Shown one piece after another: positions 1-64,000 of a stretch of 64,000 nucleotides of DNA (positions are counted from its first letter, which is position 1; each line of letters begins with the position of its first letter). A program made the translations under genes and the position numbers. The stretch comes from Arthrobacter sp. ERGS1:01. Lineage in GTDB: Bacteria > Actinomycetota > Actinomycetes > Actinomycetales > Micrococcaceae. The notes below the pieces were generated by a model. That model saw only the letters and a program-made list of their open reading frames with translations. It ran no database searches and had not been told where the DNA came from. The DNA is taken from positions 62,001 through 126,000 of the forward strand of contig NZ_CP012478.1 of NCBI RefSeq assembly GCF_001281315.1. Reading direction: 5' to 3'.

Positions 1-534
1 CGCTTTGGTGCGTGCCAGTTCGGCCAGTTCCTCCCCGATCTCACCGCCAATGATGTCAGCCGCTAACCCCAGAGGTCCGGGGGCGAGGATGTTCAGGCGC
101 TGGCCGTTGGGCCCGACCCGCAACACATTCCCGCCAAGGGCATCGGTCAGGGCCGTGTGTTCACCCTTCATGGGGTCAAAGGATCCCAGGGTCATGCCAC
201 GGCCGATCATGCCCAGGACCATGTTCTGACCAGCGGACGTTTTCCCCACGCCGTTGATACCAAAGATCATCATCGACGGTGAAGAGATGACCCCGGCACG
301 GTACAGGGCCTCAGGGTCAGTACAGATGGCAGTATCGGCAATCATGTCCCTACCCAGTGGTGCCCCGTCCGTGGGGCGGGCCGAGCCGGCCCCGAAGGGG
401 TAGATCCCGCACACCTGAACACTGGTGGTGTACCAGTCCGGAGGCTGCGGGACGTTGCCCCACCGGCCACCACCATGACCGGCGAAACCCTTGGCTGTCT
501 TGCGCAGATCACGGATTACAGTCTTGGTTTTCAT
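1..534 (-). CDS. VirB4-like conjugation ATPase, N-terminal part (runs off left edge)
   Basis: The first 178 residues of a minus-strand gene whose 3' part lies outside the window. A clear Walker A motif, GINGVGKTS, sits near residues 93-101. After it comes 'GSFDPMKGEHTALTDALGG', typical of conjugation ATPases that hold a DNA-transfer or pilus motor. The ATG at 534 overlaps the stop of the upstream gene (TAATG), so the two are translationally coupled. Known of the family: such ATPases power type IV-like secretion at the cytoplasmic membrane and, in actinobacterial elements, sit directly after the SCO6880-type membrane protein, as here. The C-terminal Walker B half is not visible, so a coupling-protein role cannot be excluded. 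Confidence 0.72.
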   Translation of the reverse strand, partial: MKTKTVIRDLRKTAKGFAGHGGGRWGNVPQPPDWYTTSVQVCGIYPFGAGSARPTDGAPLGRDMIADTAICTDPEALYRAGVISSPSMMIFGINGVGKTSAGQNMVLGMIGRGMTLGSFDPMKGEHTALTDALGGNVLRVGPNGQRLNILAPGPLGLAADIIGGEIGEELAELARTKA

Positions 535-2048
535 TACGCTTTTCCTTCCGCCCAGAGAGCGAACGGGCCACGGTAGAGCCAGGGCAGCACACCCAAGGGC
601 AGAGTGGAGTGGAACGCGGCCGAGCCGCCATGTTCGACAAAACGGTAGGTGAGCCCGCACTGGTCCATCAGGGACTTGATCTTCGTTTCAGCCTCACGAT
701 GGGCTTTAGCGGTCGGTTCAAAGGTGACGGTGACCATCATCATGAACCTGGTCATCGAAGCACCCTGAACGAGCTCAGCCTCAGACTTTCTGGCTAGCTC
801 GACCTTGTGGGTGTCGAAGGAGGAAGAGTTACCGTTTCCCGAAGACGCGGTGAAGCCAGTGTTCTTCCGCAAGGACTGGGCCTTCTTCACCGCCTGGGCG
901 CCGGAGAGCGGACGGTAGAACACCGCCACCCGCTTCCGAAGGAACTTCTCCGCCGGCGCGAATAGCTTCTCCATGGTCTTCTCCGTGATGTGCATCCGGG
1001 GCGGGACGGTCATCATGACCGTCATCGACGCCACCCCGTCATGGAAGACGACCCGACCGGCAGTGTCGTCAAAAAACTCCGGCCCTGCCTCCCCCAGGCG
1101 AGTCCGCCAGGTGTTCACCCCCAGATCATCGGAACCATACTCAGCGGCCCGGGCCGGCTGATAGGCGACGAGCACTTCCCGGGCCAGCTCCTCGGAGGTG
1201 GCCACCTCACACAATCCGGCACCGGATGCGTAGAGGGCATCGCGTTGGGCCGGCAGTCGGGCGGCGACGTCGGCCGCGGCCTCCTCGATGTCTCCCTGCA
1301 GGGCGTTCTTGCTCCACACCACCGTGGTGAAGGACTCCACGGAGGAATATCGACCCGGCAACAGTTCCGCCGCTTCACGCAGCGCGGCCTGCGCCAGGGC
1401 AGGGGCGGCGGAGGAAACCTCCGCATGGATCTTGCGCACCAGTGGAGCCGAGGACGACAGAGACGAATCAACGACGACCGTTGCCCCCACGATCGACTCG
1501 TCCTTAGAGAGGGAGGCGATCCATCCGCCGTAGTGCGATACCTGCTGGTTCACCGTGGACTGGGGCTGCAACGCTGTCCCGTCCGGATCCCCGCAGAACG
1601 TTGCGGCCAGGACCCCGGCTGTACGGTGGTGCAACAGGGTGAAGGGGCGGCCTATGCCGTCAACACCATCAATTTCTTCCATATCGAGCAACGCTCCGGG
1701 CAGCGCCGTCAAGGACTCTGCCGGTAGTGCCGACAATGCCCCAGTGACGTACATCGACTCGCCGCGGCCCTGGCGGGCCTTGGACCCCAGAGCATCCGAG
1801 ATCCGAGAGGCAATCGTGGCGCCGGCATCCATCGGGCCAAAGCGGACGGCGAAAACCAACAACACCACCGCGGCCAGCACCAGCACCAACAACCCATTGC
1901 CCCAAGCGCCGGCGATGAAACACGCCAGCGTGGCCACCACCGCGAACGCGGCGACCACCAATCCCAAAGGAGGCAACCCCACAATGGTCATGGGCGCGCT
2001 GGAGAGCCAATTCCCGAACTGACCCGGGTTTACTTTTGTCTCAGCCAT
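534..2048 (-). CDS. SCO6880-family conjugation membrane protein
   Basis: A 504-residue protein with two close hydrophobic segments at about residues 22-66 and a long soluble remainder. The layout (N-terminal TM hairpin followed by about 430 soluble residues) and the place between a VirB6/TrbL-like gene and a VirB4-like ATPase match the SCO6880 type found in actinobacterial conjugative elements. It probably docks the ATPase to the membrane; this is inferred from position. The ATG at 2048 follows a GGGAGT ribosome site. The upstream stop lies 5 bases away and the downstream gene overlaps by one base, so it is part of one operon. An EccE-like type VII component is a less likely alternative. Confidence 0.65.
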   Translation of the reverse strand: MAETKVNPGQFGNWLSSAPMTIVGLPPLGLVVAAFAVVATLACFIAGAWGNGLLVLVLAAVVLLVFAVRFGPMDAGATIASRISDALGSKARQGRGESMYVTGALSALPAESLTALPGALLDMEEIDGVDGIGRPFTLLHHRTAGVLAATFCGDPDGTALQPQSTVNQQVSHYGGWIASLSKDESIVGATVVVDSSLSSSAPLVRKIHAEVSSAAPALAQAALREAAELLPGRYSSVESFTTVVWSKNALQGDIEEAAADVAARLPAQRDALYASGAGLCEVATSEELAREVLVAYQPARAAEYGSDDLGVNTWRTRLGEAGPEFFDDTAGRVVFHDGVASMTVMMTVPPRMHITEKTMEKLFAPAEKFLRKRVAVFYRPLSGAQAVKKAQSLRKNTGFTASSGNGNSSSFDTHKVELARKSEAELVQGASMTRFMMMVTVTFEPTAKAHREAETKIKSLMDQCGLTYRFVEHGGSAAFHSTLPLGVLPWLYRGPFALWAEGKA

Positions 2049-2053
2049 GAGGG

Positions 2054-3517
2054 CTACTCCCTTCCATCTCGTGTTACCTGGTCATTGATCCCGCGCGCTG
2101 CCTGCGCACCGGCCTCCGCTATCCGTGTCGCAGCACGCGTACCCGTTCCGGGCGTTCTAGAGCCCGAGACCGGCGCCGCACCCGCAGGCGCACCACCAGC
2201 AGGGGCAGCTCCCCCACCACCTGCCGCTCCCCCGCCAAGGGCGGGGCTCTCACTACCATTGGCAGGAGAGGCACCGGGTGTGGATTCCGTGGATGGGCTG
2301 GCACCAGAGGGCCCTGATGGTGAGGATCCTGAAGCAGGCGACGTACCAGGTGAGGAAGACGTGGGGGAACCGACGCTGGCGGTATCCCCTGATGGAGTCG
2401 TGGCAGGATCAGAACCAGTAGCCGTCCCACCACCGGAAGAAGCAGGAGAGCTCGAAGGCGAAGGGCCCCCACCTGAGACGGCAGGGCCACCCGTGGCAGG
2501 ACCTGCGCCCGCGGAGGCGCTGGTGCTCGATGTTGTGGCCGCCTTGCCAGCTGCCTGGGTCGCGGCACCGCCACCACTGGCCGCCGCACTCGCGCCACCG
2601 GTAGCCACGGCTGCCCCCATGGCTACGCCGGCGGTGACCAAGGCGACGGTGGCACCGACGGCCATGGACCCACCGGAGGCGTTCCCCAACGCTGCTGTCA
2701 CGGGAGTCATCAAGCGCAGTAGGGCGGGCAGGGTCAGGATGGCCAGAACAATCAGGACGACACCATTGAGTACCCCGGCAACGCCGTCTTCTCCGGACTT
2801 CATCTTCCAAGCGAGAGCGTAAATGGATGCCGCCATGGGCTTGTAGATGAGAAAAGCCAGAATCCAGGTCCCGATCTTCTCAAACATTCCAGCCTTCGAG
2901 GCGACAAGATTCGCGGCAGCTGCAGTGGGCCAAAAGGCAACCAGCAACGGCAGCGTCGCATTGCGACCCAGCATGATGCACCACTGGATCAGCACAGCGA
3001 AAAGACCAACGATTCCCACCACGAACGCCAGCCCAGGGTTGCCCAGCAACGCCGTTGTCTGCAACCCGAACTGGTCAACCCCCGTGCCAGATTCCGCCAA
3101 AATCCACTTCGAGTAAGCATCGAAGCCCAGGATCAAGGCGTTAATCAGGATGGTGGAGGAGGTCACAACAAACATGACCTGGAAGAACGATTTCGCGGCC
3201 TCCCTCAGAGGCAGCGATCGGTTATCCATCATGACGCGAATCCCGGCAATCATCAGCCCGACCACCATCAGAGCAACCGTGAAAACGCTGATCGAGTCCT
3301 TGAACCAATTCACACTCACACCATCGAGGTTTACAGTCAGACCCGGACCTAACCAAGAGGTCATGAAGTCCTTCATGAACGAATCAAAACTGTCCATCAA
3401 CTCCTTCGCCATGGGAGACAACACCGTGGACTTCACAACACCGGCAGCCACATCACCAATACCGTTCCCAACAGAACAGACCGATGTCTGTAAAAGGTTT
3501 CCCTCGCACTGTGCCAT
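2054..3517 (-). CDS. TrbL/VirB6-like polytopic conjugation protein
   Basis: A 487-residue protein with a polytopic middle: hydrophobic stretches from about residue 65 to 280. A C-terminal tail of about 200 residues is very rich in Ala, Gly, Ser, Pro and Thr, as in TrbL/VirB6 channel proteins of Gram-positive conjugation systems. The amphipathic N-terminus before the first membrane span is also usual. I chose the ATG at 3517 because it overlaps the upstream stop as TAATG and has a GGAAGGGG site 6-13 bases before it. A GTG 18 bases earlier would add six residues. Family assignment rests on topology and neighbours, not on a motif. The low-complexity tail makes its own exact function unreadable. 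Confidence 0.65.
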   Translation of the reverse strand: MAQCEGNLLQTSVCSVGNGIGDVAAGVVKSTVLSPMAKELMDSFDSFMKDFMTSWLGPGLTVNLDGVSVNWFKDSISVFTVALMVVGLMIAGIRVMMDNRSLPLREAAKSFFQVMFVVTSSTILINALILGFDAYSKWILAESGTGVDQFGLQTTALLGNPGLAFVVGIVGLFAVLIQWCIMLGRNATLPLLVAFWPTAAAANLVASKAGMFEKIGTWILAFLIYKPMAASIYALAWKMKSGEDGVAGVLNGVVLIVLAILTLPALLRLMTPVTAALGNASGGSMAVGATVALVTAGVAMGAAVATGGASAAASGGGAATQAAGKAATTSSTSASAGAGPATGGPAVSGGGPSPSSSPASSGGGTATGSDPATTPSGDTASVGSPTSSSPGTSPASGSSPSGPSGASPSTESTPGASPANGSESPALGGGAAGGGGAAPAGGAPAGAAPVSGSRTPGTGTRAATRIAEAGAQAARGINDQVTRDGRE

Positions 3518-4275
3518 TACGACGTCCCCTTCCACGAGACAAATTGCCCGTCGACCGGCTGGTCATAGGTCACCCCGTACGTTGAATCTGCGGTCATCCA
3601 AATCTTCCAGTCACCGGCGATCCACCGAAGCTTCAGTGTTACGCCGGCAAACCCGGTGCTACTTTTTGCGGTGGCAATAACGGTTGCCACGGTGGCTGTA
3701 CCGCCTGCAGCGTCGAAGTCTTTGACCATGAATCCAGCAGGGGTTCCAAGGCTGGTGTCCTCGGATGGGCCAGCGGTGGTTTGTGCGAGGGACTTGGCCC
3801 TCCCTGGGGTATCTGCCGCATACAGTTCTGTAGCGGCACGAGCATCTACTCCTGACGCGGTTCCGAAGAAGTTGGCCACGGTGAGTGCTGCGCCGAGGGG
3901 TGATTTGGCGAAGCAAATCCCCAGCCCGCTCTTGGTGGTTTGGGTCGGTCCTGTGGTGGCTGAGACGGGCCAGGTGACCCCGTTGGCGGCCTTCCAGTCC
4001 AGATCCTTGGGAAGTGCCGGGCGCAGGGACTGCTCCCCCGCCGGTACATCGCACCCGCCGGAGGCGGCTGTACTTGTTGCGCGCGCACTGGCAGGGGCCG
4101 TGGCGGCGCTACCGCCGCTTGCCCCTGCCGGTGCCTTGTTGGTGGTGTCGAGGGCGTTCCACACGATCAAGCCCCCGATGGAGAGAACAACCAGTGCGAT
4201 CACCACAACCGCCGCGATGGCGGATGCTTTGGATGACCAGAGACGGTTGAGGGCTCCGGGCTTTGTTTCGGACAT
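3517..4275 (-). CDS. Single-pass membrane protein of the conjugation operon
   Basis: A 252-residue protein with a cytoplasmic N-terminus, one membrane span at about residues 18-41, a low-complexity Ala/Thr/Ser linker, and an extracytoplasmic domain from about residue 75. A single N-terminal anchor and a compact outer domain is the layout of VirB8/TcpC-type scaffold proteins, but no diagnostic motif is seen and the family is not recognised. It lies between the pilin-like gene and the TrbL-like gene, and its stop overlaps the next start. The ATG at 4275 has GGAGAAC just upstream. A structural role in the transfer channel is inferred only from context. Confidence 0.55.
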   Translation of the reverse strand: MSETKPGALNRLWSSKASAIAAVVVIALVVLSIGGLIVWNALDTTNKAPAGASGGSAATAPASARATSTAASGGCDVPAGEQSLRPALPKDLDWKAANGVTWPVSATTGPTQTTKSGLGICFAKSPLGAALTVANFFGTASGVDARAATELYAADTPGRAKSLAQTTAGPSEDTSLGTPAGFMVKDFDAAGGTATVATVIATAKSSTGFAGVTLKLRWIAGDWKIWMTADSTYGVTYDQPVDGQFVSWKGTS

Positions 4276-4318
4276 GTTGTTCTCCTTGAAATCAGGGGTT
4301 GACTGGAGTGGGCCTGGC

Positions 4319-4624
4319 CTAGCGCCCGGTGGGCAGGAACACTGCGGTGAGTCCCGCTGCGGTGGCCACGATGACGCAGCCGGCGATCCACCAGCCCAGG
4401 GACTGCAGTTTCTGACCGCCGTCCTGGCGCTGGTGGGCGAACATCAGCCCGATGCCGACCATGATCAAGGCGATCACGGCCATGGCTCCGGCAATGATCC
4501 CGACCCACATCTTGATCGTGTCGAGAGCATCGGTCATTTCCGGGGGCAAGGGCTTGGCTGTTGCCGGGAGGGCGTTCATCACGGTCAGCCCGGTGTGGGT
4601 GAGGTGTGCTGTTAGTGCGTGCAT
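4319..4624 (-). CDS. Small two-helix membrane protein, VirB2/TrbC pilin-like
   Basis: A 101-residue protein with two hydrophobic helices (about residues 38-62 and 74-97) separated by a short hydrophilic turn, after a 30-residue N-terminal part. Size, topology and operon position match VirB2/TrbC-type pilins or the PrgI/TcpF-like membrane subunits of Gram-positive systems. The ATG at 4624 overlaps the stop of the upstream gene as TAATG. A gap of 43 bases to the next gene is the longest inside this half of the operon. No signal peptidase motif is clear, so membrane subunit is as likely as surface pilin. Confidence 0.58.
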   Translation of the reverse strand: MHALTAHLTHTGLTVMNALPATAKPLPPEMTDALDTIKMWVGIIAGAMAVIALIMVGIGLMFAHQRQDGGQKLQSLGWWIAGCVIVATAAGLTAVFLPTGR

Positions 4625-5166
4625 TAGTTGTCCTTCGTTGTTGGGGTTTGGGTTTCTTTCATCCCTGGCAGGGGCACTGAGTGGCCGGTCAGGGAGGCTT
4701 TGATGCGGACTAGGACCTTCGGTGGAACGGTCGTTGTATCGGTGAAGTCGGCGTTACGCAGCGCGTTCACCCACGGCACCATCACCACGGGGACACCCCC
4801 ACCAAGGACCTTGAGTTCTCGTGTCACCTGGGAGGGCAGGGCGGCCGGAGCATCCGCGACGATCAAGAACGCGAGTACACGTTCGGGACCTACCTGAGCC
4901 ATGAGCTTCTTCGCGGCTGCTATCCCCGGCACAGTGGACCGGCACACACCAACGATGGGCGCATAGCTGGGGGCCACATCCGCGGTTTCCATGCCGAGCA
5001 ATGTTGCCCAGGTGCTGGTCCCCGCCAACGGGTGCGCGCCCACCAGGACAACTCCCGGGGCTGGTGGCGGCTGGAAGGTGCCGGCCGGGAATAGCCAGGC
5101 ATTGATGTCGGCCTCGTCCGCAGCCGCGGTGATTTGCGTGTCCTGGACCCATGAAAAGTCGCGCAT
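4624..5166 (-). CDS. Conjugation-operon protein with P-loop-like segment
   Basis: A 180-residue soluble protein of unrecognised family. The stretch 'GVVLVGAHPLAGTSTWATLL' near residues 35-55 resembles the beta-strand, glycine-rich loop and helix of a P-loop or MinD-type fold (G-x4-AGTST) but lacks the invariant Lys of a standard Walker A. The remainder alternates hydrophobic strands ('RVLAFLIVAD') and helices as in a Rossmann-like fold. The ATG at 5166 follows GAAGGGAAG and lies one base after the upstream stop. I prefer it to in-frame codons further upstream, which would overlap the lipoprotein gene. A nucleotide-related or regulatory role is only a guess. Confidence 0.5.
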   Translation of the reverse strand: MRDFSWVQDTQITAAADEADINAWLFPAGTFQPPPAPGVVLVGAHPLAGTSTWATLLGMETADVAPSYAPIVGVCRSTVPGIAAAKKLMAQVGPERVLAFLIVADAPAALPSQVTRELKVLGGGVPVVMVPWVNALRNADFTDTTTVPPKVLVRIKASLTGHSVPLPGMKETQTPTTKDN

Positions 5167-5167
5167 G

Positions 5168-5734
5168 CTACTTCCCTTCAATCTCAGCGGTGGGGCCGAT
5201 ATTGGAGGCAAGCCAGGGAGCCGTTGTCGAGGTGCGGACCATGATCGTGGTCCAGGAACCGGCGTTGGTATCGAACGATGCTCGGACCTGGTTGCCGCTC
5301 AACTGGCCTTCCACCGGGCGCGGCCCTGAGCGCAGCACACGGACGGGCAGTCGGCTGGGGTGGATGTACTGGGCCTGGGTGGCGAAGTTGGTCGTCAGTA
5401 ACGGGGCCAAAGCCGTCCACCATTGATCCCGGGCGACACCGGTATTCGTGAACGCGGCCATCACCTGGTGCGCGGTATCCAAGGCAGCCTGCTTATCTGC
5501 CGGGGTCAGGTCGCTCTGGGCCGGGCCGGTGTGGTCGGCCTGGGCGTTCCCGCCGCAAGACAGTACACACGTCGACGTTGCCACGCCGCGTGCAGTGGAT
5601 GCCGGGGCGCTCGGTGCCGGCACCTGGTGTGCTGGGGTGCAGCCGGCGGCGGACACCGAAAGGAGCAGGCCAGCCACAACGGTGGCCACGACCAAGAACC
5701 GGTGGGGTTTGAAAGCCTTTGTGGGACGTATCAA
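5168..5734 (-). CDS. Lipoprotein of the conjugation operon (TTG start)
   Basis: A 188-residue lipoprotein. The N-terminus has basic residues, then a hydrophobic core 'FLVVATVVAGLLLSVSAAGC', which ends in a lipobox with its Cys near residue 32. The mature part has a Pro/Ala-rich linker and a small domain 'DQWWTALAPLLTTNFATQAQ', similar in character to exported accessory proteins next to VirB8-like genes. I chose TTG at 5734 because GGAAGGA precedes it by 7 bases and the upstream gene stops 14 bases earlier. Longer readings give a low-complexity, antisense-like N-terminus. It would sit on the outer membrane face, probably as part of the transfer apparatus. The family is not recognised. Confidence 0.6.
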   Translation of the reverse strand: MIRPTKAFKPHRFLVVATVVAGLLLSVSAAGCTPAHQVPAPSAPASTARGVATSTCVLSCGGNAQADHTGPAQSDLTPADKQAALDTAHQVMAAFTNTGVARDQWWTALAPLLTTNFATQAQYIHPSRLPVRVLRSGPRPVEGQLSGNQVRASFDTNAGSWTTIMVRTSTTAPWLASNIGPTAEIEGK

Positions 5735-5747
5735 GGGGTGTTCCTTC

Positions 5748-6827
5748 CTATTTCCCGATGAAGGGGGCGAATTGTGCGGCGGTCGGGATGTACAGGTATG
5801 CGGTGGGCTCAGTGGGCGTGATCGTGCGGGTGTAGTACTCCCCTGTGGGAGGCATCCCGTAGTTGTAGCCCTCCTCCAGTACGGTCCCGTCGGGATTGAT
5901 GGCTTTGACGATGGCCACGTGCCCGTACTCGCCTGTTTGGTACCAGATGACTGCCCCGACCTTGGGTGTCTGGGAGACGGTCCAGCCGACCTCGCGCCAT
6001 TTGGTCCCCCACGTGATGGCGTTGCCCGGGGCAAGGATGCGGGCATTCATCTGGGCCGGGTCGGTGATGCCGAGTTGCTGCATCATCCGGTACCAGGCAA
6101 AGTCAGTACAGTTCCGGTACGCGAAGCCCGTGATCGGGTTGTCGGCGTTGTGCTCGGTGCTCTTCCACGGGTAGTCATCGCCCTTGCCCAGATCCCCCGG
6201 TGTTCCGCCGCTGCAGGAACCGGCCTGCTCGGTGGCCTTGACGCCGGACAAGGCAGCCATGACCTCCCCTGCATGGGCCCAGAACTGTGTGTAGGCGTCG
6301 GCCGAGGAATTTCCCTGAACCCGGTGCGCCGCATCCGAGGGCGCCAATGAATCCCACCCGGACACCTTCTCGAGTGCAGTGATGAATGATGTGGTGGCGT
6401 GGCTGACGTTCGTCACCTCGGCCTTAGTGCCCCACGGATTCCCGGGCAGGCACCACTGCTGTTGAAAGACACCCAGCGAACAGGTCGGGGCGCCGTCGGC
6501 GTTCACGACGCCGGATCCCTCGTCGCCGTGGTCGAGGTTTACCAGGGACGATTCCCCCATGGCCGTCATCACGGCCAGCTGCTGACCGTGGGAGGAGATA
6601 CCCATGTGCCCGGCGGTGTTGATGATCAGGGCCGCCACTTTCAGCTGATCTCCCTGATAGCCGGCGACGGCAGTCTTGGGCAAGGAGGCTTGATCGACGG
6701 TGATGGCCGGGCCCTGGCAGGCCTCAGCGGACTGGGAGCCTGCCAAGATGAACGTCAGGACAAAGACCACCATCACCAATGGGGCCAGTACCGCGGCAGC
6801 CACGGCTACCATCGACTTGTTTCCCAT
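5748..6827 (-). CDS. Secreted peptidoglycan hydrolase: lysozyme-like plus CHAP domain
   Basis: A 359-residue exported enzyme. An N-terminal membrane anchor or signal (about residues 6-30) is followed by a lysozyme/transglycosylase-like domain with the segment 'AVMTAMGESSLVNLDHGDEG' and 'GVFQQQ' (about 85-130). A C-terminal CHAP amidase/endopeptidase domain follows, with Cys in 'RNCTDFAWYRM' (about 239) and His in 'GHVAIVK' (about 300). Bifunctional hydrolases of this type (VirB1/TcpG-like) open the cell wall for the transfer channel in Gram-positive conjugation. The ATG at 6827 is preceded by GGTAGGGGAG. A 99-base gap separates it from the upstream surface-protein gene, the likeliest place for an internal promoter or processing site. 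Confidence 0.82.
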   Translation of the reverse strand: MGNKSMVAVAAAVLAPLVMVVFVLTFILAGSQSAEACQGPAITVDQASLPKTAVAGYQGDQLKVAALIINTAGHMGISSHGQQLAVMTAMGESSLVNLDHGDEGSGVVNADGAPTCSLGVFQQQWCLPGNPWGTKAEVTNVSHATTSFITALEKVSGWDSLAPSDAAHRVQGNSSADAYTQFWAHAGEVMAALSGVKATEQAGSCSGGTPGDLGKGDDYPWKSTEHNADNPITGFAYRNCTDFAWYRMMQQLGITDPAQMNARILAPGNAITWGTKWREVGWTVSQTPKVGAVIWYQTGEYGHVAIVKAINPDGTVLEEGYNYGMPPTGEYYTRTITPTEPTAYLYIPTAAQFAPFIGK

Positions 6828-6926
6828 CAACTCCCCTACCTTGCTGCTCGTACTCTCAAATGGATTCAGGTGGCCAGCAATCTCGGCCAGGCCATCAGAC
6901 CTGGCCGAGATGGGCGGCCCTTGTGG

Positions 6927-7733
6927 TTAGGACTCGGCGTGCTTCCGGCTACGCCTGGTGGCGAAGACTGCCCCTGCGCCGGCAACCAACAACCCGCCAC
7001 CAATCGCCAAGATCGGCGCCTGCTCAGACACACCGGTGTACGCCAACTGCTGGCCTGCTTCGGTTTGGATCGAAGCCGTTGCGGGCACCTGGTTTTCCGG
7101 TGCCCACCCGGTCTCTACAGTTCCGGAGCCGTTACCCACAGGTGCCCACCCGGATTCACCCGTTCCGGAGCTGTTGACCACAGGGGTCATCCCGGGTTCA
7201 CTCGTTCCGGAGCCGTTACCAGCCGGCACATACACCGGTGTCGACGGATCCGTAGGAGGTGCTATTGGCGGTGTGACCGGAGGAACCACAACCGGTGGCG
7301 TGACCGGGGGCAGAGTCGGATTCACGGGCGGGTCCACTGGTGGTGTCACGGGCGGATCGACGGGCGGGTCCACTGGTGGTGTCACGGGCGGATCGACGGG
7401 AGGGTCCACGGGAGGGTCCACGGGTGGATCGATACCAGGATCGGTCGGGTCCACTGGAGGTTCCGTCTCGTCCATCGGGACGACCATCATCGGGGCTGCG
7501 GAGGGTACTGCAGCATCTGCCGTCGGGGCGTCCAGGGTGGCAGTCTCAGGCAGTGCAGTCGCCACGGCCACCGAGAATGAATCTGATGCGGGAGGCGATA
7601 CCTCAGCTGCCTGCACGGCCGCCCCCATGGAGAGCATCAGAACCGGGCCGAGGACGACGGCGGCAGCCAGTCTTCCGGTGTGTTTGCGTCGCGGCCTGAC
7701 CGCGACATGTTTTCCTACCATTGATCTACTCAT
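6927..7733 (-). CDS. Proline-rich cell-wall protein with LAYTG sortase signal
   Basis: A 268-residue surface protein. It has a signal peptide (about residues 20-43), then about 60 residues of PVDPP/PVTPP repeats (about 95-160), then three degenerate repeats around 'GNGSGT.E.GWAP'. It ends in a sorting signal: LAYTG, a hydrophobic helix and a basic tail 'RRSRKHAES'. LAxTG is the motif used by class E-type sortases of high-GC actinobacteria. The rigid Pro spacer probably projects the protein through the wall. The ATG at 7733 overlaps the upstream stop (ATGA). A sortase gene lies at 12151, so this conjugation operon and the adjacent adhesin operon may share it. Confidence 0.75.
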   Translation of the reverse strand: MSRSMVGKHVAVRPRRKHTGRLAAAVVLGPVLMLSMGAAVQAAEVSPPASDSFSVAVATALPETATLDAPTADAAVPSAAPMMVVPMDETEPPVDPTDPGIDPPVDPPVDPPVDPPVTPPVDPPVDPPVTPPVDPPVNPTLPPVTPPVVVPPVTPPIAPPTDPSTPVYVPAGNGSGTSEPGMTPVVNSSGTGESGWAPVGNGSGTVETGWAPENQVPATASIQTEAGQQLAYTGVSEQAPILAIGGGLLVAGAGAVFATRRSRKHAES

Positions 7734-9133
7734 TCCTTCGTTGTTGTCTTCGGGCCAGGAAAGACCGCGAATCTTTCACCCTGTGTAGTCAGGGCAAAAC
7801 CATCACCCACCGCCACCGGGATACCCGGCACGGTGAAACCATTGGCACTCCAAGAACCGCCCTCCCCTGGGAGCCAGAGTCTGCCTCCCATCACCAGCGG
7901 GGGCTGGGGCGGCACGGGGATTGAAACAGCTTTCCCACCACTGAGGGAGAACACTGCCGAGAGTGGGCCGGGTGTTTTCGTGTTCACCCCGCTAGGGCCC
8001 AGTACGAGCAGGCCGTAGTCCACCATGGCTGTCTGTCCCTCCTTGATGATTTGTTTGAGCTCCACGGCTCCTTTAGCGCCGAGGCCTGTGGCGTGAACGG
8101 CCAGAACAGTGGTCTTGTCCTTCGTCCAGATCAGGGCCGTGTGAGTTGCGGACACCGCCACCCAGGACGTCACCTTCGCCCCTTTCAGTGGGGAGGCAAG
8201 GGTGACGGTCCGATGGGCGCCGGTGGCGGGAACATAGGTGACTTTCCCGCCAGCAACAGCCCAGACGGTTCCTCCACCGGGCAGGCCTCCAAAGAGGCTG
8301 TTTCCGGGCTGCGGTGCGGTCACTTCCTTCAAAGCCCCGTCAATGGCGGCGTATGTCTTACGCGCCCCAGTCGTCCCTCCGACTAAGACTGGAACAGGCC
8401 CGCGTGTCGACAGGGTGCCTTTGCCCTTATAGACGGTGGCTTTACCCTCGATAACGACAACCCCTGCATCCTGGCCAGTATCAATGACCGTCACGCCCGA
8501 GCCGGAGCTCATCCGAACAGTGCTCGGTTTTGCAACGAGTAGGGCTTCCTTCAAGTCGAGAGGTTTGCCCGTGGATCCGTCGAACAGGGCCAGACTTCCG
8601 TCCATGACGGTGGCGACGACCGGCCCGGCAGCCTTAGATACAGCAGCGCCCTTCGGGAGAGACCACAGGGTTTTGGCCCCAGGGCTGGGAACCACGGAGG
8701 CTCCAGCGGAAGGCGAAGCAGTGACAGGGTAGAGGCCGCCGGCGAAAATGACACCGGCCACAGCGGCCACTGAAAGCGCACCAACAGAAGCAAAGAGTGC
8801 ACGGCGGCCCAAGAGGACGGGAGAACGGCGCGCAGCAGAGGAAATCAAACCGGTGGACAAGGGCTCACCGAGCGTTTCGTCCTCAACTGCCTCGACCTGA
8901 GAGACGGATCCGTCAGTGTCGAGAATCAGCCGATGTGTGACCTCACTAGACGGCCGCACGTTGGCCCTCCACGGACCAGCGCCGTGCACGCATTCAAAGA
9001 TGCGTCCCAGCACAAACACTTCGACAGACTCACCCTCAGGTAAGTAAACCGTGGCACCGTCCACCTCCCACAAGCCGTCACCAAGGCCGACGGCTTCAAT
9101 CACGTCCAGGTTCTCCGTCGCAGGCGTTTTCAT
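7730..9133 (-). CDS. Membrane-anchored predicted beta-propeller-like protein
   Basis: A 467-residue protein with a cytoplasmic N-terminal domain of about 110 residues (rich in acidic residues and including an 'RANVRPSSEVTHRL' stretch). One membrane span lies at about residues 115-138. A large outer region is built of short beta strands with repeated Gly and Val, for example 'VIDTGQDAGVVVIEGKATVY', which suggests a propeller fold. No catalytic motif is visible and the family is not recognised. It is joined by ATGA overlaps to both neighbours, so it is made together with the LAYTG protein. A role in assembling or sensing the surface part of the transfer machine is inferred. Confidence 0.55.
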   Translation of the reverse strand: MKTPATENLDVIEAVGLGDGLWEVDGATVYLPEGESVEVFVLGRIFECVHGAGPWRANVRPSSEVTHRLILDTDGSVSQVEAVEDETLGEPLSTGLISSAARRSPVLLGRRALFASVGALSVAAVAGVIFAGGLYPVTASPSAGASVVPSPGAKTLWSLPKGAAVSKAAGPVVATVMDGSLALFDGSTGKPLDLKEALLVAKPSTVRMSSGSGVTVIDTGQDAGVVVIEGKATVYKGKGTLSTRGPVPVLVGGTTGARKTYAAIDGALKEVTAPQPGNSLFGGLPGGGTVWAVAGGKVTYVPATGAHRTVTLASPLKGAKVTSWVAVSATHTALIWTKDKTTVLAVHATGLGAKGAVELKQIIKEGQTAMVDYGLLVLGPSGVNTKTPGPLSAVFSLSGGKAVSIPVPPQPPLVMGGRLWLPGEGGSWSANGFTVPGIPVAVGDGFALTTQGERFAVFPGPKTTTKE

Positions 9134-9498
9134 GGCCGAACCACGGAATCTTCATAATCGGGCAGAACCCAAACCACAGGGCCAGCCTTGGAGATGAACC
9201 CAAGAAGGGCCCCGCCAACACATAGCCTTGCTCCCGCCTCAACCGCAGCCATTTGGGGTACACCGGCCCGACGCGCCAAGTCTCCAAGCGTGTGCCCTAC
9301 GGCAATTCCATAGGAATCTGATAAATCAGCCACTGCAGCCAAAATTCGTTGGCCTACGTCGTCAGCATGAAGATATTCCTCGTGCCGCTTAATCCCGGCT
9401 TGGGGATCGTCTGCCATAGAGCGGCCGGCGCCGAAGTCGATTGGTGAGAATCCTGCCGGATACCTGGCCCCCCGGTGGACGTACTCTTCATTCGCCAT
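9130..9498 (-). CDS. First gene of the conjugation operon, hypothetical
   Basis: A 122-residue soluble protein, not recognised. The central part, 'GHTLGDLARRAGVPQMAAVEAG', could form a helix-turn-helix-like segment followed by a hydrophobic beta region ('GALLGFISKAGPVVWVLPDY'). I chose ATG at 9498 because GGAGGGCCAGGA stands just before it; a TTG 21 bases upstream has no such site. Its stop overlaps the next start (ATGA). As the first gene after a divergent promoter region it might regulate the operon, but this is a guess from position. Confidence 0.5.
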   Translation of the reverse strand: MANEEYVHRGARYPAGFSPIDFGAGRSMADDPQAGIKRHEEYLHADDVGQRILAAVADLSDSYGIAVGHTLGDLARRAGVPQMAAVEAGARLCVGGALLGFISKAGPVVWVLPDYEDSVVRP

Positions 9499-9701
9499 TC
9501 CTGGCCCTCCATTGATCAATACAACTGTTTTTGGGAACTTCTCTCACCCATTTAGTGCGAGGTTCAACGCGCCGATTTCTGGGAAAGGGACTGCATCATG
9601 TGACGCAGTTCGAAGGGAGATGCCCTCAACGCGTTCAGGTCCGCACTAATGCAGTAGGACCACCAATCGGGTGGCCGTTACCCCTTGGGGAAGGACACAG
9701 C
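9499..9701. promoter_or_regulatory. Divergent promoter region between conjugation operon and adhesin operon
   Basis: The 203 bases separate the minus-strand conjugation operon from the plus-strand adhesin and sortase genes, so both promoters must lie here or nearby. No canonical -35/-10 pair or inverted repeat stood out. A plus-strand ribosome site GGGGAAGGA at 9687-9695 serves the ATG at 9702. Confidence 0.4.
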
Positions 9702-11912
9702 ATGGAACCGCGTTTCATAAAAGCCCAGGCAGACCAGCCTGCGGTGCGCACCAAAAGATTCAACGGGTGGGCCAGATCCGCCACGGCAACTGCCATGGCC
9801 ACTGCGCTTTTGTCCACTGGTGGAATTTCGATCGCCACTATGGCGACCGCAGCCGAGACTCCCGCAGCTGCAGCGGTGGAACCTGGTGGTTGCGGCATGG
9901 ACCTGGGCATCGTCATGGATGCCACCTACTCATTCACTGCGGGCGAATTCGCCAATACCAAGCAGGAAGCAGCGAAATTCGCCACTGCTATTGGTCAGGG
10001 TCCGGGCATGAAGGTTTCCGGGACCTCCTTTGGCATGACTGCTCCCCTGTGGGGTCCGGCCCCTGGGAATCTCCAAGTGGACGAAACCAAGACCCAGGAA
10101 GTCAACAAGAGCTTTTACAACATTGACGTCAGCACGACCGCAGGGGCGAAGTACGTAAGCGACCGGTTCCTTGGCATGACCCGTGAAGGGGTTGCCTCAG
10201 GACGCACCAACTGGGAAGCCGGCCTGCGAAGCATGCAAGGCAAGGGCTTGAAAAAGGTTGTCTTCATCACCGACGGCGTTCCCAACGCCTGGGGGTCAAC
10301 ACAGGCCGACCTGGGATTCATGCCCGTCGATGTGTCCCTGAACCAGCCAGCCATGGACGGCGCCGCACGGGCAATCGCAGACCTGCGGGCAGAGGGTGTC
10401 GAGGTCATCCCCTTGTTCGTGAAGACTTCACAGCCTAATCTTCACGGCATCAACGACCCGAACAGCCCAACCCCGACGGCCGACATTGAAAAGGCCATGA
10501 AGATCCTTGATCCGACCTTCACCATCGCCAAGGCCTTGGACGTCGATCAGATTGCGGCAAAAATGCTTGCAGATGTGACGAGTTCCTGCACCCCCGGCCT
10601 GGCGCTGGATAAGTCGCACACATACGAAGACACCAACAAGGACGGCAAGCCCAACGCCGGCGACACTGTGGTCTACCAGTTCAAGGTCACCAACACGGGC
10701 CAGACCCCACTGAACACCTTGAATCTGGTCGACGACAAGCTGGCTTCCCTCGGGATCAAGTGGTCCTACCCCGCCGGTTTCTCCGGAACACTAGCACCGG
10801 GCGAGTCGGTCACGGCGACTGCTGCGCCGTACATCATCACCGCTGCTGACGAGTGGGCGGGTGAAATTCACAACGTGGCCACCGTGACAGCTGTCAATCC
10901 GTGGAATCCCGAGAAGAACCCGCCGAAGCAAACGGACACGGACGATCAGCCCGTTGTCGGCCCGCCGCCAGCCATTGACCTGGTCAAGACGGTCAAAGAG
11001 ATCGTCGACGTCAACAAGAACGGCATCACCGACAAGGGCGACACCGTGGTCTATGGCTTCAAGGGCTCCAACACCGGGACCGTGCCACTGACGGACGTCA
11101 CCCTCACGGACGACATGCTCTCCAAGATCGCCCCCAAGGGCATCGAGATCACCCCGGAATCAGGATTCAATGGCACGCTGGCTCCCGGCGCCTCCACCAC
11201 CTGGACCTCGGGCTCCTACACACTCACGCAGGCGGACGTCGACCATGGACTGGTCCATAACACGGCCACGCTTACCGGAATTGGCGTCGACAAGGGCAAG
11301 ACCCCTGTTACTGACACCGACGAGGCCGATGTGACCCCGGATCAGAAGCCCGCTATTGACTTGGTAAAGACGGCCCACCTGAATGATTCCAACAACGACG
11401 GAGACGCCGACCCGGGCGAGACCATTGACTATGATTTCGTGGCTAAGAACACCGGAAACGTAACCCTCACGGGTGTGGAACTGACCGATCAGATGCTCGC
11501 CGACGCCAAGGTCGAAATCAAGGCACCTGCCAGCTTCAAAGCCATTCTTGCTCCGGGTGAGTCGGTGACGTTCCATTCGGGCCACTACACCGTCACGGAC
11601 AAGGATGGCACTGCCGGAATGATCCTGAACAAGGCAACGGTTACCGGCAAACCTCCTGTCGACCTGAGCGGTAAGGAAAAGCCTCCAGTCATGGACACCG
11701 ATGAAGCGAAGGTGCCCTCAGTGCCAAACCTCAAGCCCCAGGTCGCAATCACTGTTCCGATTGTCCCTGCTGGCACTGTCGTCGCAGAAACTGGCCCGAA
11801 CACCGGCCTGATCATCGGTGGTGGAGCTGCTGCCCTGGCCGCAATGGCCATCGGCGGAACCATGATCGTCCGCCGCCGTAAGAACGCTGCGGAGCTGAAC
11901 GACACCAAGTAG
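9702..11912 (+). CDS. Von Willebrand A-type adhesin with three Ig-like repeats and sortase signal
   Basis: A 736-residue secreted, wall-anchored protein. A long signal peptide with an Ala/Thr-rich core spans about residues 25-55. A VWA-like domain starts at 'GCGMDLGIVMDATYSF' and includes 'KKVVFITDGVPN'. The metal site is degenerate: D-A-T-Y-S replaces the usual DxSxS. Three DUF11/CARDB-type repeats follow, each beginning with an 'AIDLVKT' or 'LALDKSH' strand and containing Ca-loop-like 'DTNKDGKPNAGD', 'DVNKNGITDKGD' or 'DSNNDGDADPGE'. The end carries VAETG, a membrane helix and 'RRRKNA'. The ATG at 9702 has GGGGAAGGA upstream. Such proteins promote cell contact, here plausibly mating-pair formation. 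The sortase is two genes' length downstream. Confidence 0.8.
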   Translation: MEPRFIKAQADQPAVRTKRFNGWARSATATAMATALLSTGGISIATMATAAETPAAAAVEPGGCGMDLGIVMDATYSFTAGEFANTKQEAAKFATAIGQGPGMKVSGTSFGMTAPLWGPAPGNLQVDETKTQEVNKSFYNIDVSTTAGAKYVSDRFLGMTREGVASGRTNWEAGLRSMQGKGLKKVVFITDGVPNAWGSTQADLGFMPVDVSLNQPAMDGAARAIADLRAEGVEVIPLFVKTSQPNLHGINDPNSPTPTADIEKAMKILDPTFTIAKALDVDQIAAKMLADVTSSCTPGLALDKSHTYEDTNKDGKPNAGDTVVYQFKVTNTGQTPLNTLNLVDDKLASLGIKWSYPAGFSGTLAPGESVTATAAPYIITAADEWAGEIHNVATVTAVNPWNPEKNPPKQTDTDDQPVVGPPPAIDLVKTVKEIVDVNKNGITDKGDTVVYGFKGSNTGTVPLTDVTLTDDMLSKIAPKGIEITPESGFNGTLAPGASTTWTSGSYTLTQADVDHGLVHNTATLTGIGVDKGKTPVTDTDEADVTPDQKPAIDLVKTAHLNDSNNDGDADPGETIDYDFVAKNTGNVTLTGVELTDQMLADAKVEIKAPASFKAILAPGESVTFHSGHYTVTDKDGTAGMILNKATVTGKPPVDLSGKEKPPVMDTDEAKVPSVPNLKPQVAITVPIVPAGTVVAETGPNTGLIIGGGAAALAAMAIGGTMIVRRRKNAAELNDTK

Positions 11913-12150
11913 GACGCACCACCACAAGCCCCGTGCGGGGCATTCAGGCAGTCAGAAGCAAACGGACTGCCCGGGTGCCCCGCACCCTTAATGCCTGGAC
12001 CGAAAGGAACGCAATGCCAAAGACTGACCAGCATCCCCAAAACGATCGAATTGTGGGCTGTCCCAACGCCCATGCCGGCCATCTCCGTCGCACTATCCAC
12101 GGGTGCCTCCTACGGTTAGATCGGACCCTAAAAAGGTGGTCGAAATCGCT

Positions 12151-12831
12151 ATGAGCACCCACGCACGCATCAAGAAGCGTGGGCCGCGCGTTCTGGCCGC
12201 AATCCTTGCCCTCGTGGCCCTGGCAGGAGTCGCCTCGGTTGTGCTCGGCATTGTGGGGGCCGGGGGCCCACCGAGCTACATTCAGGCACCGGTCATTGAA
12301 AAACCCTTCACACCCAGCGACCCTGATACTTTCGTTGGCCCTACAGACCCTCCCAATGCCAAGACAACTGTCGCCTCAAGGCTCTTGGGGCCGCTAGAAC
12401 TTTCCGTGCCGTCCGTGGGACTGCACGCTTCCATCGTGGCCGGCGGACTCACCTCCAAAGGGGCCATCGACCTACCCGCCTCGCCCCTGGTAGCCCACTA
12501 CACCCCAGCAGCCCCCCTAGGGGCCGTCGAAGGGTCAACCGTCATAGCGGGGCACGTCGACGAGATCGACGGCTCAGCGTCTCCAATGGCCCTGCTGGCC
12601 AAGATCCAAAAGGGCGCGCCAATCTTCGTCACCGACGCAGCTGGCACCATCCACAGGTACAAGGCAGTTGACGCACGCCTTTACGCCAAGCACGCACTTC
12701 CTGAAGCCTTCTTCACCACGAGCGGGGCACCGCAGCTTCGCCTGATCACCTGTGGCGGACCAATCGGGGAAATTGACGGCCAGATCAACTACCTCGACAA
12801 CACCGTCGTCTCGGCCGTTCCGTGGCCATGA
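12151..12831 (+). CDS. Sortase (class E/F-like transpeptidase)
   Basis: A 226-residue sortase with an N-terminal membrane anchor (about residues 12-36). The fold signature 'LSVPSVGLHASIVAGGL' is followed by catalytic His in 'VIAGHVD' (about residue 134) and catalytic Cys in 'LRLITCGGPI' (about 201). The usual 'Y-R-D-N-V-V-V' strand after the Cys reads 'YLDNTVV', so the conserved Arg position appears to be Leu. This is worth an alignment check. Sortases cleave LPxTG/LAxTG signals and attach proteins to peptidoglycan; two candidate substrates, LAYTG (6927-7733) and VAETG (9702-11912), flank it. ATG 12151 is preferred over an upstream non-ATG codon since 'MSTHARIKKR' begins a typical anchor. Confidence 0.82.
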   Translation: MSTHARIKKRGPRVLAAILALVALAGVASVVLGIVGAGGPPSYIQAPVIEKPFTPSDPDTFVGPTDPPNAKTTVASRLLGPLELSVPSVGLHASIVAGGLTSKGAIDLPASPLVAHYTPAAPLGAVEGSTVIAGHVDEIDGSASPMALLAKIQKGAPIFVTDAAGTIHRYKAVDARLYAKHALPEAFFTTSGAPQLRLITCGGPIGEIDGQINYLDNTVVSAVPWP

Positions 12832-13013
12832 TGGAAACTAACAGGGAAGAGCCCGGCACGCGACATCTCTATTGGGAGACTGTCCCGCGTGTATGCATCG
12901 GGAATCGCATCTATCTCGACCAACAAGATGTGCTGATCTTGATGAGCCAGCTCGATGAAGAATACAAGAGCCTTGGTGAACAGCTTCTAGGAGCTGAAGA
13001 CCAACACCGCTGA
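12828..13013 (+). CDS. Small hypothetical protein coupled to sortase
   Basis: A 61-residue protein that starts in an ATGA overlap with the sortase stop (ATG 12828, another ATG at 12831). It has 'RVCIGNRIYLDQQDVLILM' followed by an acidic helical tail, with no signal peptide or membrane span. The fold may be a short beta-hairpin plus helix. The function is not recognised. Its coupling to the sortase and its place directly before a strong terminator support it as a real gene. Confidence 0.5.
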   Translation: MMETNREEPGTRHLYWETVPRVCIGNRIYLDQQDVLILMSQLDEEYKSLGEQLLGAEDQHR

Positions 13014-13067
13014 TGAACTCAACTTGGCTCATGAAACGGTGGCAAGGTAGCAACGTATGAACGTGAA

Positions 13068-13110
13068 AACGGAAGAGTCGCCCCACCGATAGTGGGGCGA
13101 CTCTTCCGTT
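13068..13110. terminator. Strong bidirectional hairpin terminator
   Basis: A perfect 19-bp inverted repeat, 13068-13086 and 13092-13110, with a 5-base loop CGATA. The arms begin AACGGAAGAGTCG, so A-rich and T-rich ends flank the stem on both strands. It lies between the convergent sortase operon (plus) and the 13115-13330 gene (minus) and probably ends transcription from both sides. Confidence 0.85.
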
Positions 13111-13114
13111 ACCA

Positions 13115-13330
13115 TCAAGGCTCGTGTCTATCCATGGGCCACAAGCGTTTCAAAATATCCCGCAGGCCTCGCTTGGCTGGGGGTTCCTCCGCCGGCCAGC
13201 ACTGTGGGCAGGGCTCCGGGAACGATTCAGCAATATCCCAAGACCAACCATTGGTGCAATCAGGATTTGTGCAGTGGGGTGATTTGCCTGGTCCCCTATC
13301 GTTCCAGGGGGTCTCAGAATTCTCAGCCAT
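13115..13330 (-). CDS. Cys-rich zinc-ribbon-like mini-protein
   Basis: A 71-residue protein with four cysteines arranged as CTNPDC (about residues 20-25) and CPQC (about 41-44), a typical zinc-ribbon pattern (C-x4-C-x15-C-x2-C). The basic C-terminal tail 'KRGLRDILKRLWP' could bind nucleic acid. ATG 13330 is preceded by GAAGAGGAAC. It follows the SGNH protein gene by 37 bases, so it is probably the last gene of that operon, ended by the hairpin at 13068-13110. The function is unknown. Confidence 0.55.
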   Translation of the reverse strand: MAENSETPWNDRGPGKSPHCTNPDCTNGWSWDIAESFPEPCPQCWPAEEPPAKRGLRDILKRLWPMDRHEP

Positions 13331-13367
13331 TGTTCCTCTTCACATCCTCAATATTAGTTGACCGAGG

Positions 13368-14876
13368 TCAGAGGAGCTTGCGCAGCTCACGGGCATAGGT
13401 TTGGGCCACTAGGTTATGCCCGGCTTGTTGGAGATGCACGGCATCTTTGTAAAGTGCATCAGCACCCGCTGTTGTTGCCATTCCCGCCAGAGGAATCGTC
13501 GCGAGGCCTTGATGAGTTGCCTCCTGGACGATGACCTGGTCGACGGCCCGGCGCTGGGTGTGGGAATTATCGGTTCGGGACATGACACCGTTGACGACAA
13601 TCTTGGAGTTGGGGTACTTCTTCTTTAAATCACTCCACAAAATCTTGGCTTGGGCTGCGACATAAGGCAGTGAAGCATGGGTCGACGCATCGTTCCCGCC
13701 AAGGTTGACGATAACCAGCCCGGGGTTTCCCTGGGGCAGCAGGATGCGGTTTTGATCCACGGCGAAGGCTCCGGAACCGCCAGTCTTCGGAATGGCCGCT
13801 ACGTAGCCGAGGCCACCGAATGCCAGTTGAATCTGCTTTGTATACCCATTGAGGCGAGCCCCTTGCTCGGTGTAGGAGTCGCCGTCCAGTTGAGAATCAC
13901 CGAGCATGACAACGGTTGCTGAATCAGCCAATTGTGCCGAGTAGATCTGCATGGTTTTGGTGTTCCATTCGGTCTCCACGTTTTGGAACTTGGTGTGGAT
14001 GCCGTTGGTCCCTAGACTGCCGTCCGTTTCGGGCCACCCGAATTGGCTGGGGTTCGCTGCCCAGACACGGTAGGTATTCTCATCGACAATTTTTGCGCCA
14101 GTTGTCGGTCCCCAGACAAGCCGGCAGTCTGCGAACGCCTGGGACCAACCACTGCTGATGCGTACTTTCTCGCCAACGGGATGGCCAAGAATCCCATCGG
14201 GTCCGCCTAAGGCGTTGTAGCGGTTTTGAATTTGTCCAGGCGTCAAGGTGAGTGCACCGGTTTTTGAAGACCAAATCATGGTTCCACCCTGGTACCGCTG
14301 GTACACGCCGCCTTTTTTGTACCCGTTGGTTTCGTTGTTCAGCGGGTAACCAAGAGCTCCACGCTCAAAACCCATTCGACCCCAGGAGGTTCGGATGCCA
14401 CCTTTGGAAATTTGTGCGCCAGTTTTGGTCGTCCAATAGATGGCTCCCCCCTCAAAGAGCTGGTATGCACCGTTCTGGACAAGGGGCCGGGGATTCTGCA
14501 GCGGATACCCGAGACTGCTACCTCGTCCCCCAGCACGTTTCCAGGCAGCTTCGATTGCACCGTTGAGATACTTCGCCCCTGTTGCTGGTGACCATACGAT
14601 ACTGCCGCCGGCAAATACCTGTATGCAGGTGCGTTGAGACTTGATTGTGCTGCAAGATTCATTGGACCTTGGGGCGCGCAGAATATTGCGAATGGAGGAA
14701 TCAGACCAATACAGGGAGCCGATTCCACCCCGGAGAATTGGGGCAGATGCCGCAACACCTGCAGTTTGCGCAGAAGCCGCCGGCACCCCGGTGAGGAAAC
14801 CACCGGCAATGGTGGCCACGATAGCCAGGGAAGCCCCGACCTTCTGCAAATTTCGCGGGTTCTTGACAATAGACAT
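13368..14876 (-). CDS. Secreted LGFP-repeat protein with SGNH esterase domain
   Basis: A 502-residue secreted protein. A signal peptide ends near residue 36 ('VPAASA'). At least four LGFP-type repeats follow (about residues 75-320), recognisable by 'SSLGYPLQNP', 'GALGYPLNNE', 'GILGHPVGEK' and 'SQFGWPETDG', each with a W[ST].xTGA strand. These bind cell-wall arabinogalactan or peptidoglycan in actinobacteria. The C-terminal SGNH hydrolase domain has block I GDSQLD (Ser about 325), block III GGND (about 390) and the catalytic DAVH pair near 478. The enzyme probably removes acyl groups from wall polymer or lipid. It is unusual cargo next to a regulator operon and may modify the host surface. Confidence 0.85.
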   Translation of the reverse strand: MSIVKNPRNLQKVGASLAIVATIAGGFLTGVPAASAQTAGVAASAPILRGGIGSLYWSDSSIRNILRAPRSNESCSTIKSQRTCIQVFAGGSIVWSPATGAKYLNGAIEAAWKRAGGRGSSLGYPLQNPRPLVQNGAYQLFEGGAIYWTTKTGAQISKGGIRTSWGRMGFERGALGYPLNNETNGYKKGGVYQRYQGGTMIWSSKTGALTLTPGQIQNRYNALGGPDGILGHPVGEKVRISSGWSQAFADCRLVWGPTTGAKIVDENTYRVWAANPSQFGWPETDGSLGTNGIHTKFQNVETEWNTKTMQIYSAQLADSATVVMLGDSQLDGDSYTEQGARLNGYTKQIQLAFGGLGYVAAIPKTGGSGAFAVDQNRILLPQGNPGLVIVNLGGNDASTHASLPYVAAQAKILWSDLKKKYPNSKIVVNGVMSRTDNSHTQRRAVDQVIVQEATHQGLATIPLAGMATTAGADALYKDAVHLQQAGHNLVAQTYARELRKLL

Positions 14877-14912
14877 GGCGTGAAACCTTCTTCGCTGGTG
14901 AAGCTCTGGAAA

Positions 14913-15668
14913 CTAGGGGGACGTTTGATACCGCAAGGCAACGAGCTGTGCCCGAACGGCTGGGAGAGATATTGCGTGAGCGGCCGATACATTGTGAAGT
15001 CGCGCCCAGACGTACCCGCGGGGCACTGTCACGAATGCGATCAAGGCCTCGCGTAGATTAGCCGGCAGGTACTTTGCGAGCTCACGTGAGACTGCCTTGG
15101 AGTGAAAGCCATGAGTGTCTGCATGAGAATCAAGGATTTCAACTGCTGCGGCAGCTAATGAGGCCGGCCAAGCAAGATGGCGCAGCAAGGACTCAAGCTC
15201 ATTCCAAACCTCGCAGACGCCGGCGGAGGGCGAACTGAGTGAACGGAGAACCGTTTCTTCGTGCTCCCCTACGGAGCGCACAAATACCTCGTCTGCTTGT
15301 ATCTTCAGAGTCTGCTTGATCTTCTTCCACTTGCCATCACGAATTATCGATTCGGACACACCGTGCCGTTCGGCCAGCAGTCTGCGCCTCAAGCTCTCCC
15401 TAATTCCAGAGAGGACCCACGCGCACGGCGACTCTGACCGTTCGAACCCTCCCTTGCGTAGAACCTCCCAGGCCAAAGAGAGGAAATCCGCGTCATCAAC
15501 TCCAGGAAAGTCGAAGCGCAGCGGGCGGATCAATTCGGGAAGGAAGCTGTGAAACAGCGTGTGTGCTGCCTCGCTTTGCGCACCCTGACACCGGTACTCG
15601 CCGACAAGTCGTATTAGCGTCTCGTTGCGTTCTTGAGGGGTAGTCTGACGATCTGCCGTGGCCGTCAT
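14913..15668 (-). CDS. Hypothetical plasmid regulator, sigma-like N-terminus
   Basis: A 251-residue soluble, mostly helical protein. The stretch 'TLFHSFLPELIRPLRFDF' followed by 'DDADFLSLAWEVLRKGGF' resembles the region 2 helices of extracytoplasmic sigma factors. A later basic segment, 'RESLRRRLLAERHGVSES', could be a second DNA-binding helix pair. The similarity is weak and the protein is not recognised with certainty. ATG 15668 overlaps the upstream stop (ATGA), so it is cotranslated with the HTH protein at 15665-16429. A regulatory or replication-linked role is inferred. Confidence 0.45.
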   Translation of the reverse strand: MTATADRQTTPQERNETLIRLVGEYRCQGAQSEAAHTLFHSFLPELIRPLRFDFPGVDDADFLSLAWEVLRKGGFERSESPCAWVLSGIRESLRRRLLAERHGVSESIIRDGKWKKIKQTLKIQADEVFVRSVGEHEETVLRSLSSPSAGVCEVWNELESLLRHLAWPASLAAAAVEILDSHADTHGFHSKAVSRELAKYLPANLREALIAFVTVPRGYVWARLHNVSAAHAISLPAVRAQLVALRYQTSP

Positions 15669-16429
15669 AGCGCTAGGCCCCACTGTGATGCAAGCTCCTT
15701 AGCCTGCTGGAAAGTGCTTTCGGTGTTCTGCAAAAGCCTCCACAAGGGCTGCCGGTGGTGCTCGCTGTATCGGTCCGGGCCTAGTGCCCCTAGAGAGTCC
15801 ACAACATGCTGTAAGTCCGCGCTAATCGCTTCGGCCATAACCAGCTGATCTGTTGTTTCATCAACGACTGTTTGGCCGCCAATCTCAGCGAGGAACCCCT
15901 CCATATCGAAGTTCAAGCCATCCTGAACGCCGACTTTCTCAACAGTTCCCAGGTCCAGGGTTCCTTGCCCTGAGAGGACCTGCGGTATTGGCTGGGTGAC
16001 GTCCCGCCGGTTGCGGGGCCGTGTCAGCCCATCCAATGATCGGATCATCAAAGGTAGTGCTTTGTCTTGCTCCTGGGAGAGGATTTTTACATCGCGCTGG
16101 ATGGTCGATGCTGAGGCCCCCAATACTGGGGCCATCGCGTAGGACGAGAAGTGCTGCTGGGCCATTTCACGAACAAGCTTCGTTCGCTCCGGACGGGCCA
16201 GGCGTACCAACCGAAGATGCTCGGATTCAATCAGAGCCTCCCAGCTTGGAAGGCCGAGGGCCTTCCAAGCCTGACCTTCGTGCAGATCTACGACTAGCTT
16301 GATTATGGACTTGGCTGAACGGTCTACGGCCTTGAGCTCGCGAGAAAGATCGCCGAGTTTGGTCCGCAACTGATCAACCTTCATGCGAGCCACAGAACGG
16401 CTCAGTGTGCCTGCACGATCTGTATCCAT
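15665..16429 (-). CDS. KorB/ParB-like helix-turn-helix protein
   Basis: A 254-residue protein. The N-terminal helical region 'LGDLSRELKAVDRSAKSI' precedes 'LGLPSWEALIESEHLRL', and then an HTH-like segment 'FSSYAMAPVLGASASTIQRDV' (about residues 98-118) occurs. This order (a 'W.ALGLPSWEAL' block followed by HTH) is common in DNA-binding proteins of actinobacterial plasmids. The C-terminal half is variable and acidic. The gene is divergent from the wHTH gene at 16552, and the 11-bp direct repeats at 16474-16505 between them are likely binding sites for one of the two. A role in plasmid gene control is inferred. Confidence 0.55.
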   Translation of the reverse strand: MDTDRAGTLSRSVARMKVDQLRTKLGDLSRELKAVDRSAKSIIKLVVDLHEGQAWKALGLPSWEALIESEHLRLVRLARPERTKLVREMAQQHFSSYAMAPVLGASASTIQRDVKILSQEQDKALPLMIRSLDGLTRPRNRRDVTQPIPQVLSGQGTLDLGTVEKVGVQDGLNFDMEGFLAEIGGQTVVDETTDQLVMAEAISADLQHVVDSLGALGPDRYSEHHRQPLWRLLQNTESTFQQAKELASQWGLAL

Positions 16430-16449
16430 AAGTGCTCCCCCAAAAAGGC

Positions 16450-16466
16450 GGGTGAATCCTCACCCG
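16450..16466. repeat. Short hairpin near the divergent start
   Basis: GGGTGAATCCTCACCC forms a 6-bp stem with a 4-base loop in the leader of the minus-strand HTH gene, about 20 bases before its start. It could influence transcription or translation start of 15665-16429. Confidence 0.35.
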
Positions 16467-16473
16467 GTATTGT

Positions 16474-16505
16474 ATGTTTAATATGTTAGCTTAGATGTTT
16501 AATAT
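16474..16505. promoter_or_regulatory. Two 11-bp direct repeats spaced 21 bp: candidate operator
   Basis: ATGTTTAATAT occurs at 16474-16484 and 16495-16505, exactly 21 bases apart, or two helical turns. The pair is AT-rich in a GC-rich region and sits between divergent regulator genes. A protein binding the same helix face cooperatively would fit. The second copy includes an ATG (16495) that could be misread as the start of the downstream gene. Confidence 0.55.
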
Positions 16506-16551
16506 TTCAACTACTCGATGGGATTATCTAACAATGGTCAGATCAGGCAGA

Positions 16552-16899
16552 ATGGAAGGCATGCCTCGATACGCAAGCCCTCAGGATCCCATGTGGTCAG
16601 AGGATCTTGACGCGTCAATCCGGGCTTTCGGAGTCTCGATTCGTCAGCAGATCGTGAAGTACCTCCGCGTCAACGGCCCCTCAATGCGTATTCAGATTGA
16701 GCGCGGAACGGGACTCTCAACGGGAAATGTCTCCCAATCCCTCAAGGTTCTTGAAGGTACCGGAGTGGTAGTTGTAGATCTCAAGGGCGTCGAGCGATCA
16801 ACTCGACCATTGACCTATTCGGTCGATGTGAAACGAGCGGAGCACCTGTGGCGCCTTCAGGGGAGCTACATGCTTGGCCGCGGGGCCATTTCCACCTGA
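16552..16899 (+). CDS. Winged-helix (ArsR/MarR-like) regulator
   Basis: A regulator of about 115 residues. The core 'FGVSIRQQIVKYLRVNG' plus 'MRIQIERGTGLSTGNVSQSLKVLEGTGVVV' is a winged helix in which the recognition helix is 'STGNVSQSLKVLE'. The wing follows in 'VERSTRPLTYSVD'. No metal-binding Cys pairs are present. The start is uncertain: in-frame ATGs exist at 16495, 16534, 16552 and 16561. I prefer 16552 since 16495 lies inside a direct repeat and has no ribosome site. It is divergent from the 15665-16429 HTH gene, so it may control both sides. Confidence 0.6.
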   Translation: MEGMPRYASPQDPMWSEDLDASIRAFGVSIRQQIVKYLRVNGPSMRIQIERGTGLSTGNVSQSLKVLEGTGVVVVDLKGVERSTRPLTYSVDVKRAEHLWRLQGSYMLGRGAIST

Positions 16900-16970
16900 G
16901 TACACAGCCGGGCCTCCTGTAGGGCTGTAAGACTAGAATGATAGGGTTCCTGCCAGTTTGAATGCGGTCA

Positions 16971-17002
16971 ATATCCATAATCTAGCGCATTATTATGGAT
17001 AT
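16971..17002. promoter_or_regulatory. 11-bp inverted repeat, candidate operator
   Basis: ATATCCATAAT (16971-16981) and ATTATGGATAT (16992-17002) form perfect 11-bp arms with a 10-base spacer. Arm centres are 21 bases apart. It lies 67 bases upstream of the HTH gene at 17069 and is probably the operator of that gene or of its partner. Confidence 0.6.
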
Positions 17003-17068
17003 GGCCCAACTGGCCCCGGGGAAGGGACGCTATGCACGTTTCATGTCTAAAGCCACGGGGGTGGGCCT

Positions 17069-17803
17069 TTGTCGATTGGAAGCGCTGAGTTCAAAGAATG
17101 GCTTAGCCGCTCAAATCTGAGTACTTCAGCCAGTGACCTAAGCAAGGTCACTGGGATCAGTCGCGCCACTTTGCGCAATCAATTACTCAGGGGCAGCGTT
17201 CCAGAGACAACAGTTGTGGAAATTTGTCGTGCAAGCTCCCTTGATCCATTGGAGGGCCTAGGGAGTTTCCGATTCTATGAAGATCTAGTTTCAGGGACCA
17301 AGAAGCCAACCGAGAATGAGCTAATCAGCCAAACGCACGTTGCTGACTTGATGGCCGAATTCCTTTGGCGTACTTCCAAAGGGTATCGAGCCACATTTAC
17401 TCCCCGCCCGGCGATGGTCCCCTTTCCTCACGATGGTTCTGTGCGTGCCTGGATCGAAGCAGTTGACCCCGGTGATCTCCGTAAGAGCATGTCCAGGAGA
17501 TCTGGAGTTGCGACCTCGAATATTGCCACTCAGCTAACCAACAACAAGCTCACTCCTGCGTTGGCGTACATTGCGGCCCAACTTTCGAATGTCTCGATGG
17601 CCTCGGGTTTCGTCGTCTCTGGACTTCTTACCCAAGGGGAGGGCCGTTGGCCTGTTAGGGCTCGGGAGGACGCTGTGATGGAGTCAACGGACCAGCTATT
17701 GGTCGATTCCATCCTCTCCAGGCTCTCTGGCCTGTCACGCAAGATCTCAAATCGGACAGAAGCTTTGGATGAAGCTCAGCGAATGGCGGAACTACTCGGA
17801 TGA
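17069..17803 (+). CDS. XRE-like helix-turn-helix regulator paired with a membrane protein
   Basis: A 244-residue protein. The N-terminal HTH 'SASDLSKVTGISRATLRNQL' (about residues 22-41) is XRE-like, and a second HTH-like part, 'DLRKSMSRRSGVATSNIATQL' (about 137-157), follows a middle region of about 80 residues. The gap allows a small ligand or protease-like domain, but no HExxH motif is present. It starts at TTG 17069 behind a G-rich stretch (GGGGGTGGG). Its stop overlaps the start of the multi-TM gene as ATGA. Paired XRE regulators and multi-TM proteins of this kind recur in actinobacteria, with unknown function. Confidence 0.6.
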   Translation: MSIGSAEFKEWLSRSNLSTSASDLSKVTGISRATLRNQLLRGSVPETTVVEICRASSLDPLEGLGSFRFYEDLVSGTKKPTENELISQTHVADLMAEFLWRTSKGYRATFTPRPAMVPFPHDGSVRAWIEAVDPGDLRKSMSRRSGVATSNIATQLTNNKLTPALAYIAAQLSNVSMASGFVVSGLLTQGEGRWPVRAREDAVMESTDQLLVDSILSRLSGLSRKISNRTEALDEAQRMAELLG

Positions 17804-18540
17804 CCCTCTTTTACCTCATAGCCATCGTCCTGACCGTCGCTACGTGTGCGTTGCTGACAATGGAGCGGATCTACCGGATTCAGCAAAGGTCCTCAGTGGT
17901 CATGGTGGCGTCTGGCATCCTGCTATCGGCCGCAATTTTGATAGTGGTGCCACCCGTCTACAATTTTGTAGATTCACTAATGCCGGTACCAAACGGTGCT
18001 GACCTGGTTGAGCGCACTTTCGCCTATCTTGCGGTCTCCTTGCTGGGCGTGCATCTAAGTTTCGCGTACAAGTCTCCCCTTGCCACGCGCCTGGTGGCAG
18101 GAAAAGGGGGTGTGATCGCCTTGGTTTCAACCTTGGCTCTCGCCTTCATCGCTTTCAACCTGACTAAGACCAGCGAGCCTTCCCCGCAACTTGTTGCATA
18201 CGCAGATCAACCCAGCGTCCAATTCTTCAACTGGATCACCACCGCTTACGTTGCCTACATCGTTGGGCCGTTTGTAGTCCCCGCGTTCAAGGATGTCCAA
18301 GCCAATGCCCTTCGCCTGGGACGCATCGCTTCAAGACTGATGGCCATCGGCTTCCTTGTTTCAGCCCTTCGTCCGTTTACCTACTTCTTTGAGATCCCCC
18401 TTGGGCTTTGGTATGTGGGCCAAACGGCAACCACGATATCCACGCTCCTTGTTGTCGTTGGGCTGGGACTCTACGCCTACGTACAGAGCCGTCGCATAGT
18501 AGGCACAGAACGTGAAACCTCCATGCTGAACATCGACTGA
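17800..18540 (+). CDS. Seven-helix membrane protein (MAB_1171c-like)
   Basis: A 246-residue integral membrane protein with about seven hydrophobic helices across its whole length and short loops. It ends in a short cytoplasmic tail 'QSRRIVGTERETSMLNID'. Layout and pairing with an XRE gene resemble the MAB_1171c/DUF6545 type of actinobacterial membrane proteins; this is recognition by arrangement, not by a motif. It is coupled to the HTH gene by ATGA. A signal receiver that feeds the regulator is one possible job, and a membrane effector controlled by it is another. Confidence 0.55.
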   Translation: MTLFYLIAIVLTVATCALLTMERIYRIQQRSSVVMVASGILLSAAILIVVPPVYNFVDSLMPVPNGADLVERTFAYLAVSLLGVHLSFAYKSPLATRLVAGKGGVIALVSTLALAFIAFNLTKTSEPSPQLVAYADQPSVQFFNWITTAYVAYIVGPFVVPAFKDVQANALRLGRIASRLMAIGFLVSALRPFTYFFEIPLGLWYVGQTATTISTLLVVVGLGLYAYVQSRRIVGTERETSMLNID

Positions 18541-18553
18541 GAGGCTGCAAATA

Positions 18554-18859
18554 GTGGATCCGGACAGAGCAAAGAAAGCAGTGCATACGGCCGTAGCCGA
18601 AGTGGGCATGTCCCATGAAGGGGCGATAAGAGTCATCATGGAAGCGGTACGAATCTGTATCGACGCCGGGATGACCCGGCGAGCCACTGCAGCCCATCTT
18701 GGCGTGCCAGCCCGTCGTATAACCAAGACAGGCCACTACACCAGAAACTGGGCAGAGGTACGGTCACTATTTCGTGGTGCCATGACCAACTTCGATTATG
18801 CGGAACATACCGACGCCATGAATGAAATTTATGCTCGTGCATGGGATGCAGCGGAGTAA
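18554..18859 (+). CDS. Small HTH-like hypothetical protein
   Basis: A 101-residue protein starting at GTG 18554, 13 bases after the membrane-protein stop, with GAGAGG upstream. The central segment 'AGMTRRATAAHLGVPARRI' looks like a helix-turn-helix, with helices before and after. It is probably the third gene of the 17069-18859 operon. DNA binding is an inference and the family is not known. Confidence 0.5.
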   Translation: MDPDRAKKAVHTAVAEVGMSHEGAIRVIMEAVRICIDAGMTRRATAAHLGVPARRITKTGHYTRNWAEVRSLFRGAMTNFDYAEHTDAMNEIYARAWDAAE

Positions 18860-18917
18860 TGGGGCCGGCCAACGTCAGCAGCCTTGGCTCATATGGTAAA
18901 TTCAGCCATGTAGTAAT

Positions 18918-18938
18918 AACTATTGGACATCAATAGTT
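18918..18938. promoter_or_regulatory. 8-bp inverted repeat, candidate operator
   Basis: AACTATTG (18918-18925) and CAATAGTT (18931-18938) form perfect arms around GACAT, in the 243-base gap before the small gene at 19103. A second imperfect dyad ACAGTAC...GTATTGT lies near 19074-19095. The rest of 18860-19102 shows no convincing gene. Confidence 0.45.
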
Positions 18939-19102
18939 CCCCCCATGCTGATCGAAAGGCCCTCGTGAAAAATGCACGTTTCCCCTTGGGCCAGCTTTCA
19001 GTCGAAACTGGAGAGAACGGATCCACTCCCTCCACTGGTGCTTTCCGACACGGGGCAGTCCACTCCCGACTTAACAGTACTAGTAACGGTATTGTCGGCA
19101 CT

Positions 19103-19345
19103 ATGAGTGGAACCATAAGACGACGAGCCCGTGGCACGGGACTAGACACCGTCACCCTCAAGGTTGATGTTGCACCTGAAGCTAAGGCCCTGGTCGAGCG
19201 CGTTCGCGTGCACATGGGACTCTCTCAGGCCCAAGCCGCCGAGCTGATCCTTCTCCGTGTACAAGTAGATCACCGAGGACTTCCTCTTTGGCATGACATT
19301 GACGCATACCAGGAAGGGGCTTTGCCTATCGCAAAGGCTTCTTAA
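19103..19345 (+). CDS. Small CopG-like (ribbon-helix-helix) protein
   Basis: An 80-residue protein with a basic N-terminus 'MSGTIRRRARGTGL', a beta strand 'DTVTLKVDVAPEAKALVERV' and then helices. A strand followed by two helices and an Arg-rich start fits the ribbon-helix-helix group. I prefer ATG 19103; a longer frame back to 18923 crosses an inverted repeat and has unlikely composition. It is placed directly before the rep gene, so it could be a copy-number regulator (CopG-like), but this is inferred from place and size only. A terminator follows at once. Confidence 0.5.
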   Translation: MSGTIRRRARGTGLDTVTLKVDVAPEAKALVERVRVHMGLSQAQAAELILLRVQVDHRGLPLWHDIDAYQEGALPIAKAS

Positions 19346-19347
19346 AC

Positions 19348-19377
19348 GGCAAAAGGCCCGCCGTAGCGGGCCTTGCC
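19348..19377 (+). terminator. Rho-independent-type terminator after the CopG-like gene
   Basis: AAGGCCCGC (19353-19361), loop CGTA, GCGGGCCTT (19366-19374), extended by GGC/GCC outside with two bulged bases. There is no long T run. It separates the small gene at 19103 from the rep leader. Confidence 0.7.
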
Positions 19378-19390
19378 TGACACATACTCT

Positions 19391-19435
19391 GTAGCGAGAA
19401 ACTCGATTCCGGGAAGTTTCTTAGTTTCTAGCTAC
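19391..19435. repeat. Hairpin in the rep leader, possible origin or antisense-control element
   Basis: GTAGCGAGAAACT (19391-19403) pairs with AGTTTCTAGCTAC (19423-19435) with one mismatch. The sequence between holds a further AGTTTC copy (19415-19420). It lies 70 bases upstream of the rep start, a usual location for copy-control structures or replication origins. No iteron array is visible. Confidence 0.45.
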
Positions 19436-19505
19436 TTCGACACACGGGGCTTTGTCATGCCCGTGATCACTTGAAGTTGGTTCCATCATACACGCGCACG
19501 CTTTT

Positions 19506-21371
19506 TTGGCTACTGGTGCCTCTGCCGTCACGGGTTCCGTGTCGGGCACCTCCTCTGTCCATGCTCAGGCATGGGCGGCTTTAGCGCCTCTGATTGCCGG
19601 CGCCCCGGTGATGCGTTTTGCTACCCGTGCGGGGAAGTTTCCCAGGCCCCGGTCCGCTCCGCCGGCTATTACTCGGGCGCTGCCGGGCCGTGCTGCAGCG
19701 GTCATGGTCCACGGCGTCGACGGCACGGTTGCGACGTTGTGTCTGGACCTCGATACCTCCAAAGCCTTGCAAACGGTGGTGGATGCGGACGCGGACGCCA
19801 TCGGTGCCCTGCTGAGCTCGTGCGGGCTGCGTTTCGTAGCTGACCACTCCCCCAGCGGCGGTCGTCACCTCTATGTCCCACTCTCAGAGCGGCTCGCGGC
19901 CGAGGACGCCCGTGAGCTCGTTGAGGCCCTGGGCACTCGTTTCCACAGCCTTGACGCTCTTCCCCATCAAAACGTTACGGATGGGTGTATCCGCCCGCCG
20001 GGGTCCTGGCATAAGTCCATGACCGGCCACCAGGAGCTCGACACTCCTTTGGCTGAAGCGTATGACGTGTTGCGCAGGCGCAACCCTGCCCCCGCGGTTG
20101 CTGCGCTGCGCCGCGCCCTGGCCGCCTCCATCCACCAGGTACGCGCGAAGAAGGCCCTCAAGAGCGTCTCCACCGTGGTGGCCACCGATTCGTCGACACC
20201 AGCCGGGCCATTGCGCGTGGGCTCGGCCAAGGGCGGCTCCGTGTTGCGCCAGGTTGCCCGTACGGGGATCTATGACACTGCCCGGTACAAGAGTGCATCC
20301 CACATCCGCATGGCTGTCCTGGCCCACTTGGCGAACTTCTCGCTCTCACTAGCCGTAGTGCAGGGCCGGTTGGGCACGGACCTGGCCGGCCTGGCTGCCC
20401 TGTACGGGGATGCGGCAACCCTTGGCCGGTTGCTGCCCTTCGAGTGGGACAAAGCCCAAGCCTGGGTAGCCCAAAAACCGGGCCCTTCTACCGGCGGGAA
20501 GGAACATAGCAATAAATGCGACACAAGCCTTCCCCTAACTCACGGCGGGGGTACTGGGGAGGTGCGATCGGCTGGTTCCGTGCAGGCTGAGATCAATGAT
20601 CTTGAAAACGTTCTCTACGCGATCCTTGACCAACGCCTGGCACGTACGGGTAGGGAGGGAATTACGTTGCGGTTCCTCATGCGGGCGGTGATCGGCTTTG
20701 CCCGGGCCAAGGGATCCCTCGTGGTGGATGTGAGCTGCAGATCGTTCGCTGCGGCGATGGGCCAGCACCACAGCACGATCGCCCGGCTCCTGCCTCGCCT
20801 GGTCAACCGCTCCGGCGGGATGCTCTCCAAGATCGAGGACGCCCAGGGCTGGCGAGCTGACAGCTACCTGCTGGGCCTGCCAGAGCAGTGGAGGGATGTG
20901 GCGAAAGCCAATGCCTGGCGTAAGGGCAAGATCCACGGAATCCGGCCGGTGTTCCGTGCCCTGGGCGCCCCCGCAGCGCTGGTGTACGAGGCGATCGAAC
21001 GTGGCCACCACTCCCCCACGACCGCGGTAATTATGCAGGAGACCGGGCTTAGCCGGCCTACTGTGGCGAAGGAACTAAATGTTCTGGCGGAGCTGTCCAT
21101 GGTGGAGCGCCACCATGGGGCCTGGCAGATCCTCCACACCACCAGTCTGACCAGAATTGCTGAATGGTTGGGAGTGCTAGAGGACTACGAGCAGCAAACG
21201 GCCGTGATCCGGGCACAACGCCGCCAGTGGCATGCCTACCTTGAACGCTTCCAGGAACCTCCAATCTGTGAGGAAGACATCTACGATGTCGAGCAAGCCG
21301 AGTGGGACCCCTGGATCCCCGTAGATCATTGGGACTTGAGCGCTCTAGAGCGACATCTTTTGGATGCTTGA
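19506..21371 (+). CDS. Plasmid replication initiator with AEP primase-polymerase domain
   Basis: A protein of up to 621 residues. The N-terminal archaeo-eukaryotic primase-like domain shows the three expected motifs: 'CLDLD' (metal-binding acids, about residue 80), 'SPSGGRHLYV' (about 115) and 'RPPGSWHK' (about 161). The C-terminal half carries helix-turn-helix segments ('MGQHHSTIARLLPRLVNRSG' and 'TGLSRPTVAKELNVLAELSM') for binding the origin. Such RepA-primase proteins start replication of actinobacterial plasmids by making primers near the origin. The start is unsure: TTG 19506 and GTG 19539 both lack a good ribosome site. The gene is directly upstream of the partition locus. Confidence 0.8.
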   Translation: MATGASAVTGSVSGTSSVHAQAWAALAPLIAGAPVMRFATRAGKFPRPRSAPPAITRALPGRAAAVMVHGVDGTVATLCLDLDTSKALQTVVDADADAIGALLSSCGLRFVADHSPSGGRHLYVPLSERLAAEDARELVEALGTRFHSLDALPHQNVTDGCIRPPGSWHKSMTGHQELDTPLAEAYDVLRRRNPAPAVAALRRALAASIHQVRAKKALKSVSTVVATDSSTPAGPLRVGSAKGGSVLRQVARTGIYDTARYKSASHIRMAVLAHLANFSLSLAVVQGRLGTDLAGLAALYGDAATLGRLLPFEWDKAQAWVAQKPGPSTGGKEHSNKCDTSLPLTHGGGTGEVRSAGSVQAEINDLENVLYAILDQRLARTGREGITLRFLMRAVIGFARAKGSLVVDVSCRSFAAAMGQHHSTIARLLPRLVNRSGGMLSKIEDAQGWRADSYLLGLPEQWRDVAKANAWRKGKIHGIRPVFRALGAPAALVYEAIERGHHSPTTAVIMQETGLSRPTVAKELNVLAELSMVERHHGAWQILHTTSLTRIAEWLGVLEDYEQQTAVIRAQRRQWHAYLERFQEPPICEEDIYDVEQAEWDPWIPVDHWDLSALERHLLDA

Positions 21372-21647
21372 TGACAGCCGAGCCCACTTTGGCTGGGTTG
21401 CGATTTCTTGTAGGAAAGGTACCTATCAAGCTGACGTGATCGATCCGTTCCCCCCATCTTGATGAGTAAATATGCATACTCCCCCGTGGAATTGCCGTAT
21501 CCCTCGCAGTTCTCGGGATCGAGATCTTCCACGACGTGGCCAGAAGTGCCGCCCGGTTGCGGCCAGTTTCTGACCATCTTTCCAGCACGCTGGCAGGCAG
21601 GTTAACAATCGGGATGTCACCAGACAGGTTGAATGGCCCTTTGGGTT
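21372..21647. other. Non-coding region after rep
   Basis: No convincing gene is seen in these 276 bases. They separate rep from the duplicated parA leader and may contain the replication origin, but no iterons or DnaA-box cluster could be recognised by eye. Confidence 0.4.
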
Positions 21648-22022
21648 GTATCGACGGCCTGAGTGATTGTCTTTTGTCGCTGCAGTTCGCTGACCTGCAG
21701 CGAGTTAGCGGCCAACGGTGGTTCGGGCCTAAGAGGCGAATTCGAATGATGTCGTTGAATAATTATGTCATGACAGAAAGATTGACAGACGTCTGTATGT
21801 CCGTCAGGATGAACAGACAGATTGAAAAGGAGTATCGACGGCCTGAGTGATTGTCTTTTGTCGCTGCAGTTCGCTGACCTGCAGCGAGTTAGCGGCCAAC
21901 GGTGGTTCGGGCCTAAGAGGCGAATTCGAATGATGTCGTTAAATAATTATGTCATGACAGAAAGATTGACAGACGTCTGTATGTCCGTCAGGATGAACAG
22001 ACAGATTGAAAAGGAGTATCGA
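21648..22022. repeat. 184-bp tandem duplication of the parA leader
   Basis: Unit 21648-21831 is repeated at 21832-22015, with a 7-base start of a third copy (GTATCGA, 22016-22022). The two units differ at one base: G at 21757, A at 21941. Each unit holds a palindrome ACAGACGTCTGT, a GCTGCAG...CTGCAGC dyad and GAAAAGGAG, the parA ribosome site. Only the second unit runs into ATG. The duplicated part may be promoter, operator or centromere (parS-like) sequence. Confidence 0.9.
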
Positions 22023-22801
22023 TGACAGCGATTGTGACAGCGATAGGGAACCGCAAAGGTGGAGTGGGGAAGACCTCGGTAACGTTGGGCCTTGCCATGG
22101 GTTTTAGTCTGCTTGGAAGGCGAGTGCTTGTTATTGACTTGGACCCTCAGGCAAATGCGACCACAGCACTGGAAGCCGAGGGCGAATTCGATATCTTCGA
22201 TGTCCTCTACGGCGGAGAGGCTGGAACGTTGGGCCAAGCAATCGTTCCAACGTCCTGGGCCGGCATAGATGCTGTCCCAGGCTCCGGGGCGCTTTCGAGG
22301 ATCGAGTCTGAAGTTCTAATGACACCAGAGTTGCGACTCAAGACCGCTGCATGGAATGCGGCGGAGTTGGATGCCTACGATCACATTCTTCTTGATCTGC
22401 CGCCGGCCCTTGGACGATTGACACTCAACGGTCTCATATGGGCAACACGTACTCTCATTGTCACTGAACCAACGGCCTTCGCAGTCAAAGGAGTCACCGA
22501 ATTTATGGAAACTGTGCGGAAGGTGAAGTCACTACCTCATCTGAATCCGGACTTGGAGTTCGCGGGGATCCTGATCAATAAGACCAGTTCACCACTCACA
22601 GGGGAGCATTCATTCCAGATCGGAGAAATGGAGGCTGAGTATGGCAGCGACGTTGTCACACCTTACATTCCGCACCGCACCGCCATGCAGGATTCAGTCA
22701 GCTCAAGGTCTCCGCTAACAAAATTGTCCGGTCAAGGTGCAGTTGCCCTGACCGAGAAGTTCGTTGAACACGCACGTCGATTGGATGGGGCATCGAAATG
22801 A
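22022..22801 (+). CDS. parA: Partition ATPase ParA
   Basis: A 259-residue ParA-type ATPase. The deviant Walker A KGGVGKTS lies at residues 11-18, 'DLDPQAN' near 40 and 'DHILLDLPP' (Walker B-type) near 120. Length and absence of an N-terminal HTH place it with the shorter type Ib-like ParAs. It moves plasmid copies apart on the nucleoid together with a centromere-binding protein, here the downstream small gene. GGAG stands 7 bases before ATG 22022. The duplicated leader upstream is the likely control and centromere region. Confidence 0.92.
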   Translation: MTAIVTAIGNRKGGVGKTSVTLGLAMGFSLLGRRVLVIDLDPQANATTALEAEGEFDIFDVLYGGEAGTLGQAIVPTSWAGIDAVPGSGALSRIESEVLMTPELRLKTAAWNAAELDAYDHILLDLPPALGRLTLNGLIWATRTLIVTEPTAFAVKGVTEFMETVRKVKSLPHLNPDLEFAGILINKTSSPLTGEHSFQIGEMEAEYGSDVVTPYIPHRTAMQDSVSSRSPLTKLSGQGAVALTEKFVEHARRLDGASK

Positions 22802-23151
22802 CGCCAGTAGAACGCAAGTCTTCAATCCGTAAGGCCCCACAGGCGGACGTCGTAGAGGAACTTACCAAGCAGTCCGCAACGGCTTCACAAGTGGCGGGAG
22901 ACAGCAGGCTGAGTCCAGTAGAGGATATGACGGCGGGAAGGCTATCCCCGGAGGAGGTAATCAGCGCTCCGGCGAATATGGCTACTAGACCTGGTCCAGG
23001 GCGGCCGAGGTCCAAACGACGAATGGAACCGTTTTCCTCAAAGATTGAGATCCAACTCCGCGATGAGCTGGATAGCTACATCACTGAGAGAGGTTTGACG
23101 GTCGTTGATTTTCTAGACCAAGCAATTAGGGATCGTCTGAAACGAGAATAA
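22798..23151 (+). CDS. Small ParB-like centromere-binding protein
   Basis: A 117-residue protein coupled to parA by ATGA. The N-terminal 75 residues are polar and probably disordered. A basic hinge 'GPGRPRSKRR' precedes a C-terminal ribbon-helix-helix-like part 'SSKIEIQLRDELDSYITERG' and 'VVDFLDQAIRDRL'. This layout (flexible N-terminus contacting ParA, RHH domain at the end) is typical of small type Ib ParB/ParR/ParG proteins. The DNA site is likely within 21648-22015. Overlap with parA ensures stoichiometric synthesis. Confidence 0.72.
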   Translation: MTPVERKSSIRKAPQADVVEELTKQSATASQVAGDSRLSPVEDMTAGRLSPEEVISAPANMATRPGPGRPRSKRRMEPFSSKIEIQLRDELDSYITERGLTVVDFLDQAIRDRLKRE

Positions 23152-23172
23152 TTCTGTCTAGACTGAATTATT
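23147..23172 (+). terminator. AT-rich hairpin at the end of the par operon
   Basis: AATAATTC (23147-23154) and GAATTATT (23165-23172) flank a TCTAGA core, giving an almost perfect dyad that overlaps the stop codon of the ParB-like gene. It is AT-rich, so it is a weak terminator candidate, or an operator. Confidence 0.4.
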
Positions 23173-23498
23173 TAATTCCCAACCAACCCTCGTTCCAGTG
23201 TCCTAAGTGCGGTTTGTAGGGTGAGACGCGCCCGTGTCCAATGTTCATACTGAACCGTACCGAAAGTCAGTTTCGTTCGATGGCCTGAGATGCGCCTTTT
23301 GGCTTAGCTTTTGGGACGGTCATGTGAAGCGGAGTCCCAGTAACTTTCACCCGTGGGGGAGTGCTGGCGGGGGGTGTTCCAGTTCCAAGGAACTGGAACG
23401 GCCAAATTCGTCAAGCATTGGTTCCCCCACTTCGGAGAGTAGGGGACGAACCTGACCGGCAGGGGGAAAGGCGATTGGTTCTGCTTTAACAGTCAGTG
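23173..23498. other. Non-coding region with a dispersed element
   Basis: No convincing gene. At 23376-23399 GTTCCAGTTCC and GGAACTGGAAC form perfect 11-bp arms around AA. The stretch 23332-23397 is similar to 52535-52600 (shared AACTTTCA, GGCGGGGG and CAGTTCCAAGGA blocks in the same order), so it is a copy of an intergenic element. Confidence 0.55.
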
Positions 23499-23828
23499 TC
23501 AGAGTCTTGGTTGGGTGCGTCGGGCTCGTGTGCGTAGTTGAATGATTCGGGCGGTGCCCGCGATGGCGACGATTATGCCGCCGCCGACCGCTCCAATGAA
23601 GAGGCCAACGCCGAGGGATACGGTGCCGTTGAGCCCGAAGTAGTGCAGCGTGACGGTTTCCTGGTTCTGCAAGATGAAGATAATGAGGAGAACCAGGACG
23701 AACAGGCCGGCGGCCGTCGCGACCCACATCATGCTGGCCCGCGTCACCATAATGTGGGGGTTGGATAGTGCCGGCTCACTGGCCTGGTGTGGTGGTGTGT
23801 TCTCGGGTGTTTGCGACTCGTCATCCAT
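23499..23828 (-). CDS. LapA-domain-like membrane protein
   Basis: A 109-residue protein with a polar N-terminus and two membrane helices (about residues 35-56 and 70-93), with 'QNQETVTLHYFGLNGTVSLGVGL' between them. The 'I.QN...V.....G' pattern followed by a second helix is that of the LapA (DUF1049) family. Its proteins are small envelope proteins linked to lipid or polysaccharide assembly. ATG 23828 (MDDESQ) is chosen because AGAGGA lies upstream. It probably forms one transcript with the minus-strand gene at 23875-24336, 46 bases before it. Confidence 0.7.
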   Translation of the reverse strand: MDDESQTPENTPPHQASEPALSNPHIMVTRASMMWVATAAGLFVLVLLIIFILQNQETVTLHYFGLNGTVSLGVGLFIGAVGGGIIVAIAGTARIIQLRTRARRTQPRL

Positions 23829-23874
23829 TGGGCTCAGTCCTCTCTGAAGGAATCCGTCGTGATAGGGCCAGGAT

Positions 23875-24336
23875 TTACAGACGGTCGGGATCAGGATCTT
23901 CCTGTGCTGGCGTTTCGACCGGGTCGTCGACGGGGGCAGGAGGGGTCTCAACCGTTCCCAGCGCTTCCGTGTATAGCCGGTTACGCAGGGTGCGGACTAT
24001 GACAATGGTTCCCACCACTGTGGCTGTCACGAAAATTCCGCTAAGCAGCCACGCCTTCTTGTTCCCCTTGTGGTAGACGGAGTGGTGGCGCAGTTCGCGC
24101 GCTGCATGCTTGAGTGCTTTTTTGGTTTGTTTCCGGGTGCTGCGCGGGAACGTGCCCTTATCGGCGACGGTGTCGATGATCCCTGCCACCGCCTGGGGTG
24201 CTTTGCTTTCATCCAGCTGCGTTCGGCCCCACTTCATGACCGTGTCCAGCACCGCTGAGGGGTTGTCCAGGGTATGCTTCACCCCAGCCGTTCCAAGGTT
24301 CTGTGCCTGATGAATCATTCTCTTCATGTCGGACAT
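23875..24336 (-). CDS. Single-pass membrane protein, hypothetical
   Basis: A 153-residue protein. A basic helical N-terminal half includes 'STRKQTKKALKHAARELRHH'. One membrane helix lies at about residues 97-117, and a Pro/Glu/Asp-rich tail ends 'AQEDPDPDRL'. The topology suggests an inner-membrane protein with its basic part in the cytoplasm. The family is not recognised. ATG 24336 has AGAGG before it. It is upstream of the LapA-like gene, and the two may act in the envelope together. Confidence 0.5.
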   Translation of the reverse strand: MSDMKRMIHQAQNLGTAGVKHTLDNPSAVLDTVMKWGRTQLDESKAPQAVAGIIDTVADKGTFPRSTRKQTKKALKHAARELRHHSVYHKGNKKAWLLSGIFVTATVVGTIVIVRTLRNRLYTEALGTVETPPAPVDDPVETPAQEDPDPDRL

Positions 24337-24596
24337 GTGAACCTCTCATGTGGTCGTCTTCGGCCAGCTTACGCCCGGGCCACTTAGCCGGAACAGGAGA
24401 TGGCGGGTATTTGTTCAGGTGCATGTTGCCGGGTCATTGGTTGCCCAGACCGGGGGTGGGCTGGCTAGGCTAACCGGATCGGAATGGCCTCTGGAGATTC
24501 GTTCTAATCTCTGTTGGCCCGGTGATTGCGGGTCTATCCTGAAGGCATCCTGCCAATACGAACTGGCAGACCTAGCAGGGGAGAGGGGGCAGAGTC

Positions 24597-24773
24597 ATGG
24601 GGTTGGGTGACAAGATCAAGCACGCCGCTGAGAAGGCTGGCGGCAAGGCCAAGGAAGCCGCAGGCGAAGCGACCGACAACGACCGTCTGAAAGCAGAAGG
24701 CAAAACAGATAAGGCCAAGGCTGAACTGAAACAGGCCGGAGATAAAATCAAGGACGTCTTCAAAAAGCACTGA
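24597..24773 (+). CDS. CsbD-like stress protein
   Basis: A 58-residue, very hydrophilic, Lys/Ala-rich protein. It begins MGLGDKIKHAAEKAGGKAKE and continues with 'DNDRLKAEGKTDKAKAELKQ', the signature of CsbD-like general-stress proteins (length usually 55-70). A strong ribosome site, GGGGAGAGGGGG, precedes ATG 24597 by about 8 bases. CsbD-family proteins are induced by stress in Bacillus and actinobacteria but their biochemical role is unknown. The gene stands alone and is read opposite to 23875-24336. Confidence 0.8.
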   Translation: MGLGDKIKHAAEKAGGKAKEAAGEATDNDRLKAEGKTDKAKAELKQAGDKIKDVFKKH

Positions 24774-25082
24774 CCTCCAGTCAGCGTTCATCGTCGCGCC
24801 GCCTGTCCTCCCGTCGCGGCCAGGATGAGCGGCCCGGCACCAGTCTTTGGGCACTTGGGCCCAAGGCAACGTGGGTCCGCTCGGCCAGGCCGCCCGACAT
24901 CGTTATTCCGCATGATGGGTGCTGCGCGGGGTGGCCATCGAGCAGATAAGAGTTCCGAGGGGCAATAATCCGCCCACATTGACGCCGATACAGCAGGAAC
25001 CGCCACCCCCATCACTCCCGATAACGCATCGGGGTAGTCGGCCAGCAGAGCCAAAATGGTTTATGAGAAAGGGGCCACGATC
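24774..25082. other. Intergenic stretch, no convincing gene
   Basis: These 309 bases between the CsbD-like gene and the Pro-rich gene hold no reading frame I would support. The only special feature is a ribosome site (GAGAAAGGGG) for the ATG at 25083. Confidence 0.35.
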
Positions 25083-25298
25083 ATGAGTGAGCAGCTACCG
25101 ATTGTCCCTGGACAGCCTCCGGTCTCGCCGGAGCCTGTCCGTCCGTTGGAACCGTTTCCGACTGAACCGCCTCCCAACCGTCCCGCGGATCCAACCGAGC
25201 CGGTAGACCCTGAGCGGCCCCTGGACCTGACAGAACCGATGCCGCCGTCCCCGTATCCGCCGGATCCCTTCATGCCGCCGGATCCGCCCGTCCACTAA
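25083..25298 (+). CDS. Short proline-rich protein
   Basis: A 71-residue acidic, proline-rich protein (about one third Pro), with repeated 'EPxxP' and 'DPxxP' units such as 'RPADPTEPVDPERPLDLTEP'. There is no signal peptide or membrane span. ATG 25083 follows GAGAAAGGGGCC. Composition suggests a disordered linker-like protein. The function is unknown. It could be a spurious frame of GC-rich DNA, but the ribosome site and the clean Pro pattern argue for a real gene. Confidence 0.45.
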   Translation: MSEQLPIVPGQPPVSPEPVRPLEPFPTEPPPNRPADPTEPVDPERPLDLTEPMPPSPYPPDPFMPPDPPVH

Positions 25299-25375
25299 CC
25301 CCCCTTGGCCACGGCCGAACTACCTCCAGCCGCAACCCACACCAGACTCAAGACCGATGTAGTAACCCGCTGATC

Positions 25376-25443
25376 AAGGAAGGAAGGAAGGAAGGAAGGA
25401 AGGAAGGAAGGAAGGAAGGAAGGAAGGAAGGAAGGAAGGAAGG
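25376..25443 (+). repeat. (AAGG)17 tetranucleotide repeat next to a start codon
   Basis: Seventeen perfect AAGG units end two bases before ATG 25446. Each unit resembles a Shine-Dalgarno core. Such tracts change length by slippage, so promoter-to-start distance can vary while some unit always sits at a good distance. Confidence 0.9.
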
Positions 25444-25445
25444 CT

Positions 25446-25886
25446 ATGGTGCCTGTAGCCCCGACTCCCGCCGAGGAACAAACACCACCGGACCGCAATA
25501 CCCGTCCCTGGTGTAGCCGGTGCGGCACCGATGAGTTTCTGTTGATCGAGAGCGTTGATGAGTCCTTCTCGGAACCCGGGCAACTGCTGGCGGTCAGTTA
25601 TACGTGCCTGGAATGCGACAATTTCTATGCCCATGACGTTCCTATCGAGTCCCTTAACCCGGGGGTCGTTTACGAGTATTCAGGGCGGCCTCCGGCCGAC
25701 GCAGAGGGGCAATACGTGCATTGTGGCGAGCCCATGACCCGGGGCTCCACTGTACGACACACCGTCGCTTCCGCCTTCGTCGGCAACGTTGGCGAGAAAC
25801 ACAGGCTGGAAGTCTACTTACGGACCCGGGTTCTCCACTGCCGGTGTGGGTTTCAAATGGAAATTCCCCGCCAAGAACAGCCCTAG
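25446..25886 (+). CDS. Zinc-ribbon protein behind the AAGG repeat
   Basis: A 146-residue protein with several Cys pairs: 'WCSRCG' (about residues 22-27), 'YTCLECD' (about 53-58), 'VHCGEPM' (about 91) and 'VLHCRCGF' (about 133). They suggest one or two zinc ribbons. No enzyme motif is visible, and the rest is beta-rich. The function is not recognised; nucleic-acid or protein contact through zinc is plausible. Translation starts directly after a 68-bp tetranucleotide tract, so expression may vary between cells. Confidence 0.6.
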   Translation: MVPVAPTPAEEQTPPDRNTRPWCSRCGTDEFLLIESVDESFSEPGQLLAVSYTCLECDNFYAHDVPIESLNPGVVYEYSGRPPADAEGQYVHCGEPMTRGSTVRHTVASAFVGNVGEKHRLEVYLRTRVLHCRCGFQMEIPRQEQP

Positions 25887-25980
25887 CCTGCACAAGATGT
25901 CGCTTGTACAGGCCAGACCGGGTTCTTGGCCACTGTTTTTGGTGCCGGTTGATGCAAGGAAAGCGCGGCGGGCAGAGTGG

Positions 25981-26184
25981 TTATAGTGGCCGGATGTTTT
26001 CTGCCTGGGGGCCTTTAGGCCCCTGCACGATGTCGAACTGGACTTTCTGATTCACTTCCAAGGCCCGGTACCCGCCGCTGGCAATGGCCGTATAGTGGGC
26101 GAAAACGTCTTGGGACCCGTCATCGGGGGCAAGGAAGCCGAAGCCTTTCTCGGCGTTGAACCATTTGACTGTGCCTGTGGCCAT
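25981..26184 (-). CDS. Cold-shock protein CspA family
   Basis: A 67-residue single cold-shock domain. RNP1-like 'GFGFLAPDD' and RNP2-like 'VFAHYTAI' are both present, as is the leading '[11 protein letters not shown]' with its conserved Trp. CspA proteins bind single-stranded RNA or DNA and relieve secondary structure. ATG 26184 follows GAAGGAAC. A close paralogue lies at 60587-60790 on the other strand. The gene ends at 25981, and the left end of the Tn3 transposon starts 87 bases upstream of its start. Confidence 0.92.
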
Positions 26185-26270
26185 GACTACGTTCCTTCAA
26201 AATACTCTGATTCACCCCCAGCTGGGCGGCGGCGGACATCGTCGTCCGTGGTCACCAATGTACTACGGGC

Positions 26271-26314
26271 GGAATCCGGCCTTGGGGACCAGCGGTACAG
26301 CGGTTGGCGCTAAG
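26271..26314 (+). repeat. Left terminal inverted repeat of the Tn3-family transposon
   Basis: Reads GGAATCCGGCCTTGGGGACC at the outer side and GGTTGGCGCTAAG at the inner side. It differs from the right repeat at positions 4 (A/T) and 9 (G/A). Similarity stops on both sides, which marks the element boundary. Confidence 0.85.
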
Positions 26315-26403
26315 CGTGTGACGTGGTCCCGGGCTACGGTTCATCTGGTGCCAGAGTCGTCTGTACTCCGCAGGGTAACCAGTAATCGCCGGCTTTCGAC
26401 GGA

Positions 26404-26979
26404 TCAGGCGTTTGGGTTGAGGTGGCGGTAGAGGGTCGCGCGACTCCACCCGACCAAGCGCGCAGCGTCCTCGGCGGTGCGTCCCCTCGCCCGGGCGTCC
26501 TTCGCAATCGCTAGCTTGTCCGCGATCACCGTCGGGTCCGAGAGCGGCCGGCCGAAACGGGTACCGCTTTGCCGGGCCGCGGCGATCCCGGCGTTGACGC
26601 GCTCCACGATCAGCTCGCGCTCATACTCGGCCAAGGAAGCCAGCATGTTCAGCATCATCCTCCCGGTCGAGGTCGCCGGGTCGATGCCGTCCGAAATGGA
26701 CCGGACCTGCACGCCGCGTTCGCGCAGCAGATTCACGGTGTTCAGCACATCAACCAGGGACCGGCCGAGTCGGTCGACCCGCCAGACCACCACGGTATCT
26801 CCGGCCTCGGCATATTCCAGGAGCTTCTTCATCCCGGGCCGCTCGATCGCCCTCCTGCTGCCGGAGGTTACATCGGCGAACACGTCCCGCTTTTGCACCC
26901 CGCCCTTGACCAGCGCATCAAGCTGCAACTGCGCATCCTGGCTCGAGGTGCTCACCCGTGTGTATCCCAAAAGTCTCAC
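26404..26979 (-). CDS. tnpR: Serine resolvase TnpR of the Tn3-family element
   Basis: A 191-residue small serine recombinase. The catalytic Ser lies in 'YTRVSTSSQD' (about residue 11). The arginine-containing blocks 'VVWRVDRLGRSLVDV' and 'ASLAEYERELIVERVNAGI' follow, then a C-terminal HTH 'TAEDAARLVGWSRATLYRHL' that binds res. It resolves the cointegrate formed by TnpA. I chose GTG 26979; a longer frame upstream of it continues into the res-like leader. The gene is close to the left inverted repeat, with its res sites expected upstream (26980-27170). Confidence 0.9.
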   Translation of the reverse strand: MRLLGYTRVSTSSQDAQLQLDALVKGGVQKRDVFADVTSGSRRAIERPGMKKLLEYAEAGDTVVVWRVDRLGRSLVDVLNTVNLLRERGVQVRSISDGIDPATSTGRMMLNMLASLAEYERELIVERVNAGIAAARQSGTRFGRPLSDPTVIADKLAIAKDARARGRTAEDAARLVGWSRATLYRHLNPNA

Positions 26980-27170
26980 CCCACCATTTTGACTCAAAAA
27001 ACCCTCGTGGCCAACCGGGCGAGACGTTTTACGGTAAGACGACTTTTTGGAACAAAACGCCTCCCGAAACTTCACCACCGCCGATCGGCAAAAAAGGTGC
27101 CGCTCGCCTGTCTCAGAAACCTTTAGGTTTCTAAGGCATCGCAGACTCGGGACCATTACGCGGAGAACTG
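26980..27170. promoter_or_regulatory. Candidate res site region
   Basis: The leader of tnpR contains AT-rich tracts, a perfect dyad AGAAACCTTTAGGTTTCT (27115-27132) and GACGTTTTACGGTAAGACGAC-type imperfect dyads near 27022-27042. Resolvase binding sites of Tn3 elements lie in exactly this position. The three subsites could not be assigned by eye. Confidence 0.5.
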
Positions 27171-27248
27171 GTGCTAACGCGTTCCGGGGTCTTGATCGCA
27201 CTCGGTACTCGCTGTGGAGTGCGCGTCGGGCAGGGGGATGATGGGTAC

Positions 27249-28187
27249 ATGATGGGTCGTGTGGTGGTGACTGGTGGTACGGGCCAGGTGGGGCGTCCGC
27301 TGGTACGGGCCTTGGCTGCAGCCGGGTGTGAGGTTGTCGTGTTGACCCGTCGCCCTGAACAGGCACGCGGGCTGGTCCCCGAGGCCGCTGATTGGGTCGC
27401 GTTCGACCCCGAGCTGCCCGAGACGTGGGAGCACACGATCGATGGTGCCGATGGCGTGGTCGTGCTGGGCGGGGCACCGTTCTTCCGTCGGTGGTCCAGT
27501 TGGGACGAGTTCGAGCGCGTCGCCACCGGTGGCCGGGTAGCCGCGAACCGTGCCATCGTCGACGCGATCGCCCGCGCGGAACATAAGCCCAGGGTCCTGG
27601 TGACCGGATCCTCGGTGGGCTACTACGGGTTTGAGGTCTCTGAGGCGATCGTTACCGAAGACACACCGGCAGGAACGGACCGATGGGCGCAGGGGACGGG
27701 CCGGTACGAGACCGAAGCGAAGCGTGCGGCCCAGTTTGGCATTCGGGTGGTGTGTCTGCGCACGGGCATCGTCTTCAGCCCCGACGACGGTATGGCAGCG
27801 CAAATGGCCGACCAGTTTCGTCGCGGGTTCGGGGCGGTCATCCTGCCCGGAACACAGTGGCTGCCGTGGATCCACATTGACGATGAGGTCGCACTGATCA
27901 TGCTCGCGCTCAATGATGACCGAGTAACCGGAGGGTTAAACGCGTCCTCTCCGAACCCGGCACGCTATCGCGAGTACGCGGCGGCGCTGGGTCACGTGTT
28001 CGGCCGACGCGTCCGACTACGACTGCCCGGGCTCGTCATGCGCCTGGCCTTGAAAGACATCGCCGAAGCTGTCCTGTACAACCGGCGCATGGTCCCGGCC
28101 AAGGCGCTGGGACTTGGATTCGAGTTCACCCACCCGGATCTGGAGCCGGCATTGCACGATCTACTGACCGCCCGCGGCGGCCGCTGA
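27249..28187 (+). CDS. NAD(P)-binding SDR39U1/TIGR01777-type epimerase
   Basis: A 312-residue extended short-chain dehydrogenase. The N-terminus 'MGRVVVTGGTGQVGRPLVRAL' is the Rossmann loop (GxxGxxG). 'LVTGSSVGYYG' carries the Ser and the Y-x-x-x-K region is 'GRYETEAKRA', with Tyr and the Lys four residues on altered to 'YETEAK'. The C-terminal 'PGTQWLPWIHIDDEVALIML' and 'RLRLPGLVMRLALKDIAEAVL' are typical of the TIGR01777 (YfcH/SDR39U1) group. The reaction is unknown. ATG 27249 has GGGGGATGATGGG upstream. It lies between tnpR and the sugar operon and may be part of the cargo. Confidence 0.75.
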   Translation: MMGRVVVTGGTGQVGRPLVRALAAAGCEVVVLTRRPEQARGLVPEAADWVAFDPELPETWEHTIDGADGVVVLGGAPFFRRWSSWDEFERVATGGRVAANRAIVDAIARAEHKPRVLVTGSSVGYYGFEVSEAIVTEDTPAGTDRWAQGTGRYETEAKRAAQFGIRVVCLRTGIVFSPDDGMAAQMADQFRRGFGAVILPGTQWLPWIHIDDEVALIMLALNDDRVTGGLNASSPNPARYREYAAALGHVFGRRVRLRLPGLVMRLALKDIAEAVLYNRRMVPAKALGLGFEFTHPDLEPALHDLLTARGGR

Positions 28188-28616
28188 CCGCTACCCCGCA
28201 GGGGTATCAAGGGATTGAGTATCTACGCCGATCACCACGGGCTCCCGATTCTATGGGAGATCAATCCTGGATCAGGTTCCACCGCTGACGCAATGCCCCC
28301 TCTAGCCCGGTCGTACTTCCGGCACGGATTCCTTAAGGTGACGATGCCCCAGCGCATTTTAGGCACGCAACGGGACAATCCGACGTGAATCCCAAGGGAA
28401 AGGCGTATGAAAGCCGGCGCTGGCGGGGTCGGGGGTTCAATCGGAACGGGGATGTCAATAGCGCCAAGCGCATGGACTACCTCAATCGATCGTTCGCAAG
28501 ACACTCCAAGACCTTCGCAGTGTTGTCCCAATTCCGAAGGCGAGTGTGTACGGATGCGCGAAAGTTGTTGAGCGTTGTTGTCTGGGATCCAGAGAAGATT
28601 GAGGCCATGGACACCG
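28188..28616. other. Non-coding region inside the transposon
   Basis: No convincing gene. The region separates the plus-strand epimerase from the convergent minus-strand aldolase operon and probably contains their ends. No strong hairpin was recognised. Confidence 0.35.
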
Positions 28617-29495
28617 TCAGCGAAGTGTAGTTTCCGCGTCTTTTCGTGATTGATTGATGAGTCGGATGAGGGTCTCCACCGTTTGTGACATGTCTGCTCT
28701 GGCGGGGCCGAGGTATCGGCGTGGGTCAACCAGGGCAGGGTCGGCGGTAAGAATGGATCGGATCGTGGCGCTCATGGCGCCATTGAGGGCGGTCCCTATG
28801 TTGACTTTGACGATTCCGGCAGCGATGGCTGCGCGCAGCTCCGTATCGGGGACTCCGGAGGAGCCATGGAGCACGAGTGGAACTGGCAGGCGCGCGTGGA
28901 GCCGATTGATAAGGTCCACGTCCAAAGATGCGGACTTGGTGTTCATGGCGTGTGAGCTGCCGACAGCAACTGCCAAGGCGTCAACACCCGTTGCCTCAGT
29001 AAAAAGGAGGGCCTCGGCAGGGTCAGTTCGCACGCCGTCAGCGTGGGCACTTTGCGGTTGGTTTGGTTTTCCGCCGATGTACCCGAGTTCTGCCTCTAGC
29101 CAAAGACCGTGACCGTGTGCCCAGCGCACAGCGGCGCGTGTACGCTCGACATTCTCGCTGTAGGGGAGTGAACCAGAATCGAACATTGCAGAGCAGATTC
29201 CGGCATCCACGCTGGCCTTGAGCAGGTCAATGTCATCGACGTGGTCCAGATGCAGCGCGACGGGGACGGAGGAGAGTTCCCCGATCGCGTTTGCTGCAGC
29301 AGCGAGCGGACGAAGGTGTCCGCCGTGAAATCTGACGGTGTTCTGGCTGATTTGTAGGATTACCGGTGCCTGTGCGGCCTCCGCTGCAGTGACGATTGCT
29401 TCGGCATGCTCGAGGGTGATGATGTTGAAGGCTGCGATGCCGGCCTGGCGTCTAATAGCTGCCGTGATCAGGTCACCGGTATGGACCAGGGGCAT
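28617..29495 (-). CDS. Class II ketose-bisphosphate aldolase (GatY/KbaY/Fba-like)
   Basis: A 292-residue zinc aldolase. The start 'MPLVHTGDLITAAIRRQAGIAAFNI' is typical. Metal and substrate residues are in 'ALHLDHVDDI' (His-Asp about 80), 'EAELGYIGG' (Glu about 135), 'AVAVGSSHAMN' (His about 179) and 'VLHGSSGVPD' (His about 208). It splits a 1,6-bisphosphate of a ketose (fructose, tagatose or a modified sugar) into two trioses. The gene directly follows the PfkB kinase (TGA-ATG), which would supply the bisphosphate. The exact sugar cannot be read from the sequence. Confidence 0.85.
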   Translation of the reverse strand: MPLVHTGDLITAAIRRQAGIAAFNIITLEHAEAIVTAAEAAQAPVILQISQNTVRFHGGHLRPLAAAANAIGELSSVPVALHLDHVDDIDLLKASVDAGICSAMFDSGSLPYSENVERTRAAVRWAHGHGLWLEAELGYIGGKPNQPQSAHADGVRTDPAEALLFTEATGVDALAVAVGSSHAMNTKSASLDVDLINRLHARLPVPLVLHGSSGVPDTELRAAIAAGIVKVNIGTALNGAMSATIRSILTADPALVDPRRYLGPARADMSQTVETLIRLINQSRKDAETTLR

Positions 29496-30455
29496 TCAGA
29501 TCTCCTCAATGACGATGTCGGCCATAGCTTTGTGCCGCGTGGCCTCGTCGATCTCTCCGGCTGTCTTGGCTACCACGGCCGCGGTGGCCGTGGCGGTGGC
29601 TTCCCTCAGTAGGGTTGGCCAATCCAGGTCGCGATTCAGCCCGCTGGCGATAGAGGCGGTGAGCGCATCCCCGGCACCAGTGGGATTTCCTTGATAGCGG
29701 CGTTGGGGTTTGGCGTGCCAGGCGCCGTCTTCGCTCACCAGGACGGTGCCGGTGGATCCGGCCGAGATCGCGACGGTCTTGGCTCCGAGCTGCCGCAGTT
29801 CGACGGCAGCCTGACGGATCTCCGGGATTCCGCGGAGCGGGCGGCCAAAGAGGGCTGCCGCCTCGTGAACATTTGGTTTGGCTAGATCCGGGTTGGCTGC
29901 CAGGGACTTCCGGAGCGGGATCCCCTCGGTGTCGATGATGCAGCGCGCGCCGACGGTGTGTGCCGCACTGATGAGCTGCTGGTAGGCGATCGGGGGAACG
30001 CCCGGCGGAACGCTGCCGGAGAGGACGATCCACCGGGAGGCGGCGGCTTCATGTCGAAAAGCTTCCATGAAGGCAGCCCATTCGGAGGCGCTGATCGTGG
30101 GCCCGGTCTCGTTGAAGACCGTGGCGTCAGCGGCGTCGACGACGGCCACTGTCCGCCGCGTGGACTCGGCAATGGGGACCAGTCGTGACGGCAGACCCCC
30201 GGCCTTGAGGTCCTGGGTGCAGCTTTTGCCGTCGGGGCCGCCGGCGAAGCCCAGCAGGCGAACGGGCTGGTCTAGCTGCTGGAGGACGCGGGCGACGTTG
30301 ACGCCTTTGCCGCCGGCCCGGACCAGTGGGTGGCCGACACGGTGGCTGTTGCCGTGGAGCAGACGGGCCACGGAGTACGTCATATCGAGCGCCGGGTTGA
30401 GACAGACAGCCAGGATTGGACGTGGCGGAGTGGTTTTAGTCGTCTCTTGTTTCAC
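29496..30455 (-). CDS. PfkB-type 1-phosphofructokinase/tagatose-6-phosphate kinase-like
   Basis: A 319-residue PfkB kinase. Signatures are 'LNPALDMTYSV' at the start, 'RAGGKGVNVARVLQQL' (substrate binding, about residue 40) and 'GNPTGAGDALTASIASGL' with the catalytic Asp (about 265). This subgroup phosphorylates fructose-1-P or tagatose-6-P, giving the substrate of the class II aldolase encoded next. GTG 30455 is chosen because it overlaps the preceding stop as GTGA. A longer reading starting at 30623 would overlap the tautomerase-like gene. Sugar specificity is unknown. Confidence 0.83.
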   Translation of the reverse strand: MKQETTKTTPPRPILAVCLNPALDMTYSVARLLHGNSHRVGHPLVRAGGKGVNVARVLQQLDQPVRLLGFAGGPDGKSCTQDLKAGGLPSRLVPIAESTRRTVAVVDAADATVFNETGPTISASEWAAFMEAFRHEAAASRWIVLSGSVPPGVPPIAYQQLISAAHTVGARCIIDTEGIPLRKSLAANPDLAKPNVHEAAALFGRPLRGIPEIRQAAVELRQLGAKTVAISAGSTGTVLVSEDGAWHAKPQRRYQGNPTGAGDALTASIASGLNRDLDWPTLLREATATATAAVVAKTAGEIDEATRHKAMADIVIEEI

Positions 30456-30766
30456 TCCGTGGTCACCACCCATTGCACCCAGGTCTGCTCCGGTGGGCAC
30501 TGGTAGGCGGAGGCCAGTGCCCGCGCCGCGGCGTCGGCAGCGGCCGTCATGGCACCGGCGTCCCGAAGGCGTCCGTGCATGATTGCGGTGGGCCAAGCGG
30601 TGGTGGGTGTGGTTCCCGTGCATCCTGTCGCGGCCGGGATGAGCATGCTGTGGACGGCCTCCGGGGGTAGGCCCAGCGCCTGGCTGGTCGCCAGGTTTAG
30701 TGCGGCCAGCGTCTGGGAGCTGTCGATTGATGCGGGGTCCGGGGCGAAAACGGTGATGACCGGCAT
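30452..30766 (-). CDS. Small tautomerase-like protein
   Basis: A 104-residue protein that starts MPVITVFAPDP, with the N-terminal Pro that serves as catalytic base in 4-oxalocrotonate-type tautomerases. It is followed by a beta-alpha pattern with 'LNLATSQALGLPPEAVHSMLIP' and 'ARALASAYQCPPEQTWVQWV'. The length is greater than the 60-residue bacterial tautomerases and near those of fused or MIF-like ones. It sits between the SIS isomerase and the kinase, so an aldo/keto tautomerisation of a sugar derivative is possible. Proof of function is missing. Confidence 0.5.
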   Translation of the reverse strand: MPVITVFAPDPASIDSSQTLAALNLATSQALGLPPEAVHSMLIPAATGCTGTTPTTAWPTAIMHGRLRDAGAMTAAADAAARALASAYQCPPEQTWVQWVVTTE

Positions 30767-30767
30767 G

Positions 30768-31658
30768 TCAGCCGATTTGGACGGAGCGGGAGAGGAAGGG
30801 CGGTACGTCCGGGTTGCGGCCGGCGGCCTTGGCCATGGCCACGGCCATCCGGTGGATGGCTACTAGTTCCGCCTGCGGGTCCCACTCTGGATCTACAACG
30901 GTGGCGCCGGTTTGGCGGATGGCGTCGGCGATCGCGGCGTCCAGGGGGACCAGGGGCCAGACGATGGTGCCTGGGCCGGCGGCGGAGATGGGGCCGTGCT
31001 GGTATTCCATGACGGCGTACGCCTCGGCCCAGCGTCCGGAGGATTCAAGGCATTTCAGGGCCGCCTCGTGGGCCAGCCCCAGGGAGAAGCCGGTCCCCAG
31101 GAACACCACGTGCTCGGGCGCAGGGGTGGGCAGGGTTCGGGTCAGGGCTTGTTCGGCTTCGGTAACCAGATGCCCGAGGTCCGGCACCAGGGAAGCGCGC
31201 AATAGGGTGAAGGCCGTGGAGGCGAACCGGGTCTGCACGATGGAGACTTCATCGGCATAATCAAGCATGACCACCTCGGTGCAGGCGTCGATCAGGGGGC
31301 TTTCGGGTGTTCCGACCAGACCGATCACCTGGTGTGTGGCCTTGAGGTTCCGGGCGGCGTCAATGACGTCAGTGGTGGTGCCGGAGCGGGAGAGTACGAT
31401 GACGGTCTCGTCGTCCTCGATGTAAGGGATTTCAGAGGGGACGACCGCACGGGTACGGCCCAGACCCAGCTGGTTGCGTAGCCGGGCATAGGCTTCCCCG
31501 ACATAGTAGGAGGTGCCGCAGCCGATGAAGAGCACCGGTGTGCCGGCCTCGGGTAGGGCTGTGCCGGCGGCCGCCTGGTTGATGGCCTGCTGCCAGGTCT
31601 GCGGCTGGCTGAAGATCTCCCGCAAAGTTTCGGTGGCGAAGGATTGTGTCTCGGTCAT
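30768..31658 (-). CDS. SIS-domain sugar isomerase/deaminase (AgaS/GlmS-like)
   Basis: A 296-residue protein with two SIS domains. The first has 'VLFIGCGTSYYVGEAYARLR' and 'VIVLSRSGTTTDVIDAARN' (about residues 42-105); the second has 'HVVFLGTGFSLGLAHEAALKCLE' (about 180-205). The Glu pair 'AYAVMEYQHGPISA' closes the active site. AgaS-like proteins isomerise or deaminate aminosugar phosphates; the domain also occurs in isomerases of sulfosugars. ATG 31658 follows AAGGAGACACA. It lies in one minus-strand cluster with two PfkB kinases and an aldolase, fitting an isomerise-phosphorylate-split pathway. Confidence 0.8.
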   Translation of the reverse strand: MTETQSFATETLREIFSQPQTWQQAINQAAAGTALPEAGTPVLFIGCGTSYYVGEAYARLRNQLGLGRTRAVVPSEIPYIEDDETVIVLSRSGTTTDVIDAARNLKATHQVIGLVGTPESPLIDACTEVVMLDYADEVSIVQTRFASTAFTLLRASLVPDLGHLVTEAEQALTRTLPTPAPEHVVFLGTGFSLGLAHEAALKCLESSGRWAEAYAVMEYQHGPISAAGPGTIVWPLVPLDAAIADAIRQTGATVVDPEWDPQAELVAIHRMAVAMAKAAGRNPDVPPFLSRSVQIG

Positions 31659-31700
31659 TGTGTCTCCTTGTAGGTGGGTCATTGCTGGGTCATGGCAGGG

Positions 31701-32690
31701 TCACCACAGGACCCGGACGTGGGGGAAGGAACCGGCGATGCGCTCCTGCAGTTCGGCGGGGGTGGCCAGGCTGCCGGTACCGCCGCGGCCTTGAATGGAC
31801 ACGGTTCCGGCCGCCACGGCGGAGGCTAGACATTCGGCCAGTGGCGCCCCGCGGGAAACGCCATGGAGGAATCCGGCGTTGAAATTGTCGCCGGCCCCCG
31901 TCGTATCGAAGGGGGTCGCGGGTTCGGTATCGAGTTGCAGGCCCGTGTCTTTGCTGCAGACCAGTCCGCCGTGGCCGCCACGCTTGAGCACCACCGTTGG
32001 TCCCAGGGCTGAGAGTGCGCGGGCGGCGCCGACATACCAGTGGGGTGTGTCCTGGTGGTGGGCGATGCCCAGCCGCTGCGCGATCCCGCCCAGCTCGGCT
32101 TCGTTGGGGAATATGTAACTGGTGTTCTCTAACGCGTCCGCGATTCCTCCCCAGTCCTGGCGGGGGTCCCAGCCGGTGTCCAGGGACGTTGTGACACCAC
32201 GGGCGCGCAGCTCGGCGAAAAGGGTGGCGAGCTCGGGCAACAGCGCCCGCTGGAGAAAAATGGAACTGACATGGACATGGCGGGCGTCTGTGAGTAGTTC
32301 GGCGGGGATGTCGGCGACCCTCAGCTCGGCCATGGTCCCGGGAAAGGTGAGCAGGGCCCGGTCTCCGCCTGGGACGTTGATGACGACGGTGAGCCCGGTG
32401 GCCCGATTCTTCCGGCGGATGACGGCTCCGGCATCCACGCCGGTGCGTTCGAGCAGCCCGAGAGTGAAGGATCCGAGTTCGTCATCGCCCAGGACGGCAC
32501 ACATGGCCACGGGCAGGCCGAGGGCTGCTGCGGCGGCCGCGGTGATGGCGCCGGAACTGCCCAGGGTGACTGCGGCGTCGCGGAGTTCGGTTTCTACTTG
32601 GCCGAAGGCGACCGGGCCGCCGTCGCTGTCCAGCAGCACGTCGGGGTTGAGTTCGCCGAGTACGAGAAGGGTCCATGGGATAGAGGTCAC
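31701..32690 (-). CDS. PfkB/ribokinase-family sugar kinase
   Basis: A 329-residue ribokinase-type kinase: 'LLVLGELNPDVLL' at the start, 'GSSGAITAAAAAALGL' (about residue 43), and 'PFDTTGAGDNFNAGFLHG' with the catalytic Asp (about 268). It is probably the first kinase of the pathway, acting on the imported free sugar or sugar acid. The start GTG 32690 lacks a strong ribosome site. It is divergent from the ABC-transporter operon, with a 164-base regulatory region between. Confidence 0.82.
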   Translation of the reverse strand: MTSIPWTLLVLGELNPDVLLDSDGGPVAFGQVETELRDAAVTLGSSGAITAAAAAALGLPVAMCAVLGDDELGSFTLGLLERTGVDAGAVIRRKNRATGLTVVINVPGGDRALLTFPGTMAELRVADIPAELLTDARHVHVSSIFLQRALLPELATLFAELRARGVTTSLDTGWDPRQDWGGIADALENTSYIFPNEAELGGIAQRLGIAHHQDTPHWYVGAARALSALGPTVVLKRGGHGGLVCSKDTGLQLDTEPATPFDTTGAGDNFNAGFLHGVSRGAPLAECLASAVAAGTVSIQGRGGTGSLATPAELQERIAGSFPHVRVLW

Positions 32691-32854
32691 AAGGACGAGC
32701 GTAATGCCCTAAACAGCCATGAGTCAATCAAAAGTGAGTAGATATGATCAATTTCATGGAATCTATTGATCTAACTTGCTTGAGCGTTGTACGGTTATGC
32801 TCACTTAGCTCGTAGCGGCCGACCAGCGGCACGCTTGACTCAAAGGAGATGTCA
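32691..32854. promoter_or_regulatory. Divergent promoter with two dyads: candidate DeoR operators
   Basis: Dyad 1: GATCAAT (32746-32752) with ATTGATC (32765-32771). Dyad 2: TGAGC (32781-32785) with GCTCA (32799-32803), read TGAGCGTTGTACGGTTATGC in part. ATGCTCA also stands at 40075-40081 in the other divergent intergenic region. The DeoR-type gene at 37177 is the likely regulator. Confidence 0.5.
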
Positions 32855-34216
32855 ATGGATGTGACACGGCGCGGGTTTCTGTCCGGAACCGTTGGTGCTG
32901 CGGCCCTACTGGGCCTGGGGGCGTGTTCCTCGGTGCACTCAGACTCGGCAGGCGGTGCCGGAACCGTGGGACCCGCCGGCACCCCGGGCACCAAGTCGAG
33001 CATCGGACCGGTCACCGGGAAGCTGACGTTCGCCTTTTGGGGTGGAAGTGCGGGAGAGACGGCGGGTTTCAACTATGCCAAGCAAAAGTTTGAGGCCGCC
33101 AACCCCGGAACGACCATCCAGCTGAAGGTTCTGCCCTACGACGGATTCTTCTCCGCTATCGACCGCGGGATCGGATCCGGCACCGCCCCGGATGTGTTTC
33201 GGGTCGACTACACCACGATCGGCCGGTACAGCGCCAAGGATGTCCTGTTGGATATGACGCCGTACTTCAGTACCGAGGAGTCGGCAAAGTTCCTGCCCGC
33301 CCTGTGGGAGGCCGTGAAATATAACGGCGTTCCGTTCGGTGTGCCGCATCAGACCGACACGACGTGCCTTGTTTACAACAAGGCAGCCTTCGCGACGGCC
33401 GGCATCACCTCGGTGCCGGACAAGCTCTCCGATGCCTGGTCCTGGGACGAGTTTTCCACGGTCGCCGCCAAACTGCGCCGTACACTGCCGGAGAGCAAAT
33501 ACCCCTTCGCCTATGACTGGACCCAGGCCGGGGCCTACCGGTGGCTGTCCTGGCTCTACCAGTCAGGGGGCACCTTGCTGACGCCTGATCTGAAGAAGAG
33601 CGCCCTGCCCAGCGGTCCCGCCACCACGGCCATGGACTACACCAAGAGCTTCTTCGACAAAAAATGGGTCCCGGCGAACAACACCATCAAGACCAGTGTC
33701 TACTCCGATAACTTCTTCCTCTCCCAAACCGTACCGATGACCTTCATGGGCGACTTCCTGATCCCCGAGCTGGCCGACCCCAAACAGGGATACACGGGAG
33801 GGGACTGGGGCGCTACCTTTATGCCGCAGGACAAGAGCGCGGCCTCGGATCTGGGAGGCAACGCGATCGTCGCCCGCAAAGATACCAAGAACCCCGATTT
33901 GGCGGCCGCGTTCCTGAAATTCCTGGTCAGCGAGGACGCGATGAAATATTTCTGCGAACAAGCCATCGAACTGCCCACCTTGCAGTCGTTGGCCGGGGAG
34001 AAACTCAACTATGTGACCCGCCCGGACGTCGTCAAGATTTTTGCCGAACAGGCCCCCACCATCACCAACACGGTGGTCAAGGAGTCCACTGTCTCGTCCT
34101 TCGCCACCATTAACACCGTGCTACAGGACCAGCTCGAACTGGCCTTCCACGGCCAATCCAGCGACACCACCGTCAATAACATTGCCAGCGGAGTCAACTC
34201 CGCCCTCGGATCCTAG
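32855..34216 (+). CDS. Sugar ABC transporter substrate-binding lipoprotein
   Basis: A 453-residue extracellular solute-binding protein (family 1). The N-terminus 'TRRGFLSG' looks like a Tat signal, and a lipobox 'GLGACSS' puts the lipid-bound Cys near residue 24. 'LTFAFWGGSAGETAGFNYAKQKFEAANPG' and 'VFRVDYTTIGRYSAK' fit carbohydrate-binding proteins. It delivers a sugar to the two permeases downstream. ATG 32855 is preferred over 32849 because AAAGGAG precedes it at the right distance. No ATPase gene is in the cluster, so a shared MsmK/MalK-type ATPase elsewhere is expected. Confidence 0.86.
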   Translation: MDVTRRGFLSGTVGAAALLGLGACSSVHSDSAGGAGTVGPAGTPGTKSSIGPVTGKLTFAFWGGSAGETAGFNYAKQKFEAANPGTTIQLKVLPYDGFFSAIDRGIGSGTAPDVFRVDYTTIGRYSAKDVLLDMTPYFSTEESAKFLPALWEAVKYNGVPFGVPHQTDTTCLVYNKAAFATAGITSVPDKLSDAWSWDEFSTVAAKLRRTLPESKYPFAYDWTQAGAYRWLSWLYQSGGTLLTPDLKKSALPSGPATTAMDYTKSFFDKKWVPANNTIKTSVYSDNFFLSQTVPMTFMGDFLIPELADPKQGYTGGDWGATFMPQDKSAASDLGGNAIVARKDTKNPDLAAAFLKFLVSEDAMKYFCEQAIELPTLQSLAGEKLNYVTRPDVVKIFAEQAPTITNTVVKESTVSSFATINTVLQDQLELAFHGQSSDTTVNNIASGVNSALGS

Positions 34217-34227
34217 AGGAGAACGAG

Positions 34228-35214
34228 ATGATCCCGGCCGAAGTCAATGTGGCACCATCCGGTGCCACAGGACAGCGCAAGAATCACCGGCAGTCCCCCA
34301 GCGCTCGGGGAGAGAATCCTCGACGGGCTGGGGCCCTGGTCCGGGCCCAGACCCTAGTCGCGGGAGCCTTCTTGCTGCCGAATCTGATTCTGATAGGGCT
34401 GTTCCTTCTGCTCCCGCTGGTCATGGCGTTCGTGATCAGTTTTCAGAAGCTCGGCTCTCTGGGACCGTCGCAGTGGTTGGGCATCAACAACTATATTGAC
34501 CTGCTCAGCGACCCGGTCTTCTGGCAGTCACTGGCGAACACCGGGGTTTTCACCCTGTTCACCGTCCCGGTCGGTATGGCCCTGGGACTCGGTATCGCGG
34601 TACTACTCAACGGGGTCCTGCCGGGCCGGACGCTGTTCCGGTCCATCATTTTCCTCCCGCTGGTTGTCTCCGGCGTGGCGACGGGAGTTCTCGGGGCCTG
34701 GATGTTCGATCAGAACAACGGCTTCATCAATAAGATGCTCGCCGGGTTTGGCCTGGGTGCACCTGCGTGGCAGTCCAGCGGTACCTGGGCTATGGTCTCC
34801 CTCATCCTGGTCACGTTGTGGCAACGGGTCGGATTCGACATGCTCATCTACCTGGCCGGACTCCAAGGCGTCGATCCCGCCCTCCTGGAAGCCGCGGCCA
34901 TTGACGGGGCCAACGGGTGGCAGCGGTTCCGTAATGTGACGGTGCCTATGCTGGGTCCCTCGACGTTCTTCCTGCTCATCATGAACATGATCTATTCCTT
35001 CCAGGTCTTCGACACCGTCTGGGCGATGACCCGGGGAGGTCCCGACTACTCAACCACGACGGTTGTGACCTACGCCTACCGCACCAGCTTCGACGAGCAC
35101 GGCCCCCAATTGTTGGGCTACGGGGCAGCCGTCGGGGTGGTCATTTACCTCATCACCTTGCTGATCACGGCCATCCAATGGCGCTGGAACCGCGGCCGCG
35201 ACGAGTCCGTCTGA
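34228..35214 (+). CDS. Sugar ABC transporter permease (MalF-like)
   Basis: A 328-residue permease with about six membrane helices after a polar N-terminal tail of 45 residues. The EAA loop 'EAAAIDGANGWQRFRNVTVPM' (about residues 222-243) contacts the ATPase. Length and order (binding protein, MalF-like, MalG-like) are usual for CUT1 carbohydrate importers. AGGAG stands before ATG 34228. Confidence 0.88.
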   Translation: MIPAEVNVAPSGATGQRKNHRQSPSARGENPRRAGALVRAQTLVAGAFLLPNLILIGLFLLLPLVMAFVISFQKLGSLGPSQWLGINNYIDLLSDPVFWQSLANTGVFTLFTVPVGMALGLGIAVLLNGVLPGRTLFRSIIFLPLVVSGVATGVLGAWMFDQNNGFINKMLAGFGLGAPAWQSSGTWAMVSLILVTLWQRVGFDMLIYLAGLQGVDPALLEAAAIDGANGWQRFRNVTVPMLGPSTFFLLIMNMIYSFQVFDTVWAMTRGGPDYSTTTVVTYAYRTSFDEHGPQLLGYGAAVGVVIYLITLLITAIQWRWNRGRDESV

Positions 35215-35228
35215 CGAAGGAGTCTCCC

Positions 35229-36119
35229 ATGAGCATTACTACCGCCTCCGGCGTGCTAGCTGAAACCCCGCCGCCAAGCGGTGCAGTGCGTTCCCGTCCC
35301 CGCAGTCGATGGCTGTGGCTGCGACTGGGATGTGCCATTGTGATCACCGCCGTCATCTTCTTTCCGCTCTACTGGATGATGATGACAGCCTTCTCGACCC
35401 GGGCGGACCTGTATGCCCCCGGTCTGCACTTTTGGCCGCAGCACTTCACCTGGTCCAATTTCACTGATCCGATCGCCCAGTTCCCCGTCTGGACCTGGTT
35501 CGGGAACTCCTTCACGATCGCGGCTCTCACCACGGCGATCACGGTGGTGTGCAATCTGCTGGCCGGGTACGCTTTCGCCAAGCTGCGCTTCCGGGGAAAG
35601 AACGCCCTGTTCCTGCTCCTGCTCTCCACCATGATGATTCCGGTTCAGGCCATCATGGTCCCGCAATTCAAGTTATCGGTCCAGCTGGGGCTCTACGGCA
35701 ACATTTGGTCCGTCATCCTGCCCGAGAGCGCCGCTATCTTCGGCGTGTTTTTGGCCCGGCAATTCTTCCTTGCCATTCCCGATGAACTCATGGAGGCCGC
35801 CCGGGTTGACGGGGCGGGACAGCTGCGCACCTTCGTCAGTATCGTCCTGCCGCTGTGTAAACCGCTGTTGGCCGTCCTGACACTGCTCACCTTCATGAGC
35901 GAATGGAACTCTTTCGGCTGGCCTCTGATTGCGTTGTTCAGCGACGAGCAGTTGTTCACCTTACCGATCGGCATGGTGACGGACCTTCAGGGCCAGTACA
36001 CCTCCAACTACGGGGCCATCATGGCCATGAGCCTGCTGATGATCGCCCCGGTGGTGGTGCTGTTCGTCGCCTTCCAAAAGTATTTTGTCCAGGGCCTCGC
36101 CCGATCCGGTATCAAGTAG
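35229..36119 (+). CDS. Sugar ABC transporter permease (MalG-like)
   Basis: A 296-residue permease with about six membrane helices and the EAA loop 'EAARVDGAGQLRTFVSIVLP' (about residues 190-209). It forms the channel with the preceding MalF-like protein. ATG 35229 follows GAAGGAGT. A longer frame starting before the stop of the MalF-like gene is rejected. The gene is separated from the dehydrogenase by 9 bases, so one operon runs 32855-38954. Confidence 0.88.
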   Translation: MSITTASGVLAETPPPSGAVRSRPRSRWLWLRLGCAIVITAVIFFPLYWMMMTAFSTRADLYAPGLHFWPQHFTWSNFTDPIAQFPVWTWFGNSFTIAALTTAITVVCNLLAGYAFAKLRFRGKNALFLLLLSTMMIPVQAIMVPQFKLSVQLGLYGNIWSVILPESAAIFGVFLARQFFLAIPDELMEAARVDGAGQLRTFVSIVLPLCKPLLAVLTLLTFMSEWNSFGWPLIALFSDEQLFTLPIGMVTDLQGQYTSNYGAIMAMSLLMIAPVVVLFVAFQKYFVQGLARSGIK

Positions 36120-36128
36120 GAACAGCCC

Positions 36129-37172
36129 ATGTTTACAGGCACTGCCCGCATCAATTACCTCTCCACCCTGAACTTCGACGACGACTTCCTCGAACGGATC
36201 GGCTCGGCCGCCGACGGTGTGGAAGTCCGCCAGATCACCGCCTCTTCGGCCGAGGAGATCGATGCCGCGACCTGGGCCCAGGTCGACGTGCTGCACACCT
36301 CCTCGGCCATCTGTGATCCGGCTACCGCCCCCCGGCTGCGCTGGATTCAGCTCGACACCTCCGGGGTGGACCATCTTCGGGGGACACCGGCGTGGAACAG
36401 TGTCGTGGATATCACCACGATTGGCGGTATTTCGCCCGTGCCCTTGGCCGAGTACGTGATCTGGTCCATCCTGGGCACCGCTCACAGGCTACCGGCGCTG
36501 TTGGACGTGCGGCAGAGTCGTCAATGGCCCTCCCCGGATGAGCGGTGGGAGCGCATGCTGCCGGCCCCGGTGCGCGGGTCTACGGTCGGCATTGTCGGCT
36601 ATGGCAGAATCGGGCGGGAGATCGGCCGACTCGCCCAGGCCCTGGGTATGCGGGTGCTGGGTCTGAGCCGGACGGCCGGGACTCGAACCGCCGATGTGGG
36701 GGACTATTTTGATGCCGCCCAGGACCAGTCCGGTAGCGGCCAGGCGACGGCGGTGGAACTGTTGGGGCCGGATCGTCTGCACGAGCTGATGAGCCGGTCT
36801 GATTATCTGGTGGTGGTGGTGCCGCTGACGGAGGCCACCCGGAATATGATCGACGGCCCGGCGTTCGCGCACTTGAAGGACCAGGCCGTCGTTATCAACG
36901 TCGCGCGCGGCGGCATTGTTGATGAACAGGCCCTGCGCGAGGGTCTGCACGAGGGCCGGATTCGGGCCGCCGTGCTTGACGTCTTCGATGCCGAACCGCT
37001 ACCCCCGGAGGATTCCTGGTGGGATGAGGCGAATGTCTTCACCACCCCGCACGTCAGCGGGCTGGCACCGGAATATTCATCACAGGTGTTGGATATTGTG
37101 GGTGAGAACCTCCGCCGTTTTGCGGAAGGCCGGGCATTGATGAATCTCGTCGATCGAGAGCAGGGGTATTGA
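36129..37172 (+). CDS. D-isomer-specific 2-hydroxyacid dehydrogenase
   Basis: A 347-residue NAD(P)-dependent oxidoreductase. The Rossmann motif 'TVGIVGYGRIGREIGRLAQAL' (about residues 150-170), 'VINVARGGIVDEQALREGL' with the catalytic Arg (about 260) and 'FTTPHVSGLAPE' with the catalytic His (about 310) are present, as is the Glu in 'LDVFDAEPLP'. It interconverts 2-hydroxy acids and 2-keto acids, here perhaps a sugar-acid product. It lies between permeases and the DeoR gene of the same operon. Confidence 0.87.
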   Translation: MFTGTARINYLSTLNFDDDFLERIGSAADGVEVRQITASSAEEIDAATWAQVDVLHTSSAICDPATAPRLRWIQLDTSGVDHLRGTPAWNSVVDITTIGGISPVPLAEYVIWSILGTAHRLPALLDVRQSRQWPSPDERWERMLPAPVRGSTVGIVGYGRIGREIGRLAQALGMRVLGLSRTAGTRTADVGDYFDAAQDQSGSGQATAVELLGPDRLHELMSRSDYLVVVVPLTEATRNMIDGPAFAHLKDQAVVINVARGGIVDEQALREGLHEGRIRAAVLDVFDAEPLPPEDSWWDEANVFTTPHVSGLAPEYSSQVLDIVGENLRRFAEGRALMNLVDREQGY

Positions 37173-37176
37173 AGAG

Positions 37177-37935
37177 ATGTTAAGTTATGAACGGCAACGA
37201 GAAGTCCTCCGACACATGCGGTCGCACGGTGCCGGCAATGTCAACGAGCTGGCCGCGGCCGTTGGTGTCAGTGCCTCCACGATCCGCCGTGATCTGCGGG
37301 AGATGGACGAGCAAGGCCTGCTGACCCGTGTCCACGGAGGGGCAAGCCTGGCGGATACCGACATCGAAAGCGCCCATACCGCCCGACAGAACGAGCATGT
37401 GGCGGAGAAGCGCCGCATCGGGGAGGCCGCGGCGAAGCTGGTACGTGATCACTCGACCATCCTGATCACCGGCGGAACCACCACCGAGGCCATGTTGCCG
37501 TTCCTCGAGGGGCGAGAGGGGCTGACCATCCTCACCAACGGGCTCAACATCGCGGTGCAGCTCTCCCGGCAGAGTGCCATCACCGTCGTGGTGCTCGGCG
37601 GCATTTTGCGGCCCGGGGAGCTCTCGCTCCTGGGGTCCCTGGCCGAGCAGACCCTGGATGAGTTCCGGGTAGAGAGCGCCTTTATCGGCAGCTATGGTGT
37701 AGATGCCGCCAGCGGCATCTACGGGGCGTCGGTGCACGAAGCGAGCACCGACCGGATGCTCCTGCGCCGACTCGACTCGCTCGTGGTCCTGGCTGACGGC
37801 AGCAAATTCACCCAACGCGGACCGGTCCGGTTGGCAGGGGTGGAACAAATCACCACCCTGATCACCGATTCAACGGCCCCGACTGCGGACGTGAAGGCAC
37901 TTTCCGCCGCGGGGGTCGAGGTCCTCGTTGTCTAA
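37177..37935 (+). CDS. DeoR-family sugar-phosphate-responsive repressor
   Basis: A 252-residue regulator. N-terminal HTH 'GNVNELAAAVGVSASTIRRDLREMDEQGLL' (about residues 20-49) and 'RVHGGA' follow the DeoR consensus. The C-terminal effector domain has 'LITGGTTTEAML' (about 90) and 'GSYGVDAASGIYG', typical of sugar-phosphate binding. It probably controls the divergent promoters at 32691-32854 and 40024-40132. ATG 37177 lies 4 bases after the dehydrogenase stop. Confidence 0.88.
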   Translation: MLSYERQREVLRHMRSHGAGNVNELAAAVGVSASTIRRDLREMDEQGLLTRVHGGASLADTDIESAHTARQNEHVAEKRRIGEAAAKLVRDHSTILITGGTTTEAMLPFLEGREGLTILTNGLNIAVQLSRQSAITVVVLGGILRPGELSLLGSLAEQTLDEFRVESAFIGSYGVDAASGIYGASVHEASTDRMLLRRLDSLVVLADGSKFTQRGPVRLAGVEQITTLITDSTAPTADVKALSAAGVEVLVV

Positions 37936-37993
37936 ACCGGGGGTTTCCTCCCCGCGCCGGCAAACAATCCATTACTGAGAAAGGCACTGTCCC

Positions 37994-38281
37994 ATGTCAA
38001 CTTCGTCCCCACCCACGCTCGAGACCTTGCGTGAAGCGATGACCCGGGCTACCAACCGGGAAGGCATCCCTATGGTGGTTGCCCTGGTCGATGAGCGTGG
38101 CACCATCCCGGCTGTCACCGATCCAGCGGTCCGGAACACCGGAGCCACGATCGCCCACCAGATCCAACACGTGCGCGATGACCTCGCACCCTCCATGGCG
38201 GATGGGGACAACGGCGGAGTTATCAACGCCCTCGTCATCGCCGCCCACGACCTAACCGACCTAGGAGCGCACAGTGGCTGA
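37994..38281 (+). CDS. Small hypothetical protein of the sugar operon
   Basis: A 95-residue soluble protein. 'MVVALVDERGTIPAVTDP' followed by 'TIAHQIQHVRDDLAPS' suggests a small alpha-beta fold; no motif could be recognised. ATG 37994 is preceded by GAGAAAGGC. Its end overlaps the next gene by 8 bases. Its constant place in the operon suggests a metabolic accessory role. Confidence 0.5.
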   Translation: MSTSSPPTLETLREAMTRATNREGIPMVVALVDERGTIPAVTDPAVRNTGATIAHQIQHVRDDLAPSMADGDNGGVINALVIAAHDLTDLGAHSG

Positions 38282-38954
38282 CCTCGGCTTTCAGCGACAC
38301 ATCGACGCCATTTCCGCCGGGCATTTCGTCCGCCTGGTGAACTATCACAACACCCCCGCCAGCCAGGGGCCAGCATTGCGGGCCGAGTTGACACGGTTGA
38401 GCGAACATTACGACACCGTGACGCTGGCGGACCTTGACGGTTTCTTCGCCACCGGGCAGTGGCCCACGACGCGTCCAGTCTTTATTCCCGTCTTCTATGA
38501 GGGGTACCGGAACAGCGCGGACGTGGCCGCGCCCATCTGTGACGAGCTGGGCATCACCGGATGGTTTCCGGTCTGCACAGGATTTGTCGATTGTCCGCCC
38601 GCGGAGCAGGAATTCTACGCCCGCGCCCACTACATCGGGCTGGTGGACGAAGAACAGTCCCAGGACCGGTTGGCCATGACCTGGGACGACGTCGGACGTC
38701 TGTCCGAACGCCACGTTGTCACCCCCCATACGGCGGCCCATTTGGGTATCAATGACATCAGTACCGACGATGATCTGCAGCGTGAAGTTTTCGAACCGAA
38801 ACGGAAGATGGATGCGGTGACGGGACAGTCAGCGCCGGCGTTCGCGTGGTTGCATGGAAGTGCCTGGGGCCTGAGTCAGCGCTACGACGACGCGGTTCGC
38901 GAGGCCGGCTACCGGTACCAGATCGGCAACACGATGATCCACCGGATCGCCTGA
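38274..38954 (+). CDS. Polysaccharide-deacetylase-like protein, catalytic motif degenerate
   Basis: A 226-residue protein with the beginning of a NodB-type fold: 'GHFVRLVNYHNTPASQGPAL' and a strand 'TRPVFIPVFYEGYRNSADVA' where the usual TFDDG motif should be. The two Asp are replaced (FYEGY), so metal binding is doubtful. Later 'RHVVTPHTAAHLGI' resembles the H-x-x-x-H region ('H T A A H'). It starts with GTG 38274 behind AGGAG. It may be a carbohydrate-binding or altered hydrolase. It is the last gene of the operon, followed by a strong hairpin. Confidence 0.6.
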   Translation: MADLGFQRHIDAISAGHFVRLVNYHNTPASQGPALRAELTRLSEHYDTVTLADLDGFFATGQWPTTRPVFIPVFYEGYRNSADVAAPICDELGITGWFPVCTGFVDCPPAEQEFYARAHYIGLVDEEQSQDRLAMTWDDVGRLSERHVVTPHTAAHLGINDISTDDDLQREVFEPKRKMDAVTGQSAPAFAWLHGSAWGLSQRYDDAVREAGYRYQIGNTMIHRIA

Positions 38955-38964
38955 CCGGGTGCGC

Positions 38965-38999
38965 GCGTTCCTGCCCTGCCCGCGCGGCAGGACAGGAAC
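38965..38999. terminator. Bidirectional hairpin terminator
   Basis: CGTTCCTGCCCTGCC (38965-38979) pairs with GGCAGGACAGGAACG (38985-38999), one mismatch, loop CGCGC. It sits between convergent genes 38274-38954 (plus) and 39013-40023 (minus). Confidence 0.8.
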
Positions 39000-39012
39000 G
39001 GGCATCTGTCGG

Positions 39013-40023
39013 TTAATGCGGTGGCTCGGCAGGAGCAGCCGCGTAGCGGTGAACCGGTGTGTCGGTACTCTGCAACCAGACCGTGCTGCAGATCGGATCG
39101 GGCACGACTTGTGCAAGGCTGCCATCGACGGGGTTCCAGCGGTGGTGCCGTAGTTGGGTACCTGAACGCGTGATGATCTCAATGCACCCGCCCGACAGCG
39201 AACTCCACGCTGCCGAGGCGCTCTCGCAGCGGCCATCCGGCAGCACCGGGCCACCGGTCCAGGTCAGCCCGCCATCCACGGTCGTCAGCATCCTGACGGC
39301 ACGGCTCGCCTCGAGCCCCACCAGATGGATGGCACCGTCCCGGACGATCACCTTGGCTGTGTGCCATTGGCCCCCGGGGCCGCCTAAGCCCCGCCATGCC
39401 CGGCCATCGTACTGGTAGAGCCGGAGCCGGCCGCCGGCGACGACCGCCGCCACCAGGGCCCCAGGCTCGTCCGGATCGGGGGCCAGATCAAGGGAGGTGA
39501 CATTGTCGGCGGTGTCAAGGGCCGCAAGCGGCCGCCACGACAGCTCCGGGTAGCGTGTCACCTCGGAGGCCAGATGGGTGATCGTCCCGTTCCGGGAGCA
39601 CACCACGGTGTGGAGCGCATCCTCGGTGTGGACCAGCGGCGCCGGGTCGGTCATCGTGCCTTGGCCGAGGTGGCCTCCGTCGAGGAACCCCTGCTCCGGC
39701 GTCCAGTACCAGCGATGCAAGGTGCCTCCGGACCGGGTCAGGACCTCCAGGAAGTCTGGACCGAACGGCACCTGGCTGATCCGGACGGCGTCCACCTTTT
39801 CGGGTGTGGGAATATGCAACCCCCCGCTCCAGTGGCCGCGCTTGGCCCCGGCGTGGTGTTCGCTGTCATCGCCGTTGAACCAGAACACCCAAAATCCCGC
39901 TCCTGGGTCCGCGGCGACTAGTTCCAGGTTTCCCCTTTCACCGTAGACGCCCTGGGATACTCCCGGGCTGCCGGCAACGGGTGGAAATGGTTGGGTCTGA
40001 AGTATGGGAACAAAATTCATCAT
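39013..40023 (-). CDS. Predicted beta-propeller protein of the sugar island
   Basis: A 336-residue protein made of short beta strands with recurring WYWTP/WFNG-type blades ('GFWVFWFNGDDSEHHAGAKR', 'LHRWYWTPEQGFLDGG', 'LRHHRWNPVDGSL'). No signal peptide is seen. It resembles sialidase-like or fucose-lectin-type propellers but lacks a recognisable catalytic residue set. ATG 40023 (or 40020) is directly next to the divergent operon that starts with the FAH gene. A role as sugar-binding or hydrolytic accessory is inferred. Confidence 0.55.
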   Translation of the reverse strand: MMNFVPILQTQPFPPVAGSPGVSQGVYGERGNLELVAADPGAGFWVFWFNGDDSEHHAGAKRGHWSGGLHIPTPEKVDAVRISQVPFGPDFLEVLTRSGGTLHRWYWTPEQGFLDGGHLGQGTMTDPAPLVHTEDALHTVVCSRNGTITHLASEVTRYPELSWRPLAALDTADNVTSLDLAPDPDEPGALVAAVVAGGRLRLYQYDGRAWRGLGGPGGQWHTAKVIVRDGAIHLVGLEASRAVRMLTTVDGGLTWTGGPVLPDGRCESASAAWSSLSGGCIEIITRSGTQLRHHRWNPVDGSLAQVVPDPICSTVWLQSTDTPVHRYAAAPAEPPH

Positions 40024-40132
40024 TCAATCAGTTTCGAGCAAAAATAAGCATTGTCAAGGCATTCATGCGCATGTATGCTCATATTGCGCGGGTATTCTTT
40101 CGCGTTCACAACAATCGAAGCAGGAGACAACT
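40024..40132. promoter_or_regulatory. Divergent promoter region before the FAH operon
   Basis: Contains GAGCA (40036-40040), ATGCGCAT (40065-40072) and ATGCTCA (40075-40081); the last is shared with the dyad at 32781-32803. A CAGGAGA ribosome site stands before ATG 40133. It is probably controlled by the DeoR-type protein at 37177. Confidence 0.45.
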
Positions 40133-40984
40133 ATGAAGTTGGCACGGGCACGAGTCGGTGACGCGGTAATCGCCGCGTCAGTGGAGGGCGATCTGCTCGT
40201 CGAGCTCGAGGTGCGTGGCGCCGAGGGTTGCCCGGAGGATCCGCTGATGGGGTGGCTGAGAACCGGCGCTGACCTGGGAGCACTTGTTCCTGCCAGGACA
40301 GGACGCAGCCACCAGCTCGCCGACGCTCAGCTGCTGGCACCGATTCAGCGGCCGGGCAAGATCATTGCCGTCGGACTGAACTACGCGGACCACACCTTAG
40401 AAGCTGGCCTTGAGGCCCCGGCTGAGCCGTTGACCTTCGCCAAGTATCCGAGCTCCATCACCGGCCCCGACACGGAAATCATCGTGCCGGCAGCCGTGAC
40501 GACCGAGGTTGACTGGGAAGCCGAGCTGGCGATCGTCATCGGGACCGTGTGCGGTCCGCAGCGCCGCGGAACCATGGCGAACGTGGCGGCCTTCACCGTC
40601 GCCAATGACGTCTCGGCGCGCGACCTGCAATTCCGTGATGGCCAGTGGACCCGGGCCAAGAGCCTGGATACGTTCTGCCCGATCGGGCCGGTTCTGGTCA
40701 CCCCGGATGACATTCCCGATCCCGCGTCCTTGCGGATCTACGCCACCGTCAACGGCCAGGTGATGCAGGACGCCAAGATCGGGGACATGATCTTTCCCAT
40801 CAGCACCCTGCTCGACTTCATCACCGCGACCATCACCCTTGAACCCGGCGACATGATCCTGACCGGCACACCCCCCGGCGTCGGCGGATTCCGCAACCCT
40901 CCGGTATTCCTTGCCGACGGTGACGTCATCGAGGTAGGCGTCGACACCGTCGGCGTCCTGCGCAACACCGTCCGCCACATCTGA
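40133..40984 (+). CDS. Fumarylacetoacetate hydrolase-family protein
   Basis: A 283-residue FAH-family enzyme. 'IIAVGLNYADHTLEAG' opens the catalytic domain; 'VDWEAELAIVIG' has the metal-binding Glu pair, and 'TVANDVSARDLQFRDGQWTRAKSLDTFCPIGP' and 'LTGTPPGVGG' are the usual signatures. Family members hydrolyse C-C bonds of diketo acids, including 2,4-diketo-3-deoxy sugar acids. With the IlvD/Edd dehydratase downstream it suggests breakdown of a sugar acid. AGGAGA precedes ATG 40133. Confidence 0.85.
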   Translation: MKLARARVGDAVIAASVEGDLLVELEVRGAEGCPEDPLMGWLRTGADLGALVPARTGRSHQLADAQLLAPIQRPGKIIAVGLNYADHTLEAGLEAPAEPLTFAKYPSSITGPDTEIIVPAAVTTEVDWEAELAIVIGTVCGPQRRGTMANVAAFTVANDVSARDLQFRDGQWTRAKSLDTFCPIGPVLVTPDDIPDPASLRIYATVNGQVMQDAKIGDMIFPISTLLDFITATITLEPGDMILTGTPPGVGGFRNPPVFLADGDVIEVGVDTVGVLRNTVRHI

Positions 40985-41013
40985 GAATCACACACGCAGT
41001 GGAAAGGCATTCC

Positions 41014-42381
41014 ATGACAGCCCGACGTAGCCTCGTCCTCATCGGCGCGGGAAGCGCGGTCTTCACGCGCGGCCTGCTGGCCGATCTCATCTCCGCCCGT
41101 GACCTGGGCGACTGGGAAATCCGCCTGGTCGACATCAACGAACGCTCACTGGCCAAGGCCGTGGGCCTGGCCCGGCAAATGATCACTGCCCGCAACGTCG
41201 GGGACCACATCACCGTCACCGGATCCACCGACCGTCGAAGCGTGCTCCCGGGTGCCGACTTCGTCGTGACCTGCGTCGGAGTCGGCGGACGGCCCGGCTG
41301 GCAGAAGGACCATGAAATCTGCATGCAGCACGGCATCTTCCAGCCGGTCGGGGACTCCGTCATGCCCGGTGGCATCTCGCGGCTGCTCCGGACCACCCCC
41401 GTCCTGGTAGACATCGCCCGGGATGTGGTGGAATTGGCCCCGGACGCTTTCTTCTTCAACTACAGCAACCCGATGACCGCCAACATCATGGCAATGGCCA
41501 AGTATGCCGGGGCCGAGAACGTCGTCGGGCTCTGCCACGGCATGCACCACGTGCAGCATCACCTGGCCACCTTCATCAACAAGCCCTTCGAGCAGACCTC
41601 GACCCTGTACGCTGGCATCAACCATCTGACGTTCATCTATGACTTCCGCTGGAACGGCCAGGACGCCTGGCCGCTGGTGAAGGCCAAGGCCGACCAGGAA
41701 CTGGCCCTGCCACCGGTATCCGAAGATCTCGGCAACATCTTCGCCGACGGAACCAAGGCCTGGCACAACCCCTTCTCCTGGGAGATCTTCCGCCGCTACG
41801 GCGCCTTCCCGGCCGCTGAGGACCGCCACGTCACGGAATTCTTCCCCGAACGCTGGGCCGGCGGACAGTACTACGGCAAGACGCTGGGGGTGGACGCCTA
41901 CTCGGTGCCCGAAATCCTGGACTGGGGCGAGAAACGCTACCAGTCCATGATCGCCCAAGCCGACGGTACCGAGCCCCTGGATGAGACAATCTTCGACCGC
42001 TCCAGCGGTGAACAGGAGCAACTGATTTCCATCATCCGCTCAGTGCTCACGGACTCACGGGAAATGTTCTCCTGCAACGTGCTCAATAACGGTTCCGTCC
42101 CCGGGCTGCCCGACGATGCGGCCCTGGAAATTCCCGGTGTCGCCACCGCCCGGGGCATCCGCCCGATTTCGGTACCCGACCTCTCGAGCCCGTTGACGGC
42201 AATACTGGCGCGCCGCCTTTCCTCGGTCTATCTCGCGGTGGAAGCCGCGATGACCGGTGACCGTGACCTTGTTGTCGAGGCGATGATCGCCGACGGCGCG
42301 GTCACCGACCCGGGCGCCGCGGCCAAGCTGACGGACGCGCTCATTGAAGCTCAGCTCCAGTACCTGCCGAGGTTCCAGTGA
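41014..42381 (+). CDS. GH4-like NAD-dependent glycosidase
   Basis: A 455-residue glycoside hydrolase of the GH4 type. N-terminal NAD-binding 'LVLIGAGSAVFTRGLLADLI' (about residues 6-25), 'FNYSNPMTANIMAM' (about 148-160) and 'VVGLCHGMHHV' with the metal-binding Cys and His (about 172-182) are present. Such enzymes cleave glycosides by a redox mechanism with NAD and a divalent metal and accept alpha and beta linkages. ATG 41014 follows GGAAAGG. The substrate is unknown: alpha-galactoside or uronide is possible, and related NAD-dependent enzymes act on sulfoquinovosides. Its stop overlaps the dehydratase start (GTGA). Confidence 0.85.
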   Translation: MTARRSLVLIGAGSAVFTRGLLADLISARDLGDWEIRLVDINERSLAKAVGLARQMITARNVGDHITVTGSTDRRSVLPGADFVVTCVGVGGRPGWQKDHEICMQHGIFQPVGDSVMPGGISRLLRTTPVLVDIARDVVELAPDAFFFNYSNPMTANIMAMAKYAGAENVVGLCHGMHHVQHHLATFINKPFEQTSTLYAGINHLTFIYDFRWNGQDAWPLVKAKADQELALPPVSEDLGNIFADGTKAWHNPFSWEIFRRYGAFPAAEDRHVTEFFPERWAGGQYYGKTLGVDAYSVPEILDWGEKRYQSMIAQADGTEPLDETIFDRSSGEQEQLISIIRSVLTDSREMFSCNVLNNGSVPGLPDDAALEIPGVATARGIRPISVPDLSSPLTAILARRLSSVYLAVEAAMTGDRDLVVEAMIADGAVTDPGAAAKLTDALIEAQLQYLPRFQ

Positions 42382-44099
42382 CCGGGCCGCTGCGCAGCGC
42401 AGCCTGGTTCGCCGCCCCCGGTAAAACCGGAATCATGCACCGATCATGGATGCGGTCCGAGGGCCTGCCCGACGATTCGTTCGAAGGCCGTCCGGTGATC
42501 GGCATCGCCAACAGCTGGTCCGAGCTGACACCGTGCAACCTGCACTTCCGTGAGCTCGCCGAACATGTCAAACGCGGCATCTGGCAAGCCGGTGGCGTCC
42601 CCTTTGAGTTCCCCACCACCTCGGCCGGGGAATCCCTGATCCGGCCGAGCGCCATGATCCTGCGCAACCTGATCGCCATGGACCTCGAAGAGACCCTGCG
42701 CGCCAACCCGCTGGACGCCGTCGTCCTCTTGGCCGGATGTGACAAAACAACCCCGGCCTACCTGATGGGTGCAGCGAGCGTTGACCTGCCCACGCTGCTG
42801 ATCACCGGCGGCCCCATGCTCAACGGGAAGTACCGCGGCACCGACATCGGTTCCGGAACCTCGATCTGGCGTTTCACCGAACAAGTCCGGGCCGGCCAGA
42901 TGTCCGCTGCGGACCTTTCGGAAGCTGAATCCTGCATGGCGCGCAGCAACGGTCACTGCATGACCATGGGCACCGCATCAACCATGGCCATCCTCTCCGA
43001 AGTGCTGGGCATGCAACTGCCCGGCAGCGCCGACCTGCCCGCCAATGACTCACGCCGCAAGAAGCTCGCCCACCTGGCGGGCCGGCGCATCGTGGACATG
43101 GTTGCCGAGGATCTTCGCCCCTCCACGATCATGACCCGAACCGCGTTCGAGAACGCCATCCGCGCCAACGTCGCCATCGGCGGCTCCACCAACGCCGTCG
43201 TGCACTTGCTGGCCCTGGCCGGCCGGCTGGGCGTTGACCTGAAGCTGGACGACTTCGAAACCCTCGCCGCCGATGTTCCCACCCTGGTGGACCTCATGCC
43301 ATCGGGGCGGTTCCTGATGGAAGACTTCTGCTATGCGGGCGGTCTCGGCGCACTCATCGAGCGGATGGGCACACTCCTGGACCGAGACGCCGTCACCGTT
43401 ACGGGGGCAACGATCGGCGAAAACTACGCCGGTGCCCCAACGTACAACAACGAGGTTATCCGCGAACTCGACACCCCGGTCAAACCGGTCGGTTCGGGCA
43501 TTGCCGTCCTACGCGGAAGCCTTGCCCCGGACGGGGCGGTGATCAAGCAGTCGGCCGCCTCGACCGAGCTCCTGGTGCACCGAGGCCGGGCCCGCGTGTG
43601 GGACCGCGTCGAGGACTACCTCGTCGAAGCCGAGAATCCCGACACCGATATTGACGCCGCCGACATCCTGGTCATCCGCTACGCGGGGCCGCGCGGATAT
43701 CCCGGGATGCCCGAGATCGCCAACGTCGCCCTGCCCAAAAAGCTCCTACAGGAAGGCATTCGCGACATGGTCAGGATCTCGGACGCGCGCATGTCGGGAA
43801 CCTCCTACGGGACCGTGATCCTGCATGTGGCGCCGGAGGCCGCCAACGGCGGCCCGCTGGCACTGGTCCGCGACGGCGACATCATCTCCTTGGACGTGCC
43901 GGCCCGACAGCTGGATCTGGAGGTCGGCGAGGAAGAACTTGCCGCCCGCCGGGCCGACTGGACGCCACCCGCCGTTGAAGGCACCGACCGGGGCTATCTC
44001 AAACTGTTCGTGGAACATGTCAACGGGGCGGACACCGGTGCTGACTTCGACTTCCTCATCGGTGGCAGCGGCGCCAAAGTGCCCCGGCAGGCGTTCTAA
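42378..44099 (+). CDS. IlvD/Edd-family sugar-acid dehydratase
   Basis: A 573-residue iron-sulfur dehydratase. The three cluster cysteines occur in 'ELTPCNLHF' (about 53), 'LAGCDKTTPA' (about 121) and 'SNGHCMTMG' (about 193). C-terminal 'SDARMSGTSYGTVILHVAPEA' is the family signature. Members dehydrate dihydroxy acids or aldonates (arabonate, xylonate, galactonate, 6-phosphogluconate) to 2-keto-3-deoxy acids. Start GTG 42378 overlaps the glycosidase stop. Together with FAH and the 2-hydroxyacid dehydrogenase it points to a non-phosphorylated sugar-acid branch. Confidence 0.88.
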   Translation: MTGPLRSAAWFAAPGKTGIMHRSWMRSEGLPDDSFEGRPVIGIANSWSELTPCNLHFRELAEHVKRGIWQAGGVPFEFPTTSAGESLIRPSAMILRNLIAMDLEETLRANPLDAVVLLAGCDKTTPAYLMGAASVDLPTLLITGGPMLNGKYRGTDIGSGTSIWRFTEQVRAGQMSAADLSEAESCMARSNGHCMTMGTASTMAILSEVLGMQLPGSADLPANDSRRKKLAHLAGRRIVDMVAEDLRPSTIMTRTAFENAIRANVAIGGSTNAVVHLLALAGRLGVDLKLDDFETLAADVPTLVDLMPSGRFLMEDFCYAGGLGALIERMGTLLDRDAVTVTGATIGENYAGAPTYNNEVIRELDTPVKPVGSGIAVLRGSLAPDGAVIKQSAASTELLVHRGRARVWDRVEDYLVEAENPDTDIDAADILVIRYAGPRGYPGMPEIANVALPKKLLQEGIRDMVRISDARMSGTSYGTVILHVAPEAANGGPLALVRDGDIISLDVPARQLDLEVGEEELAARRADWTPPAVEGTDRGYLKLFVEHVNGADTGADFDFLIGGSGAKVPRQAF

Positions 44100-44103
44100 A
44101 GCC

Positions 44104-44634
44104 ATGGACGGTCCAGTTCTCGTCGTCGGGGCGACGCGCATGCTGCGCCCCGCCGTCGACGAACTGGTCCGGGGCGGATCCACGGTCATTGCCGTGGCCC
44201 GATCCGCCGCTGACCTGCAAATCCTGGCCGCCGAGCATCCAGGGACCGTGACGGGTATTGCCGTCGATTATCGCGACGCCGACCGATTCCTGCGACTGCT
44301 CCAGTCCGTACACACCCCGGCATCTGCGGCGATCGTGTACATCCCCTCCGCGGAACCGGCGGCACTGTCCACCCTCAGATCCCTGGTCCGCGGACCTGTG
44401 GTGCAGGTGCTGACCAGCCACGTTGCCGATCCTGCCGGCGGAGAGCCGTTCACCTTCGAAAACCTTCCCCAGCCCCCCGGACAGCCCTGGTACCGGCTCG
44501 TTCTGGGATGGAGTAAGACAGGCGCCTGGCACTCACCCGACGAAATTTCGGCAGCAGCAGTCGCCGTGCTTAGACAGAAAAGAGACGGACAACTTGGTGA
44601 GCTGCGCCCATGGACCGACCGGCCCGAAGCGTGA
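44104..44634 (+). CDS. Short NAD(P)-binding Rossmann protein
   Basis: A 176-residue protein. 'VLVVGATRMLRPAVDELVRGG' is a dinucleotide-binding start, but the total length is shorter than a normal SDR (about 250). The Tyr-x-x-x-Lys pair is not clearly present. It may be a truncated or divergent dehydrogenase; its start, 4 bases after the dehydratase stop, links it to the same operon. The reaction is unknown. Confidence 0.55.
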   Translation: MDGPVLVVGATRMLRPAVDELVRGGSTVIAVARSAADLQILAAEHPGTVTGIAVDYRDADRFLRLLQSVHTPASAAIVYIPSAEPAALSTLRSLVRGPVVQVLTSHVADPAGGEPFTFENLPQPPGQPWYRLVLGWSKTGAWHSPDEISAAAVAVLRQKRDGQLGELRPWTDRPEA

Positions 44635-44721
44635 CCACAGATACCAGCAGCCACCACCACCATGCTCTGTGTATAGCCGGTCGCGTACTTGATGCGGGCC
44701 GATGAAAGGGAAGAGGGCCTC

Positions 44722-46227
44722 GTGCTGAAGATTCCCGTGATACGAGCGGGTTTGCCGCAGTGGCTGGCCCTGGCAGTGCTGACGCTACCGGTGCTGCTGA
44801 TCGCCGTCGACTCGACAGTGCTCGGCTTTGCAGTCCCCGCCCTCACCGAGGCATTGCGACCATCGGGCGTCCAATTGCTGTGGATCGTCGATATCTACTC
44901 GTTCATGCTCGCCGGCTTGCTCGTGACAATGGGCACGCTGGGGGACAGGATCGGACGGCGCAGGCTATTGCTGATCGGTTCGGCGGGCTTCGGTGCCGCC
45001 TCCGCGCTCACGGCCTACTCCAGCTCACCCGAGATGCTGATTGCTGCACGGGCCGTGCTGGGGTGCGCCGGTGCCACCCTGATGCCCTCGACCCTCTCCA
45101 TTCTGCGGCACCTCTTTCATAATGCCCGGCAGCGCCGGCTGGCGATCGCCATTTGGTCCGCCACGGCCTCCGGCGGGGCGGCACTGGGGCCCATCCTCGG
45201 GGGCTTCCTGCTTGAGCATTTCTGGTGGGGTTCGGTGTTCCTGATCAATGCACCCGTCATGGTGCTGATCCTGATTGCCGCACCACTACTCGTCCCGGAG
45301 TCCAAGGACCCACATCCGGGCAAGTACGATCTGCCCAGCGCGGCGTTGTCCCTGGCAGCCATCCTTCCGGTGATCTACGGGATTAAGATGCTGGCCGCAG
45401 ACGGACCGGCCCCGATGCCGGCATTCTCACTGGTGGTTGGCCTGCTGCTCGGTGCGGCATTTATACGTCGACAAAAACGGTTGGCCGATCCGATGATCGA
45501 CGTGCGCCTGTTCACCAACGCAACCTTTTCAGCCGGCGTGGTCATCAACTTGTTCTCAGTTTTTGCCCTGGTGGGTGTGTTCTTCGTGGTCACGCAATAC
45601 CTGCAGCTCGTGCTGGGATTAGGTCCACTGGAGGCGGCGCTTTGGCTGATGCCGGCCATGGTGGCGGAAGCACTCAGTGCGCTGGCCGGGGTCTGGCTGG
45701 TTCGGCTGATGCCGCTCAACCGCGCCGTTTGTCTGGGACTCGTGCTGGCAGGAGCCGGCATCGGGCTGTCCACGCTAACAGCGTCTCACCCGTTCCCGGG
45801 CATAATATTTGTCGGATTCCTCCTGCTCGGACTGGGTTCCGGGCTGGCCTATGCACTCAGCAACGATGCGATTATTGCTGCCGTCAACCCAGAAAGGGCC
45901 GGAGCCGCCGCGGCCGTCTCCGAGACGGCCTACGAGCTCGGCGCAGCTTTGGGTGTCGCGATCCTGGGCACCGTGCTCAACACGGGTTACCGTTCCGGGT
46001 TTCTTCCAGGAGCAGGTGTCAGTACCGTGACGGCGAGTCAGGCCCGTGAAACCCTCGGCGCGGCCAGGGTCCTGGCCGAATCGCTTCCACTTGATCAGGC
46101 CACCCTGCTAATGGACGCCGGCCGGAGTGCGTTTCTCAACGGAATGTTCGCCGTTGGCCTAGTGGCAGTCACAATCCTGGGCGGGACGGCCATCTTCTCG
46201 CTCTTCTGGTTCAGAGAGAAGAACTGA
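44722..46227 (+). CDS. MFS exporter, DHA2 (EmrB/QacA) type
   Basis: A 501-residue transporter with about 14 membrane helices. 'AVDSTVLGFAVPALTEAL' (motif D1), 'LLVTMGTLGDRIGRRRLLLIG' (loop 2-3) and 'SATASGGAALGPILGGFLLE' (motif C of exporters, about residues 150-170) mark a proton-driven drug or metabolite exporter. GTG 44722 is chosen since AAGGGAAGAGGG lies directly upstream. The TetR-like remnant immediately downstream was probably its repressor, so the exporter may now be unregulated. Confidence 0.85.
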   Translation: MLKIPVIRAGLPQWLALAVLTLPVLLIAVDSTVLGFAVPALTEALRPSGVQLLWIVDIYSFMLAGLLVTMGTLGDRIGRRRLLLIGSAGFGAASALTAYSSSPEMLIAARAVLGCAGATLMPSTLSILRHLFHNARQRRLAIAIWSATASGGAALGPILGGFLLEHFWWGSVFLINAPVMVLILIAAPLLVPESKDPHPGKYDLPSAALSLAAILPVIYGIKMLAADGPAPMPAFSLVVGLLLGAAFIRRQKRLADPMIDVRLFTNATFSAGVVINLFSVFALVGVFFVVTQYLQLVLGLGPLEAALWLMPAMVAEALSALAGVWLVRLMPLNRAVCLGLVLAGAGIGLSTLTASHPFPGIIFVGFLLLGLGSGLAYALSNDAIIAAVNPERAGAAAAVSETAYELGAALGVAILGTVLNTGYRSGFLPGAGVSTVTASQARETLGAARVLAESLPLDQATLLMDAGRSAFLNGMFAVGLVAVTILGGTAIFSLFWFREKN

Positions 46228-46343
46228 ACCCTGCGCATACAGGCTGCTATGGTGTACGGCAAAAACTTAGCGTGGTATTTGTTCCGTTTTCTAGCGACCC
46301 CCTTTTGTCGTCTTTCCCCGAAGGAGGACAGCTGGAAAGGTAA

Positions 46344-46553
46344 CGGCAGCATGCCCTGAAGGGCTTGGAGGAGATCATTCGTCTGGCCAAGGCCTCCGGC
46401 ACGCTGCGCCCAGGCTTCGACGTCGAGGATATCTCACTGCAGTTGCTGGCCCACGACGGAGTGCTCACCGGCACCGAGCCAAACACTTAAACTGCCTCGG
46501 AACGAATCATCGGCTGGCTGCTCGACGGCTGCCGGAACACCCCGACGCCGTAG
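46344..46553 (+). pseudogene. TetR-family repressor remnant (C-terminal part)
   Basis: Reading from 46344, the frame gives 'RQHALKGLEEIIRLAKASG' and 'LRPGFDVEDISLQLLAH', then a TAA stop (46488-46490), then 'TASERIIGWLLDGCRN' to TAG 46551. This matches the C-terminal ligand domain of TetR proteins that end in '...LxxxLLDGxR'. The N-terminal HTH part is absent and a stop interrupts the rest. Its closeness to the MFS gene fits the common TetR-exporter pair. Confidence 0.65.
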
Positions 46554-46779
46554 TGACGCACCCTGAGTTGTTTGATGAACGAAAGCTCACGGCGCAGGAT
46601 AGGGATCACCCGGGTGGACGTCCCTTCAAGCACCGGGTTCACAGATCTACGCTGAGCCTTCGAGGGCAGGGTCTTTGGACGAGACGTCTCATAACCCAGG
46701 CGAGGCAAAACGATGCAAAGTATGGGCGAGCGACACCGCAGGGAAGCTGATTACCACCCCGACCGGCCCTTGGCACCAT
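46554..46779. other. Non-coding stretch before tnpA end
   Basis: No convincing gene. A short palindrome GAGACGTCTC lies near 46681-46690. The region separates the TetR remnant from the convergent tnpA gene. Confidence 0.35.
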
Positions 46780-49700
46780 TCAGTCTTCCGCGCCTTCCTC
46801 GTCGTCGTCGAGTCCGGTCGTGTCGGGATCACGCAGCGGGCGCAGGGTGCCGCCTGCTGGCTGCGTGGCGGTGAAGTTGTAGCGTCCGAGCAGGTTGAGG
46901 TTCTTGTGTTTGAGCGGGGAGAGCCGGGCCACGTCCTCATCGCGGATCTCGTGGCCCTCGGTGCGGAGCTGGGCGACTGCGGCGTCAATGTAGCGGGTCG
47001 TCCAGAGCACGACTGCGTTCAGGACCAGGCCGAGCGAGCCGAGTTGGTCCTCCATTCCGTCGCGGTATGCCTGGTGAATGGTGCCTTTCTTGCCGTGGCA
47101 GATCTCGCGGGCCAATTTGTGGCGGGATTCCTGCACGGTGAGTTGCTTGTGCATTTGCCGCCGGTAAGTGTCATCTGCGGGGTCAACGACGGCAAGTAGG
47201 TGCAGGGTCTTGGCGATCCGCCCGTACTCGGCGAACGACTGACCGAGCGGTGTGGGGCGGCCCTCGTGTCCGAACATCCGCAACAGGTCATAGGCGCGCA
47301 CCTGGTTGGTGACCAGGGAGCCGGCGACCCGCAGCATGTCCGGCCAGGCGGTGAGCACCTTGTTCACATTCACTTTGTTGTTGCGCGCCAGTGCCTCCAG
47401 CGCTCCATAGCTCTCTGCCGGTTCGGCGCCTGGCATCTGCGCCTTCCAGAACCGTTGGTCTTCGAGGTCCTTGAAACGCGGGGAGAAGCGGTAGCCGAGC
47501 ATCTTGAAAAGACCGAAGACCATGTCGGAGTAGGAAGCGTTGTCGGTGGCGACCATCTCGGGCTTCACCCCGCCGTCCAGGTTCAACAGGGCGTCCAGAA
47601 TGAAAAGGGAGTCACGTGGGGTGCCGGGCACCACCATCTGCCCGAGGCCGGCCACCTGGTCGTTGATCGCGTTCAGCCAGGTGATGCCCTTCTGCTTAGC
47701 GAAGTACTTCGGGGAGGGCGCGGCGTTGATGGTGCGCACGGGAACGACGAAGCGCAGGCCGTCGACGGAGGCGAGCAGTCCCTTGCCCCAGAACTGCACG
47801 ATGGGCACCTTCGCCTGGGCTTCGATCAGTGCGGCGTTCGCCGCGGCGATGGTGGTGGTGCGCAGGTAGTACTGGTCAACGTGGACCAGCCGGGAGCGGG
47901 TGAGTGCCTCATGGCTAGGGTTGATTACCGGGGTCATGCCGATGTTGCAGGCCTCCGAGACAAGCAGCGCGACGAGCGAGGTGCTCAGGTCTTTCATGCG
48001 GGTCCTGCCATCGCCCAGGTGCACGAAAGCGTCCAGGAACCCGGTCCAGGAGTTCACCTCGAAGAGCAGGTCCGGCAGGTCGATCTTCGGGAGCATCCTC
48101 TCCACCCGTCCGCGCAGCCAGGCCAGCGACTTCGGCTCCCCGAGCGCGTGAATCTTCTCCACATTCAGTTTCGCCCGTCCGTTTGGCTGCACCTCGATGC
48201 TGATCTTCGCGTCATCACCGGCTTCATCGAGGCGCTCGGCCATCTGCCTCCAGGTGGCATCCAGCACCTCGACGAGTTCCCGCAGGTGCTGCTCGGCATC
48301 CTCCTCCAGGCTCAGGCCGGCCAGGATGTCCTCTCGCACCGCCTCCCAACCCGTTCCCATGAGCAGGCGGGCGCGTGGGTCCGACCAGCGGTGCGAGGGC
48401 GAGGCGAAGATGTCCCGACGCTTCAGAGCGCGGAAGAGCTGTTCCAGGACACACACCACGTACGCGTCGCGGTCCACCGCACCCTCCGGCAGCTCGGCGT
48501 TCGCATACACCGCCTTGTGCCAATGCGGCGGCACGAGCTTGTCGTCGATCTCCCGGGGCAGCAGCGGCTTCTCGCCGACCTTCCGCCGCGAGAGTGCGGG
48601 CAGCTTCTTCACCCCGGCCAAGATGCGCACCCCGTCGGTCGCGGCCTCCAGCGCCGAGGTCTCACCCAACAGAGACAGGAACGGCCTGACGGTGTTGTAG
48701 CGCAGCGCCAGCGCCCCGCGCAGTGCACTTTGCGCCGAATCTCCGTCCTGAGGCACCAAAGTCACCACTGTGGCGGCCGCGCCCGACATCACCAACCGGG
48801 GCGCGATCTCCTCCAATGCCCGCCATAGCGCGGCCACATCCACCTCACCCCCGGCTTCCTCGATGGACTCCAGCTTCTCGATGAACACCTTCGCTGCCCT
48901 TGCCACGATCCGTGACGCCTTCTCCAGCTGCGGCAAGGTGGACAGGCGCTGCTTGTCCGTGGCGCGCTTCGCGGTGCTGATCAGCCTGGTCGCCATCAGG
49001 ATCTCGAACAGGTCCAGGGCATCATCGATCGCCTTGGCCTCCAGCTGGCGCATCACCGCGGTGAGTATCGCCGTGCGCTTGGGCTCCGCGGTCCGCTCCA
49101 ACTTCGGGGCCTTGGCGCCCAGCCCGTACCGAGCCAGCACCGAGAGCCGGTTCGGCGGTACCTGTTCCAGCTTCAGCCGACCCAGCCCGAAGGCGCCTAT
49201 GTCCTCAACCCGCTGCAACGCACCCTTCATCGCGGTGCCGGTGCTCCGCGTGGGCGGTCGACGCATCCGCTCCAGTTCCGAGTACCGGGTACCCTCCGGT
49301 GTTTTCAGCGTGGCAACCAAGTTCCCCGGCAGTGCAGCATCCGCCCGCACGGCGGCCTTGGCAACCGTGGCGTGCAGCCGCTTCTCGGCGATGGTGCGAA
49401 CCTCGGAAACCTGCCGGGCCAGCACGTTCACCCCGGGTAGCAGCACCCGATGCCGCCGCAGCCAACCCGCCGCGTGGTTGAACAACGCGACCGGTCCCTC
49501 GGCGTGCGTCCAAGCCCGCCCGTGCAGGAACGCCCTGAACATCCGCCCGTGGGCGGGATCCTCGTACTGATGGTAGCCGTACGCATCGCGGATCTCCCAC
49601 GCGTGCTCGTACGCTGTCTTTGGCCGCTCGGTGTACTCCTTGAGGCAGGAGGGATCCTCAATCGCCAGCTGCGCCGCCAGATGCTCAACGACCGGCCACG

Positions 49701-49917
49701 GCACGGCCGAGGGGTCCTCCAGGAACAGCCCGATATACCGGACCGTACACATCTGCAAGGCAAAGCCCAGACGATTGTGGTCACCGCGCCGTTTCACGAC
49801 CAGGTTCCGGTCCTCGTCGTCGAGGAAGAAGAAGCGCTCCAACTCGGGCCGCGTCGGTTCCTCGGCGAACCTTCCATAGGCCTCGGCCTGCTCATCAGTC
49901 AGAAATTCCACGGGCAT
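46780..49917 (-). CDS. tnpA: Tn3-family transposase TnpA
   Basis: A 1045-residue transposase, near the family's usual 950-1020. The N-terminus 'MPVEFLTDEQAEAYGRFAEE' is typical, with 'FFFLDDEDRNLVVKRRGDHNRLGFALQMCTV' conserved across the family. The C-terminal catalytic region has 'LASVDGLRFVVPVRT' and 'EMVATDNASYSDMVFGLFKML', the two Asp of the DDE triad. No frameshift is visible. It binds the terminal repeats and moves the element by a replicative route. ATG 49917 is preferred over a longer non-ATG start that would cross the inverted repeat. Confidence 0.95.
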   Translation of the reverse strand: MPVEFLTDEQAEAYGRFAEEPTRPELERFFFLDDEDRNLVVKRRGDHNRLGFALQMCTVRYIGLFLEDPSAVPWPVVEHLAAQLAIEDPSCLKEYTERPKTAYEHAWEIRDAYGYHQYEDPAHGRMFRAFLHGRAWTHAEGPVALFNHAAGWLRRHRVLLPGVNVLARQVSEVRTIAEKRLHATVAKAAVRADAALPGNLVATLKTPEGTRYSELERMRRPPTRSTGTAMKGALQRVEDIGAFGLGRLKLEQVPPNRLSVLARYGLGAKAPKLERTAEPKRTAILTAVMRQLEAKAIDDALDLFEILMATRLISTAKRATDKQRLSTLPQLEKASRIVARAAKVFIEKLESIEEAGGEVDVAALWRALEEIAPRLVMSGAAATVVTLVPQDGDSAQSALRGALALRYNTVRPFLSLLGETSALEAATDGVRILAGVKKLPALSRRKVGEKPLLPREIDDKLVPPHWHKAVYANAELPEGAVDRDAYVVCVLEQLFRALKRRDIFASPSHRWSDPRARLLMGTGWEAVREDILAGLSLEEDAEQHLRELVEVLDATWRQMAERLDEAGDDAKISIEVQPNGRAKLNVEKIHALGEPKSLAWLRGRVERMLPKIDLPDLLFEVNSWTGFLDAFVHLGDGRTRMKDLSTSLVALLVSEACNIGMTPVINPSHEALTRSRLVHVDQYYLRTTTIAAANAALIEAQAKVPIVQFWGKGLLASVDGLRFVVPVRTINAAPSPKYFAKQKGITWLNAINDQVAGLGQMVVPGTPRDSLFILDALLNLDGGVKPEMVATDNASYSDMVFGLFKMLGYRFSPRFKDLEDQRFWKAQMPGAEPAESYGALEALARNNKVNVNKVLTAWPDMLRVAGSLVTNQVRAYDLLRMFGHEGRPTPLGQSFAEYGRIAKTLHLLAVVDPADDTYRRQMHKQLTVQESRHKLAREICHGKKGTIHQAYRDGMEDQLGSLGLVLNAVVLWTTRYIDAAVAQLRTEGHEIRDEDVARLSPLKHKNLNLLGRYNFTATQPAGGTLRPLRDPDTTGLDDDEEGAED

Positions 49918-50025
49918 GAGACTGACAATAGCCGCCCCACCAGTGATCGAGACTCTTCCGACGAAAATCTGCACGCAACTCCGTGCAACTTGGATCGCCT
50001 GAACTGAAAGATCAAGGTCAATTGG

Positions 50026-50069
50026 CTTAGCGCCAACCGCTGTACCGCTGGTCCCCAAGGTCGGAATCC
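50026..50069 (-). repeat. Right terminal inverted repeat of the Tn3-family transposon
   Basis: The reverse complement of the left repeat with two mismatches in 44 bases. The CTTAG end faces tnpA and the GGTCCCCAAGG side faces outward. It starts 108 bases upstream of the tnpA start. Confidence 0.85.
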
Positions 50070-50140
50070 CGGAGCAGGAGCGTCCCACTACCCAGGAACT
50101 GGGACGTCGGGTGGAACAACAGAAATGACAGCGCTTCGGG

Positions 50141-50563
50141 TCATTGATCCCGAAGGATGCGATTCTCGTGCGGTATTGCCCTTGTCGCCAGAAGTGTTAC
50201 TACGAACAGCCCAAAGGTAAAGAACAGCCATACCGGAGCTGCCCCGATATCGTAGAAGGCTCCCTCCTTACTGCCCAGGGAGAGACGCAGGGCGCTTCCC
50301 ACGATAGAAAGCGGGGCAAGGACGGCCGTGCCGATGACCAGCCGTCGAAGCTTCCGGCTCTGCTTCAACAACTGACCAGAGACCGCCATGGTGAAGGCCA
50401 GTGGGGTGGCCACAGCAAAGACAATGGATGCGATATAGCCTGTGATGTACAGCGAATCGAATTGCGGGAGTATGAGTCCTGCGATCACCGCCAGGCTGGC
50501 ACAGGTTGCGGGCAGGCCCCGGGCAACGGAGGCTCTTGACCTATCGTTTGTCATCTCACTCAT
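50141..50563 (-). CDS. Four-helix membrane protein, hypothetical
   Basis: A 140-residue membrane protein with about four hydrophobic helices ('ATCASLAVIAGLILPQF', 'ITGYIASIVFAVATPLAFTM', 'RLVIGTAVLAPLSIVGSAL', 'VWLFFTFGLFVVTLLA') and a short basic tail. It is not recognised. ATG 50563 overlaps the stop of the phospholipase-like gene (ATGA), so the two form a unit; it may be a protective or export partner of the secreted enzyme. This is inference. Confidence 0.55.
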   Translation of the reverse strand: MSEMTNDRSRASVARGLPATCASLAVIAGLILPQFDSLYITGYIASIVFAVATPLAFTMAVSGQLLKQSRKLRRLVIGTAVLAPLSIVGSALRLSLGSKEGAFYDIGAAPVWLFFTFGLFVVTLLATRAIPHENRILRDQ

Positions 50564-51478
50564 CCGAAAGTCCAAGTGTTGGCGGAGACTGCTACGTAGT
50601 AGGTAACTGCTACGGTCCTGCAAGCGGGTGCAGTGAATGAATTGTTTGCCATGTTGCAGCTCATAAACAGGTTGGTGTGAAGTCCTGCATCGCATTTGCT
50701 TCGTTCGACTTTTCGTTGCAAGGTCGGCATCCACATGATCTTTTCTAGGCATAAGTCGTGTCGTGCACATGAGTCCTTGAAGTTGGCGTTTCCAAAGGAG
50801 TCCGGTGACAGTGTGCAGTAATCATGAAGCTCTTTTGGGCTCATCTTCGGATTGTTTAATGTAGTTCGAAGGGATGGAGACCCCGGCCAGGCGCAATTGA
50901 GGTCCGCCGTCACCGGCGTTATCGCCCGGAATATTTAGGAGCATTTGATGGTAGTTGGCTGACACCTCAGCGTCCTCGCTGTGGCCATCCCTGAGGTACG
51001 CCGGGGCCAGGGTGATCGGATAGACGGTGGATGCGGTCACGGTGAATTCCTGAGTCACCGTGTCGCCGGCAACCGTGTAGGTGGACGGAATTTTGACCCC
51101 ATTGGCGTCCATCGCAAAGGGTGCCGTGAGCTGACCGTACGGCCCCCCGTCTGCTGAAAGAACTACGAATTCTTGGGGTTCGCCGCCCTGGCTCTCTGCG
51201 ACCACTCCGTCGCTCAAGCCCGTGATCGCGAACGAGTTTCCTTGATCTTGGTTCAGCACGATAACTGTATCTAGCAGTGGCCTAATGGCACTGTTATCAA
51301 TTCGAATCGGAAGATTTGATTCGGACGAAGAATCCGTATTCGTCACACCAGAGGCCCCGGGGCTGAGCTTTGCGTCTGCGGCGTTGGCGGAAGTAACCGC
51401 ACCCAATGTCATACTGCTGGCAACCAAAAGGATTGCGAGAATGCCGCCTAAATTGCTAAATTTCTTTCGATGATTCAT
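50560..51478 (-). pseudogene. Secreted phospholipase A2-like protein, frameshifted
   Basis: The first frame (51478-50822) has a signal peptide 'GGILAILLVASSMTLGAVTSA' and a beta-rich prodomain with 'YTVAGDTVTQEFTVTASTVYPITLAPAYLR', as in secreted actinobacterial hydrolase-like proteins. The second frame (50913-50560) has 'LHDYCTLSPDSFGNANFKDSCARHDLCLEK', where C-x-x-H-D-x-C is the phospholipase A2 catalytic motif. Joining them needs a shift between about 50938 and 50822; a stop exists in the second frame just upstream. It is probably a recent mutation or sequencing error. If intact it would be a 300-residue secreted lipase. Confidence 0.65.
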
Positions 51479-51660
51479 CGTTCAAGCCCCCACTTGTATT
51501 CGGCCATTACTTTGGACCGAGTACGCCCGACGAAATTCGAGCGTCCTTCAATCTAACCTAGAAATGATGGCTACCCGTCAAATTGATCCCCGAGGGTCTC
51601 ACGTGCGCCGCTGCTGGATCTTCCCCAGGGACTATGCCGCTAGGCCGTGATGTAGGGGTC

Positions 51661-51694
51661 TTGGTAGTCATGGACCGGATTTACACGATAGGCC
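51661..51694 (+). repeat. 34-bp inverted repeat, left copy
   Basis: TTGGTAGTCATGGACCGGAT continuing to 51694 is the inverted copy of 52486-52519 with a single mismatch (C/A). The two copies enclose about 0.86 kb containing the interrupted HTH gene. Confidence 0.85.
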
Positions 51695-51755
51695 GTCCCT
51701 GTACCCCCGAATCAGTGGCGGAGTCATCGTCGTGGACTTATGGCAGGCTTGTCCC

Positions 51756-52391
51756 GTGTTCTTCAAACGAAAGAAGTCCTCCGCACCAGGTGTGGAAGCT
51801 CAGGAGCAGTTGTCGCCGGCTGTCCTGGCCAAGCGGACATTGGGCGTTGATTCCGCGGAGCAGGCCGCCCAATATCCCGCCCTGTTCGTGCAGTAGCAGA
51901 ACGGTGATCTCCGGCCTGCTGCCATCACTCTTGCCTTTGATCCCGAGGCTCGTGGCGGACGAGACCGGATGTTTTCCTCGCCACAATTTGTGGGGGCATG
52001 GGTTGATGAAGCGTGCGGGGCCCGCGAACCTGCCGTGGACAGGTGGGAACAAGGGTTGTTCTATCCGACCTGGGAACAGCTGTGCAAACTAGCGGCCCTC
52101 ACTCAAACATCCCTGGACACGCTCCTGAACGGTCCCGTTCCCCCTAATTTTTTGGATGGATGCTCGCAAGTACCCACGGCCTTCGCCCTGCGTCAAAGCT
52201 TCTATCCCTGCATTGTGGCCGCTACCGTCAGCGCGCACCCCCACCAGGCCCCTTTAGAAGACATGACGCGAGCTCTCAGGCAGGCGATCTCTGCCATTCT
52301 TCAATCCATCGAAGACGAAACGGATCCGCTGACCCTGTTTCTCCGCGAGGTGCAAACAGGGTCAAACCCCGGCGAACAGGACAATTCTTGA
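51756..52391 (+). pseudogene. XRE-like HTH gene interrupted by an in-frame TAG
   Basis: One reading frame from GTG 51756 runs 'MFFKRKKSSAPGVEAQEQLS' and on to 'YPALFVQ', then TAG (51894-51896), then continues open to 52391 with 'QNGDLRPAAITLAFDPEARG' and an HTH-like 'PAVDRWEQGLFYPTWEQLCKLAALTQTSLDTLL', which matches the last helices of XRE domains. Either a point mutation broke the gene or the amber codon is read through. A shorter product could start at ATG 51969. Its 34-bp inverted flanks suggest it moves as a unit. Confidence 0.55.
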
Positions 52392-52485
52392 TGCTAAGAG
52401 GTCGACAAATCTTGCAACCCATTGACGCGGCCATGAGGTATGGGACTTGAAGTAAGGCAACTGAACCGCTGATCTCCTCGATAGT

Positions 52486-52519
52486 GGCCTATCGTGTAAA
52501 TCCGGTCCATTACTACCAA
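52486..52519 (-). repeat. 34-bp inverted repeat, right copy
   Basis: GGCCTATCGTGTAAATCCGG continuing to 52519 is the reverse complement of 51661-51694 with one mismatch. It lies beside the second copy of the dispersed element at 52535-52600. Confidence 0.85.
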
Positions 52520-52534
52520 ACCCCGTGTTTCCAC

Positions 52535-52600
52535 GACTCCCCGGCAACTTTCATTCGGGGGGATGTCGGCGGGGGAGTGTATCAGTTCCAAGGAGGTGGA
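52535..52600 (+). repeat. Second copy of the dispersed intergenic element
   Basis: Shares AACTTTCA, GGCGGGGG and CAGTTCCAAGGA blocks in the same order with 23332-23397, with roughly four fifths of bases alike by eye. The palindrome present in the first copy is broken here. Neither copy codes for a protein. Confidence 0.55.
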
Positions 52601-52610
52601 GGGGTCACTT

Positions 52611-53405
52611 TTAGCGTAGTGCTGACCAGTCAACATGGATATTGGCGTGTTCGATTTCTCGTGCAAGGGTGTGCTTCCAGGCTCCGGCCGCATCCAATGA
52701 CGTGTAGACAAGACCCGTCACGTCCCCGGGTACTTCTACACCTTCGTCCATGAGCACTGCCACATGTGATCGACCCAGGGCGCCCATGAAGAATCCCATT
52801 TCAAAGACGACGTTCTGGCGCCCCCGTCCATTTAGATCCTCCTCCGTCTTGGCCCTGCCGAGGTCATCAGCGGTCAGGAGAACGACGGCAAACCCTGTGC
52901 CTGCGGCACTCGTCTCTAGTTTCTCCATCAGGAGCGCACCCTTGTTAGGTTGCTCGTGGAGGATGACGGGTTCACTGCCTGTCAGAGCCGTCAGGAAGCG
53001 TGCCAGCTCGTGCTTCTTGCCATCGTCATGGCCATGAACGATGAAGATGCGACCAGGGGTCTCAACGGTGCCTTTGTCGGCTACATCGATGAGTTCTTCA
53101 ACCTCCGCCGTAAGCTCCGCCTGCTGAGATTCTGCCCTAATCCTCAACTCATTCTGGGCCGCGCGAAGGATCGAAAGCGCCTTATCAATACCAGCCTGCC
53201 TGCGTTCAAAGAACGCGCCGCCGGCCCCGGAGCTTGGCCTGAATTGAGTAAGAGTAAATTTCATGTGCAAGGGAGAGCCGTTCCCCATGACCGTACGGAG
53301 CACCATTTCAGTGCCTTCCCTCCAGTCTTCGAAGCCTGAAACAAGGTTCTTATTGGCGGTATCGATCTGCTTCTGTAAGAGCTCTAACTTTCGAGATAAA
53401 TCCAT
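52611..53405 (-). CDS. TIR-like nucleotide-binding protein (CAP12/Pycsar-effector type)
   Basis: A 264-residue protein. A helical N-terminal half (about residues 1-115) is followed by a TIR-like domain: 'GRIFIVHGHDDGKKHELARFL' (about 117-137), 'VILHEQPNKGALLMEKLE' (about 146-163), 'FAVVLLTADDLG' (about 172-183) and 'RGRQNVVFEMGFFMGALG' with the Glu typical of NAD-cleaving TIR domains (about 202). This layout is the predicted nucleotide-binding TIR type used as an effector in anti-phage systems. No cyclase gene stands next to it, so it may act alone or with an unseen partner. Confidence 0.75.
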   Translation of the reverse strand: MDLSRKLELLQKQIDTANKNLVSGFEDWREGTEMVLRTVMGNGSPLHMKFTLTQFRPSSGAGGAFFERRQAGIDKALSILRAAQNELRIRAESQQAELTAEVEELIDVADKGTVETPGRIFIVHGHDDGKKHELARFLTALTGSEPVILHEQPNKGALLMEKLETSAAGTGFAVVLLTADDLGRAKTEEDLNGRGRQNVVFEMGFFMGALGRSHVAVLMDEGVEVPGDVTGLVYTSLDAAGAWKHTLAREIEHANIHVDWSALR

Positions 53406-53472
53406 TGGATGAGACTATCCAACTTCCTTGAAGCTCCTGGCCGTGGCCGTTGTCAGGGGGAAGGCCTACACT

Positions 53473-53502
53473 CAATTAGTAGAACTTTATTTCTAGTAAT
53501 TG
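53473..53502. promoter_or_regulatory. 12-bp inverted repeat upstream of the UmuD-like gene
   Basis: CAATTAGTAGAA (53473-53484) and TTCTAGTAATTG (53491-53502) are inverted copies with one mismatch around CTTTAT. It lies 7 bases before ATG 53510 and between divergent genes, so it is a strong operator candidate. It is not a standard actinobacterial LexA box. Confidence 0.6.
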
Positions 53503-53509
53503 GTGTGTC

Positions 53510-53884
53510 ATGGCTCATGTTTCTTATATTTGTTTAGTAGACTTTGCGGCCCCTGCCGTGCACCCGCTACTTGCCCCCGTCTCCGTGGCTGCCGGGTACC
53601 CGTCGCCGGCTCAGGACTACTTTGACGGTCGGATCAACCTGAATGATCACCTGATCAAGGATGTGACGAGTACGTACATCATCCGTGTGTCGGGTCATTC
53701 CATGGAGGGTGCCGGCATTAGTGATGGGGACGAGTTGATCGTTAACCGGGCCCTGGAACACATCGAGAGCGGCACTATTGAGCAAACGGAAGTAGTGGCC
53801 ACCGACTACCACGAAGGCCTAGACGCCATGCGTCGCACCCTGCCCGAAGGCGTAAGGCTCTTGAGCGTGAGAATCGAGCGATAA
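53510..53884 (+). CDS. UmuD/LexA-like S24 protein, incomplete
   Basis: A 124-residue protein. The S24 start 'VSVAAGYPSPAQDYFDGRINLNDHLIKD' and the catalytic Ser block 'YIIRVSGHSMEGAGISDGDELIVNRALE' (Ser about residue 65) are clear. After that the usual strand 'GDIVVA....FTVKRL', which carries the catalytic Lys, is replaced by 'SGTIEQTEVVATDYHEGLDA' and a tail 'LPEGVRLLSVRIER' of other origin. Autocleavage should therefore fail. It may be a fusion or a decayed umuD; no umuC-type polymerase follows. The operator-like dyad directly upstream suggests regulation is retained. Confidence 0.65.
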   Translation: MAHVSYICLVDFAAPAVHPLLAPVSVAAGYPSPAQDYFDGRINLNDHLIKDVTSTYIIRVSGHSMEGAGISDGDELIVNRALEHIESGTIEQTEVVATDYHEGLDAMRRTLPEGVRLLSVRIER

Positions 53885-53946
53885 TGCCGGAAAGCCACTT
53901 GTCGGGATTTCGTGGCAGCCTGGTAATTTCCCTGTGAGCACCTAAA

Positions 53947-53989
53947 AAAGTTCTGGACACCCACGTTCAACGCGGGTGTCCAGAACTTT
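53947..53989. terminator. Strong bidirectional terminator
   Basis: AAAGTTCTGGACACCC (53947-53962) and GGGTGTCCAGAACTTT (53974-53989) form a perfect 16-bp stem with an 11-base loop, flanked by A and T runs. It separates the UmuD-like gene (plus) from the secreted-protein gene (minus). Confidence 0.85.
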
Positions 53990-54003
53990 GAATCATGAAC
54001 GGT

Positions 54004-54549
54004 TTAGTAGATCGTGAAGGATGTTCCGGTTACGGGGCCGTTGAATACAACGAGCTGCTTGGGAGACGCTTTCACGTAGCAAGTAGCGGTCGAGCAGGCG
54101 GAGACATAGCGGGTCTGGGAGCCGTAGCTGCTTCGCCCGGGCCAGTTTCCTGTTGCCGTGCCGCTGCCAACGGCCGTGAAGCCGTAGTCAACGTACGGGA
54201 CGCCGGTGCCGTAGTAGCAACCCGTGACGCCAGCGCAGTTGGTCTTAACGCCGACGGCAAAGATCTGCACGGAGGAAATCGGGGCAACCTTTTCGATTTC
54301 ACCGGACTGTGCATCGACGGTGATGGTCAAGGGGTCTCCGGCGGCGACCGCGGCCTTTTCCTTCGGGGTGAGCTTTCCGCTCACGGAGTCCAGGCTGGGA
54401 ACGTTCGTCGGCGCCGGCGAGGGAGTCACCTGGATAGTGGTTGGTGCGGGAGCTGTGGTTGCGGCGTTCGCGGCAGGTGCAGCAAATACGGTGGCGGCCA
54501 AAATCGAAATTCCGGCCAGGGCGAGGGTGCGCCTCATTGTGTTCTTCAT
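54004..54549 (-). CDS. Small secreted protein, hypothetical
   Basis: A 181-residue exported protein: signal peptide 'RRTLALAGISILAATVFAAPAANA' (about residues 5-28), a Thr/Pro-rich linker, then a Cys-containing domain with 'TNCAGVTGCYYGTGVPYVDY', 'RYVSACSTATCYVKASPKQ' (four Cys, two disulfide bonds likely). The family is not recognised; its size and disulfides recall small secreted toxins or inhibitors, but there is no evidence. ATG 54549 follows GGGGTAAAG. A long hairpin lies about 70 bases upstream. Confidence 0.6.
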   Translation of the reverse strand: MKNTMRRTLALAGISILAATVFAAPAANAATTAPAPTTIQVTPSPAPTNVPSLDSVSGKLTPKEKAAVAAGDPLTITVDAQSGEIEKVAPISSVQIFAVGVKTNCAGVTGCYYGTGVPYVDYGFTAVGSGTATGNWPGRSSYGSQTRYVSACSTATCYVKASPKQLVVFNGPVTGTSFTIY

Positions 54550-54620
54550 CTTTACCCCAAGTTTGACGATCAAAGTCCGGATCGAACGATTGGACAAATT
54601 AATCCTAACCATGGATTTAT

Positions 54621-54680
54621 TCAAGTTCGGTAGCAACACCCGCTTGCCCAAAGCCAAGCAGGTGTTGCTACCGAACTTGA
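54621..54680. repeat. Long imperfect hairpin in the leader of the secreted-protein gene
   Basis: TCAAGTTCGGTAGCAACACC (54621-54640) is perfectly inverted at 54661-54680. The 20-base loop contains a further GCTTG/CAAGC stem. Together it could form a stem of about 25 bp, much longer than a normal terminator. It may act as attenuator or end an upstream transcript. Confidence 0.7.
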
Positions 54681-55261
54681 CGGAATTCATTCAGGGGAAA
54701 GTGCCTCGCTTGGGGGACCCTGTGGAGTCGTGAGCCTATGACGCCTCTCGCGTGGGTTGTCTGGCTGTGGTCAGGGAGTGAGACGGTTGCGCTGATTGTC
54801 AGAGTGTCCGTGTAATGTCGATAGTGAAGTGGTCAATTATCCCCCAGGAGTTGGCCATTTCGTCATTTAACAACCGTGCTCTTTTGCCGGCTGCGGGCAA
54901 GTTTCCCATGGACCAAGCCTGCCGCTGCCGAGCCGCCGGCCGCTGTGGTCAGGTTCTTTTCAGCCGATGACGACGCATATGGGGGAGTGGGGCCAAGTTC
55001 GCCAGGCAGAGGAACCCATAGCTCAGGGGTGAGGTCACAGGCGCAAGGGGATTTACGTCGAGGTACTATCCGTTCTCACACCACACCCACCTAGCGCCGC
55101 GCACGTCAGAAACGACATCAAAACTGCTCAAGAATTGTTAACAAATTCCTTGAAATGTAGGGCAAAAACCCTTGTCTATCCCTATGAATAATTGATAGAA
55201 TAGGGGTATAGCAACAGCCGAACATAACCAGTATTGATACGCAACGCAGGAGCTGATTCCC
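54681..55261. other. Intergenic region before the redoxin gene
   Basis: No convincing gene. TTGTTAACAA (palindrome, about 55133-55142) and a CCCTAT...ATAGGG dyad near 55178-55204 lie in the promoter area of the NrdH-like gene. The rest is ordinary GC-rich sequence. Confidence 0.4.
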
Positions 55262-55531
55262 ATGACGATTACCATCTACATGAAGCCCGCAGGATGCTTT
55301 GGTTGTGACAAGACTAAGGCGCTGTTCACAGCTCAAGGTGTTCCGTTCGTGGAAGTCGACATCACCACCAATGAGGCAGCGCTGGAGTACATCACTGAAG
55401 AGCTCCAGTACGCCCAAGCCCCGGTGGTTGTGTACGAAATTGACGGCAGTATCGATCACTGGTCAGGGTTGAACCCGCCCCGTATCAACCAGGTCATTGC
55501 CCTCGAAGCGACCCAGCACCTTTCCCTGTAG
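55262..55531 (+). CDS. NrdH-like glutaredoxin
   Basis: An 89-residue redoxin with the thioredoxin fold start 'MTITIYMKPAGCFGCDKTKAL'. The redox pair is CFGC (residues 12-15) instead of the NrdH CxxC C-V-Q-C. 'QAPVVVYEIDGSIDHWSGLNP' contains the cis-Pro loop ('APVVV') and 'WSGLNPPRI', typical of NrdH. It supplies electrons to ribonucleotide reductase or other plasmid-borne enzymes. It is followed by the damaged ssb gene. Confidence 0.8.
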   Translation: MTITIYMKPAGCFGCDKTKALFTAQGVPFVEVDITTNEAALEYITEELQYAQAPVVVYEIDGSIDHWSGLNPPRINQVIALEATQHLSL

Positions 55532-55576
55532 AACACCCCATATCCCCAGCGCGTTAGCTAACGAAAGAGGACTCTC

Positions 55577-56110
55577 ATGGCCGGCGAAACCACCATTACC
55601 GTCATTGGTAATCTCACCAGCGACCCCGAACTCCGCTTCACGCCTGTTTCCCGTGAGTTCGGGAATTCTGAAGGGTCCTCCGTCTTGAACCCAAGGTTGG
55701 ATGAGCGTTAGTCCTGGCGGGAGGCGGCCGAGAACGTGGCCGAGTCCCTGACCAAGGGCACCCGCGTCATTGTCAGCGGCCGGCTCAAGTCCCGGACCTA
55801 CGACACGAAGGAAGGCGAAAAGCGCACAGTTATGGAGCTGGAGGTCGATGAGATCGGACCCTCGCTGCGGTACTCGAATGCCAAGATCAACCGCACCCAA
55901 CGCGCCAACAACCAGGGACCCGGCGCAGCGCCGGCCAACCAAGGCAACCAAGGCGGTGGCTATGCGGGGCAGTCCAACCAGGGCGGCCAGTCACGACCGG
56001 GCCAGGCGGCATCATCCTTCCCCCCGGCGAACGACCCGTGGGCCGTTCCCAGCGGCCAGGGCGATGACGGGTGGGGGAGCGGCCCCACCTCAGACGAACC
56101 CCCGTTCTAA
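55577..56110 (+). pseudogene. ssb: Single-stranded DNA-binding protein gene with a replaced core
   Basis: The start 'MAGETTITVIGNLTSDPELRF' is the normal SSB N-terminus and, from about 55713, '[27 protein letters not shown]' and the acidic 'DEPPF' tail are normal too. Between about 55643 and 55712, however, the sequence does not encode the expected OB-fold strands: it gives an unrelated peptide and a TAG stop (55709-55711). About 70 bases have been substituted for a segment that should be longer. The gene is therefore probably inactive, or a downstream start near 55736 makes a tail-only product. Confidence 0.75.
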
Positions 56111-56194
56111 GCTCTGTCCTCGTGTCGGGGCCGGCCTGTACGCTAGCCCCGACATGCAACCCCGTCGGACCCCGCACCTGATGTTTGAAATGAG

Positions 56195-56629
56195 ATGACT
56201 ATGCACGACGAACACTTCGAAGACCTCCGCGCTTGGGCCAAGGGCAGTTATACCGCCGAGGCGGCTACGGAGTTGTTGATCCGCGCTTTTGAGGGACGCT
56301 TCGCTGCACCGGGCAACTCCTGGATCCACAAGAGTGAGACATCAGGAAAACACTGGATCCGCTTCGGAGAGATCCCTGAGCACGTTGATGTACTTTCCGG
56401 GGGTGAAAGTCGGTTCCTGAGACTTGTTGCCTCCATTGCTGCCGTTGAGGTCAGCGTGGACTTGGGCGAGGTTCTTCCCGGGCTTGATCGCCGGGTCCTC
56501 GAGCTGGTGCTGGCGGCGGTAGCTCACGCTGGCGGCAGCCATGAACATTCCGGCTTCATCACCAACGCGGATGGCTCCCCAACCATTGAGCGGCTATCCA
56601 CCCTGTACCCGTGGCCCAATGAAGGATAG
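56195..56629 (+). CDS. Hypothetical plasmid protein
   Basis: A 144-residue soluble protein. 'LRAWAKGSYTAEAATELLIRAFEGRFAAPGNSWI' looks like a helical lid and 'VLSGGESRFLRLVASIAAVEVSVDLGEVL' a mixed domain. It is not recognised. The ATG at 56195 follows TGAAATGAG. Its end overlaps the next start, and the three genes 56195-57429 probably form one operon. Confidence 0.55.
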   Translation: MTMHDEHFEDLRAWAKGSYTAEAATELLIRAFEGRFAAPGNSWIHKSETSGKHWIRFGEIPEHVDVLSGGESRFLRLVASIAAVEVSVDLGEVLPGLDRRVLELVLAAVAHAGGSHEHSGFITNADGSPTIERLSTLYPWPNEG

Positions 56630-56876
56630 GCGCCCGCCGAGCTTTAGCCTGACCCTGCCGGCAGAGACGGCAGACCAGGTGCGGGCCGCGCAGCAAGCCG
56701 CCGGCGCCCAGGAGGGGTACGCCTCCGTCAACGAGCTCCTGACGGCGGCGGTCAATCGCGAGTTGCGCCGGCTACAGCGCAAACACAACGGCGGTAAGCC
56801 CTGGGAGGGGACCCCCGCCGGGGTCCTACGACCGGGACGACGGACTCAGGAAGAAACCCGCGGCAGTGGGGAGTGA
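56619..56876 (+). CDS. Small RHH-like protein
   Basis: An 85-residue protein. 'RRPPSFSLTLPAETADQVRAAQQAAGAQEG' and 'ASVNELLTAAVNRELRRLQRKHNGG' resemble a ribbon-helix-helix domain (strand, helix, helix). The tail is basic. It is probably a DNA-binding accessory. ATG 56619 overlaps the previous gene by 11 bases. Confidence 0.6.
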   Translation: MKDRRPPSFSLTLPAETADQVRAAQQAAGAQEGYASVNELLTAAVNRELRRLQRKHNGGKPWEGTPAGVLRPGRRTQEETRGSGE

Positions 56877-56880
56877 TCGC

Positions 56881-57429
56881 GTGGACACGTTAACGCTCTA
56901 CCTCGCTGACCTGTCCAAACTGTGGTCGGTGTTCGTTTTGGTGCTGGTGGCTCTAGCCGTCCTGGCAGCCTTGCTGATGTTGCCCATCACCTACATTAAG
57001 GCTCCATCCCGGATACTGAAACGAATCGAGGGAGAGACCTGCCACCATTTCATTGCCAGCAAGTACCTTCCAGCGGACTCAACAAGCGGGGAGGCTCTCG
57101 TATCCCTGGCGGTGCAGCCTGCACATTTCACAAGTTCTGGTTGTTGGCCCCATCCGGCCCTGTACCTCTACTTGGGGCACAAGGACCGGGGAAGCAAGCT
57201 CAATGGGCGACTAGGTGACCGCAACGACCGTGGTGCGCCGCAGACGCTTGTCTCCATCAGAGGCTCCGATCTGCTGGCGGGGATTGATCGGGGCAAAATT
57301 AGGTGGCGTCGGCGCGATGATGCTTTGGCTTTGATAGGTAGTGGCTATCGGGGTCCCGCTCATCTTATTCATGGCGTGGATCATACTGAGGTCCGATCAC
57401 AACGAGCCTCACCCTTCGACTTTCATTAG
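56881..57429 (+). CDS. Membrane-anchored hypothetical protein
   Basis: A 182-residue protein with one N-terminal membrane helix (about residues 14-38, 'LWSVFVLVLVALAVLAALLMLP') and a cytoplasmic or surface domain rich in Arg and Gly. The family is not recognised. GTG 56881 lies behind GGGGAG and 4 bases after the RHH-like stop. A real start at 56866 (GTG) is an alternative. Confidence 0.5.
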   Translation: MDTLTLYLADLSKLWSVFVLVLVALAVLAALLMLPITYIKAPSRILKRIEGETCHHFIASKYLPADSTSGEALVSLAVQPAHFTSSGCWPHPALYLYLGHKDRGSKLNGRLGDRNDRGAPQTLVSIRGSDLLAGIDRGKIRWRRRDDALALIGSGYRGPAHLIHGVDHTEVRSQRASPFDFH

Positions 57430-57744
57430 CTGTCACATCCCGCCGCTGATATGCAAGAACGTCGCATCAGACCAGAGGCCAGAGAGCTCATCCGTGGCGA
57501 TCGAATGAATGACGACTCGTCAACCTAGGTTGACGTAGTATTAATTATTGGCGTCGAACCCACGGTAGAGGTAGCTAGTAGAACGCTCATTTTTGGACCG
57601 CATCGAGTCCGAGATTTGTCGAGGGACAATTCGCTCCCCTGAGGATGAGGAACGCGCCCAGCTAGAACGTGGACTGGATCAGGGCGTGCCAGCCTCTGGC
57701 AGCAGGTCGCGTCGGCTCAGTGATGAGGCGGAGCAGCGACCCAA
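57430..57744. other. Intergenic region with 18-bp palindrome
   Basis: Contains the perfect palindrome at 57518-57535 and an AT-rich stretch after it. A short open frame from TTG 57593 (about 51 codons) has no ribosome site and is not listed as a gene. Confidence 0.4.
57518..57535. promoter_or_regulatory. 18-bp perfect palindrome, candidate operator
   Basis: CGTCAACCTAGGTTGACG is fully self-complementary, with centre at 57526/57527. It is followed by AT-rich TAGTATTAATTATT, suggesting an operator close to a promoter. No regulator gene is directly adjacent. Confidence 0.6.
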
Positions 57745-58170
57745 CTAGTATTTATCCACTTTGTGCTGACCATTTCGGGAATAGATGAGTTTCCATGCAT
57801 GCTCGCTTGCCGTCCAGGCGTTATCGCGAGCCGTAGTCTCAGAAGCCCAGGTTAGTGCCGATTCCAGCCATTCATCACGGAGCTGCGCTCCTATTTCTTT
57901 TGACAGTTCTGTGGGTACGGAGTTCATTGTCATGGACAGGAGGCGGCCACCTTTTTCACGCAGATGCATAAAGTTACTGGCCATGTCGGCCTGACAATGC
58001 AGCGTGAGCACGTACAAGTCGACTCCCTTTACCTGGTCGCCGCGCCTCAGTGACAGGGAATCTAGCTGGACGTCCTTACGCTCCAGAGCTTCCTGAATCT
58101 CATCCCGTCCTGACGGATACGACCACCCTCGTGGCAACTTGTCCTTGTAGTAACTGTTCCAGGACTCCAT
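57745..58170 (-). CDS. Hypothetical protein
   Basis: A 141-residue soluble protein of mixed fold. 'GWSYPSGRDEIQEALERKDV' and 'LRRGDQVKGVDLYVLTLHCQAD' contain no familiar motif. ATG 58170 follows GAGAGGG. It is divergent from the toxin-antitoxin-like pair. The function is unknown. Confidence 0.5.
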   Translation of the reverse strand: MESWNSYYKDKLPRGWSYPSGRDEIQEALERKDVQLDSLSLRRGDQVKGVDLYVLTLHCQADMASNFMHLREKGGRLLSMTMNSVPTELSKEIGAQLRDEWLESALTWASETTARDNAWTASEHAWKLIYSRNGQHKVDKY

Positions 58171-58245
58171 AAATCCCTCTCATTGAATGCCACTCTCTCG
58201 TATCACTTCAACACGCCCGCTGCCAGTTCAAAAGCTTTTGCGATA

Positions 58246-58272
58246 CACAACGTTGTGCGATACAATTAGAGT
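58246..58272 (+). promoter_or_regulatory. Promoter and palindrome of the toxin-antitoxin-like operon
   Basis: CACAACGTTGTG (58246-58257) is a perfect palindrome overlapping a probable promoter with TACAAT as -10 at 58261-58266. The ATG at 58273 is only 7 bases downstream, so the transcript is probably leaderless. The palindrome is a likely site for the RHH antitoxin. Confidence 0.6.
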
Positions 58273-58548
58273 ATGGCAATCACCTTCGCGGCATCGGCAG
58301 ACAAGCATGGCGTACCGCGCGAGGATGCGATGCACGCCATGGCGAATGCCTACTACTCTGAGGTTGAGTTTGATGAGCCGCGGGTGCCTGGTCGTAGCAA
58401 GCCCACGTTGTTCGTCGGGCCGCCCCGCCAGCTTGGCGGGCCATTGTTGGAAGTCATGGTTGAGATCACGCCGCCAAGGGACATGTTCATCTTCCATGTG
58501 ATGGAAGCTCGCCCGAAGATTCTTGAAAGGATGAATAGTGATGACTAA
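58273..58548 (+). CDS. Possible toxin of a type II TA pair (BrnT-like size)
   Basis: A 91-residue protein: 'MAITFAASADKHGVPREDAMHAMANAYYSEVEFDEP' and 'TLFVGPPRQLGGPLLEVMVEI', ending 'DMFIFHVMEARPKILERMN'. The final 'FHVMEARPKILERM' resembles the C-terminal part of BrnT/DUF4258-type toxins ('I.HA..a.......') and the length fits. The partner downstream has an RHH domain as BrnA-like antitoxins do. There is no recognisable ribosome site; leaderless translation is likely. Toxin activity is inferred. Confidence 0.65.
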   Translation: MAITFAASADKHGVPREDAMHAMANAYYSEVEFDEPRVPGRSKPTLFVGPPRQLGGPLLEVMVEITPPRDMFIFHVMEARPKILERMNSDD

Positions 58549-58954
58549 GAAAGATGCTCTGGCGCTGAGCGCCGACGACCAGGCCCGCTACGATTCGATG
58601 GCGGATTGGGCTGAAGATGCGATGCCCTTTGCGGCCGGAACGGCCACGGTTCGTCGCGGATCGGAGGCTGCCGCTCACGGGCGGGCGGCCCTGCTTGAGG
58701 CCGGGATGGATCCGGCGGAGCTTGACCGCCTTATTGGTGGACGTCCCAGTGTGGACCCGGATGCCAAGCCGGGCAAGCACTCTCCGCAGATCAACGTGCG
58801 AGTTTCTGCTGACATGAAGCAGCAGATCAAGGCACTTGCTGCGGAGCGAGATGTCCGGCCGAGCGATATGACCAGGGAAGTGCTGGAAGCCGGCTTGCGT
58901 GAACTGCAGCGCTCCCACCATGGCGCCGCGCGCCGGGTCAAGCACCCGGCCTGA
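58541..58954 (+). CDS. RHH antitoxin-like protein
   Basis: A 137-residue protein. The C-terminal part 'SPQINVRVSADMKQQIKALAAERDVRPSDMTREVLEAGLREL' is a ribbon-helix-helix domain (residues about 87-128), and the N-terminal half is acidic and probably wraps the toxin. ATG 58541 overlaps the toxin gene (toxin first, antitoxin second). It likely binds the palindrome at 58246-58257 and represses the pair. Confidence 0.72.
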   Translation: MTKKDALALSADDQARYDSMADWAEDAMPFAAGTATVRRGSEAAAHGRAALLEAGMDPAELDRLIGGRPSVDPDAKPGKHSPQINVRVSADMKQQIKALAAERDVRPSDMTREVLEAGLRELQRSHHGAARRVKHPA

Positions 58955-59430
58955 TGGACGTAATGGCCGAGTCACACGATCGGTTTTGGTCCAAGGTCCT
59001 CAAAGGCCCGGGCCCGGAAGCGCACTGGGTCTGGACGGCAGCCGTCGCTGATGACGGGTACGGCCGGTATTTCCTGCGCCAGGACGGGCGGGATACCTCC
59101 GTACGGCCCCACCGCTACGCTTACGAGCTGGCCACCGGGGTCCCGCTGCGCGAGGGCGAAGTGTTGCGCCAGGTGTGCAATATTCCTATCTGTGTGCGCC
59201 CGGATCCCCGGCACCTGATAGCCGGCACGCAGCGGGAGAACATGCTGGATCGTGCCTGGGATGGCCGGCACGCCAACGGCGCCACCTGGCGGTGGCGCGG
59301 CGTTGGACGAGAACTCTTTGCCGCCCGCTCCCGCGCCCTCCGGGACGCAGCCCTGGCACACGGCTGGGACCCCGCCATACTAGGCCCGCTCAGGAGGGGC
59401 ATCGACCCGGAAGCACCCACACTTTTCTAA
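58954..59430 (+). CDS. HNH-endonuclease-like protein, active site degenerate
   Basis: A 158-residue protein with the HNH_3-type frame 'VRPHRYAYELATGVPLREGEVLRQVCNIPICVRPDPRHLIAGTQRENML'. In active enzymes the segment after 'EGE' reads 'V.H.C.N..CvNPDHL'; here the His is missing ('VLRQVC') and the last His is in 'PRHLIAG'. It may be inactive or altered in metal use. It begins in a TGATG overlap with the antitoxin-like gene, so it is part of that operon. Confidence 0.6.
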   Translation: MDVMAESHDRFWSKVLKGPGPEAHWVWTAAVADDGYGRYFLRQDGRDTSVRPHRYAYELATGVPLREGEVLRQVCNIPICVRPDPRHLIAGTQRENMLDRAWDGRHANGATWRWRGVGRELFAARSRALRDAALAHGWDPAILGPLRRGIDPEAPTLF

Positions 59431-59458
59431 GAGATTTTCCCGTGCGAAGGAAAAAATT

Positions 59459-59486
59459 GCAGGGTCGGCCATTCGGCCGGCCCTGC
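59459..59486 (+). terminator. GC-rich hairpin, terminator
   Basis: GCAGGGTCGGCC (59459-59470) pairs with GGCCGGCCCTGC (59475-59486), one mismatch, loop ATTC. It follows the HNH-like gene by 29 bases. Confidence 0.65.
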
Positions 59487-59520
59487 TATTCCTACTCTGA
59501 CGTAGGCTGACATCAGAGAA

Positions 59521-59559
59521 CCCTGCCGGGCGTCCCGCTATGGCCCCGGCAGGGCTTTT
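59521..59559 (+). terminator. Rho-independent terminator
   Basis: CCCTGCCGGG (59521-59530) pairs with CCCGGCAGGG (59545-59554) and is followed by CTTTTC. A second stop for transcripts of the TA-like operon. Confidence 0.75.
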
Positions 59560-59589
59560 CCATGCCCAGGCCACAACGCCCCGGCAATG

Positions 59590-60046
59590 GCGCCAGGGCA
59601 TTGGTGGTGGTGTGGATCCGCTCTGGCCGGCAGTTTCATAAGTGGCCTGGTGCTCACGAGCTCGCACCAAGCTAAAGGGCGGTCGCTGCGCGCCCGACTG
59701 TGGGTGTTCGGTCCAGGCTCCGCAAGCTCCGCCCGGCCCGAACCCCTGCTTTTGAAAACGCTGCGCGTTTTTTGGTTGCTGTCCTTCGGATTCTACGTGT
59801 CCGCTCCACCCCGTCTAGCCCCTCCTTCGTCGGGGCCTGCGCCAGGGAAAACATGTTCCGGCGCTCCTGCGTCGCTTATTTCCTCCACACGTTTTCTCAG
59901 TCTTGCCCTTACGGGTAGACAGGGCTCCGTCGGCCACAGCTACGCAAGCTTCGCCAGCAACCAAAAAACAACGGGGAAAAGAGAAAAGCAGCTGGCCGGG
60001 TCACACCGCTCTCTCACCCCACCCTTCGCACAAGGAACAAACAACT
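59590..60046 (+). other. Long non-coding leader with hairpins
   Basis: Without convincing protein-coding sequence. AAAACGC (59755-59761) and GCGTTTT (59765-59771) form a hairpin followed by T residues. The strand is rich in C and T (for example TCCGCTCCACCCCGTC), with repeated short CTCCGC/CTCCTGCGTCG units. It leads into the ATG at 60047. It may be a single-strand promoter, a structured RNA or a leader for the 60047 gene. Confidence 0.45.
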
Positions 60047-60475
60047 ATGAGCCTTACAACGCTGACGCCAGTAGCGACGCAGGACACCAAGGAAGTCATC
60101 ACCCACGGCCAGATGCTGGGCGATTACCGGGAGGGCACCGGGTACGACTGGATGGAAGAAATCGAGGAAGAGGGCTGGGCCGTCATCCCCAACTGGGGCA
60201 TTGACGGCTGGGACTTGGGCCAATGGCCCTACGTCATGGTCGCAGGCACCCGCACAGCGGACGGGAAAGGCCCGCTGTGGGGCATGGCCACCTACTGCGA
60301 GGGCGACGTCAAAACGACCTGGTACCGGAACCAGAAAGCCCACTGGGTCGCCGTCACCGAGCAAGCTCACTTCTCCTGGTCCATGGGACAAGCCACCGGC
60401 CCGAAAGACCTCCCGGCCAAGCTCGAAGACATCCCCGCCCAGTACGCCCAGCCGTACCCCGGCTGGCTGAGCTAG
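60047..60475 (+). CDS. Hypothetical protein with Trp-rich core
   Basis: A 142-residue acidic protein with many Trp ('EEGWAVIPNWGIDGWDLGQWPYVMV', 'VKTTWYRNQKAHWVAVTEQAHFSWS'), no signal peptide. Acidic, short, plasmid-borne proteins of this kind include antirestriction-like ones, but no motif was recognised. ATG 60047 is preceded by AAGGAACA. A terminator follows. Confidence 0.55.
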   Translation: MSLTTLTPVATQDTKEVITHGQMLGDYREGTGYDWMEEIEEEGWAVIPNWGIDGWDLGQWPYVMVAGTRTADGKGPLWGMATYCEGDVKTTWYRNQKAHWVAVTEQAHFSWSMGQATGPKDLPAKLEDIPAQYAQPYPGWLS

Positions 60476-60486
60476 CCCAAGAAATG

Positions 60487-60525
60487 CTGTGGTGGCCCTC
60501 CCAAAAGCGGGGAGGGCTACCACAG
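60487..60525 (+). terminator. Terminator hairpin
   Basis: CTGTGGTGGCCCTCC (60487-60501) pairs with GGAGGGCTACCACAG (60511-60525), one mismatch, short loop. It separates the 60047 gene from the cold-shock gene. Confidence 0.75.
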
Positions 60526-60586
60526 CCCCCGCCACACATCCCGGGAGAAGGAGCCGTCATAATCAGTTTCATAAAGGAACACTGCC

Positions 60587-60790
60587 GTGGCCACAGGCAC
60601 CGTTAAATGCTTCAACGCAGAGAAGGGCTTTGGCTTCATCGCCGCCGATGACGGGTCGCAAGACGTATTCGCGCACCACACGGCCATCGCCAGCGGCGGG
60701 TTCCCCACCCTGGAAGAGAACCAGAAAGTCCAATTCAACCTCGTCCAAGGCCCCAAAGGCCCCCAGACTGAAAACGTTCGCCCTCTGTGA
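60587..60790 (+). CDS. Cold-shock protein, second copy (Trp to Cys)
   Basis: A 67-residue CspA-family protein, about 80% identical to the one at 25981-26184. RNP1 'GFGFIAADD' and RNP2-like 'VFAHHTAI' are conserved. The Trp of '[11 protein letters not shown]', which stacks on bases, is Cys here ('[11 protein letters not shown]'). The change could lower RNA binding or reflect a specialised role. An AAGGAACA site lies upstream of ATG 60587. Confidence 0.9.
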
Positions 60791-60836
60791 CCGCTCACGT
60801 CCATTGCGGCCAATCGAACCACTCCATCCGCTGCAT

Positions 60837-60885
60837 AGTCTAGGGCTCAAGAACCAGGCCAGGCCTGGTTCTTGAGCCCTAGACT
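60837..60885. terminator. Nearly perfect 49-bp palindrome after the cold-shock gene
   Basis: AGTCTAGGGCTCAAGAACCA begins a 24-bp arm (60837-60860) that is perfectly inverted at 60862-60885, with a single A in the middle. An uninterrupted stem of 24 bp with no loop is more than a terminator needs; it can form a cruciform. It stands between convergent genes. Confidence 0.75.
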
Positions 60886-60938
60886 GTGTCGGTTTGGAAG
60901 ACACGATCGCTCAGGTCGTTGCGGGGAATGCGTAACTG

Positions 60939-61122
60939 TCACTCGTTACCGTTGACGGTACCGTACAGTACGTAGAAGCCTCGCTCGGCGCTCGGACCGT
61001 CGGCGGCGAGGGCAAGCGCGCCGAATAACGGCCATCCCAGGCGGCCCCTTCGGTCCAAGCACCTTGAGTTCCATCAGTTCTTCTGCCGTCAGCCCTGTCA
61101 GCACCTTATTGATTTCAGCCAT
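60939..61122 (-). pseudogene. Small hypothetical gene with a likely frameshift
   Basis: ATG 61122 has a good ribosome site (GGGGGAAGTG) and begins 'MAEINKVLTGLTAEELMEL'. After about residue 26 the frame turns Arg-rich and unlikely ('RRACPRRRRSERRARLL'), while the neighbouring frame reads 'GWPLFGALALAADGPSAERG' and ends at 60939. A one-base shift in the GGGGCC run near 61048 would join them into one protein of about 60 residues. Sequencing error or decay. Confidence 0.45.
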
Positions 61123-61356
61123 GAAACACTTCCCCCACTTGTGCAGGCTCATGTCCGCCTGAGTCCACGGGCTTGAGCATGGTGGCCGGTGTCGCAAGAA
61201 TACGGGGATCACTTCCCACCAGTGGTACTTGGCGGTCTGGGACTGGCTTGGACCAGATATAGAGGTTGGCAATATCCTTGTGGCTGGGGCACTGCAGAAT
61301 ACAACTTTCCATTTTCTGGAGGACCACACCAGGGTCGTGAAATACTGGTGCTAGTG
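61123..61356. other. Intergenic, no convincing gene
   Basis: No gene supported. This 234-base stretch lies between the small frameshifted gene and the aspartase gene, both on the minus strand. No obvious terminator was recognised. Confidence 0.35.
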
Positions 61357-62751
61357 CTATATCCCGGCCAGAGTGGCTGGGGATAGGGCCAGCGCCAGCT
61401 CTTCCTCACCGAGCAGCTCACGTTCACGCACGATGCTGACGATGCCACGGCCTGTAGTCAATGCCTCCTTGACCAGTGCTGCGGAGACGGCGTATCCCAG
61501 CAGTGGGGTCAGCCCTGTCACGACCCCTAGTGACTCGTCCATGCGCCGGCGCAACACCGGTTCGTTTGCTGTGATGCCGTCCACGCAGCGTGAGCGCATT
61601 GTATCACAGGCGTTGGTGAGCCATTCCAGCACCTCAAGCAGTGTCTGCGCCATCATGGGTTCGAACGCGTTGAGTTGCAGCTGGCCTGCCTCCACGGCCA
61701 TCGTCACGGCCGCGTCGGCGCCGACCACCCGGTAGGCGACCTGGCTGACCATCTCGGGGATCACCGGATTCACTTTGCCTGGCATGATCGAGGACCCGGC
61801 CTGGACCGGTGGCAGGATGAGCTCGCCGAACCCGGCTTGCGGTCCGGAAGACAGTAATCTCAGGTCGTTGCAGATCTTTGAAAGCTTCACTGCTGCCCGT
61901 TTCAGGATGCCGGAGACCAGCAGGAATACCCCCGCGTCGGATGTCGCCTCGATCAGGTTCGTGGCACTAACCAGGTCTAGGCCGGTAATTTCACGCATTT
62001 CACGGACCACTTCGGCACGGTAGCCGGTCGGTGCGGTGATGCCAGTGCCAATCGCTGTGGCCCCGAGATTGATTTCCCGCAGGTGGGGCAATAGTTCCCG
62101 CAGCCGCTGGGTGTCTTCGGCCAGGGTATCGGCGAACGCCGTGAACTCCTGGCCCAGTGTCATGGGCACAGCGTCCTGCAACTGGGTCCGTCCCACTTTC
62201 AGGATTCCGGAGAACTCTGCACCCTTGGTCCGAAACGCCATGCCCAGCTCCGCGTGGGCGGTGCACAGCGTCTCGATGGCGCGGTGCAAGGCCAGCTTGA
62301 TCGCCGTCGGATAGGTGTCGTTCGTGCTCTGGGACCGGTTCACGTGGTCGATCGGGTTCAATTGCGCGTAGTCGCCCAAACTGTGGCCGAGCAGTTCTAG
62401 CGCTCGGTTGGCGATGACCTCGTTCGCGTTCATATTCGTGCTGGTCCCGGCGCCGCCTTGGATGCAGTCGACGGCGAAAGCGCTGTCGAATCCACCGGCC
62501 ATGACCTGTTTGCAGGCTTCCTGGATGGCAGCTGCGCGTTCGGTGTCCAGTAGTCCCAGGGTTTCGTTGCTGCGAGCCGCGGCCAGCTTGATGGCCCCGA
62601 ACGCCCACACCACCTCTCGCAGTGACCCCACCGGATGACCGCTGATCGGAAAATTCTCCATCGCACGGAGTGTGGAAATACCCCAGTACACGTCGGCAGG
62701 GATTTCCCGGCTCCCTAGCGAATCTGTCTCAAGCCGGCTTTTCGTGATCAT
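61357..62751 (-). CDS. aspA: Aspartate ammonia-lyase (aspartase/fumarase superfamily)
   Basis: A 464-residue lyase. The signature 'GSSIMPGKVNPVIPEMVSQ' (about residue 317) contains the catalytic Ser loop, 'GGAGTSTNMNANEVIANRALELLG' and 'DHVNRSQSTNDTYPTAIKLAL' are the other two conserved regions. 'TSTNMN' favours aspartase over fumarase, though fumarase is similar. It releases ammonia and fumarate from L-aspartate. ATG 62751 overlaps the previous stop (ATGA), so it is made with the amidohydrolase. Confidence 0.85.
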   Translation of the reverse strand: MITKSRLETDSLGSREIPADVYWGISTLRAMENFPISGHPVGSLREVVWAFGAIKLAAARSNETLGLLDTERAAAIQEACKQVMAGGFDSAFAVDCIQGGAGTSTNMNANEVIANRALELLGHSLGDYAQLNPIDHVNRSQSTNDTYPTAIKLALHRAIETLCTAHAELGMAFRTKGAEFSGILKVGRTQLQDAVPMTLGQEFTAFADTLAEDTQRLRELLPHLREINLGATAIGTGITAPTGYRAEVVREMREITGLDLVSATNLIEATSDAGVFLLVSGILKRAAVKLSKICNDLRLLSSGPQAGFGELILPPVQAGSSIMPGKVNPVIPEMVSQVAYRVVGADAAVTMAVEAGQLQLNAFEPMMAQTLLEVLEWLTNACDTMRSRCVDGITANEPVLRRRMDESLGVVTGLTPLLGYAVSAALVKEALTTGRGIVSIVRERELLGEEELALALSPATLAGI

Positions 62752-63932
62752 GGTGAGTGTTCCTGGGGTGTAGTGGTGTAGTCCAAGGCCGTGAGGGCCA
62801 GGGCGGCGGCGCCGTCGTGGATCGCCTGGTTGGCGGCCGCGCCAACACAGTGTGCGGCAAAGTCGGGCTGGTGGTTGCTTGCGGGAAAGCATCCGAGCCC
62901 GATGTAGGGGTGGATGGCCGGGACGAGCTGGGAGACGTTGCCCATGTCTGTGGACGCCCGATTCATGGTCGCCTGCTCGGCCGGGGCATCGAAGCGTCGG
63001 CCCAGCGACTGGGCGTGCGCCTTGTAGAGTCCCAACGCCCGTTCATCGGTGTGGAACTCCGAATATGGTTCCGATTCGGGGGTGATGGCCAGTTCGGCAC
63101 CGGTTGCCAGAGCCCCCGCTTCAAAGCAGCGACGCACCAGTTCATCGAGGGGGCCGAGTTCAGCCAGTGTTTCGGCGCGCACATACCAGCGGCCCTCGGT
63201 ATGCTCGGGGATCGCGTTCGGGGCCTGTCCGCCGCGTGTTTGGATGCCGTGTACTCGGGTGCTGGCCGCCAGTTGTTGACGCAAAAGGCCCAACGCCACC
63301 TGGGCGATGATGAACGCATCGTTCGCGTTGACGCCCCGGTCCGGATAGGCGGCGGCGTGCGCCGATTTGCCCCGGTACTCGACGTGGTGGTGGGCGACGG
63401 CGAAGGGGCGGGCCTCCGCGGAATCCACCGGGCCAGGGTGCACCATCATGGCCAGATTAAGTCCGGCGAATGCACCCCGCTTGATCAGCTCGATTTTGCC
63501 GCCGCCACCCTCCTCGGCCGGGGTACCGTACAGCTCAATGGTCAAGTCACGTTCGGCGGCAAACGATGAGAGGATGATGGCGGCGCCGACGGAGGTGGCG
63601 GCGATGATGTTGTGGCCGCAGGCGTGGCCCAGGCCAGGTAGGGCGTCATACTCGGCCATGAGCCCGATACGCTGGCTTCCGCTGCCAAACGTCGCGCGCA
63701 CAGCCGTGTCGAAACCGAGATAGCCACGGTCAACGGTGAAACCATGCTTTTCGAGAAGCTCGGCCGTCCACGCACTGGCTTGGTGTTCGGCCCAGCCGAG
63801 CTCTGGGGTGGCGTGCAGCCGTTCGGAAAAGTCGATGAGCGAAGGCATCTCGGCGGCGACGGAGGCGAGCACCAGCGTCCGGGTCTTGGCGCTGTTCACA
63901 GCAGCTGCGTCCGTGGAAATGTCAGCGGTCAT
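62748..63932 (-). CDS. M20-family amidohydrolase (AbgB/aminoacylase-like)
   Basis: A 394-residue metallopeptidase-like hydrolase. 'HATPELGWAEHQASAW' at the start, metal-binding 'GHACGHNI' (about residue 104), 'YGTPAEEGGGGK' (Glu about 138) and 'HHHVEYRGKSAHAAAYPDRG' are typical M20 features. It hydrolyses N-acyl or aminobenzoyl-amino acids, perhaps N-acyl-aspartate, giving aspartate for the aspartase encoded next. ATG 63932 is the first good start; it overlaps the upstream gene's stop by 11 bases. Confidence 0.82.
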   Translation of the reverse strand: MTADISTDAAAVNSAKTRTLVLASVAAEMPSLIDFSERLHATPELGWAEHQASAWTAELLEKHGFTVDRGYLGFDTAVRATFGSGSQRIGLMAEYDALPGLGHACGHNIIAATSVGAAIILSSFAAERDLTIELYGTPAEEGGGGKIELIKRGAFAGLNLAMMVHPGPVDSAEARPFAVAHHHVEYRGKSAHAAAYPDRGVNANDAFIIAQVALGLLRQQLAASTRVHGIQTRGGQAPNAIPEHTEGRWYVRAETLAELGPLDELVRRCFEAGALATGAELAITPESEPYSEFHTDERALGLYKAHAQSLGRRFDAPAEQATMNRASTDMGNVSQLVPAIHPYIGLGCFPASNHQPDFAAHCVGAAANQAIHDGAAALALTALDYTTTPQEHSP

Positions 63933-64000
63933 CGCCGGGCACCCCATAGCCCACCGAAACGGCCGGATCCAGGCCGCGCACCACGTAGGCATCGCGCTGG
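63922..64000 (-). CDS. 3' end of a gene (runs off right edge)
   Basis: The last 25 codons of a minus-strand gene, 'QRDAYVVRGLDPAVSVGYG' and 'VPGDDR', with TGA at 63922-63924. It overlaps the start of the amidohydrolase gene by 11 bases, so it is the upstream member of the same operon. Too little is present to name it. Confidence 0.6.
   Translation of the reverse strand, partial: QRDAYVVRGLDPAVSVGYGVPGDDR

Follow-up and report, generated by a model that had tools for sequence, protein, structure and literature searches.

A Tn3-family transposon with mainly carbohydrate-catabolism cargo in a 152-kb contig of Arthrobacter sp. ERGS1:01

A stretch of about 23.8 kb in the genome of Arthrobacter sp. 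ERGS1:01 (three contigs, 4.94 Mb) carries sugar-catabolism genes between inverted repeats, which raises the question whether it is one transposon and, if so, how such a cargo came to lie between its arms. We analysed it in a stretch of 64,000 nucleotides (the window), which corresponds to bases 62001-126000 of a contig of 152,177 bp (C2). It is our reading, to which we give a probability of about 0.9, that 26277-50063 of the window (23,787 bp, C2:88277-112063) is one structurally intact Tn3-family transposon, the cargo of which is mainly a cluster for carbohydrate catabolism, of a type that other actinobacteria have without transposon parts, and is flanked by conserved Micrococcaceae Tn3 arms, its left edge falling at the putative site I of res, the whole being inserted in the 152-kb contig. 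With res as predicted, the order within the element is IRL - tnpR - res - cargo - tnpA - IRR (Table 1). The ends, the 5-bp duplication, the open tnpA and tnpR frames and a sister element with the same arms are observed directly. An earlier note on this DNA had already called it a Tn3-family transposon with carbohydrate-catabolism cargo, which is supported by the ends, the duplication, tnpA and tnpR, and the cargo families.

Table 1. Features of the element, in window coordinates
Feature	Position	Strand	Evidence
Target-site duplication, left copy	26272-26276	+	GAATC, 5 bp
IRL, left inverted repeat, 38 bp	26277-26314	+	37/38 alike to IRR; related ends in other genomes
tnpR, serine resolvase, 191 aa	26404-26979	-	PF00239, E 5e-43; open frame
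Probable res region, upstream of tnpR	26960-27138	.	dyad; predicted site
Putative res site I dyad, 30 bp	27109-27138, centre 27123/27124	.	like-placed dyad in 8/10 arms
TIGR01777-family NAD-dependent oxidoreductase	27171-28187	+	215.4 bits, cut-off 207.35; not found in 7 related clusters
Class II ketose-bisphosphate aldolase	28617-29495	-	PF01116; TIGR00167 over cut-off
PfkB-family hexose(-phosphate) kinase	29496-30623	-	TIGR03168 over cut-off
SIS-domain sugar isomerase/deaminase-like protein	30768-31682	-	PF01380; homologues often named FrlB-like
PfkB-family sugar kinase	31701-32690	-	PF00294; NCBIfam equivalogs all below cut-off
Sugar-type ABC binding protein	32849-34216	+	PF01547
ABC permease 1	34228-35214	+	PF00528
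ABC permease 2	35178-36119	+	PF00528
D-2-hydroxyacid dehydrogenase family	36129-37172	+	PF02826
DeoR-family regulator, nearest AgaR	37177-37935	+	PF00455, PF08220; NF040755 183.9 of 260 bits, below cut-off
Conserved cluster gene, polysaccharide-deacetylase-like by eye only	38274-38954	+	no Pfam match; relative in 7/7 clusters
Gene without Pfam match	39013-40023	-	relative in 4/7 clusters
FAH-family hydrolase	40004-40984	+	PF01557
GH4-family glycosidase-like enzyme	40999-42381	+	PF02056, PF11975 over cut-off; aligns with solved GH4 enzymes
IlvD/Edd-family dehydratase, aldonate-dehydratase-like	42378-44099	+	NF004784 over cut-off; L-arabinonate dehydratase model 802.7 of 882 bits
Small NAD-binding/short-chain-dehydrogenase-like gene	44104-44634	+	weak Pfam only; relative in 6/7 clusters
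DHA2-type MFS, nearest efflux families, not sugar permease	44689-46227	+	not found in 7 related clusters
tnpA, Tn3-family transposase, 1045 aa	46780-49917	-	NF033527 825.7 bits (cut-off 500); D719, D792, E930 align with Tn4430 triad
IRR, right inverted repeat, 38 bp	50026-50063	-	37/38 alike to IRL
Target-site duplication, right copy	50064-50068	+	GAATC, 5 bp

Ends, transposition genes and insertion site

The earlier note had placed at the ends inverted repeats of 44 bp, alike at 42 positions. The repeats are indeed present, but comparison of the two with each other and with related ends corrects their length to 38 bp. Our survey of 395 family genomes (own included) gave 31 end-like places in 21 of them, with 30 loci read. 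Exactly CGGCCTT stands before the core in 11 of the 30 related ends, the window's left end among the 11; most of the others have near variants such as CGGCATT, CGGCTTT and CGACCTT, and a few (e.g. L034, L043, L046) diverge further. Outside this heptamer or its variant the sequence differs among the 30 ends, and in the window the outer bases hold the direct GAATC repeat, on which grounds the 44-bp reading was rejected; its six outer bases contain the target duplication, which happens to resemble a part of the inverted repeat. Ends of 31 bp starting at GGGG were rejected as well, because the flanks would then lack a duplication. The two copies of GAATC form a perfect 5-bp direct repeat in one orientation immediately outside the 38-bp ends, which fits the 5-bp target duplication required, and which the earlier note had expected, of a Tn3 insertion.

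The Tn3 polarity claimed before holds for the inner end of the repeats (...GCGCTAAG), where TAAG points inward as in the Tn3 family, but not for the outer one, since the repeats start with CGGCCTT and CGACCTT and GGGG lies 7 bp inward from the end. GGGG at the outer end is common among Tn3 elements and not universal, and we treat its absence from the outermost position as a variant, not as a defining feature. No further occurrence of the 38-mer end with up to 9 mismatches was found within the window beyond IRL and IRR, and none of a 35-mer of the end with up to 3 mismatches in the 4.94-Mb genome besides the two element ends.

The frame of tnpA runs over 1045 codons without inner stops and encodes a large TnpA with the Tn3 DDE domain (PF01526, 418.8 bits), in which the three catalytic residues are present when it is aligned on what we take to be the triad positions of Tn4430. 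The frame of tnpR, for which the annotated relative from pA40H2 suggests a GTG start, runs over 191 codons, likewise without inner stops, and has a Resolvase domain. The intact transposase near the right end and the resolvase near the left end, both reported before, are thus found again. As judged from the Tn3 family, TnpA would copy 26277-50063 as one unit into new sites, and TnpR, acting at res, would resolve the cointegrates.

C2 is a contig with plasmid features, namely a ParA-type ATPase (22022-22801) whose relatives include some on Arthrobacter-group plasmids, a umuD-like stretch to the right of the element and a TraG-type coupling protein just beyond the window (C2:59344-59700). No TrwC-type relaxase was found on C2, the sole match of the genome being on C1, a contig of 754 kb. 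The GC content of the element is 63.9%, versus 58.2% and 56.2% in the flanks. A colinear paralogue of both flanks, with no transposon, lies on C1 (G000:C1:693742-701000). It matches the left flank at 23373-25387 (89%) and 25432-26263 (86%), and the right flank at 50077-50127 (88%) and 50125-53730 (97%, the match ending at the limit of the stretch compared). This paralogue supports the insertion of the transposon. Regarding the empty site for which the earlier note had proposed to look, C1 thus offers colinear flanks without the transposon, but with 757 bp between the two flank matches it is not the exact site. Matches of some kind to the flanks occur in all 23 genus genomes surveyed (own included), and among the matches listed from them the two flanks occur together on C1 of this genome only; no exact empty site was found in the 22 others. 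Among the PLSDB matches listed for the two flanks, none extends to the insertion point. No second copy of the element was found, nor was any spread from host to host seen.

Note also that several kb of the C2 backbone (23373-26263 and 50077-53730) are duplicated on C1, colinear and 86-97% alike. A gene with a CAP12/Pycsar-effector TIR domain (PF10137), possibly an anti-phage defence protein, lies beside the transposon at 52611-53405, and a frame of 793 aa with DUF7507/DUF11 repeats at 9531-11912 probably encodes a surface protein.

The cargo and its relatives

Between the site-I dyad and tnpA lie 17 likely genes (cargo about 27124-46773). None of the 16 cargo frames checked has an inner stop, and the seventeenth (44104-44634) also reads open. 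The two PfkB kinases, the SIS isomerase, the class II aldolase, the GH4-like enzyme, the IlvD/Edd dehydratase, the FAH hydrolase and the DeoR regulator that the earlier note had named were all found by profile search; to these are added the TIGR01777 oxidoreductase, the 2-hydroxyacid dehydrogenase, the DHA2-type MFS, the gene at 44104 and two genes without Pfam match, which it had left unnamed. In the GH4 family member at 40999-42381 the GLC and NH motifs align with 5c3m, at what are presumably the metal-site Cys and His positions of GH4. Since most NCBIfam equivalog matches of the cargo proteins are below their own cut-offs, we give them no exact activities. The ABC importer described before stands as to its binding protein and two permeases, but not as to an ATPase: none of the 120 PF00005 (ABC_tran) matches of the genome (at E up to 1e-20 and with 150 of 215 candidates scored) lies within C2:88277-112063, so that the four components are not found in one unit and the word complete, used earlier of the sugar-catabolism island, is too strong.

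With these families, a glycoside would be taken up by the binding protein and the permeases with an ATPase supplied by the host, and then be opened by the GH4 enzyme. From there, one route may lead from a kinase through the SIS isomerase/deaminase and the second kinase to the aldolase, and another from the aldonate dehydratase to the FAH hydrolase, the pathway being presumably under the DeoR repressor. The regulator being nearest to AgaR, though below its cut-off, and many of the SIS homologues being named FrlB-like give a weak hint that the substrate might be an amino sugar or of the Amadori type. We also considered the sulfoquinovose and galactosamine pathways and adopted neither.

As a block, the cargo occurs only in its own genome among the 295 family genomes searched and was seen in none of the other 294. 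Some match to it occurs in 292 of the 295, with identities up to 75% over short stretches and the best one in another genome covering 1.6 kb at 66%, among the matches listed. In PLSDB the near mode, which would miss diverged plasmid clusters, gave three short matches. An island native to the plasmid was rejected on the strength of the family genome search together with the target duplication and the GC contrast.

At the level of the class, the GH4 protein (E up to 1e-150) has close homologues in 8 of 394 class genomes, that is, its own and seven others, and beside all seven of these lie related clusters of broadly the same gene order. We compared 14-20 kb around each by tblastn (E up to 1e-8). 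The binding protein, both permeases, the hydroxyacid dehydrogenase, the DeoR regulator, the 38274 gene and the GH4 enzyme are found in all seven. The counts for the other genes, as for all of them, are lower bounds because some clusters run to the edge of the stretch compared: six for SIS and for the small 44104 gene (E up to 1e-5), five for FAH and for IlvD (one at only 36%), four for the aldolase, for the 39013 gene and for the first kinase (29496; three weak), and three for the second kinase (31701). In these stretches of 14-20 kb the 27171 oxidoreductase, the MFS, tnpR and tnpA were found in none of the seven, and neither was the 38-bp end with up to 9 mismatches. That clusters without Tn3 parts exist in other actinobacteria implies that a type of cluster which existed already was mobilised by the Tn3 arms. 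The earlier note had regarded one gene order recurring in many chromosomes that lack the repeats as speaking against a transposon. This is partly found in the seven clusters, yet the transposon itself is not undone, its ends and duplication being intact.

Per protein, the identity between cargo and clusters is 33-78%, which marks these as related clusters and not as the donor. The best relatives of the GH4 enzyme are at 86% on short contigs and at 84% in Jatrophihabitans endophyticus; those of the SIS protein are at 77% on a contig, 72% in Glaciihabitans and 71% in J. telluris. The nearest relatives are thus mixed, and we name no donor.

Possibly interchangeable arms and the putative res site

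In Paeniglutamicibacter terrestris (G074) we find a sister element of 14,129 bp with like 38-bp ends and the order IRL-tnpR-cargo-tnpA-IRR, flanked by a GGTAA/GGTAA target duplication; its DNA is 87% alike to that of the window over 0.77 kb of the left (tnpR) arm and 93% over 3.29 kb of the right (tnpA) arm. A further relative of 14,089 bp in P. gangotriensis (G022) has like ends and the flanks TTAAC/TATCT, that is, no duplication. Between the arms, neither has any DNA in common with the window cargo; by eye, theirs is multicopper-oxidase-, rhodanese- and permease-like, unlike that of the window.

The 30-bp dyad upstream of tnpR stands at the same place in eight of ten tnpR arms, G143 and pA2H2 being without it. 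We compared the eight arms ungapped from the dyad centre, over 149 bp on the left and 150 bp on the right beyond the half-site. To the left of the dyad pA8H1 (L078) and pA40H2 (L079) are 100% alike, and to the right 28%; for G022 (L060) and G074 (L057) the values are 100% and 29%, and for G022 and pA40H2 they are 72% and 100%. Owing to partial conservation of the half-sites, the first two pairs still align locally for about 15 bp beyond the dyad centre, which places the switch within the 30-bp site and not to the base. The other G074 arm and G190 are alike right through site I, as expected from their common cargo. The window arm is 62-68% alike to the seven others on the left and 22-30% on the right, meaning that its cargo likewise begins at this point; its junction is common to none of the seven.

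The pairings in pA8H1, pA40H2, G022 and G074 are what a crossover at the putative site I would leave, and these four related arms suggest that resolvase may shuffle left arms among related elements. That the window cargo entered by resolvase at site I can be proposed by analogy, since no relative has its junction. Generalised, the Micrococcaceae Tn3 elements would form a modular family. Resolvase, recombining them at res site I, would join interchangeable IRL-tnpR arms with cargo-tnpA-IRR bodies of different kinds, and the elements would in this way gather entire operons (here a cluster for carbohydrate catabolism that comes from outside the family) and move them between actinobacteria on plasmids. 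We put this forward tentatively, with a chance that falls just short of even.

A serious possibility, which we would rate somewhat below even odds, is that the cargo was joined next to res by ordinary insertion or illegitimate joining. This would agree with a junction seen in no relative, with the two arms that have no dyad at that place and with the unlike central dinucleotides of site I in G022 (TT) and G074 (CT), and other transposons are known to insert adjacent to res. Moreover, an exchange at res swaps the left arm alone and leaves the right cargo edge beside tnpA unexplained. By contrast, in three pairings among four arms identity gives way to unrelated sequence inside the 30-bp site, which speaks for resolvase.

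Two further alternatives concern the element itself. If the ends came from different Tn3 insertions that happen to lie on either side of a sugar island, the 23.8 kb would never have moved as a unit. It is true that arms recombine among elements and that, as the P. gangotriensis element with its matching ends and no duplication implies, mispaired ends do occur in the group; nevertheless, the perfect direct repeat sits exactly at the 38-bp ends, the genome holds only two such ends, and the sister with a duplication has the identical arm order, which makes separate insertions very improbable. It is unlikely, if less so, that with the arms as described the cargo is a patchwork no longer making a working pathway. 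A patchwork would fit the lack of an ABC ATPase within the element, the efflux-type MFS and the oxidoreductase that were not seen in the related clusters, and the fact that the GH4 and SIS proteins have their best relatives in different organisms, while the 16 frames without inner stops and the joint occurrence of importer, dehydrogenase, regulator and GH4 enzyme in all seven clusters argue against it.

Several known systems stand close to the single intact transposon that we favour. Resolvase shuffling, the exchange of transposon parts at res sites, was reportedly described by Kholodii in 2001 for Gram-negative mercury transposons, whereas the arms here are actinobacterial. Tn951 is a relative of Tn3. 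It is a plasmid-borne transposon with lacI, lacZ and lacY, which like our element moves sugar-use genes, but as an enterobacterial lactose operon and not as an actinobacterial ABC/GH4 cluster (PMC4549013). Tn6516 and Tn6517 from Antarctic Arthrobacter plasmids are Tn3-family transposons with 38-bp repeats, 5-bp duplications and passenger genes, and their repeat endings (CGCTAAG in Tn6516, GGCGCTAAG in Tn6517) resemble those of the window; unlike the latter, their repeats begin with GGGG, and their passengers are copper resistance or hypothetical genes instead of sugar catabolism (PMC6305408). Transposons with a sugar operon, Tn3 passengers in Arthrobacter and resolvase shuffling are thus already known, and what is added here is the unusual cargo and the informative relatives. 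Our literature search, which covered few subscription journals, found no paper on Tn3 with sugar catabolism and none on res-site recombination in Arthrobacter; absence from print is not claimed. The element provides a cleanly bounded Tn3 case (duplication, sister, colinear unoccupied region) that moves a nutrient-use cluster, not resistance genes, and its relatives make resolvase-driven arm exchange directly testable in actinobacteria.

Finally, we note two arrangements among the relatives. In pA2H2 (L077, 890-4578) a gene with a Mu-transposase domain, an ATPase gene and a second recombinase gene adjoin a relative of the window tnpR, as if another transposon had inserted beside res. Tn3-like ends with this kind of tnpR also occur at G190:C1:3752900-3783500 (L058, L059) and G074:C29:43900-50000 (L056), where the two loci have a common cargo of about 3.8 kb at 86%, and the tnpA of G190 is only 54% alike in protein.
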